Shown here: in pieces, positions 1 through 41,528 of the stretch | Layout of the letters: the number at the start of each line of letters is the position of its first letter | Position numbering within the stretch: the stretch's first letter is position 1 | Virus record (IMG/VR): IMGVR_UViG_3300006927_000020 | Location: 1 to 41,528 of that record | From: a virus | Direction: 5' to 3' (one strand) | Length of the DNA stretch: 41,528 nt | Notes under the pieces: model-generated | What the model was told of the DNA's origin: nothing | Databases searched by the model: none | The model's input: only the letters and a program-made list of their open reading frames with translations | Translations under genes and position numbers: made by a program

Positions 1-6
1 ATTAAT

Positions 7-330
7 ATGGAATTATTTGGTAATGAAAAAGCCCCAAGAACAAAGGATGGATTTTCTTTCAGAAATCTGAAAGGTCGCGACGAAGATATCGACAGAGATA
101 GGTCAATAGAGGCATCTTTACGTGAATCAAAAAGAATAGCATTAGGATTTGGTGTAGAATTTACACTTGCAATAGATATGCCTAACTCTGGCCCTGACGA
201 GGCAAATAATGATACATCAGCAAACGTCGCGACGATGGATGTAAAAAATATTGATACAATCATAAATGAACTTGTTAGTTTAAGGGATAACTTTAAAGGT
301 CATTTAAGTAAAGGACAATTCATAAATTAG
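7..330 (+). CDS. Hypothetical protein upstream of the gp25-like gene
   Basis: A 107-residue protein I do not recognise. The frame is open to the left edge of the window (only two codons are visible before the ATG), so the true start may lie upstream and no ribosome site can be judged. The N-terminal half is highly charged with many Arg/Asp pairs; the C-terminal third looks helical. There are no cysteines, no signal peptide and no membrane segment. It ends 11 nt before the gp25-like gene and is probably co-transcribed with the baseplate genes, so a small baseplate or tail-assembly role is reasonable but unproven. Confidence 0.7.
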   Translation: MELFGNEKAPRTKDGFSFRNLKGRDEDIDRDRSIEASLRESKRIALGFGVEFTLAIDMPNSGPDEANNDTSANVATMDVKNIDTIINELVSLRDNFKGHLSKGQFIN

Positions 331-341
331 AGAGTAATATA

Positions 342-752
342 ATGCCAGGCATTAACTTCCAGTTTCCATTAAGATCAGAAAATTCTGGTTTCTTTTCACA
401 AAATCAAACAACTATTGCTGCCATAAGAGAAGATATAAAAACATTACTATTAACTTCAAAAGGTGAGAGAATAATTCATTCTGATCTTGGTACAAATATA
501 TCAATATTTTCAGGTGAATTATTCGAACAAATAAATCCAGCTGAAATGAAAACTCGTCTAACAAATGAGATAAAAGTTACTTTGGAACAATGGATGCCTC
601 ATATAAAATTAACAACTTTAGAAGTAATTATAGAAGACGATCCAAGTGATAATATTGGAATAAGTAGAAATGATTTATTGATAAAAATGAATTATACTAT
701 AACTGATGCTGATAAATTTACTGACTCAATACAACTTAGAATTACAGGATAG
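342..752 (+). CDS. 25: Baseplate wedge protein, gp25-like
   Basis: At 136 residues it is close to the usual length of T4 gp25 (about 132). The family signature is visible near residues 25-65: an initial helix (IREDIKTLLLT), then the turn SKGERIIHSDLGTNI, matching the conserved T.pGER...dfG pattern of the GPW/gp25 family. A helix follows, then a beta segment ending in TLEVI. In T4-like phages gp25 joins the sheath initiator to the gp6/gp7/gp53 wedge. The gp6-like gene follows 9 nt downstream, as expected for a baseplate operon. The start is the first ATG after a weak purine-rich GAGAG stretch. Confidence 0.9.
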   Translation: MPGINFQFPLRSENSGFFSQNQTTIAAIREDIKTLLLTSKGERIIHSDLGTNISIFSGELFEQINPAEMKTRLTNEIKVTLEQWMPHIKLTTLEVIIEDDPSDNIGISRNDLLIKMNYTITDADKFTDSIQLRITG

Positions 753-761
753 AGAATATAA

Positions 762-2570
762 ATGGCACAGGAAAAATTAAAAGAAGTACGTAATATAAAC
801 TATTTGTCAAAAGATTTTGATGCTATTAAGCAAGATCTTGTTGCATTTACAAAACAAAATTTTCCAAATGATTTTCAAGATTTTAATGAAGCATCAGGTG
901 GTATGGCAATCTTAGAACTCGTTGCATACTTAGGCGATTTATTTTCATTTTATATTGATAGGCAAGCAAATGAAACATTTATTCATAGAGCTTTGGAAGA
1001 AAAAAATATAATAGGTCTTTCAAAGACTCTTGGTAGAAAGCCTAAATTAGCATCCCCTGCAATGACTGATTTAACATTAAGTGCAGTAATGGCCGCAGCA
1101 ACTAGTGCTGAATCTTTATTTACGATTAGAAAAGGAACAAGAGTTCAAACAATAATTAATCCACCACAATCATTTGAAATTTTAGAAGATGTGAATTTTT
1201 CAGTTACAGCGAATAGAACAATTAGTGATCAAACAAATGGTTTAATAACTGCATCGATATCATCAATATCTGCTGTTGCAGGCGAGTCTAGAACATTCAC
1301 TTATACAGCTGGAAATGCTATACCGTTTCTCAAATTAACATTACCCAATACTGATATAACAGAAATAACTTCTATATCATCTAATGACGGCTTTGCATGG
1401 CAGATAGTTGATAACTTGGCACAAGATACAGTTTTCATAGGAGAAGATAATACTACATCAACATCAGGTGATACCCCATTTGTTATGAAAGCAAAGAGAA
1501 TTTCTAGAAGAGCTACGATAGAACCTGAAGTAGATGGGAATATAAGTATTAGATTTGGTGCGGGAACAGAAAAGAATTTAGAAGATAGTGAAATAATTCC
1601 TAATCCATCTGATTTTATATTGCCCCCTACATTAAGAGGTTCAGCGTCTGGATTTTCTGCGCCTACTATAAATGCTACACAATTTCTTAAAACAAGATCA
1701 TTAGGATTAACACCGGCAAATGTAGGTATTGATATTACATATAGATATGGTGGTGGTTTAGCAACAAACGTTGGATCTAATACTTTACAATATTTAAGAA
1801 ATGTAGATATAGTGTTTAATTCAATAAATTTTCTCAGTGTTTCAGCTAATATAGCAGAAAACATTGAAAGAAGTTTGACAGTGAATAACCCACTACCAGC
1901 TTCAGGTGGCACAAATAGAGAAAATAAAACAGAGATAAGAGAAAATGCATCCGCGTTCTTTTCTACTCAGCAACGTGCAGTAACTTTACTTGATTATCAA
2001 ATGACAGCATTAAACATGCCATCAAAATTTGGCACAGTATTCAGAACGTATGCTAGATCTGATAAATCAAATAATCTTGGTGTAGAATTATTGACAGTTT
2101 CACAAAATACAGACGGTCAATTGATAAAAGCTGGCAATATTCTAAAAAATAATTTAGAAAATTTTATTGGACGATATAAATCATTTAGTGATTCAGTTAG
2201 AATTAGTGATGGCGAAATAATAAATATTGGCGTTGATTTTACAATATTGCCAGAACCAAATGTAAATGCTAATGAAGCACTACTGCAAGCATTTTTTATG
2301 CTAAAAAGAGAATTTGACATATCAGAAACAAATTTTAATGATTTCATAATTTTACCAGAAATAATTTCAAAGATTCAATCATTAAGTATAATAAGATCCG
2401 TTCCCACACTTAAGATAATTAATTTTACTGGAACAAAAGATGGTAGAGAATATTCAAATACTGAATTTAATGTCAATGAAAATACAAGAAAAGGTATTAT
2501 TCAATTCCCAGAAAATGCAGTATGGGAATTGAAATATGAAAACTTTGATATTATCGGTAGAACTATATAA
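762..2570 (+). CDS. 6: Baseplate wedge protein, gp6-like (baseplate J family)
   Basis: This 602-residue protein has the typical gp6 N-terminus: INYLSKDFDAIKQDL, then a short helix ending in GGMAILELVAYLGDLF and the HRALEEKNIIGLSKTLGRKP segment (residues about 12-95). The middle is beta-rich. The last 200 residues have the alternating helix/strand pattern of baseplate J proteins, including TLLDYQMTALNMP near residue 410. T4 gp6 is slightly longer (660). Gp6 forms the inner ring of the baseplate that holds the wedges together. Position directly after the gp25-like gene supports the call. Confidence 0.88.
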   Translation: MAQEKLKEVRNINYLSKDFDAIKQDLVAFTKQNFPNDFQDFNEASGGMAILELVAYLGDLFSFYIDRQANETFIHRALEEKNIIGLSKTLGRKPKLASPAMTDLTLSAVMAAATSAESLFTIRKGTRVQTIINPPQSFEILEDVNFSVTANRTISDQTNGLITASISSISAVAGESRTFTYTAGNAIPFLKLTLPNTDITEITSISSNDGFAWQIVDNLAQDTVFIGEDNTTSTSGDTPFVMKAKRISRRATIEPEVDGNISIRFGAGTEKNLEDSEIIPNPSDFILPPTLRGSASGFSAPTINATQFLKTRSLGLTPANVGIDITYRYGGGLATNVGSNTLQYLRNVDIVFNSINFLSVSANIAENIERSLTVNNPLPASGGTNRENKTEIRENASAFFSTQQRAVTLLDYQMTALNMPSKFGTVFRTYARSDKSNNLGVELLTVSQNTDGQLIKAGNILKNNLENFIGRYKSFSDSVRISDGEIINIGVDFTILPEPNVNANEALLQAFFMLKREFDISETNFNDFIILPEIISKIQSLSIIRSVPTLKIINFTGTKDGREYSNTEFNVNENTRKGIIQFPENAVWELKYENFDIIGRTI

Positions 2571-2604
2571 TAAGGCAGGCAATTATAAAATGGTGAGAAA
2601 ATAG

Positions 2605-3963
2605 ATGAGTGTAAAAAGAGCATTTGCATTACAAGATACATATATAGATGAACGAAGTTTAACAGCAAATCTTGGATTATCGCCAATCTTACAAGTTCAT
2701 AACATTTTTAGTACTGTTAAAGATAGAAAAGAATTTGCAAGGATATTCATCAAGTTTAATTTATCAGCTTTAACGGGATCAATTAATGCAGGTGATTTAC
2801 CCGATCCAACAACTGATTCAACTGTTTCTGCATATTTATACATGTTTGATGCTAAGCACGAGGATGAAATAGCAACTTCATTCAATATTGATGTTCATCC
2901 TTTAACACAAGAATGGGATGAAGGAAGAGGTTTAGATATTGAAGATTTAGCTGAAACAGGGTATGCGAATGCCTTATCTGCGCAGTCTACAGTAGCTTGG
3001 ACAACAACTGGTGGAAAATTTAAGATTGATGCTAGTTCTGCTACTCAACATTTCAATCATGGTGAAGAAAATCTACGTGTTAAAATTACTGATTTATTTG
3101 TTGATTGGTTAGGTGGAAATACTGGTAATTTCGGTGTTGCTATAAAAATGAGTGATGCACAAGAGATTAAGACAGGCACTAATTCAGCTTTATCTCATAA
3201 TTTCAAAAAGTTCCACGGAAGAGAAACTAATACAACAATGGCCCCATACATTCAGTTAGAATGGGATGATTCAATCAAAGATGACAGAGCAGAAATATCA
3301 TTTAATAGCACAGGTAATTTATATTTCTATAATATTGTTAATGGTCAATTACAAGATCTTAATACTACAGGCCCATTTCCGGGTAATATTACAATAAGTG
3401 GTGATAGTACATCTATTAAAACTGGATTAGTTGCCACTAGGAAGTCTAAAGGTATTTATAAATGTGATATAGGAACATTACCTCTTACATCAAATACATA
3501 TTCAACATTTAAAGATAATTGGTTTGTTTCGGCATCTCCAACTGCAAATTATGCATTTACATTTACAACATCTAATCCTGCATCTGGTTTTGATAATTTT
3601 AAAACTTCTGAATATAGAATTTCGATGCAGAATATAAAAAGAGAATATGAAAAAGGTAGCAAAGGAAGAGTAAGAATTCATATAAAAGATGATTCTACGA
3701 CATTTACTGCATTGACTGCTGCGACAACAGCAGTAACAAACTTTATTGTAACAGACGGAACAATAGAAATAAGAGAATCAACTACCGATGAAGTTGAGGT
3801 TAGTGCTTATAATATATCAAGAGATGTTAATGGTAATTTCTTTGAAATTGATACAGATAATTTATTTATTGGTGTAAAATATAATCCTGTTCTCAAATTA
3901 AATGTACGAGGCGAAACTATATATGTAAGTGACCCTGATACGTATGAATTTAAGGTAATATAA
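2605..3963 (+). CDS. Putative baseplate/tail structural protein (DNRLRE-like N-terminus)
   Basis: A 452-residue protein between the gp6-like and gp7-like genes. The N-terminal 230 residues resemble the DNRLRE type of beta fold: an initial QDTYIDER strand, a conserved-looking LGLSPILQVHN, then FARIFIKFNLSAL, and later VDVHP/TQEWDEG-like strands with a W-rich middle. The C-terminal half is beta-rich, with Ser/Thr-rich strands like other phage tail proteins. There are no enzymatic motifs. The next gene starts in its stop codon (shared base at 3963). Function as a virion structural protein is inferred from place and composition; I cannot assign a T4 gene number. Confidence 0.75.
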   Translation: MSVKRAFALQDTYIDERSLTANLGLSPILQVHNIFSTVKDRKEFARIFIKFNLSALTGSINAGDLPDPTTDSTVSAYLYMFDAKHEDEIATSFNIDVHPLTQEWDEGRGLDIEDLAETGYANALSAQSTVAWTTTGGKFKIDASSATQHFNHGEENLRVKITDLFVDWLGGNTGNFGVAIKMSDAQEIKTGTNSALSHNFKKFHGRETNTTMAPYIQLEWDDSIKDDRAEISFNSTGNLYFYNIVNGQLQDLNTTGPFPGNITISGDSTSIKTGLVATRKSKGIYKCDIGTLPLTSNTYSTFKDNWFVSASPTANYAFTFTTSNPASGFDNFKTSEYRISMQNIKREYEKGSKGRVRIHIKDDSTTFTALTAATTAVTNFIVTDGTIEIRESTTDEVEVSAYNISRDVNGNFFEIDTDNLFIGVKYNPVLKLNVRGETIYVSDPDTYEFKVI

Positions 3964-4433
3964 TGTTACTTAATGAAATATTAGATAGACCATATCCTTG
4001 GAAATGGCATAGGAAAGATAATCGCGAATGGTGGGGAACTTTTGCAAAAGAACCTGCACCAGGTGAAAAAATAAAGCACGAAGATTTATATACAGTTCAA
4101 ATAGAAAGTATAGATGATCCTAGTGTGAGGTCGCAGACGGCCGTTTGGGAAATATCATTTAGTGACGGAGCAGGAAGACAAGGTGTTACAAAGACTGGTA
4201 ATGAATTTAAGGTATTTGCTACTATTATGGATATAGTTAAAGATTTCTTGAAGAATAAGAAACCAGAATATGTAAGTTTTAGTGGTAAAGAAGCTAGTAG
4301 AGATAAATTATATAGAAGGATGATACAGAAGTATGCGAGCAAATGGGGTTATGGATTGGTAAAGGCACAAAGAATTACCGCTGATATTGATCCCGAAGAT
4401 GTCGCTACTTCATTCGTGTTAAAGAGAAAATAA
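3963..4433 (+). CDS. Hypothetical protein with a short leader-like N-terminus
   Basis: A 156-residue basic protein of unknown function, overlapping the previous stop codon by one base and ending one base before the next ATG. It begins MLLNEILDRPYPWKW, a short hydrophobic/acidic peptide followed by an aromatic-rich stretch. The middle (residues 40-85) is a probable beta sheet. The last third, with KEASRDKLYRRMIQKY followed by GYGLVKA, looks like the end of a small alpha/beta domain. The N-terminal peptide resembles those of several other proteins in this window (see findings). It could be a minor virion or injected protein. Confidence 0.75.
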   Translation: MLLNEILDRPYPWKWHRKDNREWWGTFAKEPAPGEKIKHEDLYTVQIESIDDPSVRSQTAVWEISFSDGAGRQGVTKTGNEFKVFATIMDIVKDFLKNKKPEYVSFSGKEASRDKLYRRMIQKYASKWGYGLVKAQRITADIDPEDVATSFVLKRK

Positions 4434-4434
4434 T

Positions 4435-7400
4435 ATGCCAGATAGTGGTTATAGTTTTGATTCACTTATTGCTTCATTATCAGGGTTAGGATCGACATCC
4501 GGGAACCTTGCTAATACTGCTTTAACTGGAAATCATGCTCGTGCTCTTCCACTCTTAGATTATTCTGAGTTTGGAAATCATGTGTTCTTTGGCAATGCTG
4601 TACGTAAATTTAATAATTCAATGCGAAGGATAAAGGACACTTATCCAGTTGGATTAAGTGCAGGTGATCTTGCAGGATTGTCAGCTGAAAATATATATAA
4701 AGTTGACGAATGGAAAAAAGAATCATCTGGTTATGACCTATATTTATTGGATAAATTATCTGATACTGGAACAGTTACTGCAAGTTCAACAAATGCAAAT
4801 GGTGAAACTGTATTTCTTACATTAGTAAGAAGAAGTGCCACTAATACAGTTACAGGTTCCCAAACAGCAATTGTAAATTCAATAAGTGCCGCAGCAGTAG
4901 AATTTGAAGAATTAAATATTGATATAGTTAAACAAACAACTGGTTCTTCTAATGATCATAACTTCTTTGCTGCATCTGCAGAAAAATCAGTAACAAGGTC
5001 ACAAAAACTTGTTAATATGCTTCCTGGCGTATTATTTCAAGGAGATGATAATGAAATCCTTGAGAAATTATTACAAGCAATGGGTGATATGCTAGATGAG
5101 TTAAAAGGTTTTGCTGATCAAATATCATATTTAAAACATATAAGTTATGATGATGTTAATAGAACACCAAATAAATTTTTACCAGTGTTGGCTGCTCACT
5201 ATGGTATAACATTGTATCAGTCAGCCGTAAATTCTACTGTTGAATCGTTTTTTACAAAGTCCACTACTGGACTAACGACTCAAGAAGTTTCATACGAAGT
5301 ATGGAATAGGATTTTAAATAATCTTACTTATCTTCTGAAAAATAAAGGGACTAGAGAAACTATCGAGGCTATAGGACGTATCTATGGTATGGATCATAAT
5401 CTCCTTAGGGTTGACGAGTTCTCGATTTTAAATAAAAATCAGAAAGTAAAAGTAAGAGAAGAGTTAAATGTACCCGTTCTTGTATCATCTGGAGATGTTT
5501 TCGTGCAATTGCCATCTTCAGTTTCGGCATTTGATAATGATGAAGATGTCAATTTTACTTTAGAATTTAGAGTATCTGCGACATCAGGTTATAATACATT
5601 ATTTAGACATCCATTATATCAATTGCATTTAGATAGTGATAACGGGCAAGCAATTTTCGTGGTAACTGCAGGAACAAGTGCATTTACAGCGGTTAATTCT
5701 TCAACAGCAGAATTTACTAAAAAAGATAAATTCACCAACATTATAGTATCAAGATCAGCAAATCTTATTAATATATGGGCAATGGGTTTATCAGGTTCAG
5801 GTAGTGGGGGATTTGACGAAGTAGTATTAGCAAGCGGTTCTACTGCTGGAGCAGCAAGTCTTAACTATGATTCTTCCGGGGGTTTTAGTTCAGTTTCAGC
5901 TGCCTATTTCCCTGGCCATAATTCATTTAATGGTTATATGCATGAAGTTAGAGCTTGGAATACATTTTTACATGAAAATGATCTTAAAGAACATACAAGA
6001 AATTTTGAATCAACATCGATAATATCATCTACGGCTTCACCTAATAATGCTACTAATGCATCGTTATTAGCACATTATAAATTGAAAGAAAATGTAGTCT
6101 TGCCATCTGCAAATAACTATATAGTTGATTCAACTACAGCGGCTTTAACAGCAACACCTGTTAATTTTGGAAATCAAGCAACGAAGCGTTATAGAGTCTT
6201 TTCAAATCACCCGATATTGAGTAACTGGTATCCAACAGGCCTCACAGTAGATAATGATAAAGTAAGGCAAGAAAATGTTCAGGGTAAAATATCTGATCCT
6301 GGAACAATTGGTGTACACTTTGATCCAATCAATGTTGTTAATAGAGATTTTAGAAGTGTAGAAGAAAATCTTAATATCAAGGAGCTATTAGGTGATCCAG
6401 AGGATTTATATAAATCCTCATATACAGGCCCATTTGTTACAAAATTACAAGATATAATGACACGTTATAATACTGCTAGTAATCTTCCGTCTGATGAATC
6501 ATCAGGAACTGGCCTTACTGGGGCATATAATTATATTGCTGATATAAATGCTTTTGTGGATACAATCGATAATTTTAATGATGTGCTAGGAGGCGTATTT
6601 AAATTTATTAAACAATTTATACCTGCAAAATCTCACCTTCTTTCACAAGGTATTTTGATAGAACCACATGTTCTTAATAGACCAAAACATGAAAGAGAAG
6701 AATATTCATTAACAGCGTTTTCAGCCACATCATTGATGGTTAATACACGTTATAATGTTGATTCAGTCACTGCCCATGCATCAGCATCAACAACTGCCAC
6801 ATTCCAGGGATATAAACTTGGTAATGTTACGGAAGTAGTTACAAATAATGTTAGTGCATCACAAGTAATACCTTCATTAAGTAATAGAAATGGTGATTCG
6901 TTTAACGTGCCAAGATTTTTCCAGACAAGAATAGGTAGAGCGCAACCAATTAGAGTTGAACCTGATTCACCAGATAAGACAGATGTTGAAGTAACAATAA
7001 CGAGATTATTGATATCGCCTACTGCATCAGTTTCAGCAGCAGAAGGAATTATTGATGGAGGTATACAATTATTAAGACAAGGAAAACCATTTAGAACAGA
7101 TACACCATCACTTAAATTTGAATTTCCAGTTTCTGCAGACGGAACAAATTATTTTATTGCAGAAATTGGTGATATTACAAATGGTAGGGGAAGAATTATT
7201 GAAGGTAAGGATAGAGAATTTACAACAAATATTGCAACCAATAGAGTTCAAATGAAATTGAAACTTGCTGGTGTTGTAAGAGGTTTGGCAAATGATTCTA
7301 ATTCTTTATCTGGTGAAATTGGTGTGGTTCCAATTAATATTACGAACCTATTTAATAAGAAGACGCAGGTACTTAGAGTTGCAATTGGTAATAGAAGAGA

Positions 7401-7449
7401 ATTATTAAATGAGATTAGTAACCAGGGTGGTATTACTTTAGAAAGTTAA
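4435..7449 (+). CDS. Baseplate wedge protein, gp7/tail-protein-I-like, with LamG-like insertion
   Basis: The 1004 residues are near the length of T4 gp7 (about 1030), and the gene lies one gene after gp6, as gp7 nearly does. Residues about 185-325 look like the tail protein I / gp7 core: LVNMLPGVLFQ, a helix ILEKLLQAMGDMLDELK, LAAHYGITLYQ, and the signature YLLKNKGTRETIEAIGRIYG. Residues about 370-525 read as a LamG/concanavalin-like jelly roll (FTLEFRV...GYMHEVRAWNTFLHENDL), so the wedge protein carries a possible glycan-binding domain. The C-terminal 450 residues are mostly beta. The gp7 call rests on order, size and the core motif; the LamG call is by pattern only. Confidence 0.75.
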   Translation: MPDSGYSFDSLIASLSGLGSTSGNLANTALTGNHARALPLLDYSEFGNHVFFGNAVRKFNNSMRRIKDTYPVGLSAGDLAGLSAENIYKVDEWKKESSGYDLYLLDKLSDTGTVTASSTNANGETVFLTLVRRSATNTVTGSQTAIVNSISAAAVEFEELNIDIVKQTTGSSNDHNFFAASAEKSVTRSQKLVNMLPGVLFQGDDNEILEKLLQAMGDMLDELKGFADQISYLKHISYDDVNRTPNKFLPVLAAHYGITLYQSAVNSTVESFFTKSTTGLTTQEVSYEVWNRILNNLTYLLKNKGTRETIEAIGRIYGMDHNLLRVDEFSILNKNQKVKVREELNVPVLVSSGDVFVQLPSSVSAFDNDEDVNFTLEFRVSATSGYNTLFRHPLYQLHLDSDNGQAIFVVTAGTSAFTAVNSSTAEFTKKDKFTNIIVSRSANLINIWAMGLSGSGSGGFDEVVLASGSTAGAASLNYDSSGGFSSVSAAYFPGHNSFNGYMHEVRAWNTFLHENDLKEHTRNFESTSIISSTASPNNATNASLLAHYKLKENVVLPSANNYIVDSTTAALTATPVNFGNQATKRYRVFSNHPILSNWYPTGLTVDNDKVRQENVQGKISDPGTIGVHFDPINVVNRDFRSVEENLNIKELLGDPEDLYKSSYTGPFVTKLQDIMTRYNTASNLPSDESSGTGLTGAYNYIADINAFVDTIDNFNDVLGGVFKFIKQFIPAKSHLLSQGILIEPHVLNRPKHEREEYSLTAFSATSLMVNTRYNVDSVTAHASASTTATFQGYKLGNVTEVVTNNVSASQVIPSLSNRNGDSFNVPRFFQTRIGRAQPIRVEPDSPDKTDVEVTITRLLISPTASVSAAEGIIDGGIQLLRQGKPFRTDTPSLKFEFPVSADGTNYFIAEIGDITNGRGRIIEGKDREFTTNIATNRVQMKLKLAGVVRGLANDSNSLSGEIGVVPINITNLFNKKTQVLRVAIGNRRELLNEISNQGGITLES

Positions 7450-7462
7450 AGGAAAGGATAAT

Positions 7463-8146
7463 ATGCCGAAAGAAAGATTAAAATTTACAGGACCAAAAGA
7501 GTTAACGTTTGAAGAAGCAGATATTTTGTATGATATTGTTATAGATAAAAAACCAATTAAGGTAGTAGAATTTCCTACATTTGGGGGATTATCAACATTA
7601 TATATTGCTGAAGCATTAAAGGACTTACAAGGAGGTACAATTTATAGCTTTGATTATTATGATAGGGGAATAGAACCTCGCGCGATCGAAGTATTAAATG
7701 ATAATCAAATAAGTGAATATACAGGATTAATTAAAGTAGATGATCTTAAGGATTTAATTGGGCAACTTAAGAGTACAGTAGGAAATGCAGATATTGTGTT
7801 TTTTGACAGCTTACATTCAGATCTTGATAAAGTATTCAAAGGTATATGGGACAATTTACAAGAAGGATCAACGATAATTCTACATGATGTAGAATGTGAA
7901 GTGACAGATGAAATGAAAACACCATCTGTATTTAAAAATATTGTTAGTAAACTTGAACATAATGAATTTAAAATCTTAACAACTTTTGACAGTAGCAATA
8001 ATAAAAATAGTTTTGGGATATTTACAGTATCAAAAAATAAAGATTTAAAAATTAAAAAAACTAAAGCTATAAAAACAACAAACACTGCTTCTAAAAGGCT
8101 CAAAAAAGCCGCGAAAAAGGTACAAAAGGAGCAGGGCACTGAATAA
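7463..8146 (+). CDS. Class I SAM-dependent methyltransferase with Lys-rich tail
   Basis: A 227-residue protein with a class I methyltransferase fold: the SAM-binding strand VVEFPTFGGLSTLYIAEAL (residues about 34-52), an acidic end of strand 2 (SFDYYDR), then ADIVFFDSLHSDLDKVF and a strand TIILHDVE, as in the Methyltransf_24/CmcI-like group. The last 40 residues are almost all Lys/Ala/Thr and probably bind nucleic acid or polyanion. The AAGGAAAGG site upstream supports the ATG. Unusual inside a baseplate operon; the target may be a tail protein, a glycan or nucleic acid. Codons in frame after the TAA would continue for about 19 residues to another TAA. Confidence 0.78.
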   Translation: MPKERLKFTGPKELTFEEADILYDIVIDKKPIKVVEFPTFGGLSTLYIAEALKDLQGGTIYSFDYYDRGIEPRAIEVLNDNQISEYTGLIKVDDLKDLIGQLKSTVGNADIVFFDSLHSDLDKVFKGIWDNLQEGSTIILHDVECEVTDEMKTPSVFKNIVSKLEHNEFKILTTFDSSNNKNSFGIFTVSKNKDLKIKKTKAIKTTNTASKRLKKAAKKVQKEQGTE

Positions 8147-8313
8147 ATTTTGACGAATGTCGAAGTTGATAGTAAAACTAATCAAACCGAAGATAAAACG
8201 TCTTAAATATGATATTTATATTATAAATTATGTTATAAGTAGATATGGAGTATTAAGTTCCCTACTCGTTAACAAAATTGCCACAGTAAACTATTTGTGG
8301 AGAGAAATATTAA

Positions 8314-8337
8314 ATATTGTGAAAAATTTTACAATAT
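8314..8337. repeat. AT-rich dyad in the 8147-8366 noncoding gap
   Basis: Arms ATATTGT (8314-8320) and ACAATAT (8331-8337) are perfectly complementary, and the 10 bases between them can also pair (AAA with TTT). It could be a weak terminator or an mRNA-end structure, but there is no T-run after it. It lies just upstream of the endonuclease remnant. The rest of this gap is AT-rich with no convincing gene. Confidence 0.4.
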
Positions 8338-8366
8338 ATTAATGGAAAAAGAAAGAGGAAATAAAT

Positions 8367-8471
8367 ATGAATGATAAAAAACATACCCTATTTGCAGAAA
8401 AAAGGGGCTTTACTATTCTCAGAATATGGGCAAGCGAAGTAGAAAAAGGAGGTATACAATCGCTTTTTTAG
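8367..8471 (+). pseudogene. C-terminal remnant of a Vsr/PDDEXK-type homing endonuclease
   Basis: A 34-codon frame with a good AGAGGAA site. Its translation contains NDKKHTLFAEKRGF followed by TILRIWASEVEKG, the usual end of phage Vsr-like homing endonucleases (D..K...F...GF.ILR.W..E). The intact endonuclease at 9958-10662 ends the same way (LRNGFKILRFWETDI). The catalytic part is missing: a stop lies in frame just upstream at 8340-8342. The 3' end encodes the ribosome site and first codons of the next gene in another frame. I read it as the scar of a deleted free-standing endonuclease gene; it may still be translated. Confidence 0.6.
8445..8461 (+). promoter_or_regulatory. Strong ribosome binding site followed by an AUC start codon
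   Basis: AAAGGAGG at 8445-8452, a six-base spacer, then ATC at 8459-8461 in the frame of the following structural gene. ATC sits exactly where relatives of this protein family begin (their first residues are M-x-FLDST-like). The only in-frame ATG is at 8426, has no ribosome site, and would add a very basic 11-residue leader. A single G-to-C change from ATG explains the arrangement. Confidence 0.6.
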
Positions 8472-9022
8472 ATAGCACAACTTCAATTATAGATGCAATA
8501 CTTACAAATAAAGGTAGAGAATTATTAGCGAAGAATGATGGATCGTTTCAAATTACTAAGTTTGCTTTTGGTGATGATGAAATTGATTATCAATTATTTG
8601 ATGCTTCAGCCTCTGATCCAGATGCGGATGTTAATAACTTACCTATACTCGAACCAGTATCTAATGAATCAGTTGCTCTTAATTACAGATTAATTACACT
8701 GCCACAAGGATCACTTAAAATTTCTAAGTTGGCTTTAAGTCCTGCTGAAGCAACAGCAAACTTTGGTGACACAGTTAGATTAGATGTTTCAACAGAGAAT
8801 GGTGAAGATCCACAAGGTTATTCTGCAATTTCAAGAGATACTGATATTAGTAGGTTAGATAGTACAAAAACAATACCGGAAGATGGCATAGCTACATTTT
8901 TTATATCAACTGGATTAAATGCAGGTTCAAAATCTGGTACGGTTAAAGTTGATGTTACTGGTGTGAATACTGGGGCCCGGGCAACGTTCTCGTTGACAGT
9001 AAGTGCGAGCGGGACCACTTAA
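8459..9022 (+). CDS. Tail/baseplate structural protein with Ig-like C-terminal domain
   Basis: About 187 residues from the proposed AUC start (198 if the ATG at 8426 is used). The N-terminal 80 residues match a widespread myophage virion family: FLDSTTSIIDAILTNKGREL, then DGSFQITKFAFGDDEIDY. Residues about 95-185 form a bacterial Ig-like domain (alternating strands, AEATANFGDTVRLDVS...GTVKVDVTG). I prefer AUC because it has a perfect ribosome site and gives the family N-terminus, while the upstream ATG has neither. It is followed 11 nt later by another tail gene. Probably a peripheral baseplate or fibre-attachment protein. Confidence 0.82.
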   Translation: MAFLDSTTSIIDAILTNKGRELLAKNDGSFQITKFAFGDDEIDYQLFDASASDPDADVNNLPILEPVSNESVALNYRLITLPQGSLKISKLALSPAEATANFGDTVRLDVSTENGEDPQGYSAISRDTDISRLDSTKTIPEDGIATFFISTGLNAGSKSGTVKVDVTGVNTGARATFSLTVSASGTT

Positions 9023-9033
9023 GAGGATAAACA

Positions 9034-9903
9034 ATGAGTCTCATAAATTTTGATTTAAATAGAGATGTCGCAGATTCAGTAATAGAGAATAAAACATCAT
9101 TTGAAATTGCTTCATTATCTGCTGCTCAAGCAAAAAATATTAATGTATTTGTTGTTGAAACGACTTCAACAGGATTTCTTTCTAATGCACAAGGAACAGC
9201 TACAACTATTCCTTTAAGTAGTGCTTTTAGGCATATATCTAATTACTATTTTTCTTCGACTGCAAGCAACGTGCTTCCTATTGCACATGATAATACTTCA
9301 ACTACAGGTTTAGTAAGAAGTTTACAGATTGGAAGAACAACTCAAGATGATGCAATTGTTTCTGGTACTGTTACTGCTGTATTTGCTTTTGGCACAACTG
9401 GAAATAATACATATATTGATATTCCGGAAGAAGCAATTACAGGTTCTGTCGGTAGAAAGGGTGCACTAGTTTCACAAAGTAATACATCTAATGTTGTTGG
9501 TACGATATTTTATGAATCAGGTTCATTATTATTCCACGGTGGTACTGCATGGCCTCATTTCTTAGTAAATTCATTATCTGGGTTTACATTTGGTGCTGCA
9601 GCATCAGCAGGTAAAGTTGTATGTACATCATTATCATTTAAATCGTTGAATAAATTACAAAGAACTACATTCTTTTGTAGAGCATTTAACAAAGAGTTTA
9701 ATTATACAAATAATCCATCATCAATTAGCGATACTGTTAACGGTACAATAACAGCTTCATTAACATCAAATCCAAGAACTTATATAACAACTGTTGGTTT
9801 ATTTGGAATAGATGGTGATTTATTGGCAGTTGGAAAAGTTTCAAAGCCTGTTAAAAAAGCATTTGATAATGAAGTCACGTTAGCGGTAAATTTGCAATAT
9901 TAA
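9034..9903 (+). CDS. Tail structural protein with shared C-terminal module (copy 1)
   Basis: A 289-residue, Ser/Thr-rich beta protein starting after a good AAGAGGA site. Its last 70 residues (EFNYTNNP ... TYITTVGLFGIDGDLLAVGKVSKPVKK) form a module that recurs at the ends of the proteins at 10663-12855 and 13403-14224. The three are paralogues in tandem, separated only by an endonuclease and a 2H phosphoesterase. The N-terminus also shares the feel of the 13403 protein (short strands, YFSS). Probably a peripheral baseplate or fibre-base protein; the module may bind a common partner in the tail. Confidence 0.8.
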   Translation: MSLINFDLNRDVADSVIENKTSFEIASLSAAQAKNINVFVVETTSTGFLSNAQGTATTIPLSSAFRHISNYYFSSTASNVLPIAHDNTSTTGLVRSLQIGRTTQDDAIVSGTVTAVFAFGTTGNNTYIDIPEEAITGSVGRKGALVSQSNTSNVVGTIFYESGSLLFHGGTAWPHFLVNSLSGFTFGAAASAGKVVCTSLSFKSLNKLQRTTFFCRAFNKEFNYTNNPSSISDTVNGTITASLTSNPRTYITTVGLFGIDGDLLAVGKVSKPVKKAFDNEVTLAVNLQY

Positions 9904-9957
9904 ATTTTTTGTATTTTAACTGCTAAAGAAACATATTTATAGTATAGGAGAATAATT

Positions 9958-10662
9958 ATGCTAAAAATATGTGAAACTTGTAAAGAAGAATTCAACGCTA
10001 GATTAAGTAAAAGAAAATACTGTTCTAGAAAATGTGCTAATAAAAAAGCTTGGAATGCAGGTTTAGATACTAGTGATCCTAGAATAAAATCTTATACTGA
10101 AAAAATGACGTCTACCGTTAGGAAACAATACGAAAACGGTAGGCGTTCATGGATAGAAGGCAAAGGCCACAATAAAGAAATAAGAAATAAAATGAGTAAA
10201 ATTGTTTCAAAACAGTATGAAGATGGCAGGGAACCTTGGAATAAAGGTTTAACAATAGAACAATATCCAGATACTGAAAGATCCAGAAAGAATTTTTCAG
10301 ACGGGTGGTATACAGAAAAAAGAAAAGCTTCTTTTAAAGGTTTTGGTTCTAAATTAGAATTATTTTTTGAAAAAGAATGTTTGGAAGAAAACTTTTTGTA
10401 TACAAAACAGAAATGTGTAGAAGGAAAATTATTTGATTTTGCTATAGGAAATGTATTAATAGAGGTTGATGGAGATTATCATCATTGTAATCCTAAAAAA
10501 TACACACCAGATTCTGTTTTACAAAAACAAACAATAATAAATGATCATATTAAAAATTCTATAGCTCTTAGAAATGGATTTAAAATACTAAGATTTTGGG
10601 AAACAGACATATATGAAAATCCTGAAGCTATTAGAAATAAAATAATGCAGGAAATAGATTAA
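9958..10662 (+). CDS. Free-standing homing endonuclease (zinc finger, NUMOD3, Vsr-like)
   Basis: 234 residues. Residues 4-30 form a zinc-ribbon-like motif (CETCKEEF ... RKYCSRKCANK). Two repeats of basic NUMOD3-like DNA-binding segments follow (KMTSTVRKQYENGRR, KMSKIVSKQYEDGRE). The C-terminal 100 residues are a Vsr/PDDEXK-type nuclease: FDFAIGNVLIEVDGDYHH, with the acidic pair and E-V-D-G core, then LRNGFKILRFWETDI. It sits between two paralogous tail genes with a good GGAG ribosome site and ends exactly at the next ATG. It probably spreads by cutting phages that lack it at this position. Confidence 0.88.
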   Translation: MLKICETCKEEFNARLSKRKYCSRKCANKKAWNAGLDTSDPRIKSYTEKMTSTVRKQYENGRRSWIEGKGHNKEIRNKMSKIVSKQYEDGREPWNKGLTIEQYPDTERSRKNFSDGWYTEKRKASFKGFGSKLELFFEKECLEENFLYTKQKCVEGKLFDFAIGNVLIEVDGDYHHCNPKKYTPDSVLQKQTIINDHIKNSIALRNGFKILRFWETDIYENPEAIRNKIMQEID

Positions 10663-12855
10663 ATGTTTAAAGAATTTACTGAATCTGAAATTGGACCTAT
10701 TATATATAACAATAAGAAGACTATAATTGTATCCGAAGATTCTGCGTCTGCAAGTAATGTTCATTTTTTCACAGGTATTCGTTCAATAGGTAAAATTAAG
10801 TTTTTTGATATTACCCAACCTCCAGCATTTGGTTTATCATTAGATAGCGAACTTAAATATCAATTTCTTTGTGATAAATCAACTATTCCTGGTTCTTCAT
10901 TAACAGCAGAAAGAACATCGGGTATTTTCTTATCAGATAATGATCAAGAATATGTGAGTTCTTCAAATGCAAATTCTTCAGCATCACATCAATCAATATT
11001 CAATTATACAAAAGGATACTTATATAGAGATAATAATAAATTTGTATCCACGACAGCATTCCAAAGTGCATCAACAGCAATTACAACTTCAATTATTAGA
11101 ATGATTTCAGTTAGAAAGGAACTTTTTAATTCTTCAATTGAACCTAATTCAATCAGATTGGAAATGAATTTAAGTAATACATCGGTAACAGGTGTTGTTA
11201 TAGGTTCTGCTACAGGATTAGTTACTGCTGTAGATTTTAAGAACCCAATAAGAGGTCAATCTGGTTTAGATAAAAATTCATATTTTGCAGTACCGTGGAC
11301 ATCAATGGCCGGTGCTGCATCAGCAAATGGGTCTTCAATTGATGTTGCAACATCAGGTATTACTATCGAAGCAATTATAAGGCCATATAATAACGGTGTG
11401 TTATTATGGAGAAGATTAGCAAGTGATAATTGGGCTGGAACAAATGTAGAATCACAAAATTCATTTATGAAACTTGAATTAACTAAATCGGCCGATGATA
11501 CAAGAGATGCATTTAGATTTAGTATTAGATCTGTTAATGCTAATGGAGATTTTTCCGAAGATTTTGCAAAATCAAATGTTCAAACATCAGGTTTATTTGT
11601 TCCAGATGATGTGGGTATAAATATATTTGATGGTAGATTTCACCATATAATTGTTACATGGGGTGTTAGTGGTGTAGATAATCAAGCTACTACAACAGAA
11701 TCTGGTGCTGGTGCAGTGTTTGGATATATAGATGGTTATAAGTTATTGAATAAAGAACAGGTTGAACCTAGATTAGGTGGTGAAGATGATGCTAATGGGC
11801 CTGCAATTCAAGCAAACATGTTTGAACAAAGAATTCCTATAAGATCAGTACCAATAGAGACCCATGATCCAAAGGATGCATCTCCATCTGGTAATACATT
11901 ATTCATTGGCTTATCTAATTATAATAGAGAATTAAGTGATACAACTGGTGATAGAGGTGATCCTAGTTCATTATCATCAGATGCAAATATTCGTGGGCAA
12001 TATGATGGTCAAGTTCAAAGTGTTAGATTCTGGAATATAAGATTTAATGATGGGTCTACTGGCATAACAGACAACATAAATAAAATAGTAAGTGGATCTA
12101 CATGTGCTGGTATATCATTTGATAATTTTCATAATACAACATTATCTGGACATAATAATGTAAGAGCATGGTGGTTATTTAATGAAAGAAATACATTAAG
12201 TGCGGACGATAGATCTGCATTTTCTAATACCGGAACTATATATGGAAATAGTAATATACGTTTATATGATATAAGAGATAATACAGTAACAGGTGATTTT
12301 GGAGATTCTTTTACTGATTCTGGAATTTCTGCAGTAGACAGAACATATCTATATTCTGATAGGCCTGAACCTGGTATTGTTGGTAATGATATAATGGGTG
12401 GTAGAATAGTTAGGCAAGCATTTGATGGAACTGCAACAAGAGTTGGTACTATATTTTATGATCTTGGTTTAATTATTATTGATGCTGATGATCCTAATGC
12501 ATCACTGAATTTTTTGTGGCCTTCTTCTGGAACTACTGGTGATTTTGGATTTGCTGTTACAGGTAATCTTAATACTGCATTTAATGTTAATAGATTTAGA
12601 TTTAATTCTGTCGATAGTAGAGGAAGATTGATGACAACTTCGGTTGCATCTGGATCAGAATTTAATTATACAACAAATCCAACTGGTACAAATCCAGAAA
12701 CAGAAGAGACTTTGTTCGATGAGCCAACATCTTATATAACTTCAGTAGGATTTTATAATGATCAGAATGAATTGCTAGCAATAGGCAAATTATCAGCTCC
12801 TGTGAAAAAAGATGAATCGAGAAAATTAGAAATTCAAGCAAAGTTAGATTTCTGA
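10663..12855 (+). CDS. Large tail/receptor-binding candidate with LamG domain and shared C-terminal module (copy 2)
   Basis: 730 residues. The start follows the endonuclease stop directly with no clear ribosome site, suggesting translational coupling. Residues about 200-460 look like a LamG/concanavalin jelly roll: a long strand GITIEAIIRPYNNGVLLWRR, later FHHIIVTWGVSG and GYIDGYKLL, ending GQVQSVRFWNIRFND, the usual last strands. Residues 666-730 carry the shared module (EFNYTTNP ... SYITSVGFYNDQNELLAIGKLSAPVKK). The combination of lectin-like domain and tail-anchoring module suggests a glycan-binding tail protein. No hydrolase motif was seen. Confidence 0.8.
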   Translation: MFKEFTESEIGPIIYNNKKTIIVSEDSASASNVHFFTGIRSIGKIKFFDITQPPAFGLSLDSELKYQFLCDKSTIPGSSLTAERTSGIFLSDNDQEYVSSSNANSSASHQSIFNYTKGYLYRDNNKFVSTTAFQSASTAITTSIIRMISVRKELFNSSIEPNSIRLEMNLSNTSVTGVVIGSATGLVTAVDFKNPIRGQSGLDKNSYFAVPWTSMAGAASANGSSIDVATSGITIEAIIRPYNNGVLLWRRLASDNWAGTNVESQNSFMKLELTKSADDTRDAFRFSIRSVNANGDFSEDFAKSNVQTSGLFVPDDVGINIFDGRFHHIIVTWGVSGVDNQATTTESGAGAVFGYIDGYKLLNKEQVEPRLGGEDDANGPAIQANMFEQRIPIRSVPIETHDPKDASPSGNTLFIGLSNYNRELSDTTGDRGDPSSLSSDANIRGQYDGQVQSVRFWNIRFNDGSTGITDNINKIVSGSTCAGISFDNFHNTTLSGHNNVRAWWLFNERNTLSADDRSAFSNTGTIYGNSNIRLYDIRDNTVTGDFGDSFTDSGISAVDRTYLYSDRPEPGIVGNDIMGGRIVRQAFDGTATRVGTIFYDLGLIIIDADDPNASLNFLWPSSGTTGDFGFAVTGNLNTAFNVNRFRFNSVDSRGRLMTTSVASGSEFNYTTNPTGTNPETEETLFDEPTSYITSVGFYNDQNELLAIGKLSAPVKKDESRKLEIQAKLDF

Positions 12856-12863
12856 TAAGGGTT

Positions 12864-13403
12864 ATGTTGTCTTTAGAAAAAATATTTGAAAAACAAGATA
12901 TAGATTGTTCTTATAGTAATATTCAGATAGATATGCATGATAAATTTGCACAAGAAGTTATTGATTGGTCGGCATCTAATATAATTGATAAGATAGTATA
13001 TGATAAAGAAGGTAAATATGGTAGAGAGGATGAAATTCATTGCACTATTTTATGTGGTATATTAGATAAAGATCCAGAAAAAATCAGGAAACTTAGTAAA
13101 TTTTTAAAGCCCTTCGCAATAAAAATTGGTACAATGTCCGCTTTTCGTTCAAAAGAATATGACGTGTTAAAATTAGAAGTTATAAGTGGAGAATTACATA
13201 AAATTCAAAGAGCCATAGAAAGTAATATACCGAATCATAATACATATTTGGATTATTATCCACATATTACAATATCGTATGTAAATAAAAATTCAGTAGA
13301 TAACTTTATTGGCAATAACAATTTTGAGGGAAGGATATTTAAAGTGAATACAATAACATTTTCTAGTAAAGATGGATTTAAAGAAAAATTGAGATTAGTA
13401 TAA
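12864..13403 (+). CDS. 2H phosphoesterase, candidate anti-CBASS protein Acb1
   Basis: 179 residues with two H-x-T motifs, HCT at 59-61 (IHCTILCGI) and HIT at 134-136 (PHITISYV), the catalytic pairs of the 2H phosphoesterase superfamily. The sequence before the first motif (KYGREDEIHCT) and the overall size resemble T4 gene 57B/Acb1, which cleaves the cyclic nucleotides of CBASS defence. Other 2H proteins (RNA ligase/CPDase-like) are possible. It is inserted between two paralogous tail genes and overlaps the next start by one base. The N-terminus (MLSLEKIFEK) resembles other short leader-like peptides here. Confidence 0.75.
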   Translation: MLSLEKIFEKQDIDCSYSNIQIDMHDKFAQEVIDWSASNIIDKIVYDKEGKYGREDEIHCTILCGILDKDPEKIRKLSKFLKPFAIKIGTMSAFRSKEYDVLKLEVISGELHKIQRAIESNIPNHNTYLDYYPHITISYVNKNSVDNFIGNNNFEGRIFKVNTITFSSKDGFKEKLRLV

Positions 13404-14224
13404 TGAGTGACCAAACACCTACACTCCCGATTAAAGTTAATTCGGATATTCAATCATCATATGTGCTATTAAATGAACGTGACGTAGTATATACGAATTT
13501 TGAAACATCAAGATTACTTACTAGAACGGGAACAACAACTGGGGCTGATACTTTGGCAACATCTGTTTGTGCTTTAACTGCTAATTTAACCTCTGCATTG
13601 TCTGGTGCATATAGATCAACTAGGATGTTACTTCATAAAAATCATTTTGAAAATAATACTACAGGATTGACAGTTGGAATTGGTGTATTTTCATTGAGAA
13701 AAAGATTTTTTGATAGTCAAATAGAACCTGGTTCTTTGACAGCTACTTGTAGTGGCCGAGATGCTGGTGATTATATAGATTCTGGTAGTGGTGAATTAAT
13801 TGATGCCCGTGGATCGACAGCAGTCGGTTCATTTATAAATTCAGATGGTATGTTTGTTGTTACATCAAGTCAATCTGCAATGGTGTTATCAATAACTTCT
13901 GTAAAATATAGAGCATGTGTTCTTAATACTGAATTAAGTGTTTATTGTAAAGCTGACCCTGATGAATTGAATTATACATTAAATCCTACTGCATTTAATA
14001 CTACGGCAAATGGTGATTGGATGACAGATCCATTTACAGGTTCTACTTCTGCAGCTGAATATTTCCCTGATTTAGTTTCTAGTGGTATTAAGTTTTCACC
14101 TAGATTATCAAGTGTAGGATTATATGATGATTATAATAATTTATTGGCAATCGCAAAATTTTCACATCCGATAAGAAAACCAACAGATACACCAATTACA
14201 ACACGTGTAAGAATAGATATATAG
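13403..14224 (+). CDS. Tail structural protein with shared C-terminal module (copy 3)
   Basis: 273 residues, third of the tandem paralogues. The body is Ser/Thr-rich beta, with segments such as LLHKNHFENNTTGLTVGIGVFSLRK. The module begins near residue 188 (DELNYTLNP) and ends RLSSVGLYDDYNNLLAIAKF followed by SHPIRKPTDTP. Here the insertion inside the module is longer than in copy 1. There are no enzymatic motifs. It starts within the stop region of the 2H gene. Probably a peripheral baseplate protein. Confidence 0.78.
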   Translation: MSDQTPTLPIKVNSDIQSSYVLLNERDVVYTNFETSRLLTRTGTTTGADTLATSVCALTANLTSALSGAYRSTRMLLHKNHFENNTTGLTVGIGVFSLRKRFFDSQIEPGSLTATCSGRDAGDYIDSGSGELIDARGSTAVGSFINSDGMFVVTSSQSAMVLSITSVKYRACVLNTELSVYCKADPDELNYTLNPTAFNTTANGDWMTDPFTGSTSAAEYFPDLVSSGIKFSPRLSSVGLYDDYNNLLAIAKFSHPIRKPTDTPITTRVRIDI

Positions 14225-14234
14225 GAAAAGTGTA

Positions 14235-14624
14235 ATGAAACTTAGACAATTATTTGAGAGTCAAGTAGGGTGGATAAATGGTAATGGTAAACCACTGCTT
14301 GTTGCAGGTTTTAATCATGAACAAGTAGTTGAAAAATACTTAGGGACCCAATCTGATCCTTATGGTGCAGCTTTAAAAAAAGGATGGATAAAATTATATA
14401 CATATTATGATGATGATACGGATAGTACTGATATTACATTGGAATTTATGAAAGGTGTAGCCGATAAAAATAATATCAAAAAAGCTATTGGAAAATTAGG
14501 GAAATCTTTAAAAAATGCAGAAACTTATACAATAGAAATAGTAGATAAAAACTTTAAAGTTAAAGAATCAGGTACGTATTATAATTTGATGGACTTTAAT
14601 AAAATAATAAGGAAATATGTATAA
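14235..14624 (+). CDS. Hypothetical small protein with leader-like N-terminus
   Basis: 129 residues starting MKLRQLFESQVG, a short amphipathic peptide of the type M-K-x-L-x-x-F-E also seen at the start of several other proteins here. The rest is a small alpha/beta protein (AALKKGWIKLYTYY, a helix with IKKAIGKLGKSLKNAE, then a YTIEIVDK strand). It is placed between two tail genes and overlaps the next start by one base. I do not recognise the family; virion association is only inferred from position and the N-terminus. Confidence 0.75.
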   Translation: MKLRQLFESQVGWINGNGKPLLVAGFNHEQVVEKYLGTQSDPYGAALKKGWIKLYTYYDDDTDSTDITLEFMKGVADKNNIKKAIGKLGKSLKNAETYTIEIVDKNFKVKESGTYYNLMDFNKIIRKYV

Positions 14625-16129
14625 TGGCTTTTAAATTTATTAATTCTGGTGGAACTGGATCATTTCAGACTGTGTATTCTAGATTAGTTGAAAATCCAGA
14701 TACTATAAGTCTGACTGACGATACTGCAGGTCCTTTATCGTCTAAGTCTATACCGTTTGATGGTGTGGATGATACATTACAAGTGCAAAGTGGTATTACA
14801 TTTGATAATATATCTAAAAGTGCTACAAATGTGGCAATAGATTTTTGGTTAAAAAATAGTTTAACTTCTGCAAATACAAGATATACTGTCGCTGATTTTT
14901 CTATTATAAGAAATCTTGATACTACTCCCACAACAGGGTTTGATGGTATATATTCAAGTAATGTTGTTGTCAGTGGAGCTGGAGGAACAAAATCTCATAT
15001 AGAGTTTAGAGTTAGCCATAATGATGTATTTGATTATGCACTTACATCAGAAGGTACAATTACACAAGGCACTAGTTGGCACCATGTATTTTGTGAATTT
15101 AATTCTGGTGCGCAGACAATGTCAATTTGGATAGATAGATTATTAGATAGTTCTAGTACATTGACAGAATTAGCAACAACATTTGCTGGAACTGGTGCTC
15201 GTATACCGTTTAGTACTTATTCTTTTGGGGGAAGAATAGATGAAACTAGACTATGGACAGTATCTGGTTCTGCTTCAGCACTCGGTCAAATAGGTGCAGT
15301 AACTGCTATAGGTAAAGCTCCAGAAGCTATAGCACCAGCTTTAAATGAATTTACACCATCATCTTCTACTTTAGCAGCTTGGTGGAGATATGATTCAGCT
15401 TCAGCTGTTCAAATTATTGGTAATATTGCTGATTCAATAGAAGACTATACCGATTATGATCATGATGCATCACCAGTAAGATTCACAGGTGCTGATATAG
15501 TATCAAGTGAAACAACAATTATAAATGGATTATCAGCATCTGGTAACTTGGTAAATTTATTAGGTGGTTCAACTGATCATGGAGGCCTTTTAGCCATTGA
15601 TCCTAATGATAATACATTAAAATTAGAAAGTGGTTCTGAATCTTTAATATCTGTTAATAATAGTAATTGGACAGCAACTGGTGCAACAACTTCTGTCATT
15701 TCAGAACAGTATCAAATATTCTATTCTAATTCAGCAATAAGGGTAAATACACCGTCAGCTGATGAAGGAAGTTTTATAACTATACCTTCTACACATTTAT
15801 TATATACTGGAAATAATTATACTGCACAATTTAGATTACGCTCAATAACTGGTTCAACATCAGCAAGAGTTAATTTTATTTTAGGCAATACAAGAAAAAG
15901 TGTTACAGCAGTATCAACTACTGATAATTGGGAAAGTATAAATGTTACTCATAAATTAACTACTGGATCTAGTACTGGTAGATTGGAAGTATTAACTATA
16001 GGGACCGCCTCCGGAGGCCTATTTATAATAGATGGTTTGCAAGTTATTGAAGGTGATCATCCTAGTACATTTATAGGGCATAGTAGACTTAGAAAGGCCG
16101 GTCAGTTAAACTGGCCAGTTGAAGGATAA
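14624..16129 (+). CDS. LamG-domain tail protein with C-terminal carbohydrate-binding-like domain
   Basis: 501 residues. Residues about 45-215 form a LamG/concanavalin-like jelly roll (PFDGVDDTLQVQ, VAIDFWLKN, SWHHVFCEFN, MSIWIDRLLD, GGRIDETRLWTVSG). Residues about 345-490 have the look of a CBM4/9-type or galactose-binding jelly roll: NWTATGATTSVI, YTAQFRLRSITGSTSA, DNWESINVTHKL, GGLFIIDGLQVIEG. Two predicted sugar-binding folds in one protein point to a receptor-binding tail or fibre protein. The next gene starts 3 nt after its stop. The assignment is by motif pattern. Confidence 0.8.
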   Translation: MAFKFINSGGTGSFQTVYSRLVENPDTISLTDDTAGPLSSKSIPFDGVDDTLQVQSGITFDNISKSATNVAIDFWLKNSLTSANTRYTVADFSIIRNLDTTPTTGFDGIYSSNVVVSGAGGTKSHIEFRVSHNDVFDYALTSEGTITQGTSWHHVFCEFNSGAQTMSIWIDRLLDSSSTLTELATTFAGTGARIPFSTYSFGGRIDETRLWTVSGSASALGQIGAVTAIGKAPEAIAPALNEFTPSSSTLAAWWRYDSASAVQIIGNIADSIEDYTDYDHDASPVRFTGADIVSSETTIINGLSASGNLVNLLGGSTDHGGLLAIDPNDNTLKLESGSESLISVNNSNWTATGATTSVISEQYQIFYSNSAIRVNTPSADEGSFITIPSTHLLYTGNNYTAQFRLRSITGSTSARVNFILGNTRKSVTAVSTTDNWESINVTHKLTTGSSTGRLEVLTIGTASGGLFIIDGLQVIEGDHPSTFIGHSRLRKAGQLNWPVEG

Positions 16130-16131
16130 AA

Positions 16132-17298
16132 ATGAATACAAATAATTTTATAATAGAAGATACAACAAGATTTGCTGGTAATGGTGGTTCATTTAATGAA
16201 CAACCTTTATGGGTTTTAGCAGAAAATCTAGCATTGACTGGTAGCAATTGGGTAAGCTTAATGAGATTAAGGACAGAAAGAACAGATGCTGCATCTGGTG
16301 TACTTTGTCTTAAAATTGGATCATCTGCAGGAATACAATCATTTACTGGTGCGCAGGAAATTTATGCAAATTCTATTTCAAGTAATGGTAGTGCAACAGC
16401 TCCAGGTAATGAATATATTATTACACATGTTTTAAACTCTTTTAGTAAGCATAATGTTATTGTAAATGATGCCAATAATTTATTGGGCGATATAACTGTT
16501 ACAGGCCAGGAAGTTTTACCATCGTTAAATACTTTAGGTACTGGTTTTAGACCTCTTGCTGATACATTGCCTACAGATGGATCTACTGGTAAAGCATTGG
16601 CTTTATATTACACATTCAATAGGGAAGAACTTGGTAGTTCTTTAACATCTGTTGCAGATAGAAGTGGTAATTCTTTAACTGCCAAATTAAAAGGGTCAAC
16701 TTCTGGCAATGGTTTAAGTGCGACAGTAACAGGTTGGTCTTATTCACCATGTGAAGGTGGATTTCGTTTAGATGGAGATGGATGGATAGAATCAAATTCA
16801 AGTTCATTATTTTCTTTGACTAGTGCAGTAAGTGGAGGTTATTCAGTATTAATAAATGCTAAGTTCGCTTTAACCTCGAACTCACAATTATTTTCTATAG
16901 GAGCTAGTGGAACAGAAGAATTAGGTGTATATGAAAAAAATGGATTACTTACAGTAAAGGTAGGATTGGGAACTTTATCCGCAGCAATAGAATCAGGGAT
17001 ATGGTATCAAATAGGTGTAACAATAGATACCACTACTGCATCAACTTCAGGTACTGCATTATATCTTAATGGTTCGTCGGTTGTTGTATCTGGTAATATG
17101 AATTATTTCCCGACAACTATTAATAATGACGGTAGATTAGTTATAGGTAAGGATCAAGATTTGACAAATTCTGGAATGACTGGTGCTGTAGGAATGACAA
17201 GAATATTTACGAGAAGTTTATCTGCATCTGAAGTTATGTTAAATTATTTGGGCACTATTCCTTCAATGACAGTAAAAAATAGTTTAAAAATAGGCTAG
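16132..17298 (+). CDS. LamG-domain tail protein, last gene of the virion module
   Basis: 388 residues. Residues 1-150 are beta-rich with no clear family. Residues about 160-375 form a LamG jelly roll (LALYYTFNREEL, VADRSGNSLTAKL, GGFRLDGDGWIES, YSVLINAKFAL, IWYQIGVTIDT, AVGMTRIFTRSLSASEV, where the last strand and helix are typical). The ribosome site lies in the previous gene (GAAGGATAAAA). It ends the run of tail proteins; a 64-nt AT-rich gap with no obvious terminator follows. A lectin-like adhesin role is inferred. Confidence 0.78.
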   Translation: MNTNNFIIEDTTRFAGNGGSFNEQPLWVLAENLALTGSNWVSLMRLRTERTDAASGVLCLKIGSSAGIQSFTGAQEIYANSISSNGSATAPGNEYIITHVLNSFSKHNVIVNDANNLLGDITVTGQEVLPSLNTLGTGFRPLADTLPTDGSTGKALALYYTFNREELGSSLTSVADRSGNSLTAKLKGSTSGNGLSATVTGWSYSPCEGGFRLDGDGWIESNSSSLFSLTSAVSGGYSVLINAKFALTSNSQLFSIGASGTEELGVYEKNGLLTVKVGLGTLSAAIESGIWYQIGVTIDTTTASTSGTALYLNGSSVVVSGNMNYFPTTINNDGRLVIGKDQDLTNSGMTGAVGMTRIFTRSLSASEVMLNYLGTIPSMTVKNSLKIG

Positions 17299-17362
17299 AT
17301 TTTATTAAAGATAAAATAGATACAAAAACAAAAAACAAGAAACATTAAAAAGGTTATATAAT

Positions 17363-18778
17363 ATGGATTCTAATATAATAGAGATATACTCTTCTAAAGA
17401 GATAGCTTTAGAAAAGTTGAATGATATTTATAACAAAGATTCAATTATAATCGTATTAAAAAGTGATCAATATTTAGAAAATGTAATTAGTATAGGTTTT
17501 TGTATTAATAAAGAATTCTTTCATTTCCCAGTTGATGATAATAAAGAATTCTGGCTTCAAAAAATTATAGATATTATAGAACAAAAAGAACTTAAAGTAT
17601 ATTCATATGATATCAAATATCTTTTTAGTGTCTTTTTAAAGAATAATATTAACATAGAGAGAATTGATCTTTTTAAAGACGTAAGTTTTTACTTATATGA
17701 TATGTTTGGGAATAATACACCTTTATTCTATGAAAATATATTCAATATAACAGATGTAGAACCCATAGAAACTTCTTATATGAAGCACTATGACAGTCAA
17801 TTTAAATTTGATAATTTTCCAAATCAGGTTTTAACAGAAAAAGAATTAGATGAGCAGATTCGAACAGAACTAAAGATAATATTCAGATTAATTAACTCGT
17901 TCAAATTTAGAAAAGCCGATTATATAGATTTATATAACTTAGCTTCATATTATTATGCGCACATAGAAAATACAGGTTTTAAAATAGATCATAAGGCCAT
18001 CGATAAACATGGCTATTCAAATATATCAAAATATTTTTCAGATTATAATGAAGGTGAACATTTTGCAAAAGCAAAATGGAATTTTGATAGAACTTCAACC
18101 GGTAGGTTGTCATCTAAATTTCATAATTTTCCAAAAAAGTATAGTGATATAATAGTACCACGTCATACTGATGGTGTGTTAATGGGTTTAGATTTTACAG
18201 CATTTGAATTTAAAACTTTATTGGCATACTTAGAAGTTAAATTTGAAGAAGATGATCCTTATGAATATATTGCATCCCAGACACGATATAATAGAAGTGC
18301 AATAAAAAATACAATGATAAAATATATTTATGGTTCTTCTGAAATAGATTATTTTGTTCTTAAAAAACTTAAAGAAGTTTTTGATATAGACAAAAAATTA
18401 AATTTATTAATAATAAATGCAAGAAAAACAAAATCTATTACAACACCTCATGGAAGAATAATAAAATATAAAGAAGAAAGTGAAGTAAATAGAAAGGCTG
18501 TCAACAATATTATTCAAAATATGGCAACATATTATATAACATATGTTACAAGTATTATAACAAATATATTGAAGAAAGAAGAAAATGGGCTTCAAGGTTC
18601 AAATGTAATAGCAACAGTATATGATGAAATAATTTTAGATATTCATCCAGAACATATTGATTTTATAAAAGCTAACATTATTAAATGGATAGATTCTATT
18701 GATAAGATAAAGAATCCATACGTTAAATTTATACCAAAAATTACAATTGGTAAGAATTTAGCAGAGTTAAAAAAATGA
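17363..18778 (+). CDS. Compact family A DNA polymerase with decayed exonuclease domain
   Basis: 471 residues, versus about 600 for Klenow and 704 for T7. Polymerase motifs are all visible: STGRLSSKFHNFP near 242, motif A DFTAFEFKTLLAYL near 277, motif B RSAIKNTMIKYIYG near 311 (R-x3-K-x8-YG), and motif C VYDEIILDI near 420 with Tyr for the usual His. The N-terminal 150 residues follow the DnaQ-like exonuclease layout (KVYSYDIKYLF, then DLFKDVSFYLYDM), but the acidic DxE of motif I and the Asp of motif II are absent, so proofreading is probably lost. The thumb between them is very short. It overlaps the next gene by ATGA. Confidence 0.85.
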   Translation: MDSNIIEIYSSKEIALEKLNDIYNKDSIIIVLKSDQYLENVISIGFCINKEFFHFPVDDNKEFWLQKIIDIIEQKELKVYSYDIKYLFSVFLKNNINIERIDLFKDVSFYLYDMFGNNTPLFYENIFNITDVEPIETSYMKHYDSQFKFDNFPNQVLTEKELDEQIRTELKIIFRLINSFKFRKADYIDLYNLASYYYAHIENTGFKIDHKAIDKHGYSNISKYFSDYNEGEHFAKAKWNFDRTSTGRLSSKFHNFPKKYSDIIVPRHTDGVLMGLDFTAFEFKTLLAYLEVKFEEDDPYEYIASQTRYNRSAIKNTMIKYIYGSSEIDYFVLKKLKEVFDIDKKLNLLIINARKTKSITTPHGRIIKYKEESEVNRKAVNNIIQNMATYYITYVTSIITNILKKEENGLQGSNVIATVYDEIILDIHPEHIDFIKANIIKWIDSIDKIKNPYVKFIPKITIGKNLAELKK

Positions 18779-19509
18779 TAGATACGGACTTTAGATTTGA
18801 TAAAAACGATATAGTAAGAGATTTCAAGGACTGGATTGAAAAATTTCAAAATGATGATGAAGATAATTATGAACCTAGTCATGCTAAAGAAGTTGAATAT
18901 TCAAAATTAGAAAATCTTAGAAAGATACAAAAAATATACAAATTTGCTTTGAAAAATTCAATAATGAATTTGAGAAGAGTATATATTCATGATGACAAAA
19001 AATTCAAAGAAGTAAAAGGTAAACTCGAAACTTATATATCAAATAAGATCAGATCAACATCGTCTGGTAGTATATATTTAAAAGTTGATGGTTTAATTTC
19101 TTTTTCAGGTGATAAAAAAGAATATGAAGATTGGGTTGTACAAGATAAACGTAATCAAGAAAGATTGATAAGAAAAATAGTAGAAGAATTAAATGGGTTT
19201 ATTGAAGGTAAAAATTCTGATGAAACTAATAAGCCAATTTTAAATGATTATATCGAAGAACCAATTATAATAGATTCTATTATATCAAACGAACAAGTAG
19301 TTGAAAAATATATTATGACATTGTTTTCAGAAGGTGATGTAAGGGAATATATCGTCGGTATTGAAAATGATTGGCAGGATGAAATAGATATATTTGAAGA
19401 GAATTTTGCTAAAAAGCTGAAAGAAAATTTTAGTGTAGATATAGATAGTACAATGATGATGCTGGCGGGATTTAAAGTAAAGTATAAAGCAAAGCTCGAG
19501 GAGAAATAG
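18775..19509 (+). CDS. Hypothetical protein coupled to the DNA polymerase
   Basis: 244 residues, acidic and Lys-rich, mostly helical by composition. Its ATG overlaps the polymerase stop (ATGA), suggesting coupled translation and perhaps a shared role. There is an early acidic region (NDDEDNYEP), a basic helix (NLRKIQKIYKFALK), and a small strand region SGSIYLKVDGLISFSG. I see no catalytic motif and do not recognise the family. It ends one base before the HNH nuclease start. A replication accessory role is possible but is only guilt by association. Confidence 0.72.
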   Translation: MIDTDFRFDKNDIVRDFKDWIEKFQNDDEDNYEPSHAKEVEYSKLENLRKIQKIYKFALKNSIMNLRRVYIHDDKKFKEVKGKLETYISNKIRSTSSGSIYLKVDGLISFSGDKKEYEDWVVQDKRNQERLIRKIVEELNGFIEGKNSDETNKPILNDYIEEPIIIDSIISNEQVVEKYIMTLFSEGDVREYIVGIENDWQDEIDIFEENFAKKLKENFSVDIDSTMMMLAGFKVKYKAKLEEK

Positions 19510-19510
19510 G

Positions 19511-20980
19511 GTGATTAGAAAAATTTTAATGAACGAAGCGGACTCCTATGTAAATGAGAATGCATTTTCATATAAAAAAGCAAAAGATTTAGGGTTTAAA
19601 GAAACTGGTTTTGGGTATTTTATTACTGAAGATGGTGAAATTGCTGCTATATCAACAGACAATGGTAGTCGTTTAATTATTCTTGAAGCTGGTAAACGTA
19701 AGTTACAAAAAGGAAAACCAACTGATAAGGGTACAGAAAGATTTTATTATGCTGCTCATGATGGTGAAACTCATATGGTTACTAAGGATCATGCAAAACT
19801 AAAAGGATGGAGTCCTGCTAACGCGGCAGCAGTACGTAAACATCAATCTGGTTCTATGGCTACAAAGACAAAATCTATTATCGATAAGGCATCTGGTAAA
19901 AAGAAAACTTCAGGCAGCAGGCCAGCAAAGAAAACGAAAGTTAAAAGTAAGAATCCTGTTAACTCACTAAAAGTTAGAGATGATGCAAATAAAATATTAA
20001 ATAAGAAGCATGCAATCTCTTCAAAAGCAATAAATACACAAAAGAAAAAGAATAAATACTTATCATTAATGGTTGAGTCTATGATTAATATAGTGCCTCC
20101 AACTAAAGGCGCTAATAGATTTATGATGAATACTGAAGATCTTAATATATTCAAAGGATTTATAGATGGCCAAAGAGCAAAATTACCAAATTTGAAAATT
20201 AAAGATGATGATGTGGATAGTTTATTAGATATGATTAAAGAACAAGCAGGTACAAAAGGATATACTACACTTATGAACAAATTCGCAGGTAAAGGCGAAC
20301 CTCCAAAAGGTTTAAAAAATGTAGCAAGAGGAAGAGCTGTATTAAAACATTATTTACAAACAGGAGGAACAAGTGTAGTAACAGGCAAATTTGTACCATT
20401 TTCAGATATGCAATTAGATCATAGGGTTTCATTATCTAATGGAGGTTTTGATGGGCCGGATAATTGGGATTGGATGGAAGCAAAACATAATCAATTTAAG
20501 GGTGCTTTAGAAGGCGATAAATTAATTCAGAAAACATTAAAATATTTAGATAAATCAGATGAAGAAAGAGATTTAGTTAAAGCACAAGGTGAATATAAAA
20601 ATTTCGTGAGAAGATCATATAGAAATTATTTCACGAAACATGGATTTGATTCTATAACAAAAGAAGATATTATGGAAGCAACTGGAGTTGGTGGAAAAGA
20701 ATTTCTAAAGGCCATCGCCGATGTAGCAGAAATTCCAACTTATGTTCAACGACCAGATAGAGCTTCTGGTAGAGCAGGAGGAACAGGTTTAGCGAAGATG
20801 CCTGAAATTAAGAAAAGAGTATTAAATACTATTAAATTAACATCTAGAAATGCTAATAAAAAAACCGATGCTCACCTTGAAAAATTAATCAAGGCACAAA
20901 AGAGTAAGGAAACAGGTGTAAAATCACTTCAGAAAATAGTAGCACAGCAAAAAAAAGATAAGAAAACAGCAAGTAAATAA
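19511..20980 (+). CDS. Large HNH endonuclease with basic linker
   Basis: 489 residues from a GTG start just after a GAGGAGA ribosome site that lies in the previous gene. The HNH core is near residues 290-332: SVVTGKFVPF, MQLDHRVSLSNGG, DNWDWMEAKHNQFKG, giving D-H, N and H/N positions. The zinc cysteines common in this fold are replaced (VVTG instead of CxxTG). Residues 25-110 form a separate small domain with aromatic strands (GFGYFITEDGEIAAI); residues 110-170 and the C-terminal 70 are very Lys-rich. The start MIRKILMNE is leader-like. It could be a homing, packaging-associated or host-DNA-degrading enzyme. Confidence 0.8.
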   Translation: MIRKILMNEADSYVNENAFSYKKAKDLGFKETGFGYFITEDGEIAAISTDNGSRLIILEAGKRKLQKGKPTDKGTERFYYAAHDGETHMVTKDHAKLKGWSPANAAAVRKHQSGSMATKTKSIIDKASGKKKTSGSRPAKKTKVKSKNPVNSLKVRDDANKILNKKHAISSKAINTQKKKNKYLSLMVESMINIVPPTKGANRFMMNTEDLNIFKGFIDGQRAKLPNLKIKDDDVDSLLDMIKEQAGTKGYTTLMNKFAGKGEPPKGLKNVARGRAVLKHYLQTGGTSVVTGKFVPFSDMQLDHRVSLSNGGFDGPDNWDWMEAKHNQFKGALEGDKLIQKTLKYLDKSDEERDLVKAQGEYKNFVRRSYRNYFTKHGFDSITKEDIMEATGVGGKEFLKAIADVAEIPTYVQRPDRASGRAGGTGLAKMPEIKKRVLNTIKLTSRNANKKTDAHLEKLIKAQKSKETGVKSLQKIVAQQKKDKKTASK

Positions 20981-20983
20981 TAG

Positions 20984-21000
20984 ACAATATTAAAAATTGT
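20984..21000. repeat. Inverted repeat upstream of nfuA
   Basis: ACAAT (20984-20988) and ATTGT (20996-21000) with a 7-nt spacer, just before the GC-richer nfuA segment. A similar short dyad, with the same arms and a 2-nt loop, lies downstream at 21667-21678. The two could mark the edges of an inserted cassette, but five-base arms in AT-rich DNA can arise by chance. Confidence 0.25.
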
Positions 21001-21049
21001 AACAAAACTTTCAGATTCTGGGAAATTAGGTGCAAGGCAGGAGGATGGA

Positions 21050-21631
21050 ATGATCACAGTTACCGATGTTGCTCGTGAAGAGATCATCAAACTGATGGAG
21101 AAACAAGAGCAACAGGTCAAAGGGGTGCGGATTAAGGCGGAAGCCTTATCCCCTCTTCAAGCGAACTTTCGTCTTCGATTTGTTGCCGAGTGGCAGGAGG
21201 AGTCTACTGACGTCATCACAGAGTTTGATGGATTCAATATCTATATCGATCCCGAGAGTATGTCATATGTTGACGAGGTAACTGTCGATTTTGTCGAGAG
21301 CCTTGCTGGCAGAGGATTCAAGATAGAGAATCCAAACAAGGTCCCCACCCATCTTAAGGGAACAATCGCCGAAAAGATCCAGTCGATTATCGATGATAAG
21401 ATCAATCCACAGATCGCATCGCACAACGGCCATCTTTCGCTGCTTGACGTCAAAGAAGAGACGGCTTACGTCAAATTTGGCGGTGGATGTCAGGGTTGTG
21501 GAATGGCAGACGTTACGCTGAAACAAGGTGTTGAGGTGCTTATTAAAGAAGCATGCCCTGAGATTGAGGAAATCCTTGACGTAACAGATCACGCCGATGG
21601 CAAGAATCCCTACTTCCAGGGCGCCTACTGA
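21050..21631 (+). CDS. nfuA: NfuA-like iron-sulfur cluster carrier (host-like)
   Basis: 193 residues, the same length as bacterial NfuA (E. coli 191). Residues 1-95 are the degenerate A-type (HesB-like) domain without its cysteines, as in NfuA. Residues about 108-185 are the NifU C-terminal domain with the CxxC motif in KFGGGCQGCGMADVTLKQG. The protein carries Fe-S clusters to target enzymes under stress. A perfect AGGAGG lies 5 nt before the ATG. The gene is much richer in GC (25/60 and 30/60 in two lines versus 16/60 nearby) and uses CTG, ATC and CGT codons rare in the neighbours, so recent transfer from a host is likely. The end (DHADGKNPYF) is not E. coli-like. Confidence 0.93.
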   Translation: MITVTDVAREEIIKLMEKQEQQVKGVRIKAEALSPLQANFRLRFVAEWQEESTDVITEFDGFNIYIDPESMSYVDEVTVDFVESLAGRGFKIENPNKVPTHLKGTIAEKIQSIIDDKINPQIASHNGHLSLLDVKEETAYVKFGGGCQGCGMADVTLKQGVEVLIKEACPEIEEILDVTDHADGKNPYFQGAY

Positions 21632-21666
21632 TCCTGCTCCACAAGCTAAAATTATAATGAGCATAT

Positions 21667-21678
21667 ACAATAAATTGT
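21667..21678. repeat. Short inverted repeat downstream of nfuA
   Basis: ACAAT and ATTGT separated by two bases, in the 184-nt gap after nfuA (21632-21815). This is the counterpart of the dyad at 20984-21000. It has no T-run, so it is not a clear terminator. The rest of this gap is AT-rich and shows no gene; AGGAG near 21804 is the ribosome site of the next gene. Confidence 0.25.
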
Positions 21679-21815
21679 CAAAATAGGTAAAGTGATATAT
21701 AAAAATTTCACAACAACATAAAGCTGCTATGTATTTGTGATAAGGCAGAAAAGTATAATTACTAAACATAGTTTTATTATAACATTGTAGAAAAGCAATA
21801 CAATAGGAGACGGTT

Positions 21816-22247
21816 ATGATAAGTGAAACAAATTTGCTCGCGACATTTGTTAATGCCAGGCATAAAGTAAGTTCAGTTTTACAATTGATCACAGATAATT
21901 TTGAAGTAGTAAATAATAAGGTATTCCTTTTAAAGGATATCGACGATGATACGAGTTTTATCCTTACATATAATATAATAAAAAAGGATATAGTATTTTC
22001 AGATGTAGTAAGAAATACAATTTCACTCCATAGAAAAAAAGGAATCAATACGCTCTATACATTGAATGCATTGAATGAAGTAGTAATGCTTCAAAATAGT
22101 GGAGACTTAGATGTAAATTTTACAGTGGATTGGAATGAATATAAGAATTGTATTTTGTTAACAAAATTTGTCGAAGATAATTCAGATGAATATGAACTAA
22201 GAAAAATAAATACAGAACTTGTAAAAGTGTTTACGTTAAGAAAGTAA
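21816..22247 (+). CDS. Hypothetical protein
   Basis: 143 residues after a good AGGAGA site. Small alpha/beta protein with two long hydrophobic strands (KVFLLKDIDDDTSFILTY) and the phrase INTLYTLNALNEVV, which recalls small phage proteins of unknown function. There are no cysteines, no membrane segment and no catalytic motif. It returns to the usual AT-rich codon use directly after nfuA. It is followed 13 nt later by the glycosyltransferase fusion and may be the first gene of the glycan operon or the last of the earlier one. Confidence 0.75.
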   Translation: MISETNLLATFVNARHKVSSVLQLITDNFEVVNNKVFLLKDIDDDTSFILTYNIIKKDIVFSDVVRNTISLHRKKGINTLYTLNALNEVVMLQNSGDLDVNFTVDWNEYKNCILLTKFVEDNSDEYELRKINTELVKVFTLRK

Positions 22248-22260
22248 AGGCAAATAATAA

Positions 22261-24690
22261 ATGAAAAAGTTGGAAGACGTTTTAGCATCTGTTGTCTTAT
22301 TAGCAGAAGATACAGGTATCGAACATACAAAAGCTGCAATAGAAAATGTATTGCAACAATCCCACCAAAATCTTGAGATCATTGTCGCCGCATTATTTGA
22401 CGATACTGATCTCAAGAAACTCTATAACAATAATTGGAAAGTAAAATTTCAAGATGCTGAAGAAGGTGTAGAATTTATTGCTAAAGTAATAGATGAATGC
22501 ACAGGCGATGCAATTTTTTATAAGACAGTAACTAATGTATTATGGTTCCCAAATCATATCAAGGCTCACTTGGAAGATTTTAGAACACATGCATGGAAGA
22601 ATAAATGGTCATTGTCACATATAGAAATTAGAGATGAGGATAATCCTGATCATCCGTTAAATACAATTGGGTATAGAATAGAAAATCCACCTCAATTGGA
22701 AAAAATAATATTGGATGAGATTGTTCATCTTCCCGATGTAACACCAGACTGGCCATCATGTGTTGTAAAGGATGATGACGATAATATTAATTTTATCCCA
22801 GGAAATGCATTGGTAGAATGGCATAAAGCAGAACTTAAAGGAACTATTCCAAAGGAAATTACTGTTGTACAATGGATAAAGCAGGGTGGTGAACAAGTAG
22901 CTGATGAAGACCTTGCAACAAAAATTGGTTTACCTGCAGCGACAGATGTCAAGGAAGAAAATATATTCAATCAAGAAACAGGTGAAGTTGAAATCAAGAG
23001 AAAAATTCCTACAATAGTTGGTAATGTATTTCTTGATGAACAATATAATAATGGTATAAGAAATGTTGTTAATGAAACAAAGGATATAGAAACAATTGGT
23101 ATCAAGAGAACAATGGGTATGGGTGATATTGTTCTTGTAGAACCAGTTATTAGAGCATTAAAAAGTAAATATCCGAGTGCCAAGATAACATTATATACAG
23201 CTAAACCAGCTATTGTAGATTATTTTGAAGCTAAACCAGATGATATAGTTACATTAGAAGATAATCAATTAATACAGGATTTTCTTGCTACAACAGATAA
23301 TGATGTGAAATATGACTTAGATCTTGCTTATGAATCTAGAACAGGCAGATCATTTATTGATTCTTACTTTGATACAATTGGAATGAAGGTTAATCATAAA
23401 GATAAAATTCCTAAATTGGTAGGTAGCAATCATAATGTTAAAGATTCAGTTAAAGTACCCGATTCTAAATATGTAGTTGTAGTTGGTGATGGTTCTGGTT
23501 GGATAGGAAAAACATGGAATCCTGCAGAATATACTAAAGTTGTTCAATATTTACTAGATAAGGGATATGAGGTTGTAGAACCAGGTATTGAAAATTATTC
23601 TGGACTTACTGATACCAAATGGAATAGTGCAGATTTCCCAACGTTGGTTAAATTATTGCAATTCTGTGATTTGTTTGTAGGTGGAGATAATGGGCCAATG
23701 CATATTGCTTCAGCGTTCAATAGAAAAAGAGTGTTGATTGCTGGATCAGCATTGCCATACTTTACAAACCCAAATAGAGAAGGTGTTTATTATGTACAGG
23801 ATAATTCATTAGATTGCCTTGGTTGCAAGCATAAACAATTCTTTGGAACTAATGGGCAACAAATTACATTTATGCCTCAATGTGATAATGATGAACAAGG
23901 TATATGTATGCAAACATTAAAAGCTGAACATGTAATTGGTGGCATAGAAAAGTTAATGATGAATAATCCTATTTCAATGATTGACAAGAAAACACCACTT
24001 AACTTTATGTTAAATATTCCTGGTTGGTCATATTATAAGGATGAGAAATTAGATCTTATTCAGAGAGAAAGATTAACAGAACATCCTGATCAAGATAAGG
24101 ATATCTCGACAGAATATGCTGATAGATGGGAACAGGTATATAAGGATCATGCACTTCCATTGGCAAAAGAATTGAAGAAATATACTGATAGTAAACGTCT
24201 TCTTGATGTTGGATGTAATATGGGTATATTTGTTAAAGCGGCAATTGATGAAGGGTTTGATGCTTATGGAATTGACATTAATAAGAAAAGTGTAGAACGT
24301 GCACATGAAGTATTTCCAGAATTAAAGGAAAAAATTATTGATGATCCTGATACTGATGTATGTTGTAGATTAGGTTCAGAATCACATATAAAACTATTTG
24401 ATATAATTACAGCTAATCAAGTATTAGAACATATGAGTGATCCTATAGATTTTATGGAATCAATAAAAGCTATGCTTGATGACAATGGTGTATTATTAAT
24501 TGGATCTCCATGTTGGGAAGAAGAAGGTGCACAAGAGTTATGGCATAAGTGGGGATCGTTTGGAACTGGCGAGCATACATGGATTCCTACAGAAAAATCA
24601 TTTGCAGAAATATGTAAGAAGGCCGGTTTTGATTATAAGTTAATTGAAGATACAAAGAATGGCCTTCTCTCATTATGTTACAAAATATGA
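22261..24690 (+). CDS. Three-domain GT2-like / GT9 heptosyltransferase / methyltransferase fusion
   Basis: 809 residues. Residues about 5-200 look like a degenerate GT-A (GT2) domain (AAIENVLQQSHQNLEIIVA, no clear DxD). Residues about 276-565 are a GT9 heptosyltransferase-like domain: RTMGMGDIVLVEPVIRALK, then FVGGDNGPMHIASAFN near 473, and a Cys set (CLGC...CDNDEQGIC) typical of the GT9 end. Residues about 640-809 are a class I methyltransferase of the Methyltransf_23 type (LLDVGCNMGIF, ITANQVLEHM, a GEHTWIPTEKSF tail). This suggests transfer of a heptose-like sugar followed by methylation in one protein. The next small gene overlaps by ATGA. Confidence 0.85.
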   Translation: MKKLEDVLASVVLLAEDTGIEHTKAAIENVLQQSHQNLEIIVAALFDDTDLKKLYNNNWKVKFQDAEEGVEFIAKVIDECTGDAIFYKTVTNVLWFPNHIKAHLEDFRTHAWKNKWSLSHIEIRDEDNPDHPLNTIGYRIENPPQLEKIILDEIVHLPDVTPDWPSCVVKDDDDNINFIPGNALVEWHKAELKGTIPKEITVVQWIKQGGEQVADEDLATKIGLPAATDVKEENIFNQETGEVEIKRKIPTIVGNVFLDEQYNNGIRNVVNETKDIETIGIKRTMGMGDIVLVEPVIRALKSKYPSAKITLYTAKPAIVDYFEAKPDDIVTLEDNQLIQDFLATTDNDVKYDLDLAYESRTGRSFIDSYFDTIGMKVNHKDKIPKLVGSNHNVKDSVKVPDSKYVVVVGDGSGWIGKTWNPAEYTKVVQYLLDKGYEVVEPGIENYSGLTDTKWNSADFPTLVKLLQFCDLFVGGDNGPMHIASAFNRKRVLIAGSALPYFTNPNREGVYYVQDNSLDCLGCKHKQFFGTNGQQITFMPQCDNDEQGICMQTLKAEHVIGGIEKLMMNNPISMIDKKTPLNFMLNIPGWSYYKDEKLDLIQRERLTEHPDQDKDISTEYADRWEQVYKDHALPLAKELKKYTDSKRLLDVGCNMGIFVKAAIDEGFDAYGIDINKKSVERAHEVFPELKEKIIDDPDTDVCCRLGSESHIKLFDIITANQVLEHMSDPIDFMESIKAMLDDNGVLLIGSPCWEEEGAQELWHKWGSFGTGEHTWIPTEKSFAEICKKAGFDYKLIEDTKNGLLSLCYKI

Positions 24691-24782
24691 GGACATTGAT
24701 AGAAGAATTTAAAGAAGCTTATAATAAAAAAGCAGATATTTTTGTTATTCTTTATGACGAAGATATTGAGAAAGAAGGGTAA
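24687..24782 (+). CDS. Small 31-residue protein between glycan genes
   Basis: ATG at 24687 overlaps the previous stop (ATGA) and the frame ends at TAA 24780-24782, two bases before the next GTG. The product starts MRTLIEEFKEAYNKK and is acidic. The tight ATGA coupling and exact fit between two genes support translation. The N-terminus fits the leader-like pattern seen elsewhere in the window. It may only serve to couple translation to the next gene. Confidence 0.5.
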   Translation: MRTLIEEFKEAYNKKADIFVILYDEDIEKEG

Positions 24783-24784
24783 AA

Positions 24785-25249
24785 GTGGACACCATAGGAA
24801 ATTTAATTGATCGTCTCTGTATTTTAGAAAAAAGAAAAGAAATTTTAGAAGAAGATAGAGCTATTAATCATGAAGTTATTGATGAGCTTGAAGAACAGAG
24901 AGGTTGGATTGTTGCCGATATGGGTAGAATTACAAAAGCAATAAGAAAAGGCAAACATCCTGGCATACTTAAGAAAAATAAGATATATGATCCAGATATA
25001 AAAGAAGAAGAATGCAATAATCTTATTAATCTAATTTTCAAGTTAGACTTAGTAACAAGAAAATTATGGGAACTAGAAGACAAAAGAAGGGATTCGGATA
25101 ATATAACTCCAGATGATCGTCTTGAAGCATGTGATCAAGTCTCTAAATATAATAAACAACGTAATAATTTAATTGATAGAATAGATGAGGTATACGTTGC
25201 ATCATTAAAGAAAGCAAAAGTAAATGAAGATACTTATTTCGGGTGCTAA
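24785..25249 (+). CDS. DUF4254-like helical protein
   Basis: 154 residues from a GTG start (AGAAGGG ribosome site upstream). Almost entirely helical, with IGNLIDRLCILEKRKEIL at the start and VTRKLWELEDKRRDS plus YNKQRNNLIDRIDEVY at the end, which resembles DUF4254 proteins found near bacterial surface-glycan glycosyltransferases. There are probable coiled coils. The last 26 bases overlap the RmlD-like gene. The function of the family is not known to me; its placement supports a role with the glycan enzymes. The family call is by resemblance only. Confidence 0.7.
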   Translation: MDTIGNLIDRLCILEKRKEILEEDRAINHEVIDELEEQRGWIVADMGRITKAIRKGKHPGILKKNKIYDPDIKEEECNNLINLIFKLDLVTRKLWELEDKRRDSDNITPDDRLEACDQVSKYNKQRNNLIDRIDEVYVASLKKAKVNEDTYFGC

Positions 25250-26093
25250 AGGTCAATTAGTAAAAGAAATTATTGACTTAGCTACTCAACAAGAAAAAAT
25301 TGAGGTTCATCCGTATTCAAGGGATGTTTGGGATATAACTAACTATGATAAGAATAGAGAAATATTTGAGTTAGTGGAACCTGATGTGTATATTCATGGA
25401 GCTAGTATCCATCATGTAGCAGATATACATAAAGATTCTAGATTGGCAGCAAAAGTAAATATCGCAGCTACTCATAATTTGATAAAGCTCTGTAATGAGA
25501 TGGATAACTGTAAATTCATAAATTTCTCCACAGATTATATATTCAGTGAAAGATCTTTTGAGCCACTTACAACAAAAACAGCATTTGATGAGAGTTCAGA
25601 AAGAACACCTTTCAATTTATATGGTGTGATGAAGCATGCTATAGAACAAATGTTAGAAAATGATTGTAATAAGTGGATGAATATTAGAGTATGTGGATTA
25701 TTTGGTAAGTATGGATCAAGGGCAAAGAATGATTCTAATTTTCCTTTGATGATTTTAGATAAGATAAAAAATAAAGAAGAAATTAAAGTAGTTGATGATC
25801 AAATTATAACAGTAGGATATTGCAAAGATATAGCACACAATATTATAACGATACTTAATGTGGCAAGTGGCCACTATCATATGATGAATGAAGGTATATT
25901 GACGTGGTATGATTTAGCCAGCTTTATTTGTAATATAAAAGGTTATAATAACATAAGTAAAGTAAGTTCAACAGAATTCTATTCAGATTTTAAAAGAGCT
26001 CAAACGACAGCATTAGAAAATAAAAGATTACCAAAATTTCCAGATTGGAGAGACGCAATAGTAAGATTTATGAAAGAAATTGGAGAAATTTAA
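25224..26093 (+). CDS. RmlD-like NAD(P)-dependent sugar-nucleotide reductase
   Basis: 289 residues, the usual size of dTDP-4-dehydrorhamnose reductase. The nucleotide-binding motif is ILISGAKGQLVKEI (GxxGQL type typical of RmlD). A strand NFSTDYIFSER supplies the catalytic Thr/Asp region, and YGVMK gives the YxxxK pair near residue 131. Late motifs such as GHYHMMNEGILTWYDLA fit RmlD (here NEG). It would reduce a 4-keto sugar nucleotide. No RmlA or RmlB is visible in the window, so the substrate may come from the host. It starts inside the DUF4254-like gene; AAAGAAAG upstream acts as the ribosome site. Confidence 0.85.
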   Translation: MKILISGAKGQLVKEIIDLATQQEKIEVHPYSRDVWDITNYDKNREIFELVEPDVYIHGASIHHVADIHKDSRLAAKVNIAATHNLIKLCNEMDNCKFINFSTDYIFSERSFEPLTTKTAFDESSERTPFNLYGVMKHAIEQMLENDCNKWMNIRVCGLFGKYGSRAKNDSNFPLMILDKIKNKEEIKVVDDQIITVGYCKDIAHNIITILNVASGHYHMMNEGILTWYDLASFICNIKGYNNISKVSSTEFYSDFKRAQTTALENKRLPKFPDWRDAIVRFMKEIGEI

Positions 26094-26177
26094 TTTTGAA
26101 TGGTTTTATATTATTACTAAATAGAAAGGAATTTCTATGTTAACAACAGCATAGATAAAAAGAATGGAGAAATAGAA

Positions 26178-26366
26178 ATGCAATGGTTAAAAGATAGATA
26201 TGCAGAAAGAACATCCTGGGATGGCGGCGTATTAATTGGAATCGGTGTAGTTAGTTTATTGTTTTCACCATGGATACAATATTTGGCCTATGTAGCAATT
26301 GTTTATGGTGTCTGGACACTAATAAAGAAAGAACGCGAAGATGACGATCGTGGAGGCACTCCATAA
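26178..26366 (+). CDS. Small membrane protein
   Basis: 62 residues with a charged N-terminus (MQWLKDRYAERTSWD), a hydrophobic stretch from about residue 17 to 47 that could form one long or two short membrane helices (VLIGIGVVSLLFSPWIQYLAYVAI split by a Pro), and a charged tail (KKEREDDDRGG). The GGAGAAATAG site before the ATG supports translation. It lies between the RmlD-like and RmlC-like genes. It could sit in the host inner membrane near the glycan machinery; holin-like roles are also possible but nothing specific shows it. Confidence 0.65.
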   Translation: MQWLKDRYAERTSWDGGVLIGIGVVSLLFSPWIQYLAYVAIVYGVWTLIKKEREDDDRGGTP

Positions 26367-26401
26367 GGAAGAGCTCTCCCTGTAAAGTAGGAGAAAGTAT
26401 A

Positions 26402-26446
26402 ATGAGACTTATTTCAGAAATAACAAAGGAATGGAGATTATTGTGA
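26402..26446 (+). CDS. 14-residue leader peptide coupled to the RmlC-like gene
   Basis: AGGAGAAAGTATA precedes an ATG that opens a 14-codon frame, MRLISEITKEWRLL, ending TGA at 26444-26446. The TGA overlaps the GTG at 26443 (GTGA), and the GGAG ribosome site of the next gene is inside the leader. The peptide resembles the N-termini of other proteins in the window (for example MLLNEI, MKLRQLF). It may be a coupling leader, or what is left of a gene whose body was lost. Confidence 0.45.
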   Translation: MRLISEITKEWRLL

Positions 26447-26997
26447 GATTTCATATGGACGATCGCGGTATAAGATACTGTGACATATTTCCAGAAATAG
26501 GAAAAGGTGATATTAATATTACAATAATTGAAAGTGGAGCTGTAGCACTCTGGCACCGTCATGAAAATCAAACAGATTATCAGTTTGTAATTAAAGGATC
26601 ATTAAAAATTGGTATAGCTAATCTGCCATCTCGTTACCACTGCGACGATGGTTCAGATAGAATGGAAAAAGATTGGCAAGAAAAATATTATCATATTCAT
26701 AAAGATTCATATAATGCTAGTCTAGCAAGGTTGCGCAGCGCACCGAATAATAAATATATAAAATATTCTAAAATATTTGAAAAAACAGATGCAAGATGTG
26801 ATTGGCATTATTTATCAGAACGTAATGCAAATCAGGGCCCTTTATTTATTCCTGCAGGCCTGTGGCATGGATGTTATAACTATACAAACGAACCAGCAAT
26901 TCTTTGTTATCATATAACAAATAAATGGGATGGAACTGATGAAGAACGCTGCGATCCAGATATATTAGGCTGGAAATACGAACGGATCGTTAAATAA
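26443..26997 (+). CDS. RmlC-like cupin, putative sugar-nucleotide 3,5-epimerase
   Basis: About 184 residues from GTG at 26443; an ATG at 26431 in the same frame would give 188, but GGAG at 26433-26436 is six bases before the GTG, so GTG is preferred. The fold is a cupin: residues HRHENQTDYQFVIKG contain the paired His, later FIPAGLWHGCYNY and the RmlC-like end (NKWDGTDEERCDPDILGW). The start RFHMDDRGIRYCD is like the RmlC start (DDRG). It would epimerise a 4-keto-6-deoxy sugar nucleotide before the RmlD-like reductase. The next gene shares its last base. Confidence 0.8.
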   Translation: MRFHMDDRGIRYCDIFPEIGKGDINITIIESGAVALWHRHENQTDYQFVIKGSLKIGIANLPSRYHCDDGSDRMEKDWQEKYYHIHKDSYNASLARLRSAPNNKYIKYSKIFEKTDARCDWHYLSERNANQGPLFIPAGLWHGCYNYTNEPAILCYHITNKWDGTDEERCDPDILGWKYERIVK

Positions 26998-28208
26998 TGA
27001 AAATTGGTGAAGGAAGATGGCATGCTGGTTTTGGAACCGACATTAAATATGATTATAAGGAAGATCTAAAGAAAATGAAGGAAAGAAACGATCGATATAA
27101 AGCTAACAAAGTCCGAACGTTATTTGATGATTTTGAAGATAAGAAAGAAGTGCATCTTATTACTGGCGGTCTTGGCCATGTTGGTTCTTATATTGTTGAA
27201 TATCTAGCAAATACTCGCCGTCATTGTACTATCGTTGTTGTTGACAATTTTTATAATGGTAAAATTGAAAATCTTAATGATTCAAGGCCAATTACATCGG
27301 CAAAAGGAATACAAATTATAGTTAAAAAATGTGATATAAAAACATTTTCAGATTTGGAACATGTGTTTGAAGAGTTCAAGCCTGATTTTGTATATCATCA
27401 AGCATCAATGTTAACATTAGATTCTAAACAAGATAGAATAAAGGCTGTTGAAGTTAATATACTTGGTAGTGCAAATGTATTTGAATGTTGCATAAAATTT
27501 AATATAAAGAAACTAGTATATGCATCATCAGCATCAGTCTTTGGTGATCCTCAATATATTCCTGTAAATGAAGAACATCCAAAACAATGTAAATTACTTT
27601 ATGGAGCTACAAAAAATGCTACAGAAGAATTGGCAAAATCATGGTGTGATGAAGAAGGTTTGAAATTTGTTGGCCTTAGATATTTTAATGTTTATGGTCC
27701 TAGACAATCAACTTTAAATGTATATACTCAAATAGTACCAAAGTGGATTAATGCATTTATTGATGGTAAATCAATTACAGTTTATGGTGATGGTTCTCAA
27801 ACAATGGATTTAATTTATGGAAAAGATATTGGTAGATTGAATGTTCTAGCGATGCGACATGAAAATTTGTTTAGAAATATAAATGATAGGCCTAAAGGTT
27901 TGCCTCGTGGACATCATCGGCCGACGAGCGTTCGTGCATTTGATGGATTTATTAATATAGGTTCTGGAATTCAAACATCTGTTATGGAACTTATGAGGGC
28001 TATGACAAAAGAATTAGAGAAACAAGGTATTGATACATCATTATCAAAAATAGATTATATAGAACATGATCCAAATTTAGTTAAGAGAAGGCAGTGTGAT
28101 ATAACACGTCAAACAGAATTTTTGAATCCAAGAAACTTGATAACTGTAGATGAAGGAATGAGATATACTATCAAGGAGATTCTTCGTGAACGAGCTATAC
28201 TTAAATAA
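26997..28208 (+). CDS. Extended-SDR NAD-dependent sugar-nucleotide epimerase
   Basis: 403 residues with a 40-residue N-terminal extension before the Rossmann motif TGGLGHVGSYIVEYL. Catalytic parts: ASSASVFGDPQ and YGATK (YxxxK), then GLRYFNVYGPRQ and VYGDGSQTMDLIYGKDIG, all typical of UDP-glucose 4-epimerase-like enzymes. The C-terminal INIGSGIQTSVMELMRAM fits. It is not a 4,6-dehydratase, as the TDE motif is lacking. A short GC-rich stretch (24/40 at 27901-27940) encodes PRGHHRPTSVRAF, which looks like an insertion between the usual strands. It overlaps the next gene by 23 nt. Confidence 0.88.
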   Translation: MKIGEGRWHAGFGTDIKYDYKEDLKKMKERNDRYKANKVRTLFDDFEDKKEVHLITGGLGHVGSYIVEYLANTRRHCTIVVVDNFYNGKIENLNDSRPITSAKGIQIIVKKCDIKTFSDLEHVFEEFKPDFVYHQASMLTLDSKQDRIKAVEVNILGSANVFECCIKFNIKKLVYASSASVFGDPQYIPVNEEHPKQCKLLYGATKNATEELAKSWCDEEGLKFVGLRYFNVYGPRQSTLNVYTQIVPKWINAFIDGKSITVYGDGSQTMDLIYGKDIGRLNVLAMRHENLFRNINDRPKGLPRGHHRPTSVRAFDGFINIGSGIQTSVMELMRAMTKELEKQGIDTSLSKIDYIEHDPNLVKRRQCDITRQTEFLNPRNLITVDEGMRYTIKEILRERAILK

Positions 28209-28656
28209 TCTTACAAGGATATTAGATATTGTAAGATCAAAATATCTACGTAATAAATCTACGAGAAAAATTGTTTTTACAAGTGGATGTTTTGATATAT
28301 TGCACCGAGGTCATATAGAATTATTTAAGGCAGCTAAAAAAACAGATACATTTTTAATAGTTGGTGTAAATTCTGATAGAACAATCAAAAAATTAAAAGG
28401 GCATACTAGGCCTTATATTAATCAGAGTGACCGTGTAGCAATATTAGAAGCAATAAAATATATTGACTATGTGCAAATATTTGATACTATGTCTGTTTTA
28501 CCTCTTATAGAATTAGTAAAACCTGATATATTAATAAAAGGTAGAGATTATACAAATAAAAAAGATATAGTTGGTTCGAAATTTGTAGAATCATATGGTG
28601 GTAAAGTTGTTATTTACCCTTTACATAAAAAGTGTTTCCATAATAGATTATTTTAA
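28186..28656 (+). CDS. HldE-C/RfaE2-like heptose-1-phosphate nucleotidyltransferase
   Basis: 156 residues from a GTG that follows AAGGAG by seven bases. The cytidylyltransferase fold shows TSGCFDILHRGHIELFKAAK (HxGH), VGVNSDRTIKKLKG, RPYINQSDRVAILEAI and LIKGRDYTNKKDIVG, then SYGGKVVIYPL, matching the adenylyltransferase domain of HldE. It would turn heptose-1-phosphate plus NTP into a nucleotide-heptose. The end (KKCFHNRLF) differs from the usual STT.II tail. It overlaps the epimerase by 23 nt and ends at the sulfotransferase ATG. It works with GmhA and HddA encoded 7-8 kb downstream. Confidence 0.87.
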   Translation: MNELYLNNLTRILDIVRSKYLRNKSTRKIVFTSGCFDILHRGHIELFKAAKKTDTFLIVGVNSDRTIKKLKGHTRPYINQSDRVAILEAIKYIDYVQIFDTMSVLPLIELVKPDILIKGRDYTNKKDIVGSKFVESYGGKVVIYPLHKKCFHNRLF

Positions 28657-29226
28657 ATGGCAAAAATGTTTCGTAAAAAAGTATATGGTATAGGTTTACC
28701 AAGGACAGGTTCTACATCTTTAAGCAAAGCATTAGAAATTTTAGGATATGAAGGTATCCATAAATGTATATTACACCCAGATAGTAAAGAAATAAATGCA
28801 AAGGTAAATACACCTTTTATTTGCACGAGCGTAGGCGGTCGCAACGCGGTCCGCTCCTCAGATACGTATAAATCATACAGCATTGATAATAGATATTGGA
28901 AAAATTATCAAGATATATATAAATGGGAACCAGATGCATTTTTTATTTTGACAACTCGTGATGCAACAAGTTGGAATAAATCTACAGAAAAATTTAATGT
29001 TGATTGTTTTGCAACTGTAAAAAGAAACAGAACATGTAAACTAAATAAAATTCCATACATATCTGATTATCAAAACGAGGTAGATGTATTTTTTTATAAT
29101 AATCCTTCAAATTATTTAAATTTCGATATATTTCAAGGAGATGGATGGAAAGAACTTTGTAAATTCCTCCATGAGGATGTTCCTCGATGGAAATATTTCC
29201 CTAAGGTATTAAAAGAAAATGAGTAA
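28657..29226 (+). CDS. Sulfotransferase-like protein
   Basis: 189 residues. The 5'-phosphosulfate loop GIGLPRTGSTSLSKALEIL is near residues 11-29, and a 3'-phosphate motif is in FILTTRDATSWNKSTEKF (Arg and Ser conserved), as in PAPS-dependent sulfotransferases of the Sulfotransfer_4 type. It is short for the family (usually 200-300), so it may be a minimal form. It could put sulfate on a sugar, using host PAPS. It contains a 40-base GC-rich patch at 28821-28860 (27/40) in otherwise AT-rich DNA. The next ATG lies inside its last codons. Confidence 0.75.
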   Translation: MAKMFRKKVYGIGLPRTGSTSLSKALEILGYEGIHKCILHPDSKEINAKVNTPFICTSVGGRNAVRSSDTYKSYSIDNRYWKNYQDIYKWEPDAFFILTTRDATSWNKSTEKFNVDCFATVKRNRTCKLNKIPYISDYQNEVDVFFYNNPSNYLNFDIFQGDGWKELCKFLHEDVPRWKYFPKVLKENE

Positions 29227-30202
29227 TACAAGTTATTTTCATGTTCTCTCATTATGTGGTTTTGGCGACATACTTTCTCACCTAACTAGAATTAAGGCAG
29301 TGAAGAAGAAATATCCAGAACACATAGTGAAATTTTGGTTAGGAGGTTTTGGCAAAGCTCCTCAATTTTCAAAAGAACAAATCGAACGCGAAGGTTATGA
29401 GGCTATGATTGTAAAAAATCTAAATTTCCATAACCAACTTCCTGCCATTAGAAAACTATTCTTAGATCAAGTAGTTCAAGAAAATGATATCTTTGAAGAT
29501 TGGTCATTTTGTGAAGAGATCTTTCAGAATAAAGAACCATCTTTTATGCAATACGATATGGAGTTTCCATACAATTATAGTATAGGTAGAGAAAAAACAG
29601 AAGATGAAAAATGGTATATTGATTTTACTAAAGATGATAGTAGAGCATTAGTAGCTATACACCCATTAACAAAATCAGGTAACGCTGAAGGTTTTGAACA
29701 TGATCTTCAAGCAGGCAGATTTTGGGATAAAGATAAATGGGTAGAACTATGTGTAAAATTAATACAGTCAAATAGAATACCAGCATTCATTGGTATGGGC
29801 GATGAAGATTGGGGAGTTATGGATGAGCTTGATAAAATGGGCTATAAGGCATTCTATCAAAATTATATGGGTTTCACAATAGAAGAACAAGTAAGATTTC
29901 TTCAAGATGGATGTAGAGGATGTATTGCTACAAATTCATGGGATTGGGAAATATCATCAAGAGCTGGTTTACCAACGATATGCTTTTATACTAAGAATCA
30001 TTTCTTTATTAAAATTCATACACTACAAGGGCCATCTGAATTTTGGGATAATTGTTATATAGAGACAGACAATAAGGTAACAGCAGATTCCATATTTGAT
30101 AAATTTATTTATATGGATGAAAACAAAAAACGACCCCAAGTAAAATATTCAGCATGTATGATTACACTGGATGATGAAGAGGATTTAGAAAATGAAGTAT
30201 AG
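29219..30202 (+). CDS. GT9-like glycosyltransferase with a GT2-derived tail
   Basis: 327 residues. GT-B fold: N-terminal CGFGDILSHLTRIKAVKKKYP (the GDxLhxLpxlralk motif of GT9), then AIHPLTKSGNAEGFEH, RIPAFIGMGDEDWGVM, and GCRGCIATNSWDWEISSRAG, the sugar-nucleotide loop with Glu. It is probably an ADP-heptose or related glycosyltransferase. The last 19 residues (KYSACMITLDDEEDLENEV) match the start of the next protein (MKYSICMITLNDIECIE) at 10 of 16 aligned positions, so the gene end looks like a remnant of a fused GT2 domain. It overlaps the next gene by 11 nt. Confidence 0.8.
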   Translation: MSNTSYFHVLSLCGFGDILSHLTRIKAVKKKYPEHIVKFWLGGFGKAPQFSKEQIEREGYEAMIVKNLNFHNQLPAIRKLFLDQVVQENDIFEDWSFCEEIFQNKEPSFMQYDMEFPYNYSIGREKTEDEKWYIDFTKDDSRALVAIHPLTKSGNAEGFEHDLQAGRFWDKDKWVELCVKLIQSNRIPAFIGMGDEDWGVMDELDKMGYKAFYQNYMGFTIEEQVRFLQDGCRGCIATNSWDWEISSRAGLPTICFYTKNHFFIKIHTLQGPSEFWDNCYIETDNKVTADSIFDKFIYMDENKKRPQVKYSACMITLDDEEDLENEV

Positions 30203-30866
30203 TATATGTATGATAACTCTAAATGATATTGAATGCATAGAAAAAACATTACAAAACTTATGCCCATTCATAAATGATGAATTTATTATAATTGATGGAG
30301 GTTCTTCAGATGGCACTTTAGAGTTAATAGAAAAATATGCAAACAATTATAATATTATGTTATTCTCAGAATCTTGGAATGATGATTTTTCATATCAGAA
30401 AAATTTAGCTATTGAAAAAGCAAAAAATAAATGGATATTATGGGTAGATGCAGATGAAACTTATGAATATGTTTTTCTTTGTCAACTTCCTTGGTATATA
30501 TGGGATGCAGAAAGAAATGGTGTAGATTGTATCTACGTACCAAGAATCAATACAATAGAAGGATTACCAGATGAAGAGTTACAGAAATACACTCAGGAAC
30601 AAGGTTGGCAAATGTCAGGATTCCGTTGGATCAATTATCCTGATACCCAACAACGAATTTTCAAGTCAAACTGCAAATTCGTCGGTCGTTCTCATGAACG
30701 AATTGTTGGAGCATCTAGAGAAAGTTCTCTTGTTGGGCAACACATACTTCACCCCAAAACAAAAGACCGTCAACAACGTGGCCTTGATAGAGAAAAACAC
30801 CTTTATGAACATGAAGCACAAAATGTGTTAGATAGAATTATGGAAGGAGAAGAAAAATATGGCTAG
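30192..30866 (+). CDS. GT2 family glycosyltransferase
   Basis: 224 residues with a GT-A fold: MKYSICMITLNDIECIEKTL, FIIIDGGSSDGTLELIEKY, SYQKNLAIEKAKNKWI, LWVDADETYEY (DxD motif near residue 92), and RIFKSNCKFVGRSHERI later. This is the pattern of the WaaE/KdtX-like GT2 group that acts on inner-core LPS. It overlaps the GT9-like gene upstream (11 nt) and the HAD gene downstream (8 nt), so all three are translated in a chain. No membrane segments, so it works with soluble or membrane-facing acceptors. Confidence 0.88.
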   Translation: MKYSICMITLNDIECIEKTLQNLCPFINDEFIIIDGGSSDGTLELIEKYANNYNIMLFSESWNDDFSYQKNLAIEKAKNKWILWVDADETYEYVFLCQLPWYIWDAERNGVDCIYVPRINTIEGLPDEELQKYTQEQGWQMSGFRWINYPDTQQRIFKSNCKFVGRSHERIVGASRESSLVGQHILHPKTKDRQQRGLDREKHLYEHEAQNVLDRIMEGEEKYG

Positions 30867-31248
30867 ATATTGTTTTGATTTAGACGGAACATTAGTAACA
30901 GATATGCAGGGTAAATATGAATTATGTAAACCTATACCTAAAGCCATAGAAAAAGTAAGAAGGTTATGGGAATCAGGCCATAAGATATCCATTCAGACTG
31001 CAAGAGGCGTATCATCTAAGAGGGAAAGATATAGACTAACCGTAAAGCAGTTGGCAGATTTTAGAATTCCTTATGATGAATTGATTGTAGGTTATAAACC
31101 AAGTGCAGATTATTTTATAGATGATAAAGCAATTAATGCACAAGACTGGTTGGATGATGAAGAGGAAGCATTAAAGAAAGTTAAGGCAATAGATCATGAG
31201 GATAGGTTTATAGAAGTAGGATTACCTATAAGGTTTGATGGAGAATGA
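30859..31248 (+). CDS. HAD-family phosphatase, possible GmhB analogue
   Basis: 129 residues. HAD motifs: CFDLDGTLVTD (DxDGT) at residues 5-15, SIQTARG for motif II near residue 45, and KPSADYFIDDKAI for motifs III/IV near residue 80. It belongs with small capsule/polysaccharide HAD phosphatases (C-type caps absent). In the heptose pathway the GmhB step, heptose-1,7-bisphosphate to heptose-1-phosphate, is the only one lacking a clear gene here, so this protein is the best candidate; that is inference. It is shorter than GmhB (about 190). ATGA overlap with the next gene. Confidence 0.82.
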   Translation: MARYCFDLDGTLVTDMQGKYELCKPIPKAIEKVRRLWESGHKISIQTARGVSSKRERYRLTVKQLADFRIPYDELIVGYKPSADYFIDDKAINAQDWLDDEEEALKKVKAIDHEDRFIEVGLPIRFDGE

Positions 31249-32282
31249 AAAAGATTCTAATAATTCAGACTCCTCATTATGATTTTACATCTTCAAATTT
31301 AATAGAAGGTTTACATCATCTTATAGTTAGAAGAAATGCAGATATAGAATTTTTCACAACTGAAGAAAGTAATTATAGTTATGCATACGATAAAGGTTTG
31401 TTAAATAATTATACAATGAGAGAAGAGGAGGTTGTAGATTACGGTCAACAAGAAGCTGATATAATTGTTCTTACTTCAAATAGAGAAGTTAAGTTACACT
31501 TAGTAAATAAAATAAACAGGCCTGAAAAGATGGTTTATCTCGATGGTCTAGATGAATATAATTTAGCAGATTATCCTAGTAAATATGTTTGTTATTTCAA
31601 AAGAGAATTTATGGTTGGAACAATCTATGAAGAAAATAAAACAAATAATATGATACCATTCCCATTCGGTATAGAAAATAGATATTTTACAAAATTCGTA
31701 GATGGTGATAATTTAGCAATACATGAATTGGATGTTTCAAAATTAAAGTTCCCAAAAGAAAAAGATATAATTTTCAGTTGTATGTTTGGTAAGACAGATG
31801 ATATGAAACCTTGGAGAACATGGATATCAGAAACAATTCAAGGTATGCAACTTAAAGACTCTATCATAAAACCAACATATGGTAGTGAGGGAATATATAA
31901 AAAGAAATTTTATATAAAGACAGGTGGTAGATATCATTATAATTACTATGAAACATTATATAATACAAAAGTCTCAGTAGATGGTTATGGCGCACATGGT
32001 GCAAGTACATCTAGATTTTGGGAATCATTAGCAAATGGTTGTTTAGTTTTATCTCAACCAGTAAGATATGCTTGGCCAGAAGGTAGTGAATTAATTGAAG
32101 ATGAAGATTATGTAGCATTTGCCGATAGTGATGAATTAATTGATAAGGTAAAAATGTTAGAGGAAAATCTAGATTTAGTGGATAAAATTGCAATGAGTGG
32201 CTTTAAGAAGATTAAAAAATATCATACTAATAAAGCAAGAGCAAAGTTCTTTCTTGAAGAATGTGAGAGGTTTGGTTTATGA
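31245..32282 (+). CDS. Glycosyltransferase, paralogue of the gene at the window end
   Basis: 345 residues. It starts MKKILIIQTPHYDFTSSNLI, followed by a GT-B-like body with FPFGIENRYF, FSCMFGKTDDMKPWRTW, and VSVDGYGAHGASTSRFWESLANGCLVL, a GT1-type sugar-nucleotide region (Glyco_trans_1_2-like). The gene at 40682 shares the N-terminus (QSPHYDFNAATLIQGLH), CMFGPHDDTKPWR and VDAHGAYECNSARYWESLANGC, so they are paralogues. It overlaps the neighbours by ATGA at both ends. Substrate unknown. Confidence 0.82.
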   Translation: MKKILIIQTPHYDFTSSNLIEGLHHLIVRRNADIEFFTTEESNYSYAYDKGLLNNYTMREEEVVDYGQQEADIIVLTSNREVKLHLVNKINRPEKMVYLDGLDEYNLADYPSKYVCYFKREFMVGTIYEENKTNNMIPFPFGIENRYFTKFVDGDNLAIHELDVSKLKFPKEKDIIFSCMFGKTDDMKPWRTWISETIQGMQLKDSIIKPTYGSEGIYKKKFYIKTGGRYHYNYYETLYNTKVSVDGYGAHGASTSRFWESLANGCLVLSQPVRYAWPEGSELIEDEDYVAFADSDELIDKVKMLEENLDLVDKIAMSGFKKIKKYHTNKARAKFFLEECERFGL

Positions 32283-33313
32283 GACCTATTATTATTCACC
32301 ATCATAACGATTTATCAATGGGGGGAACTCAGAAAATGTGTCAAATAATGATGAAGCATTTTGTAAAGGATACAACCTTCAATCATGTTTTAGCATATAA
32401 AGTACAAGGAGACAGAACCCGCGAAATATATTTTAGAGAAATTATGGGCCAGAATAAACTTGCGGCTTATTCATCGATACCTGAGTTTGTAGCAATCATA
32501 AATAAAGTCAAACCTTTTATTATACACAGATATTCAGCCGGCATACCTGAATTTCCATTTATCCCTGCTGTATCACAACATACAGACCATTTCGTCAGTA
32601 CATCAGTGTTTGGAAACCAAGATGATACGATTCCTATTTCAAAAGTTATATTCGTTTCCAAACACATTCAGCATTTGGCAAATAGATTTGGGGATAAGTA
32701 TGAAGTGGTAAGAAATGCAGTAGAGGATAAAGTAACAGATGAAAACTTACGAAAAGATCTTAAGATTGATGGAGATACTATTGTGTTCGGTCATATTGGT
32801 AGACCTGATGATAATACTTTTGATAATCTTAACCTGATGGCATACAAGGAAATAGAGGACGAAAATACAATGTTCCTCTGGTTACCTGACCATGAAAACG
32901 CAAGGAATGCAGCAAAGGATATTGGCATCAAAAATATTATATTCCTTCCCAGAACAATGGATGATACTGAACTTGGTAAGTTTTATAATACAATAAATGT
33001 TTTGGCTCATAGCAGAAAAGATGGAGAATGCAACCCCGCAGTGATGTTTGAGGCGTTTGCATATAGTGTGCCTGTTATATCACATTATGGAATGCCCTTT
33101 AACGGTCACGTAGAATGTATTGCAGACGCTGGTTTTGTGGTTCCCCCAGGTGATATAAAAGAATATGCTAGGATCATGGAAAGGTTTAAAAATAAGACAA
33201 TAGATTATTATAATCTTATGATTAATGCAAGGAAGAGGTATGATGAATGGGGAAGGGATAAAAAATGGGCACAAAAACAATTAAATATATATAAAGGGTT
33301 ATTAAATGGGTAA
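32279..33313 (+). CDS. GT4 family glycosyltransferase (GT-B fold)
   Basis: 344 residues: HHHNDLSMGGTQKMCQIMM at the start (GG.q motif), VIFVSKHIQHLANRFGDKYEVVRNAV, then FGHIGRPDDNTFDNLNLMAY, NTINVLAHSRKDGECNPAVMFEAFAYSVPVI, where the E-x7-E of GT4 enzymes is GECNPAVMFE. GC is higher (24/60 and 22/60 in two lines) than in most phage genes here, so it may be a later arrival. It overlaps the next gene by 8 nt. Confidence 0.88.
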   Translation: MRPIIIHHHNDLSMGGTQKMCQIMMKHFVKDTTFNHVLAYKVQGDRTREIYFREIMGQNKLAAYSSIPEFVAIINKVKPFIIHRYSAGIPEFPFIPAVSQHTDHFVSTSVFGNQDDTIPISKVIFVSKHIQHLANRFGDKYEVVRNAVEDKVTDENLRKDLKIDGDTIVFGHIGRPDDNTFDNLNLMAYKEIEDENTMFLWLPDHENARNAAKDIGIKNIIFLPRTMDDTELGKFYNTINVLAHSRKDGECNPAVMFEAFAYSVPVISHYGMPFNGHVECIADAGFVVPPGDIKEYARIMERFKNKTIDYYNLMINARKRYDEWGRDKKWAQKQLNIYKGLLNG

Positions 33314-33854
33314 TGAAATTAAAACAAAAGGAAATATACCTAGACAAATACCAAAATTTTTAATTGATGATGTTGTTCTTGTAGATGAAAAAGATAGTGT
33401 TTATATAGTTTTAGATAGAACTTGGAATATAATAAGTTCAAATATTAGGTTTTGGACATATACATTACGTGATTTACGAAATACTGATGCATTAAAATTA
33501 GTAAGAAAAGAAAAAGAATTAGTTTTGAAGAAAAGACCGGTTGATAATTTGTATGAAGTTGAACAGAAGCAGGCAAATTTGCATAAACAATCTCCCGGAT
33601 ACATCTTACCAGGTAAGTGTACAATAGATGTACCGTTTGATAATAAAGGTGTAGATCATCCAAAACATTATAATTCACATCCAACAGGTATTGAATGCAT
33701 TGATATTGTAAGGCATTATAATTTCAATATTGGTAATGTAATAAAATATGTTTGGAGAGCTGGATTAAAAGATGGTGAAAATAATTTGAAGGATTTAGAA
33801 AAAGCACTCTGGTATTTACAGGATGAAATAAAATGCACAAAGACAAAGAAATAA
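33306..33854 (+). CDS. DUF3310 phage protein
   Basis: 182 residues. The C-terminal 70 residues are DUF3310: DHPKHYNSHPTGIECIDIVR, GNVIKYVWRAGLKDGENNLKDLEKA, common in phages, usually next to nucleotide or replication genes. The N-terminal 100 residues are a separate beta-rich region that looks like a small KOW/SH3-like domain (DDVVLVDEKDSVYIVLDRTW). The biochemical function of DUF3310 is not known to me. Its presence among glycosyltransferase genes is an oddity. Confidence 0.88.
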   Translation: MGNEIKTKGNIPRQIPKFLIDDVVLVDEKDSVYIVLDRTWNIISSNIRFWTYTLRDLRNTDALKLVRKEKELVLKKRPVDNLYEVEQKQANLHKQSPGYILPGKCTIDVPFDNKGVDHPKHYNSHPTGIECIDIVRHYNFNIGNVIKYVWRAGLKDGENNLKDLEKALWYLQDEIKCTKTKK

Positions 33855-33902
33855 TAAAAGACAGAATCAATGCCTAGCCTCAGATATGAAAGGATATAGA
33901 GA

Positions 33903-34490
33903 TTGGTTAAAAATAAATTAAAGGTGTTCGTGACTGGAGCAGCCGGCTTCATCGGATCACATCTTTGTAAAAGGCTTGTAAATGATGGCCACGACGTAAT
34001 TGGTATTGATAATATGTCAGTAGGATTCTATGATAATATAGTTTCTCTTGAAAATGAAGAACGATTTGATTTCTGGGAAGATGACATTAGAAACTATTTC
34101 AGAGTTGATAAGGATATAGATGTTATTTATCATCTTGCAGCTAGAGGAGAAACATACTGGTGTCAAGAAAATCCGCTTGAAGCCATTGATGTAAATATAA
34201 ATGGAACAGTAGCAATGTTAGAATTTGCAAAAGCATGTAAGGTAAATCATTTTATTTTTGCTGATACATCGGCAGAATATGATAATATACCTATTCAAAC
34301 TACAAATTCAATAACTAATTATCCGTCCAGAGAGTTTGATGAATGCTCACATAAGTGGGGCGTTTGGATGCCACGCGGATTTTATTCAATAACAAAAAAT
34401 GCTGCATCACAATTTGTTAGGCGTTATGGCAATGAATATGGATTTGGAACTACATTGATTAGACCATTTAATGTTTATGACCATCAATGA
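33903..34490 (+). CDS. N-terminal part of a split sugar-nucleotide epimerase/dehydratase
   Basis: 195 residues from a TTG start after AAAGGA (33887-33892). Rossmann motif KVFVTGAAGFIGSHLCKRL, then IDVIYHLAARGETYWCQEN, FADTSAEYDNI and YSITKNAASQFVRR (YxxxK). It ends at TLIRPFNVYDHQ with TGA at 34488-34490. The normal continuation of the family is in the -1 frame from 34487 (next entry). A single-base loss in CAATGA (CAAATGA expected) would explain the split. Either two coupled subunits via ATGA, a broken gene, or an assembly error. Confidence 0.82.
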   Translation: MVKNKLKVFVTGAAGFIGSHLCKRLVNDGHDVIGIDNMSVGFYDNIVSLENEERFDFWEDDIRNYFRVDKDIDVIYHLAARGETYWCQENPLEAIDVNINGTVAMLEFAKACKVNHFIFADTSAEYDNIPIQTTNSITNYPSREFDECSHKWGVWMPRGFYSITKNAASQFVRRYGNEYGFGTTLIRPFNVYDHQ

Positions 34491-34912
34491 ATCTTATTAG
34501 AGATATTCCTCCAGTTGTCGGCAGTTTTACAAAGTCAATTTTAGAAGGTAGTGCTCCATATATTTTTGGTACTGGTGAAAAAAGAAGAGATTTTATTTTT
34601 ATTAATGATGCAATAGAATTACTTAGTAGATGTTTAACTCATAGGAATAAAATTGATACACTTACAGTTAATATGGGAACTGGTGAAAATTATTCTATCT
34701 ATGAAGTATATGAACAAGTATGTAAAGAAATATTAGGTATAGATGAAAATTGGCCAGAAATAGAATATAGAGAAGATAAAGATTATGAAGCTGAGATAAC
34801 TTTGGCAGATATTTCTATAGCGAGAAGAAATCTTGATTGGGAACCTAGAATTGATTTTGAAAACGGTGTTAAGAGAACAGTGAATGGTATTAGATTACAA
34901 TTAGGATATTAA
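34487..34912 (+). CDS. C-terminal part of the split sugar-nucleotide epimerase/dehydratase
   Basis: 141 residues starting MNLIRDIPPVVGSFTKSILEG, the usual substrate-binding half of an extended SDR, with PYIFGTGEKRRDFIFINDAIELL, VNMGTGENYSIYEVYEQV and LADISIARRNLDWEP. Its ATG overlaps the stop of the N-terminal half (ATGA), so translation restart is likely. It lacks the Rossmann motif and cannot be an enzyme alone. It ends one base before the next ATG. Confidence 0.82.
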   Translation: MNLIRDIPPVVGSFTKSILEGSAPYIFGTGEKRRDFIFINDAIELLSRCLTHRNKIDTLTVNMGTGENYSIYEVYEQVCKEILGIDENWPEIEYREDKDYEAEITLADISIARRNLDWEPRIDFENGVKRTVNGIRLQLGY

Positions 34913-34913
34913 T

Positions 34914-35231
34914 ATGTTACAAGCTTCAAGAAATAAAATAGATTATGAAAAATTTTATGTAGTAAAAAGATCAGAAATTGATGCAATTAGAAAAGTTTTG
35001 CAAGGCCTTGAGATGTATGCCGAAATGATTTCACCTATGGATATTATGACTAGATCAGAACAGATTGCTGGTTTATTAAATGAACTTCAATTAGGTGAAC
35101 AAACTGAAGCTGGTTTATTTCCAAGAGAATTATCAAAAGGTGAAACTTTATATCTAATTAAATCAAGAGGTATGGATCTTTTAACAGAAGAAGAATTTAC
35201 AGAATTTGTTACAGCAATGGATAAAGAATGA
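34914..35231 (+). CDS. Hypothetical protein
   Basis: 105 residues, helical and acidic, with SEIDAIRKVLQGLEMYAEM and SKGETLYLIKSRGMDLLTEEEF. I do not recognise it. The ATG is two bases after the previous stop, and the end overlaps the HddA-like kinase by ATGA, so it belongs to the same operon. No cysteines, no membrane segments. Possibly a small regulator or partner of the sugar enzymes. Confidence 0.72.
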   Translation: MLQASRNKIDYEKFYVVKRSEIDAIRKVLQGLEMYAEMISPMDIMTRSEQIAGLLNELQLGEQTEAGLFPRELSKGETLYLIKSRGMDLLTEEEFTEFVTAMDKE

Positions 35232-36235
35232 TAATTACAAAATCACCATTAAGGATAGGTTTTGCTGGTGGAGGTAGTGATTTACCTGCATTTTGTAGTG
35301 AAAATAGTGGTGCATGTATAAATGCAGCAATAAATAAATATGTATATGTTCTTGTACGTAAAAGATATGATGATATGATTTATTTAAAATATTCAGAAAA
35401 TGAAGTGGTTAGATATGTTGATGAGATTCAGCATGATTTTATTAGAGAAGCACTACTTTTTTGTGATATAGATTTTGGTATAGAGATTATAAACTGGGCA
35501 GATATTCCTACAAAAGGAACCGGCCTGGGATCATCATCTAGTTTTTTGGTTGGATTGCTTAATGCATTATGGACATTAAAAGGTCATACATATAATAAAC
35601 ATGAATTAGCTGAACAGGCTTGCGAAATAGAAATTAACAGGTGTAAAAAGAATATTGGATATCAAGATCAATTTATTGCAGCATATGGTGGTTTGAAATT
35701 TATGCAATTCTATAAAAATCCTGAGGATACGTATGTTACATCATTAGCATATGAAGATGCTGAACTCGATAGATTATCAAGAAACATAATGGCATTTTAT
35801 ACGGGAATTACAAGAGATGCAAATGATATTCTTACAGAACAAAGTGAAGATTTAAAAACAGATTCCAATGCAATAGAATTAATGAAAGCGAATGTAGATA
35901 TAGCAAATAGATCTTATGTAAAATTGCAGAATCATATACATCCGTCTCTTGGGCATGCTATGGCAGAAAATTGGAATATTAAGAAAAAATTTAAAGGTAT
36001 TACAAACCCTGAAATAGATAAATTAGTTGATGGATGTATGAAAGCTGGTGCAGTAGGTTGTAAAATAACTGGAGCTGGTGGAGGAGGATTCTTAATTGCC
36101 TATGTTCATTCAGGTAACCAAGAAAATATAAGAGAAGGAATGCAAAGATATCATCCTGAAGTAAAGGAAATGCCTATAAAAATAGATAAGTATGGAACAA
36201 GAGTATTGATGAATGTCGAGCAGTATTTATGGTGA
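35228..36235 (+). CDS. hddA: GHMP kinase, D-glycero-D-manno-heptose 7-phosphate kinase (HddA-like)
   Basis: 335 residues, the usual HddA length. N-terminal SPLRIGFAGGGSDLPAFC is the HddA/FKP-type start, the ATP-binding loop is GTGLGSSSSFLVGLLNAL near residues 97-114, and motif 3 is ITGAGGGGFLIAYV near the C-terminus. IGYQDQFIAAYGG is also diagnostic of the group. It would phosphorylate C1 of heptose 7-phosphate made by GmhA, whose gene follows 45 nt downstream. Fucose/other GHMP kinases are less likely given the GmhA neighbour. Confidence 0.9.
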   Translation: MIITKSPLRIGFAGGGSDLPAFCSENSGACINAAINKYVYVLVRKRYDDMIYLKYSENEVVRYVDEIQHDFIREALLFCDIDFGIEIINWADIPTKGTGLGSSSSFLVGLLNALWTLKGHTYNKHELAEQACEIEINRCKKNIGYQDQFIAAYGGLKFMQFYKNPEDTYVTSLAYEDAELDRLSRNIMAFYTGITRDANDILTEQSEDLKTDSNAIELMKANVDIANRSYVKLQNHIHPSLGHAMAENWNIKKKFKGITNPEIDKLVDGCMKAGAVGCKITGAGGGGFLIAYVHSGNQENIREGMQRYHPEVKEMPIKIDKYGTRVLMNVEQYLW

Positions 36236-36280
36236 GTATTTCTAATAATCTCGAAAAATTCATTTACATGGAGAAATTTA

Positions 36281-36841
36281 ATGAAGATGTACAGTGTAGA
36301 CGACTTTTTAAATAACACTTATTATCTCACAAAAAAGGTACCGTTAAAAGATGTTTTTAAAATTAAAGATTATATTCTGGAATCAAATCGTATTTTTCTT
36401 GTGGGGAATGGCGGATCAGCTGCCATATGCGATCATATTGCTAATGATTTAATGAAACGCTGTCATAGGCCGGCATTAGGATTAACTTCACCAGCATTGA
36501 CAACATGTTTAGCAAATGATTATGGCTTTGAAAATATGTTTTCTAATTTTTTAGAATTACATAAAATATCTGGTAAGGAAATTGATTCTTATCCAGATTT
36601 GCTGATAGCAATAAGTTCATCAGGGAAATCAGAAGATATTATACATGCTATAGATACAGCTAGGTCTGCTGGAGCAAATATTATTGGGATTGCGGGATTT
36701 GATGGATTTCCTGAATTGCAAAAACAATATTTAGCTGTAGATATACATTTAGATTCTTATAATTATGGTGAAGTAGAATTAGCAACAGAATTGATTTTAC
36801 ATGCAATTATAGAGGATATTATAGATGACAGAACAAACTAA
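36281..36841 (+). CDS. gmhA: Sedoheptulose-7-phosphate isomerase (GmhA-like)
   Basis: 186 residues (E. coli 192). SIS domain with RIFLVGNGGSAAICDHIAND near residues 37-56, LTTCLANDYGFENMFS, ISSSGKSEDIIHAIDTARSA, and VELATELILHAIIEDI at the end. It makes D-glycero-D-manno-heptose 7-phosphate from sedoheptulose 7-phosphate, the first step of heptose-nucleotide synthesis. GGAG lies before the ATG. It follows hddA and overlaps the next gene by 17 nt. Confidence 0.92.
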   Translation: MKMYSVDDFLNNTYYLTKKVPLKDVFKIKDYILESNRIFLVGNGGSAAICDHIANDLMKRCHRPALGLTSPALTTCLANDYGFENMFSNFLELHKISGKEIDSYPDLLIAISSSGKSEDIIHAIDTARSAGANIIGIAGFDGFPELQKQYLAVDIHLDSYNYGEVELATELILHAIIEDIIDDRTN

Positions 36842-37145
36842 AAGTGAAATAGAAAAAAATAAGATTTTGAGTGGTATTAAGCAAATTCATGAACCTATAG
36901 ATACTATAGATACTAAAGGTGCTGTAATATGGGTCTGCCCATGTTGTAACCATAAAGTATATGAGGGTGATGATGATGATGATTCGGGAAAACCAGTTGG
37001 AATTGCGATCGCAGAATTACCAATAATTATATGTGTAAAATGTAATGCACTTAGTGTTTCCGATTTAACTATAGAGGCATTAACAACAGCAATGAAACAA
37101 GCATCAAGTGGTATTATAGTTCCTCCTTCGGGCGCAAGAATTTAG
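36825..37145 (+). CDS. Small zinc-ribbon protein
   Basis: 106 residues with a zinc-ribbon pattern: VWVCPCC near residue 37-43 (CPCCNHKVYEG) and IICVKCNALS near residue 68, two CxxC pairs with an acidic loop between them (DDDDDSG). The rest is flexible. I do not recognise the family. It starts inside gmhA and its stop overlaps the next GTG. It could bind nucleic acid or act as an adaptor. Confidence 0.75.
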   Translation: MTEQTKSEIEKNKILSGIKQIHEPIDTIDTKGAVIWVCPCCNHKVYEGDDDDDSGKPVGIAIAELPIIICVKCNALSVSDLTIEALTTAMKQASSGIIVPPSGARI

Positions 37146-37921
37146 TGAATCCTGAAGATATCCATATAGTCCTCTTAGGGTTTGATAGAGAATTAGATTA
37201 TCGTATTAACCTAGAGATACTAAGATATAATTATGGTTTTAGTGATAAGTTATGGATAACTACAATTCATAATGGTGATAGAGATAAACTTCCTTCAGGA
37301 TTAGGTGAAAATAATTTTATCTATATGAATGAAAATAGAGGTCCAGTTGGTGGGGTTATAGATAGTATTAATCGAGCAGGCCAATTTGCGGTAAGTGGTT
37401 ATCGACCTATTGTTGTATTCATGAATTTCGATGCGTGGTTCATTACTGAACATGGTTTTACTTGTGCCATTGAAGAATTTATGAAATCAGGCAAAGAATT
37501 TTCAGCAGCAATAGACAATAATCACTTACCGACACCTGATTGTATGATTTTTAAGAAAGATTATTTAAAAAAAATATTACCAATACAAGAAAAAATATGC
37601 TCATTTAGAAGAAACATTTCTGATCTTGTAAAAAAATATAAACCTACAGAGCTTGGGTTTGAGAATGTAGAAGAATATTTATATTATACAATAACAAATA
37701 AACCTAAAGATCTTCTTGTTGAAATGACGCATACAAAGATAGATCAATATCTATTAAAAACAATTTGGCATGATATGGGAAGAGATGGATTGCCAAGATT
37801 AGAATGGACAGAAAGATTAACATTTCTTCATAATCATGACTACAATATGAAAAAAGAATTATTGAAGAAGCATAATATAACAAATGGCAATGCTATACAA
37901 CAGTTTATTGGAGGTGCATAA
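37145..37921 (+). CDS. Putative GT-A glycosyltransferase
   Basis: 258 residues from a GTG overlapping the previous TAG. The N-terminal strand DIHIVLLGFDREL, a helix, KLWITTIHNGDR, ENRGPVGGVIDSINRA and VVFMNFDAWFITEHGF (acidic F-D-A-W where DxD is expected) look like a GT-A fold. The rest is helical with FLHNHDYNMKKELLKKH at the end. I do not recognise a precise family. It lies after the heptose genes. A glycosyltransferase is the best reading; confidence in function is moderate. Confidence 0.65.
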   Translation: MNPEDIHIVLLGFDRELDYRINLEILRYNYGFSDKLWITTIHNGDRDKLPSGLGENNFIYMNENRGPVGGVIDSINRAGQFAVSGYRPIVVFMNFDAWFITEHGFTCAIEEFMKSGKEFSAAIDNNHLPTPDCMIFKKDYLKKILPIQEKICSFRRNISDLVKKYKPTELGFENVEEYLYYTITNKPKDLLVEMTHTKIDQYLLKTIWHDMGRDGLPRLEWTERLTFLHNHDYNMKKELLKKHNITNGNAIQQFIGGA

Positions 37922-38271
37922 TGGCAGTAGAAATGGAATATAAAGGTGAGGTTGTGTTAGTAAATCCGATAACGTCAATAGTATCAATACAACATTTAAG
38001 AAAATTAAGATATAAATATCATATTGCAAGTTCAAAGAGATATGATTTTTCGGAGGATGGCGAAAATGAAAAACAAAAAGCTGACAACCATGAACAACAA
38101 AAAAATCATGAATTATATCTTTTAAGATTTGAAGCAGCATTTGCAAAAGGTATCAGGGGTAATAAATTTACTAAAAAGAAACGAACAAAAAATTCTAGAT
38201 ATGAAATGCAAAAACGTTCAAGAAAAATTAATAGAGGCATAAAGGGCCGCTCTGCAGGGAAGATAAAATGA
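37921..38271 (+). CDS. Hypothetical basic protein
   Basis: 116 residues, strongly basic at the C-terminus (about 40 residues of Lys/Arg-rich sequence such as TKKKRTKNSRYEMQKRSRK). N-terminal 40 residues look beta (EVVLVNPITSIVSIQHLRKL). Probably binds nucleic acid, but no family is recognised. Overlaps the neighbours (shared base at 37921, ATGA at 38268). Confidence 0.7.
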   Translation: MAVEMEYKGEVVLVNPITSIVSIQHLRKLRYKYHIASSKRYDFSEDGENEKQKADNHEQQKNHELYLLRFEAAFAKGIRGNKFTKKKRTKNSRYEMQKRSRKINRGIKGRSAGKIK

Positions 38272-38648
38272 AAGATAGTAAATCTCATATTGTGTATGAA
38301 CCTAATGTAAAATTTTTATTTATAGATTCTACATTTTTTTTATTACCGAATGGATTTGAAGGGACTGTAGCAGATGCATTGAGATTATTTGCTGATTATT
38401 TGGAAACTAGGACAAAAGCAGATATAACAAAGCAAGGTGTTTCGATTAATAGGAAACAAATGCATAATGATTATCTTATAGATTCTTGGATGAAGTTCGT
38501 AAAAGCAACAGATGAAGGATATAAATCATTTCATGGTATAGCAGTTCAGGAATATGACGGGGAAGCATTTAACATAATAAATAGTAGAGTTGAAGAACAT
38601 AAAAGGCGCCAAGAAAACGATATAGATAAAAAGTGTAAAGACGATTAA
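38268..38648 (+). CDS. Hypothetical protein before a terminator
   Basis: 126 residues, unknown. A beta start (VKFLFIDSTFFLLPNGF), then helix VADALRLFADYLETRTKADI, and a charged end (EEHKRRQENDIDKK). It is the last gene before the terminator at 38727-38754, so it likely closes the large glycan transcript. No motif or membrane segment. Confidence 0.7.
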   Translation: MKDSKSHIVYEPNVKFLFIDSTFFLLPNGFEGTVADALRLFADYLETRTKADITKQGVSINRKQMHNDYLIDSWMKFVKATDEGYKSFHGIAVQEYDGEAFNIINSRVEEHKRRQENDIDKKCKDD

Positions 38649-38726
38649 ATAGTTCTTATTATTCTTGATTGGGTTAATTCTTTGTTGTGATACTATAGTA
38701 TAAAAATTATTATAATAATGTTATAA

Positions 38727-38754
38727 AGAGATAGGTATACCTATCTCTATTTTT
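38727..38754 (+). terminator. Rho-independent terminator
   Basis: A perfect inverted repeat with 11-base arms, AGAGATAGGTA (38727-38737) and TACCTATCTCT (38738-38748), followed by a T-run (TTTTT) at 38750-38754. It lies between the end of the gene at 38648 and the methyltransferase start at 38767, the most convincing terminator in the window. A second palindrome, ATACTATAGTAT, lies upstream at 38690-38701. The gap 38649-38766 holds no gene. Confidence 0.7.
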
Positions 38755-38766
38755 GTAGGAGAATCG

Positions 38767-39690
38767 ATGTCAGAAAGATTAGCAGCATATAAGTTTTATT
38801 TGGAATTAAAATTGGATCGTAAGAAGCTTGGAGCTGTATCTGGCGAAGGGTTTCAGTTTACTTCCATGCAGGACCAAGATGGTATTATACAAGAAATATT
38901 CAAAAAGATAGGAACTACTAATAAGACATTCATAGAATTTGGTGCTGGTGATGGGCTTCAAAATAATACTTTGGCTCTTCTTACACTTTATGGTTGGAAG
39001 GGTTTGTGGTTAGAAGCCGTCGAAGGTATGGCTTCGATGATAGAAGATAGAAAAAAATATTATAATAATGCACATAAGTTGACATCAGTATTTGCAACAT
39101 TGAATAAAGATAATACAGATGAATTGTTATTATCTTATGAATGTCCAGAGCCTGATCTTCTTTCTATAGATACAGATTGGAATGATTATTATTTATGGGA
39201 AGCTCTTGAAAATGTGAAGCCAAGAGTTATTGTTATTGAATATAATTCGCATATTCCAAGAAATGTGGATATAGTAGTTCCATATGGTCATAATACATGT
39301 TCATGGAATGGATCATCATTTTATGGCGCAAGTATAGATGCTCTTATAAGGATGGGTAAAAACAAAGGGTATACATTAGTAGGAACAAATATTGGTGGCT
39401 CTGATGCTTTCTTTATAAGAAATGATTGTTTACCAAATAATCCACATACAAATTCTGAAACAAATGAGATAATATATAGGTCTCCTTGGAATGTAGTTTA
39501 TGAACACCCATTATTTGATTTATGTTATCAAGTTGGTCATAAACCACATGCCTGGTGTAATGAAGAATTTGTAGAATATATTGAAAATAGGAAAAAAGAG
39601 AAAGCACAAAAAGAAGAATTAGAAGCAGGAATTAAAATAAAGAATGCCGGCCCAGCCGCGTTAACAGAACTGAAAGGTCCTCACGTATGA
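38767..39690 (+). CDS. FkbM-like SAM-dependent methyltransferase
   Basis: 307 residues, first gene after the terminator (good AGGAG site). SAM motif NKTFIEFGAGDGLQNNTLAL near residues 56-75 and the following GWKGLWLEAVEG; later LLSIDTDWNDYYLWEAL and VIVIEYNSH match a group of glycan-locus methyltransferases. The C-terminal tail is Lys/Glu/Ala-rich. It probably methylates a sugar of the phage-built glycan; the exact target is unknown. It overlaps the next gene by 4 nt. Confidence 0.8.
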   Translation: MSERLAAYKFYLELKLDRKKLGAVSGEGFQFTSMQDQDGIIQEIFKKIGTTNKTFIEFGAGDGLQNNTLALLTLYGWKGLWLEAVEGMASMIEDRKKYYNNAHKLTSVFATLNKDNTDELLLSYECPEPDLLSIDTDWNDYYLWEALENVKPRVIVIEYNSHIPRNVDIVVPYGHNTCSWNGSSFYGASIDALIRMGKNKGYTLVGTNIGGSDAFFIRNDCLPNNPHTNSETNEIIYRSPWNVVYEHPLFDLCYQVGHKPHAWCNEEFVEYIENRKKEKAQKEELEAGIKIKNAGPAALTELKGPHV

Positions 39691-39992
39691 AGTTTTTGAA
39701 TATTAAGTTTACGAATGGCGAAGTATATCAAATTGGTCTACGTCATATAGCAGAAATTAGAGCTAAATATTATGCTGATAAGGATGGATTTGATAATGAA
39801 GAATATTTAAAAGTTTGGAAGTATGAATTTGCAATTATAATGGAAAATGATTCTGAAGCAATGAATTGGGCAAAGGATAATATGGATTGGAAAGATGTAG
39901 AGCGTTATGCCAAAAAAATAAATAATAAGGGAGGAATTAATTATGAAGAAGAGTGGCGTAATTCTAAAACTGAGATCGTAGATGAGAAGTAA
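39687..39992 (+). CDS. Hypothetical protein
   Basis: 101 residues, a small alpha/beta protein (MKFLNIKFTNGEVYQIG, then HIAEIRAKYYADKDG, and a tryptophan-rich helix NWAKDNMDWKDVERYAKK). Small phage proteins of this pattern are common and of unknown function. The ATGA overlap with the methyltransferase suggests coupling. A 94-nt AT-rich gap follows. Confidence 0.72.
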   Translation: MKFLNIKFTNGEVYQIGLRHIAEIRAKYYADKDGFDNEEYLKVWKYEFAIIMENDSEAMNWAKDNMDWKDVERYAKKINNKGGINYEEEWRNSKTEIVDEK

Positions 39993-40086
39993 TTTTAGCT
40001 TATAATATTAGGTCAAACTGATATTTATAAGTGATTATTATCTATTTTAAAATGATCTATATTATAGGAATATAAATGAGGTAAGA

Positions 40087-40650
40087 ATGAATATACATGT
40101 TGAATTAGGTTGTGGAAATAACCTTCGTCCTGAAGGTGAAGGTTGGGAAGATATCGGGGTAGATATTATAGAAGGTGATAATATTAAAATTTGTAATTTA
40201 GGTTTTGAAAATCTTCCTTTTGATGATGACTCCATAGATATGTTCCAAGCAATAGATGTTCTTGAACATATTCCCAAATGTATTTGGGCTCCCATAGGAG
40301 ATACTCTTGACGGTCATAAACAGAATTTCATACGTCATAATCCTATGATAGATCTTATGAATGAAATATACCGTTGTATTAAAAATAATGGAGTTTTTAA
40401 AGTAGAAGTCCCATTTTCAGATTGGGCAATAGACCGTGATCCGACTCATGTAAATAAATTTGCAAGGGATTGGTGGCATTATTATAAAAAGGATGATAAT
40501 CTTTACTATGATCAAGGTTTAATTAAATGTAATTTTAAAGTAACAACTGATGAGTTAGTCTATGAAAATAATACATTACGTACTCATCTTATAGCAAATA
40601 AATCTGGAGGCTTTCCAATAACAAAAACTAATAGGAAACCTTTGATTTGA
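40087..40650 (+). CDS. SAM-dependent methyltransferase (Methyltransf_11-like)
   Basis: 187 residues: VELGCGNNLRPEGEGW (SAM motif I), GVDIIEGD, LPFDDDSIDMFQAIDVLEHI, LMNEIYRCIKNNGVFKVEVPF, typical class I methyltransferase order. After these there is a W-rich part (FARDWWHYYKKDD). An alternative upstream ATG at 40076 stops after three codons. It lies before the last glycosyltransferase. Likely modifies a sugar or a precursor; the substrate is unknown. Confidence 0.82.
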   Translation: MNIHVELGCGNNLRPEGEGWEDIGVDIIEGDNIKICNLGFENLPFDDDSIDMFQAIDVLEHIPKCIWAPIGDTLDGHKQNFIRHNPMIDLMNEIYRCIKNNGVFKVEVPFSDWAIDRDPTHVNKFARDWWHYYKKDDNLYYDQGLIKCNFKVTTDELVYENNTLRTHLIANKSGGFPITKTNRKPLI

Positions 40651-40681
40651 AATATAAGAAAATTAAGAAAGTTGTGGTAAA

Positions 40682-41528
40682 ATGAAAATTTTAGTTATTC
40701 AAAGTCCACACTATGATTTTAATGCTGCCACGTTAATACAAGGGCTACATAATTGTATCGAAAACAGGGCCCCACACGAGCTTATGTGTGCAGAAAGAAG
40801 CAACTATGCAGAGCTTGAGGGTTTTTATAGTCATTATGAGTCCAATGAAAATGTGATCAAAAAGTTTGCTATATCCGCAGATCTCATCATTTTATGTTCG
40901 AACAATAATGTTAAAGAATACCTTGCTTTTGATACAGGTAGAGATGATATAATATATATGGATGGTGAAGATACTCATCCATATAAAAAGGATCCAAATA
41001 ATTTTGCTCTGTATTTCAAAAGGGAAATGAGATTAAATCTAGATCATCCAAATAATGTTTGGCCATTTCCATTTGCATGTGAAGATAGATATTTTTTACC
41101 ATTTCGTTTTGATGATAAGAAATTTTCAGTAACATGCATGTTTGGGCCACATGATGATACTAAACCCTGGCGCAGTGAAATTCAAACATGTTTAGAGGAA
41201 GCAAAAATTCCTGATTCTGTTATAGGATCATTTTATGGTGGTGATCAGGCAGTAACAATAGATACTGGTGGTAGAGACAATTCACATTACTATGATATTC
41301 TAACGAGAAGTAAAATATCGGTTGATGCACATGGTGCATATGAATGTAATTCTGCTAGATATTGGGAATCTTTAGCTAACGGATGTGTTTTACTTACAAG
41401 AAGAAATCTTATAGAAATGCTATATCCTTATGTAGATACAGAAGATATGTATGAATTTGAAACAAATTCTGAATTATTAGCTCTTATAGATTTATTACTA
41501 AATGATGATCAACGCCGAACAAAAATGG
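40682..41528 (+). CDS. Glycosyltransferase, paralogue of 31245-32282 (truncated by the window end)
   Basis: An open frame of 282 codons that runs off the right edge. It starts MKILVIQSPHYDFNAATLIQ, the same N-terminus as the 31245 protein, and contains CMFGPHDDTKPWR and ISVDAHGAYECNSARYWE, also shared. About 60 residues may be missing at the end. The first 150 bases are GC-richer (28/60 at 40741-40800) than the remainder. Probably a GT-B glycosyltransferase acting on the same or a related glycan. Confidence 0.82.
   Translation, partial: MKILVIQSPHYDFNAATLIQGLHNCIENRAPHELMCAERSNYAELEGFYSHYESNENVIKKFAISADLIILCSNNNVKEYLAFDTGRDDIIYMDGEDTHPYKKDPNNFALYFKREMRLNLDHPNNVWPFPFACEDRYFLPFRFDDKKFSVTCMFGPHDDTKPWRSEIQTCLEEAKIPDSVIGSFYGGDQAVTIDTGGRDNSHYYDILTRSKISVDAHGAYECNSARYWESLANGCVLLTRRNLIEMLYPYVDTEDMYEFETNSELLALIDLLLNDDQRRTKM

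Follow-up and report, generated by a model that had tools for sequence, protein, structure and literature searches.

What is a gene resembling an anti-CBASS nuclease doing among phage tail genes, and is its product such a nuclease? The question arises from a 41,528-base IMG/VR virus contig of a marine phage (the window, here taken over its full length), in which a plus-strand ORF at 12864-13403 encodes, from an ATG start, a protein of 179 amino acids, P0001. The first-pass annotation had read it as an Acb1-like 2H phosphoesterase located between two paralogous tail genes, either a transferable anti-defence gene in a permissive tail locus or a 2H enzyme of another kind. The existence of the gene is confirmed, and an identical copy is present on one further IMG/VR contig.

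P0001 scores 31.7 bits against the Pfam family PF13563 (2_5_RNA_ligase2; curated cut-off 27), which is matched by all eight members of alignment A1. It also matches PHROG 755 (E = 2.2e-7), a family that is labelled "RNA ligase" but is that of T4 57B/Acb1, T4 57B itself scoring 228 bits. An eight-sequence alignment, searched against IMG/VR, yielded 315 encoded relatives; given these three results, the ORF is not a chance one. The scores against the Pfam Acb1 family (PF23474, 22.9 bits, curated cut-off 27) and the NCBIfam equivalog TIGR02258 of ThpR/LigT (28.2 bits, cut-off 65.7) are below threshold, and a phmmer search of PDB with the single P0001 sequence gave no match.

Both expected HxT motifs are present, at residues 59-61 and 134-136. 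The first, H59-C-T61, closes the KYGREDEIHCT segment (residues 51-61) and, together with the GRE motif upstream, forms GREDEIHCT (13020-13046, plus strand); the second, H134-I-T136, lies in HITISY (13263-13280, plus strand), which also contains Y139. In alignment A2, comprising P0001 and 63 diverse relatives, H59, T61, G65, F94, V101, P133, H134, T136 and Y139 are invariant, and the GRE motif is nearly so (G53 in 62, R54 in 58 and E55 in 59 of the 64 sequences). The pattern used for the search contained PH[IVL]T, that is, the second motif, and hence only the first HxT provides independent evidence of conservation. The catalytic tetrad is intact across the relatives, and P0001 has all the catalytic residues of a 2H protein. 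Among 84,980 cellular genomes merely seven loci of this family were found, all on MAG contigs, and this near absence from cells speaks against a housekeeping function in the host. The gene is AT-rich (GC content 0.257, compared to 0.316 in the window). Its GC3 nevertheless resembles that of the neighboring genes, so that codon composition gives no clear sign of a foreign origin.

The AF2 model of P0001 built on A2 (pLDDT 92.5; without an alignment the pLDDT is 36 and the model is useless) has a 2H phosphoesterase fold with about 15 loose N-terminal residues, and in it H59, T61, H134 and T136 match the Acb1 tetrad H44, T46, H113 and T115. By its fold and tetrad, P0001 is predicted to be a catalytically competent 2H phosphoesterase. 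In VIA-align comparisons, LigT proteins and CPDases are the best overall (Z 14-15.4, with drCPDase at 15; 2.4-3.0 Å over about 150 residues, 13% identity), and Usb1 has Z 14.2. The FBB1 Acb1 (7t26) follows with Z 12.4 (3.1 Å, 20% identity), the BCSR5 Acb1 with 11.8, and the penguinpox cGAMP phosphodiesterase with 11.3. Since Z depends on length and Acb1 is the shorter protein, the ranking of folds alone cannot separate Acb1 from LigT. The structure does not place P0001 with RNA ligase-like 2H proteins only, as FBB1 Acb1 aligns over 133 of its 137 residues.

Sequence comparisons lean the other way. The nearest solved structures for the 64-sequence profile are the Acb1 proteins of BCSR5 (9q2g, E = 1.7e-7) and FBB1 (7t26, 4.1e-5), ahead of a LigT-like protein (5.9e-4), while hhalign gives similar scores for T4-type Acb1 and E. 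coli ThpR. Some relatives exceed the Pfam Acb1 cut-off (L059, 35.3 bits; L011, 32.8 bits). The resemblance of KYGREDEIHCT to T4 Acb1 noted in the first-pass annotation is a fair one, as T4-type Acb1 carries PREKIHST in place of GREDEIHCT. Around the second motif, Y-x-PHxTxxY is common to the P0001 family and Acb1, whereas the LigT-like proteins 2fyh and 1vdx have HxTLxR. In Acb1 the ligand is contacted by Y12, W74, F107, W147 and E141, and residues 145-152 form a C-terminal lid (Hobbs et al., PMC9117128). In the alignments, the W74 position is occupied by F94 in all 64 sequences, and that of F107 by Y128 (tyrosine or phenylalanine in 47 sequences, histidine in 16); in the region of Y12, on strand 1, the family has YSS, YSC or YGC, the exact register being ambiguous. 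The lid residues E141 and W147 have no counterpart in P0001, whose tail is FSSKDGFKEKLRLV; an EPL motif occurs in none of the 64 C-terminal tails and tryptophan in four, and the fold alignment with 7t27 stops at chain residue 140.

Thus the fold points to 2H, the sequence is nearer to Acb1 than to LigT, and neither settles the substrate. The Acb1-like assignment holds at the level of profile kinship and nearest solved structures, but not at the Pfam cut-off or in the lid, and the fold is slightly nearer to LigT/CPDases. The P0001 family is a phage-specific intermediate between Acb1 and the LigT/2'-5' RNA ligase proteins rather than a proven Acb1. Because the Pfam Acb1 cut-off is missed and the lid with E141 and W147 is lacking, we do not file P0001 as Acb1, though it may well work in an Acb1-like manner.

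The 2H gene belongs to a tight plus-strand operon. It starts 8 bases past the gene of a 730-aa tail protein (10663-12855), and its stop codon overlaps the ATG of the next tail gene (13403-14224) by one base (TAATG). These two neighbors are indeed paralogs, sharing a C-terminal domain that is also found in a third plus-strand gene of the set (9034-9903); baseplate wedge genes are located upstream in the window. The same tail operon, with proteins 49-70% identical, is present in a relative phage (L129), which lacks exactly three genes of the window: the homing-endonuclease-like gene at 9958-10662 (plus strand; PHROG 559/1271 HNH, PF04480), the 2H gene at 12864, and a gene for a 129-aa protein at 14235-14624 (plus strand). 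Only three bases lie between the two tail genes that flank the empty 2H site. Since the operon is otherwise the same, the 2H gene is an accessory insertion, or cargo gene, of a late tail operon. In this respect the proposal of a transferable gene stands, but packaging into the virion and injection are the likely better explanation of the late position than a permissive locus. A scan for T4 late promoters (TATAAATA) gave 12 matches against 12.8 expected, that is, chance level.

Evidence for a virion context comes from the relatives. Peptidase_S77, the family of the T4 gp21 prohead protease, was found in 23 of the 52 contigs searched, nearly all of which bear relatives. On 14 of the 15 contigs that reach 50 kb, it lies no more than 11.5 kb from the 2H gene, compared to 3.1 expected under uniform placement, a proximity that reflects conserved synteny rather than independent events, as the contigs are partly related. 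The window, a 41.5-kb fragment, contains no head genes and no S77 prohead protease. In L086 a portal protein (125 bits) is fused to the 2H domain and has a sub-threshold MuF match at its far end, and in L056 and L082 the domain is embedded in polyvalent proteins with LPD38 or ART-PolyVal. In a PHROG scan of the neighbors, the 25 families listed out of 60 include those of the tail tube, tail fibre, portal and terminase. The T4 acb1 gene (57B) itself adjoins ipI as well as 57A, the gene of the tail-fibre chaperone, and so a late or structural neighborhood is no argument against an Acb1-like function.

Other domain combinations were observed in the family. Five relatives (L011, L016, L021, L032 and L041) have a weak Nuc_deoxyri_tr2-like domain before the 2H domain, with scores of 16.7-23.9 bits (cut-off 30) from L011, L032 and L041, and L016 and L021 alike by their N-terminus; this could be a two-step nucleotide-degrading fusion. 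In L059 (2767-7980), a 1738-aa phage protein combines a histidine phosphatase with the 2H domain that exceeds the Acb1 cut-off.

If P0001 is packaged, its N-terminus may carry the signal. Residues 1-13 have low pLDDT, lie outside the 2H fold and are unspanned by the fold alignments; within the tag-like segment MLSLEKIFE (residues 1-9; 12864-12890, plus strand), I7-F8-E9 fits the L/I-x-E rule for cleavage by T4 gp21 (PMC9026906), with K rather than A, G or S as the next residue. Such a triplet, whose background rate is about 10-14%, occurs within residues 6-14 in 13 of 38 standalone relatives, against 54 of the 395 remaining ORFs on those contigs. On its own, the P0001 tag is thus a weak candidate packaging signal. 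At 12864-12869 the ATG is followed by a TTG codon that is better spaced from an upstream AAGGG; a start one codon later is possible and would leave the tag unchanged.

In five relatives (L014, L038, L072, L081 and L085) the N-terminal tag of the 2H protein is also found on unrelated neighboring genes; in tests of such sharing, p ≤ 0.05 was reached at 6 of 38 loci and most loci were not significant. A quick-search tree places P0001 together with L014 and L038 (support 93), both from tag arrays. About ten genes in a row in L081, unlike one another in their bodies, start with MI(K/N)LK/R. Judging by their sequences, the arrays of L081, L038 and L014 look like head-packaged cargo arrays. The near-identical N-termini are MIKLKxLLxE in L081 (6001-12156), MIKLKNILLEG in L038 (2522-6512) and MAKFKxF in L014 (3772-7038), and the unrelated bodies that carry them include ADP-ribosyltransferase-like and HAD-like ones. 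The product of the window gene at 14235-14624 begins with MKLRQLFES, closely similar to the L081 tag MIKLKSLFES, and this gene is likely a second cargo gene.

Given the proximity of S77, the shared tags, the portal fusion and the polyvalent fusions, we propose delivery by the virion. P0001 would be made late in infection, would be directed to the prohead by a short, cleavable peptide at its N-terminus, similar to the T4 capsid targeting sequence, and would enter the next host together with the injected DNA. There it would cut a host nucleotide ahead of phage gene expression, the likeliest target being a cyclic or oligo-nucleotide defence signal, through attack by the 2'-OH aided by both HxT motifs. 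The analysis establishes the fold, the catalytic residues and the accessory status, and for the relatives the conserved late or head neighborhood and the virion-protein fusions; the packaging of P0001 itself and its substrate are inferred. We favor this combined account tentatively, at somewhat under even confidence. Considered separately from packaging, a cyclic or oligo-nucleotide signal is the substrate with a little better than even probability, and RNA or cyclic-phosphate ends are a fair way below even.

The same enzyme could act on a defence signal without being packaged, as a true Acb1-type anti-CBASS protein made in the infected cell from a gene that occupies a permissive insertion site. 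The empty site in L129 is compatible with this, and T4 57B, which adjoins tail and head genes, acts from inside the cell (PMC9117128). Yet the lid is absent, and the S77 neighborhood, the tags and the virion fusions of the family would be left unexplained, which makes this version unlikely. A somewhat stronger competitor, though a doubtful one, is an injected or late RNase or 2',3'-cyclic phosphodiesterase of the Usb1 or LigT type that processes or destroys host RNA such as tRNA or CRISPR RNA. The top fold matches and the PF13563 score agree with it, and an RNase role was favored for 2H domains fused to portal and MuF proteins (Iyer et al. 2017, PMC5512222); against it, solved LigT-like proteins are more distant than Acb1 by sequence profile, the TIGR02258 score is far from the cut-off, and HxTxxY replaces the HxTLxR of 2fyh and 1vdx.

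Two further roles have less to recommend them. RNA repair, in which 2',3'-cyclic ends would be opened for a phage RNA ligase after the action of host anticodon nucleases, is performed by 2H enzymes in other systems (PMC7824862, PMC9503650), and in Maribacter phage Colly_1 a "Swiss Army Knife RNA repair" HAD gene lies a few kb from a distant 2H relative. However, an RNA ligase above cut-off was found in 6 of 24 relative contigs and always 68-202 kb from the 2H gene, whereas the prohead protease lies at a distance of 6-11 kb, and we rejected an RNA-repair neighborhood as the ligase is never near. The polyvalent class was judged likewise in PMC5512222, and the late position would be poor timing; RNA repair is thus very improbable. 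Reuse of the fold for a structural or assembly role in the tail would be in line with the place in the tail operon and the translational overlap with a tail gene. Still, the catalytic tetrad is intact in all relatives, the gene is dispensable in L129, and it also occurs in close-knit phages whose tails are unrelated, so that we give this role hardly any credence.

The preferred account, an injected signal-degrading enzyme, has a precedent. According to Iyer et al. 2017 (PMC5512222), 2H domains occur in polyvalent, MuF and portal proteins as well as in solo phage genes, with no RNA ligase alongside, and injected 2H proteins with RNase or anti-signal activity were proposed there; in jumbo-phage analyses of the Burroughs and Aravind type 2H proteins are listed among counter-nucleotide enzymes (PMC7824862). 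Injection of phage 2H enzymes with such substrates is therefore already known as a proposal. The present family shares with those proteins the domain, the late or virion context, the portal and polyvalent fusions and the missing RNA ligase partner; P0001 itself shows just the late tail context, and differs in being encoded on its own, within a tail operon, and in having a short N-terminal tag. What we add is the profile kinship to Acb1, the consistent location next to the prohead protease, the arrays of tagged genes and the empty site. With the Acb1 proteins (T4 57B, FBB1 and the BCSR5 phosphodiesterase 9q2g/9q2y), P0001 has in common both HxT motifs, RE-x-IHxT, Y-x-PHxTxxY, aromatic residues at the W74 and F107 positions and PHROG 755, but it is about 30 residues longer and has the additional tag. 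Compared to E. coli ThpR and drCPDase, it is set apart, despite the superposition, by low identity and by a phage-only distribution. The T4 internal proteins Alt and IPI-IPIII likewise have a short L/I-x-E tag on unrelated cargo, with an S77 protease nearby in the relatives of P0001, though the window contains no such protease and packaging of the 2H family is a proposal.

More speculatively, and with doubt, such enzymes may constitute a widespread phage family, packaged in the head with a swappable capsid-targeting peptide and encoded in cargo arrays and even in tail operons, that would put CBASS-like signalling out of action as soon as the DNA is injected. If so, anti-CBASS enzymes would be delivered ready-made with the genome before the host alarm builds, whereas Acb1 needs to be expressed first; tag arrays, such as the MIKLKxLLxE genes of L081, would be a sequence handle for injected effectors of large phages; and a late-gene position would be no argument against an early, anti-defence role.

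Several other features of the window may be mentioned. One operon slot (3963-4433 in the window, 701-910 in L129) is filled by differing short proteins, MLLNEILDRPYPW... and MKLREVANVYDQ..., and is a possible cargo slot. Adjoining the late tail genes, a 471-aa ORF (17363-18778) covers a family A-like DNA polymerase in its C-terminal portion only (PHROG 17, positions 1119-1204), that is, a split or partial polymerase. Finally, 22261-41528 is occupied by a long series of genes of the sugar-nucleotide, glycosyltransferase, epimerase, kinase and isomerase types, recognized only by eye from the translations and including a GHMP kinase-like gene (35228-36235); the series is read as a surface-glycan cluster carried by the phage.

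Follow-up and report, generated by a model that had tools for sequence, protein, structure and literature searches.

A myovirus glycan cluster combining an HddA-like kinase with an HldE-type nucleotidyltransferase, a putative hybrid route to activated heptose

Activated heptose is made by two bacterial routes of opposite anomeric configuration: HddA belongs to the GDP-alpha-heptose route and HldE to the ADP-beta-heptose route. Heptose-type genes also occur in phages. LPS clusters of the T4-like cyanophages P-SSM2, S-SSM7, S-SM2 and P-TIM68 encode a nucleotidyltransferase (T4-GC 304), an EcbF-type HAD protein (T4-GC 306), a cupin protein, epimerases and glycosyltransferases, and whether cyanophage LPS genes are functional or 'stuffer DNA' was left undecided (PMC3037559). 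The Synechococcus phage SynMITS9220M01 carries consecutive genes for an HddA-like kinase, GmhA and a fused HAD-nucleotidyltransferase, followed by a heptose-6-epimerase-like SDR, and the Caulobacter phage Cr30 has an hddA-gmhA pair. In the passages of PMC11573728 that deal with viral NDP-heptose enzymes, their use by viruses is stated as unsolved, and the GRSTT motif is summarized as a hallmark of promiscuous enzymes (Tang et al.).

The window analyzed here, that is, the whole stretch of 41,528 nt (positions 1 to 41,528 of IMG/VR record IMGVR_UViG_3300006927_000020), is a myovirus fragment filled from 22,261 to 41,528 with co-directional genes; all genes given coordinates below in the cluster lie on the + strand. 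The cluster (21.8–41.5 kb) contains GmhA-like, HddA-like (GHMP), EcbF-type HAD and HldE-C-like genes together with two GT9 domains, four or five further glycosyltransferases, SDRs, a cupin, a sulfotransferase and methyltransferases, and this contiguous set of glycosyltransferase, SDR and nucleotide-sugar genes in a phage genome is a P-SSM2-type LPS/glycan cluster. The cluster itself is of a known kind, since both LPS-like clusters in phages and heptose enzymes in viruses have been published before. Virion structural genes, including that of a LamG-domain protein (16132–17298), directly precede it. The syntenic block begins one gene upstream of 22,261, with a conserved protein (21816..22247) found at the same position in the viral contigs G010 and G009 (54–58% identity). 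Gene order is largely preserved in these two contigs, with protein identity of about 35–58%, which indicates that the cluster is not a chance grouping. A megablast search of phage records with the cluster as query gave no matches, and single-sequence IMG/VR scans with the nucleotidyltransferase and the kinase retrieved only a sister contig.

The four putative heptose-supply enzymes, named as GmhA-, HddA- and HldE-C-like proteins and a HAD phosphatase in a preliminary description of the sequence, were confirmed at the family level by NCBIfam and PDB matches, with all four scoring under the curated equivalog cut-offs. The HldE-C-like heptose-1-phosphate nucleotidyltransferase (28186..28656) scored 150.8 bits with TIGR02199 (cut-off 181.5). 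The candidate heptose bisphosphate 7-phosphatase (30859..31248; phrog_1238) is of the EcbF/BcbF capsule type (TIGR01689, 40.7 bits); assignment to GmhB (HisB-N/GmhB-type) was rejected, the best model being EcbF-BcbF. As phrog_1238/T4-GC 306, annotated 'phosphoheptose isomerase', matches HAD phosphatases, that annotation is corrected here. The HddA/WcbL-like GHMP kinase (35228..36235; phrog_34407) scored 142 bits with NF049969 (cut-off 600) and matched PDB entries 4usm, 4n3o and 3k85. The adjoining SIS isomerase (36281..36841) matched phosphoheptose isomerases in the PDB; with 71 bits against a TIGR00441 cut-off of 209, it is termed GmhA-like only. Its active-site pattern is common to HddA-linked bacterial isomerases, placing it in the HddA-linked subtype. 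Loss of the catalytic Glu was ruled out, because isomerases beside bacterial HddA-like kinases also have Asp at that position. Phage GHMP and GmhA families currently listed as 'unknown function' may be assignable to heptose-type enzymes.

Compared with the described systems, the window shares adjacent kinase and isomerase genes of the same families with the GDP-heptose route, but an HldE-C-type enzyme stands in place of HddC (NTP_transferase) and an EcbF-type HAD in place of GmhB; HddC-type NTP_transferase (PF00483) had no match in the record, itself a fragment. With the ADP-heptose route (GmhA, HldE, GmhB, HldD) it shares the nucleotidyltransferase family TIGR02199, whereas that route uses a PfkB-type HldE-N/HldA kinase, and no PfkB-like ORF was present within the window. 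The cyanophage nucleotidyltransferases (T4-GC 304) are 43–57% identical to that of the window, but their clusters have a PfkB kinase, and GmhA was not found in the stretches examined. The arrangement in SynMITS9220M01 shows 28–45% identity and has an extra NTP_transferase-type enzyme elsewhere in its cluster. The Cr30 pair, in which the GHMP kinase likewise adjoins GmhA, is 36–41% identical, whereas HldE-C was not found in the stretch of Cr30 examined. The apparently new part is the wiring of an HddA-type kinase and isomerase with an HldE-type nucleotidyltransferase. We found no description of this pairing in the open-access literature, which is not proof of absence, and the passages of PMC11573728 on viral NDP-heptose enzymes do not mention it; the GRSTT hallmark discussed there did not occur in any viral nucleotidyltransferase of our sample.

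We surveyed 3.5 kb around each HddA-like kinase in 80 viral and 80 bacterial loci. HldE-C genes were found near the kinase in 44 of the 80 viral loci and in none of the bacterial loci, whereas HddC-type genes were found in 7 viral and 46 bacterial loci, and the two never occurred together at the same locus. When near-copies were collapsed, the difference persisted (HldE-C at 27/58 viral versus 0/72 bacterial loci, p = 4e-12). Likewise, none of the 27 HddA-like genes examined from 22 bacterial genomes had HldE-C on its contig at a distance of up to 40 kb. Loci found through GmhA had GHMP in 21 cases, PfkB in 27, both in 1 and neither in 3: the partner of the phage nucleotidyltransferase is a GHMP or a PfkB kinase, almost never both. 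Furthermore, the nucleotidyltransferase is fused to HAD in 16 viral ORFs and to GmhA in 3, mostly adjoining GHMP and GmhA, and these predicted fusions tie the pathway steps together. Selection on the whole pathway, with four genes that can be named, is suggested by the synteny, by the fusions and by the way one kinase type almost exclusively replaces the other. The pairing is not uniform. In G001–G004, the nearest relatives by kinase, kinase and isomerase are retained and HldE-C was not found on contigs of 40–84 kb; even in this lineage, then, the last step is not always present. PF01467 matches in G001, G002 and G004 were rejected as candidates; they lie within open frames of 684–698 aa, and the one in G002 resembles by eye an unrelated ligase/adenylyltransferase-type phage protein.

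In the window's nucleotidyltransferase, the HxGH motif is intact and the C-terminal S-T-T loop is absent, as it is in the sister contig; the G010 enzyme is intact. A relative with an intact four-enzyme set is contig IMGVR_UViG_3300029319_007864. A frameshift at the 3' end was considered, but the other frame (KSVSIIDYF) also lacks T-T, so deletion or decay fits better. An essential piece seems to have been lost from the enzyme, so this phage's own heptose route may be broken, with a final step that probably works poorly or is supplied by the host. The preliminary description had proposed a possible complete route. Adjacency, fusions and kinase replacement support the linkage of the four enzymes as one phage pathway, whereas completeness is unsupported, because the S-T-T loop is missing and because HddA (alpha-1-phosphate) and HldE-C (beta-1-phosphate) mix textbook routes of opposite anomers.

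Two proteins are candidate heptosyltransferases, predicted from a GT9 domain or fold, in agreement with the two GT9 domains first proposed. One is an 809-aa protein (22261..24690) with an N-terminal region, a GT9 domain (Pfam, 44.6 bits) and a C-terminal methyltransferase domain (Methyltransf_23, 84.2 bits), 37% identical across its full length in G010 and G009; its AlphaFold model (pLDDT 46) was too low in quality for use. The other (29219..30202) has no Pfam match, and the nine best PDB matches of its AlphaFold model by Foldseek were all GT9 chains, WaaF and WaaC among them. Its C-terminus is a leftover of a GT2 start, and a relative carries a GT9-GT2-GT1 fusion. About five other glycosyltransferases had been noted in the preliminary description, and four or five were found: GT2 (30192..30866; 64.9 bits), three of GT-B type (Glyco_trans_1_2, 31245..32282, 50.9 bits; Glycos_transf_1, 32279..33313, 42.5 bits; Glyco_trans_1_2, 40682..41528, cut by the window end, 29.5 bits) and possibly a conserved cluster protein (37145..37921; no Pfam match; 39–51% identity in G010, G009 and G002).

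We consider it fairly probable that the four phage enzymes constitute one route to nucleotide-activated heptose that feeds a soluble, cytoplasmic glycan-assembly cluster. The GmhA-like isomerase would convert sedoheptulose 7-phosphate to heptose 7-phosphate, the GHMP kinase would phosphorylate C1, the EcbF-type HAD would remove the phosphate at C7, and the HldE-C-like enzyme would yield the activated heptose, so that elements of the bacterial GDP-alpha and ADP-beta routes would be combined. The two GT9 enzymes would consume the product, and the other transferases, epimerases, methyltransferases and sulfotransferase would elaborate the glycan. The data show family-level identity, synteny, fusions and a near-exclusive kinase replacement, whereas substrates, anomer, nucleotide and acceptor are inferred. 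More tentatively, phages may use, and have assembled repeatedly, a third activated-heptose route from a GHMP (alpha-type) kinase to an HldE-C-type nucleotidyltransferase, often via an EcbF-type phosphatase. Such a route would require a nucleotidyltransferase accepting alpha-1-phosphate or a GHMP kinase making the beta form, and could yield an NDP-heptose that bacteria are not known to make.

The preliminary description suggested superinfection exclusion, receptor masking or virion glycosylation as roles, and each may be regarded as a candidate function. The visible cluster showed no flippase, polymerase or ligase, and none of its genes encodes a multi-pass membrane protein; an acceptor approached from the cytoplasm, most likely inner-leaflet LPS core or virion proteins, would fit this better than new O-antigen or capsule. 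A virion target, with the phage glycosylating its own tail or capsid proteins instead of host LPS, is somewhat unlikely: the missing export machinery and the structural genes directly upstream are consistent with it, but GT9 enzymes of known structure modify LPS core, also at the cytoplasmic face. It is improbable that the cluster is ordinary LPS-type cargo that alters host LPS core against superinfection and relies on host enzymes to complete heptose synthesis, its own nucleotidyltransferase decaying and its hybrid wiring having no special meaning. Cyanophage precedent (PMC2984593, PMC3037559), the lost S-T-T motif and the G001–G004 contigs argue for such cargo, whereas the pairing is recurrent and exclusive over many phages, with fusions, and the G010 enzyme is intact. 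We likewise doubt that the four enzymes activate a pentose, an octose or some other heptose instead of D-glycero-D-manno-heptose. Their sub-cut-off scores would allow this, and GHMP, SIS and HAD families also serve other sugars; another ketose-phosphate product is conceivable. For three of the four, however, the best NCBIfam models and solved-structure matches point to heptose enzymes, and GT9 heptosyltransferase folds lie in the same cluster. Glycosylation of phage DNA, as in T4 with glucose, is very improbable for this glycosyltransferase-rich cluster placed after structural genes, even though some T4-like viral contigs have a minimal cassette (nucleotidyltransferase, one glycosyltransferase, GHMP and GmhA) adjoining a T4-type RNase H gene.

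Among the remaining genes, that of a DUF4254 protein (24785..25249; Pfam, 36 bits) is syntenic. The proposed sulfotransferase and methyltransferase domains were recovered by family matches. The sulfotransferase (28657..29226; Sulfotransfer_4, 75 bits) had no counterpart in the relatives compared. A methyltransferase-like protein (40087..40650) has weak Methyltransf_11/23 matches and 51% identity in G002, and another protein (38767..39690; no Pfam match; 40% identity in G002) resembles FkbM-type methyltransferases by eye. Of the suggested RmlC/RmlD-like pair, the RmlD-like reductase held (SDR, 25224..26093; RmlD_sub_bind, 166 bits; TIGR01214, 160 bits, cut-off 224), whereas the cupin protein (26431..26997) matched neither the RmlC family dTDP_sugar_isom nor any NCBIfam model, giving weak Cupin_2 (28 bits) and Cupin_1 matches only. 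The epimerases noted at the outset comprise SDR1, a GalE-type epimerase/dehydratase (26997..28208; Pfam Epimerase, 165 bits), and SDR2 (33903..34912), in which a one-base indel near 34478 divides a single epimerase gene into two ORFs (33903–34490 and 34487–34912); in the sister contig the corresponding 336-aa ORF is intact.

The glycan cluster spans from 21.8 kb to the end of the window. For the enzymes named in the preliminary description, Pfam and NCBIfam supported a GmhA-like isomerase (36281-36841), an HddA-like GHMP kinase (35228-36235), an HldE-C-like nucleotidyltransferase (28186-28656) and a HAD protein of the EcbF/BcbF type (30859-31248), together with RmlD- and GalE-type SDRs, a cupin, a sulfotransferase, methyltransferases and glycosyltransferases of the GT2, GT-B and GT9 types. 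The heptose-type enzymes scored below the curated equivalog cut-offs and are therefore distant members, not textbook copies. Two GT9 domains had been proposed; the second (29219-30202) had no Pfam match, yet the nine best PDB matches of its AlphaFold model (pLDDT 73) were GT9 structures (Veillonella GT9, WaaF, WaaC). At its C-terminus this GT9-like ORF carries what is left of a GT2 start, and a full GT2 comes next (29219-30866 for the two ORFs); GT9, GT2 and GT1 are joined in one protein in G010, a viral contig with a syntenic block. Phrog_1238 and the cyanophage family T4-GC 306 (e.g., PSSM2_311), labelled 'phosphoheptose isomerase', are homologues of the EcbF-type HAD phosphatase rather than of GmhA. 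A DUF3310 protein (33306-33854) also lies amid the cluster.

With enzyme roles predicted, the phage pathway would be a hybrid typical of phages. We compared the surroundings of the kinase at 80 viral and 80 bacterial loci, the cap set for each side and chosen by similarity to the window's genes, and scored neighbours with purpose-built profiles trained mainly on viral sequences. An HldE-C-like gene lay within 3.5 kb of the kinase in 44 of the 80 viral loci (IMG/VR fragments, some possibly cellular contigs) but in none of the 80 bacterial loci, whereas an HddC-type NTP_transferase lay within this radius in 7 viral and 46 bacterial loci; the two never occurred together within it. After kinases were collapsed at 80% identity, the HldE-C-like pairing was seen in 27/58 viral versus 0/72 bacterial loci (Fisher p = 4e-12). 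An independent check used 120 genomes drawn from one bacterial phylum; 22 of them together carried 27 HddA-like genes. The nucleotidyltransferase profile, despite its mainly viral training, detected HldE-C in 20 of these 22 genomes, never within 40 kb of an HddA-like gene on the same contig.

At viral loci found via GmhA, the nucleotidyltransferase was accompanied by a GHMP kinase (21), a PfkB kinase (27), both (1) or neither (3). Such near-exclusivity suggests that in phages the nucleotidyltransferase is fed by the GHMP kinase; in cyanophages the kinase is PfkB, in contrast to GHMP in the window. Fusions of the nucleotidyltransferase with HAD (16 ORFs, usually straight after GHMP and GmhA; SynMITS9220M01 is a named phage example) or with GmhA (3 ORFs) support one pathway. 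In a quick FastTree tree with local supports only, 8 viral sequences including the window's kinase formed a clade with full support. A second viral clade, of 26 rows and rich in the GHMP-HldE-C pairing, stood apart from it, so that more than one origin or spread of the pairing is probable.

The hybrid raises an anomer conflict. The GHMP heptokinase WcbL apparently bound the alpha anomer (PMC4691232) and the HddA product is the alpha-1,7-bisphosphate (PMC10680097), whereas the substrate described for HldE-type nucleotidyltransferases is beta-heptose 1-phosphate (PMC11573728). Either the kinase or the nucleotidyltransferase of the phage combination must therefore be unusual.

The S-T-T loop contacts the nucleotide in the nucleotidyltransferase superfamily. 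The C-terminal end of the window's enzyme is PLHKKCFHNRLF, and that of relatives is, e.g., EGVSTTNIVEKI (G010). Of the 180 nucleotidyltransferase ORFs in which an HxGH-type motif could be recognised, only those of the window and its sister contig IMGVR_UViG_3300006754_007973, which share the identical loop-less ending, had a full-length C-terminus without an S-T-T-like loop; a few others had variants such as A-S-S, S-L-T or S-S-L, and one or two terminated early or elsewhere. Thus the complete route from sedoheptulose 7-phosphate to nucleotide-heptose proposed earlier is doubtful in the window's phage but well founded in relatives. GHMP-linked viral nucleotidyltransferases mostly carried H-x-[YFW]-S-[ST]-[ST]-x-L-[RK] at this loop rather than G-x-S-T-T, a hint of different specificity; the window's enzyme was nearer the HldE-C type. 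The GRSTT version is a published hallmark of promiscuous heptose nucleotidyltransferases (PMC11573728).

The block was kept in G010 (33 kb) and a further viral contig, G009 (32 kb), in the same general order: the 21816 gene, an 809-aa protein, DUF4254, RmlD-like, cupin and SDR1 (26997-28208), then the nucleotidyltransferase (G010 only), GT9, GT2, GT-B, SDR2 (33903-34912), GHMP and GmhA. HAD adjoins the cupin in both, unlike the window order. Retention despite protein identities of only ~35-58% implies selection on the block. In the window a one-base indel near 34478 breaks SDR2 in two; the sister contig carries it as a single intact ORF.

Within the cluster, no protein could be recognised as a flippase, polymerase, ligase or initiating transferase, and just two, both small, reached a transmembrane-like score. 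The acceptor is therefore probably one that is accessible from the cytoplasm, either the inner-leaflet LPS core or virion proteins. In P-SSM2, the role suggested for such genes was to change the surface of the host as a protection from other phages (PMC2984593); a 2010 cyanophage comparison left undecided whether LPS-type genes are functional or 'stuffer DNA' (PMC3037559). In T4-like viral contigs (L208, L214, L253 and similar), a compact cassette of HldE-C-like, GHMP and GmhA genes with one phrog_2170 glycosyltransferase, sometimes with a GmhB-like HAD or SDR, adjoins a T4-type RNase H gene; its single glycosyltransferase suggests one defined acceptor.

The window takes in the whole of a linear IMG/VR virus record of 41,528 bp (GC ~31%), a genome fragment like every other IMG/VR record used, with its likely genes on the + strand; tRNA and Rfam searches of it gave no match. 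Baseplate wedge proteins in the left part (phrog_261, phrog_219), of which the gp6-like one has its nearest matches in Microcystis phage Mel-JY01 and in Flavobacterium phages 'immuto' (30-35% identity), point to what is probably a deep-branching T4-like myovirus. An NfuA-like Fe-S carrier with A-type and NifU domains (21050-21631) lies immediately ahead of the glycan cluster. To the right of 20,986 the sister contig matches the window at 99.9% identity. The protein at 19511-20980 in the window, whose sequence resembles an HNH nuclease, and its counterpart at L002 25-1911, from phages 99.9% identical right of that point, share an N-terminal stretch (window 19751-19818 identical) and are otherwise unrelated, which looks like a swapped C-terminal module. 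A 471-aa protein (17363-18778) resembles only the end of DNA polymerase A in its C-terminal third, and an HNH/homing-endonuclease-like gene (9958-10662) adjoins the gene of a 730-aa protein at 10663.
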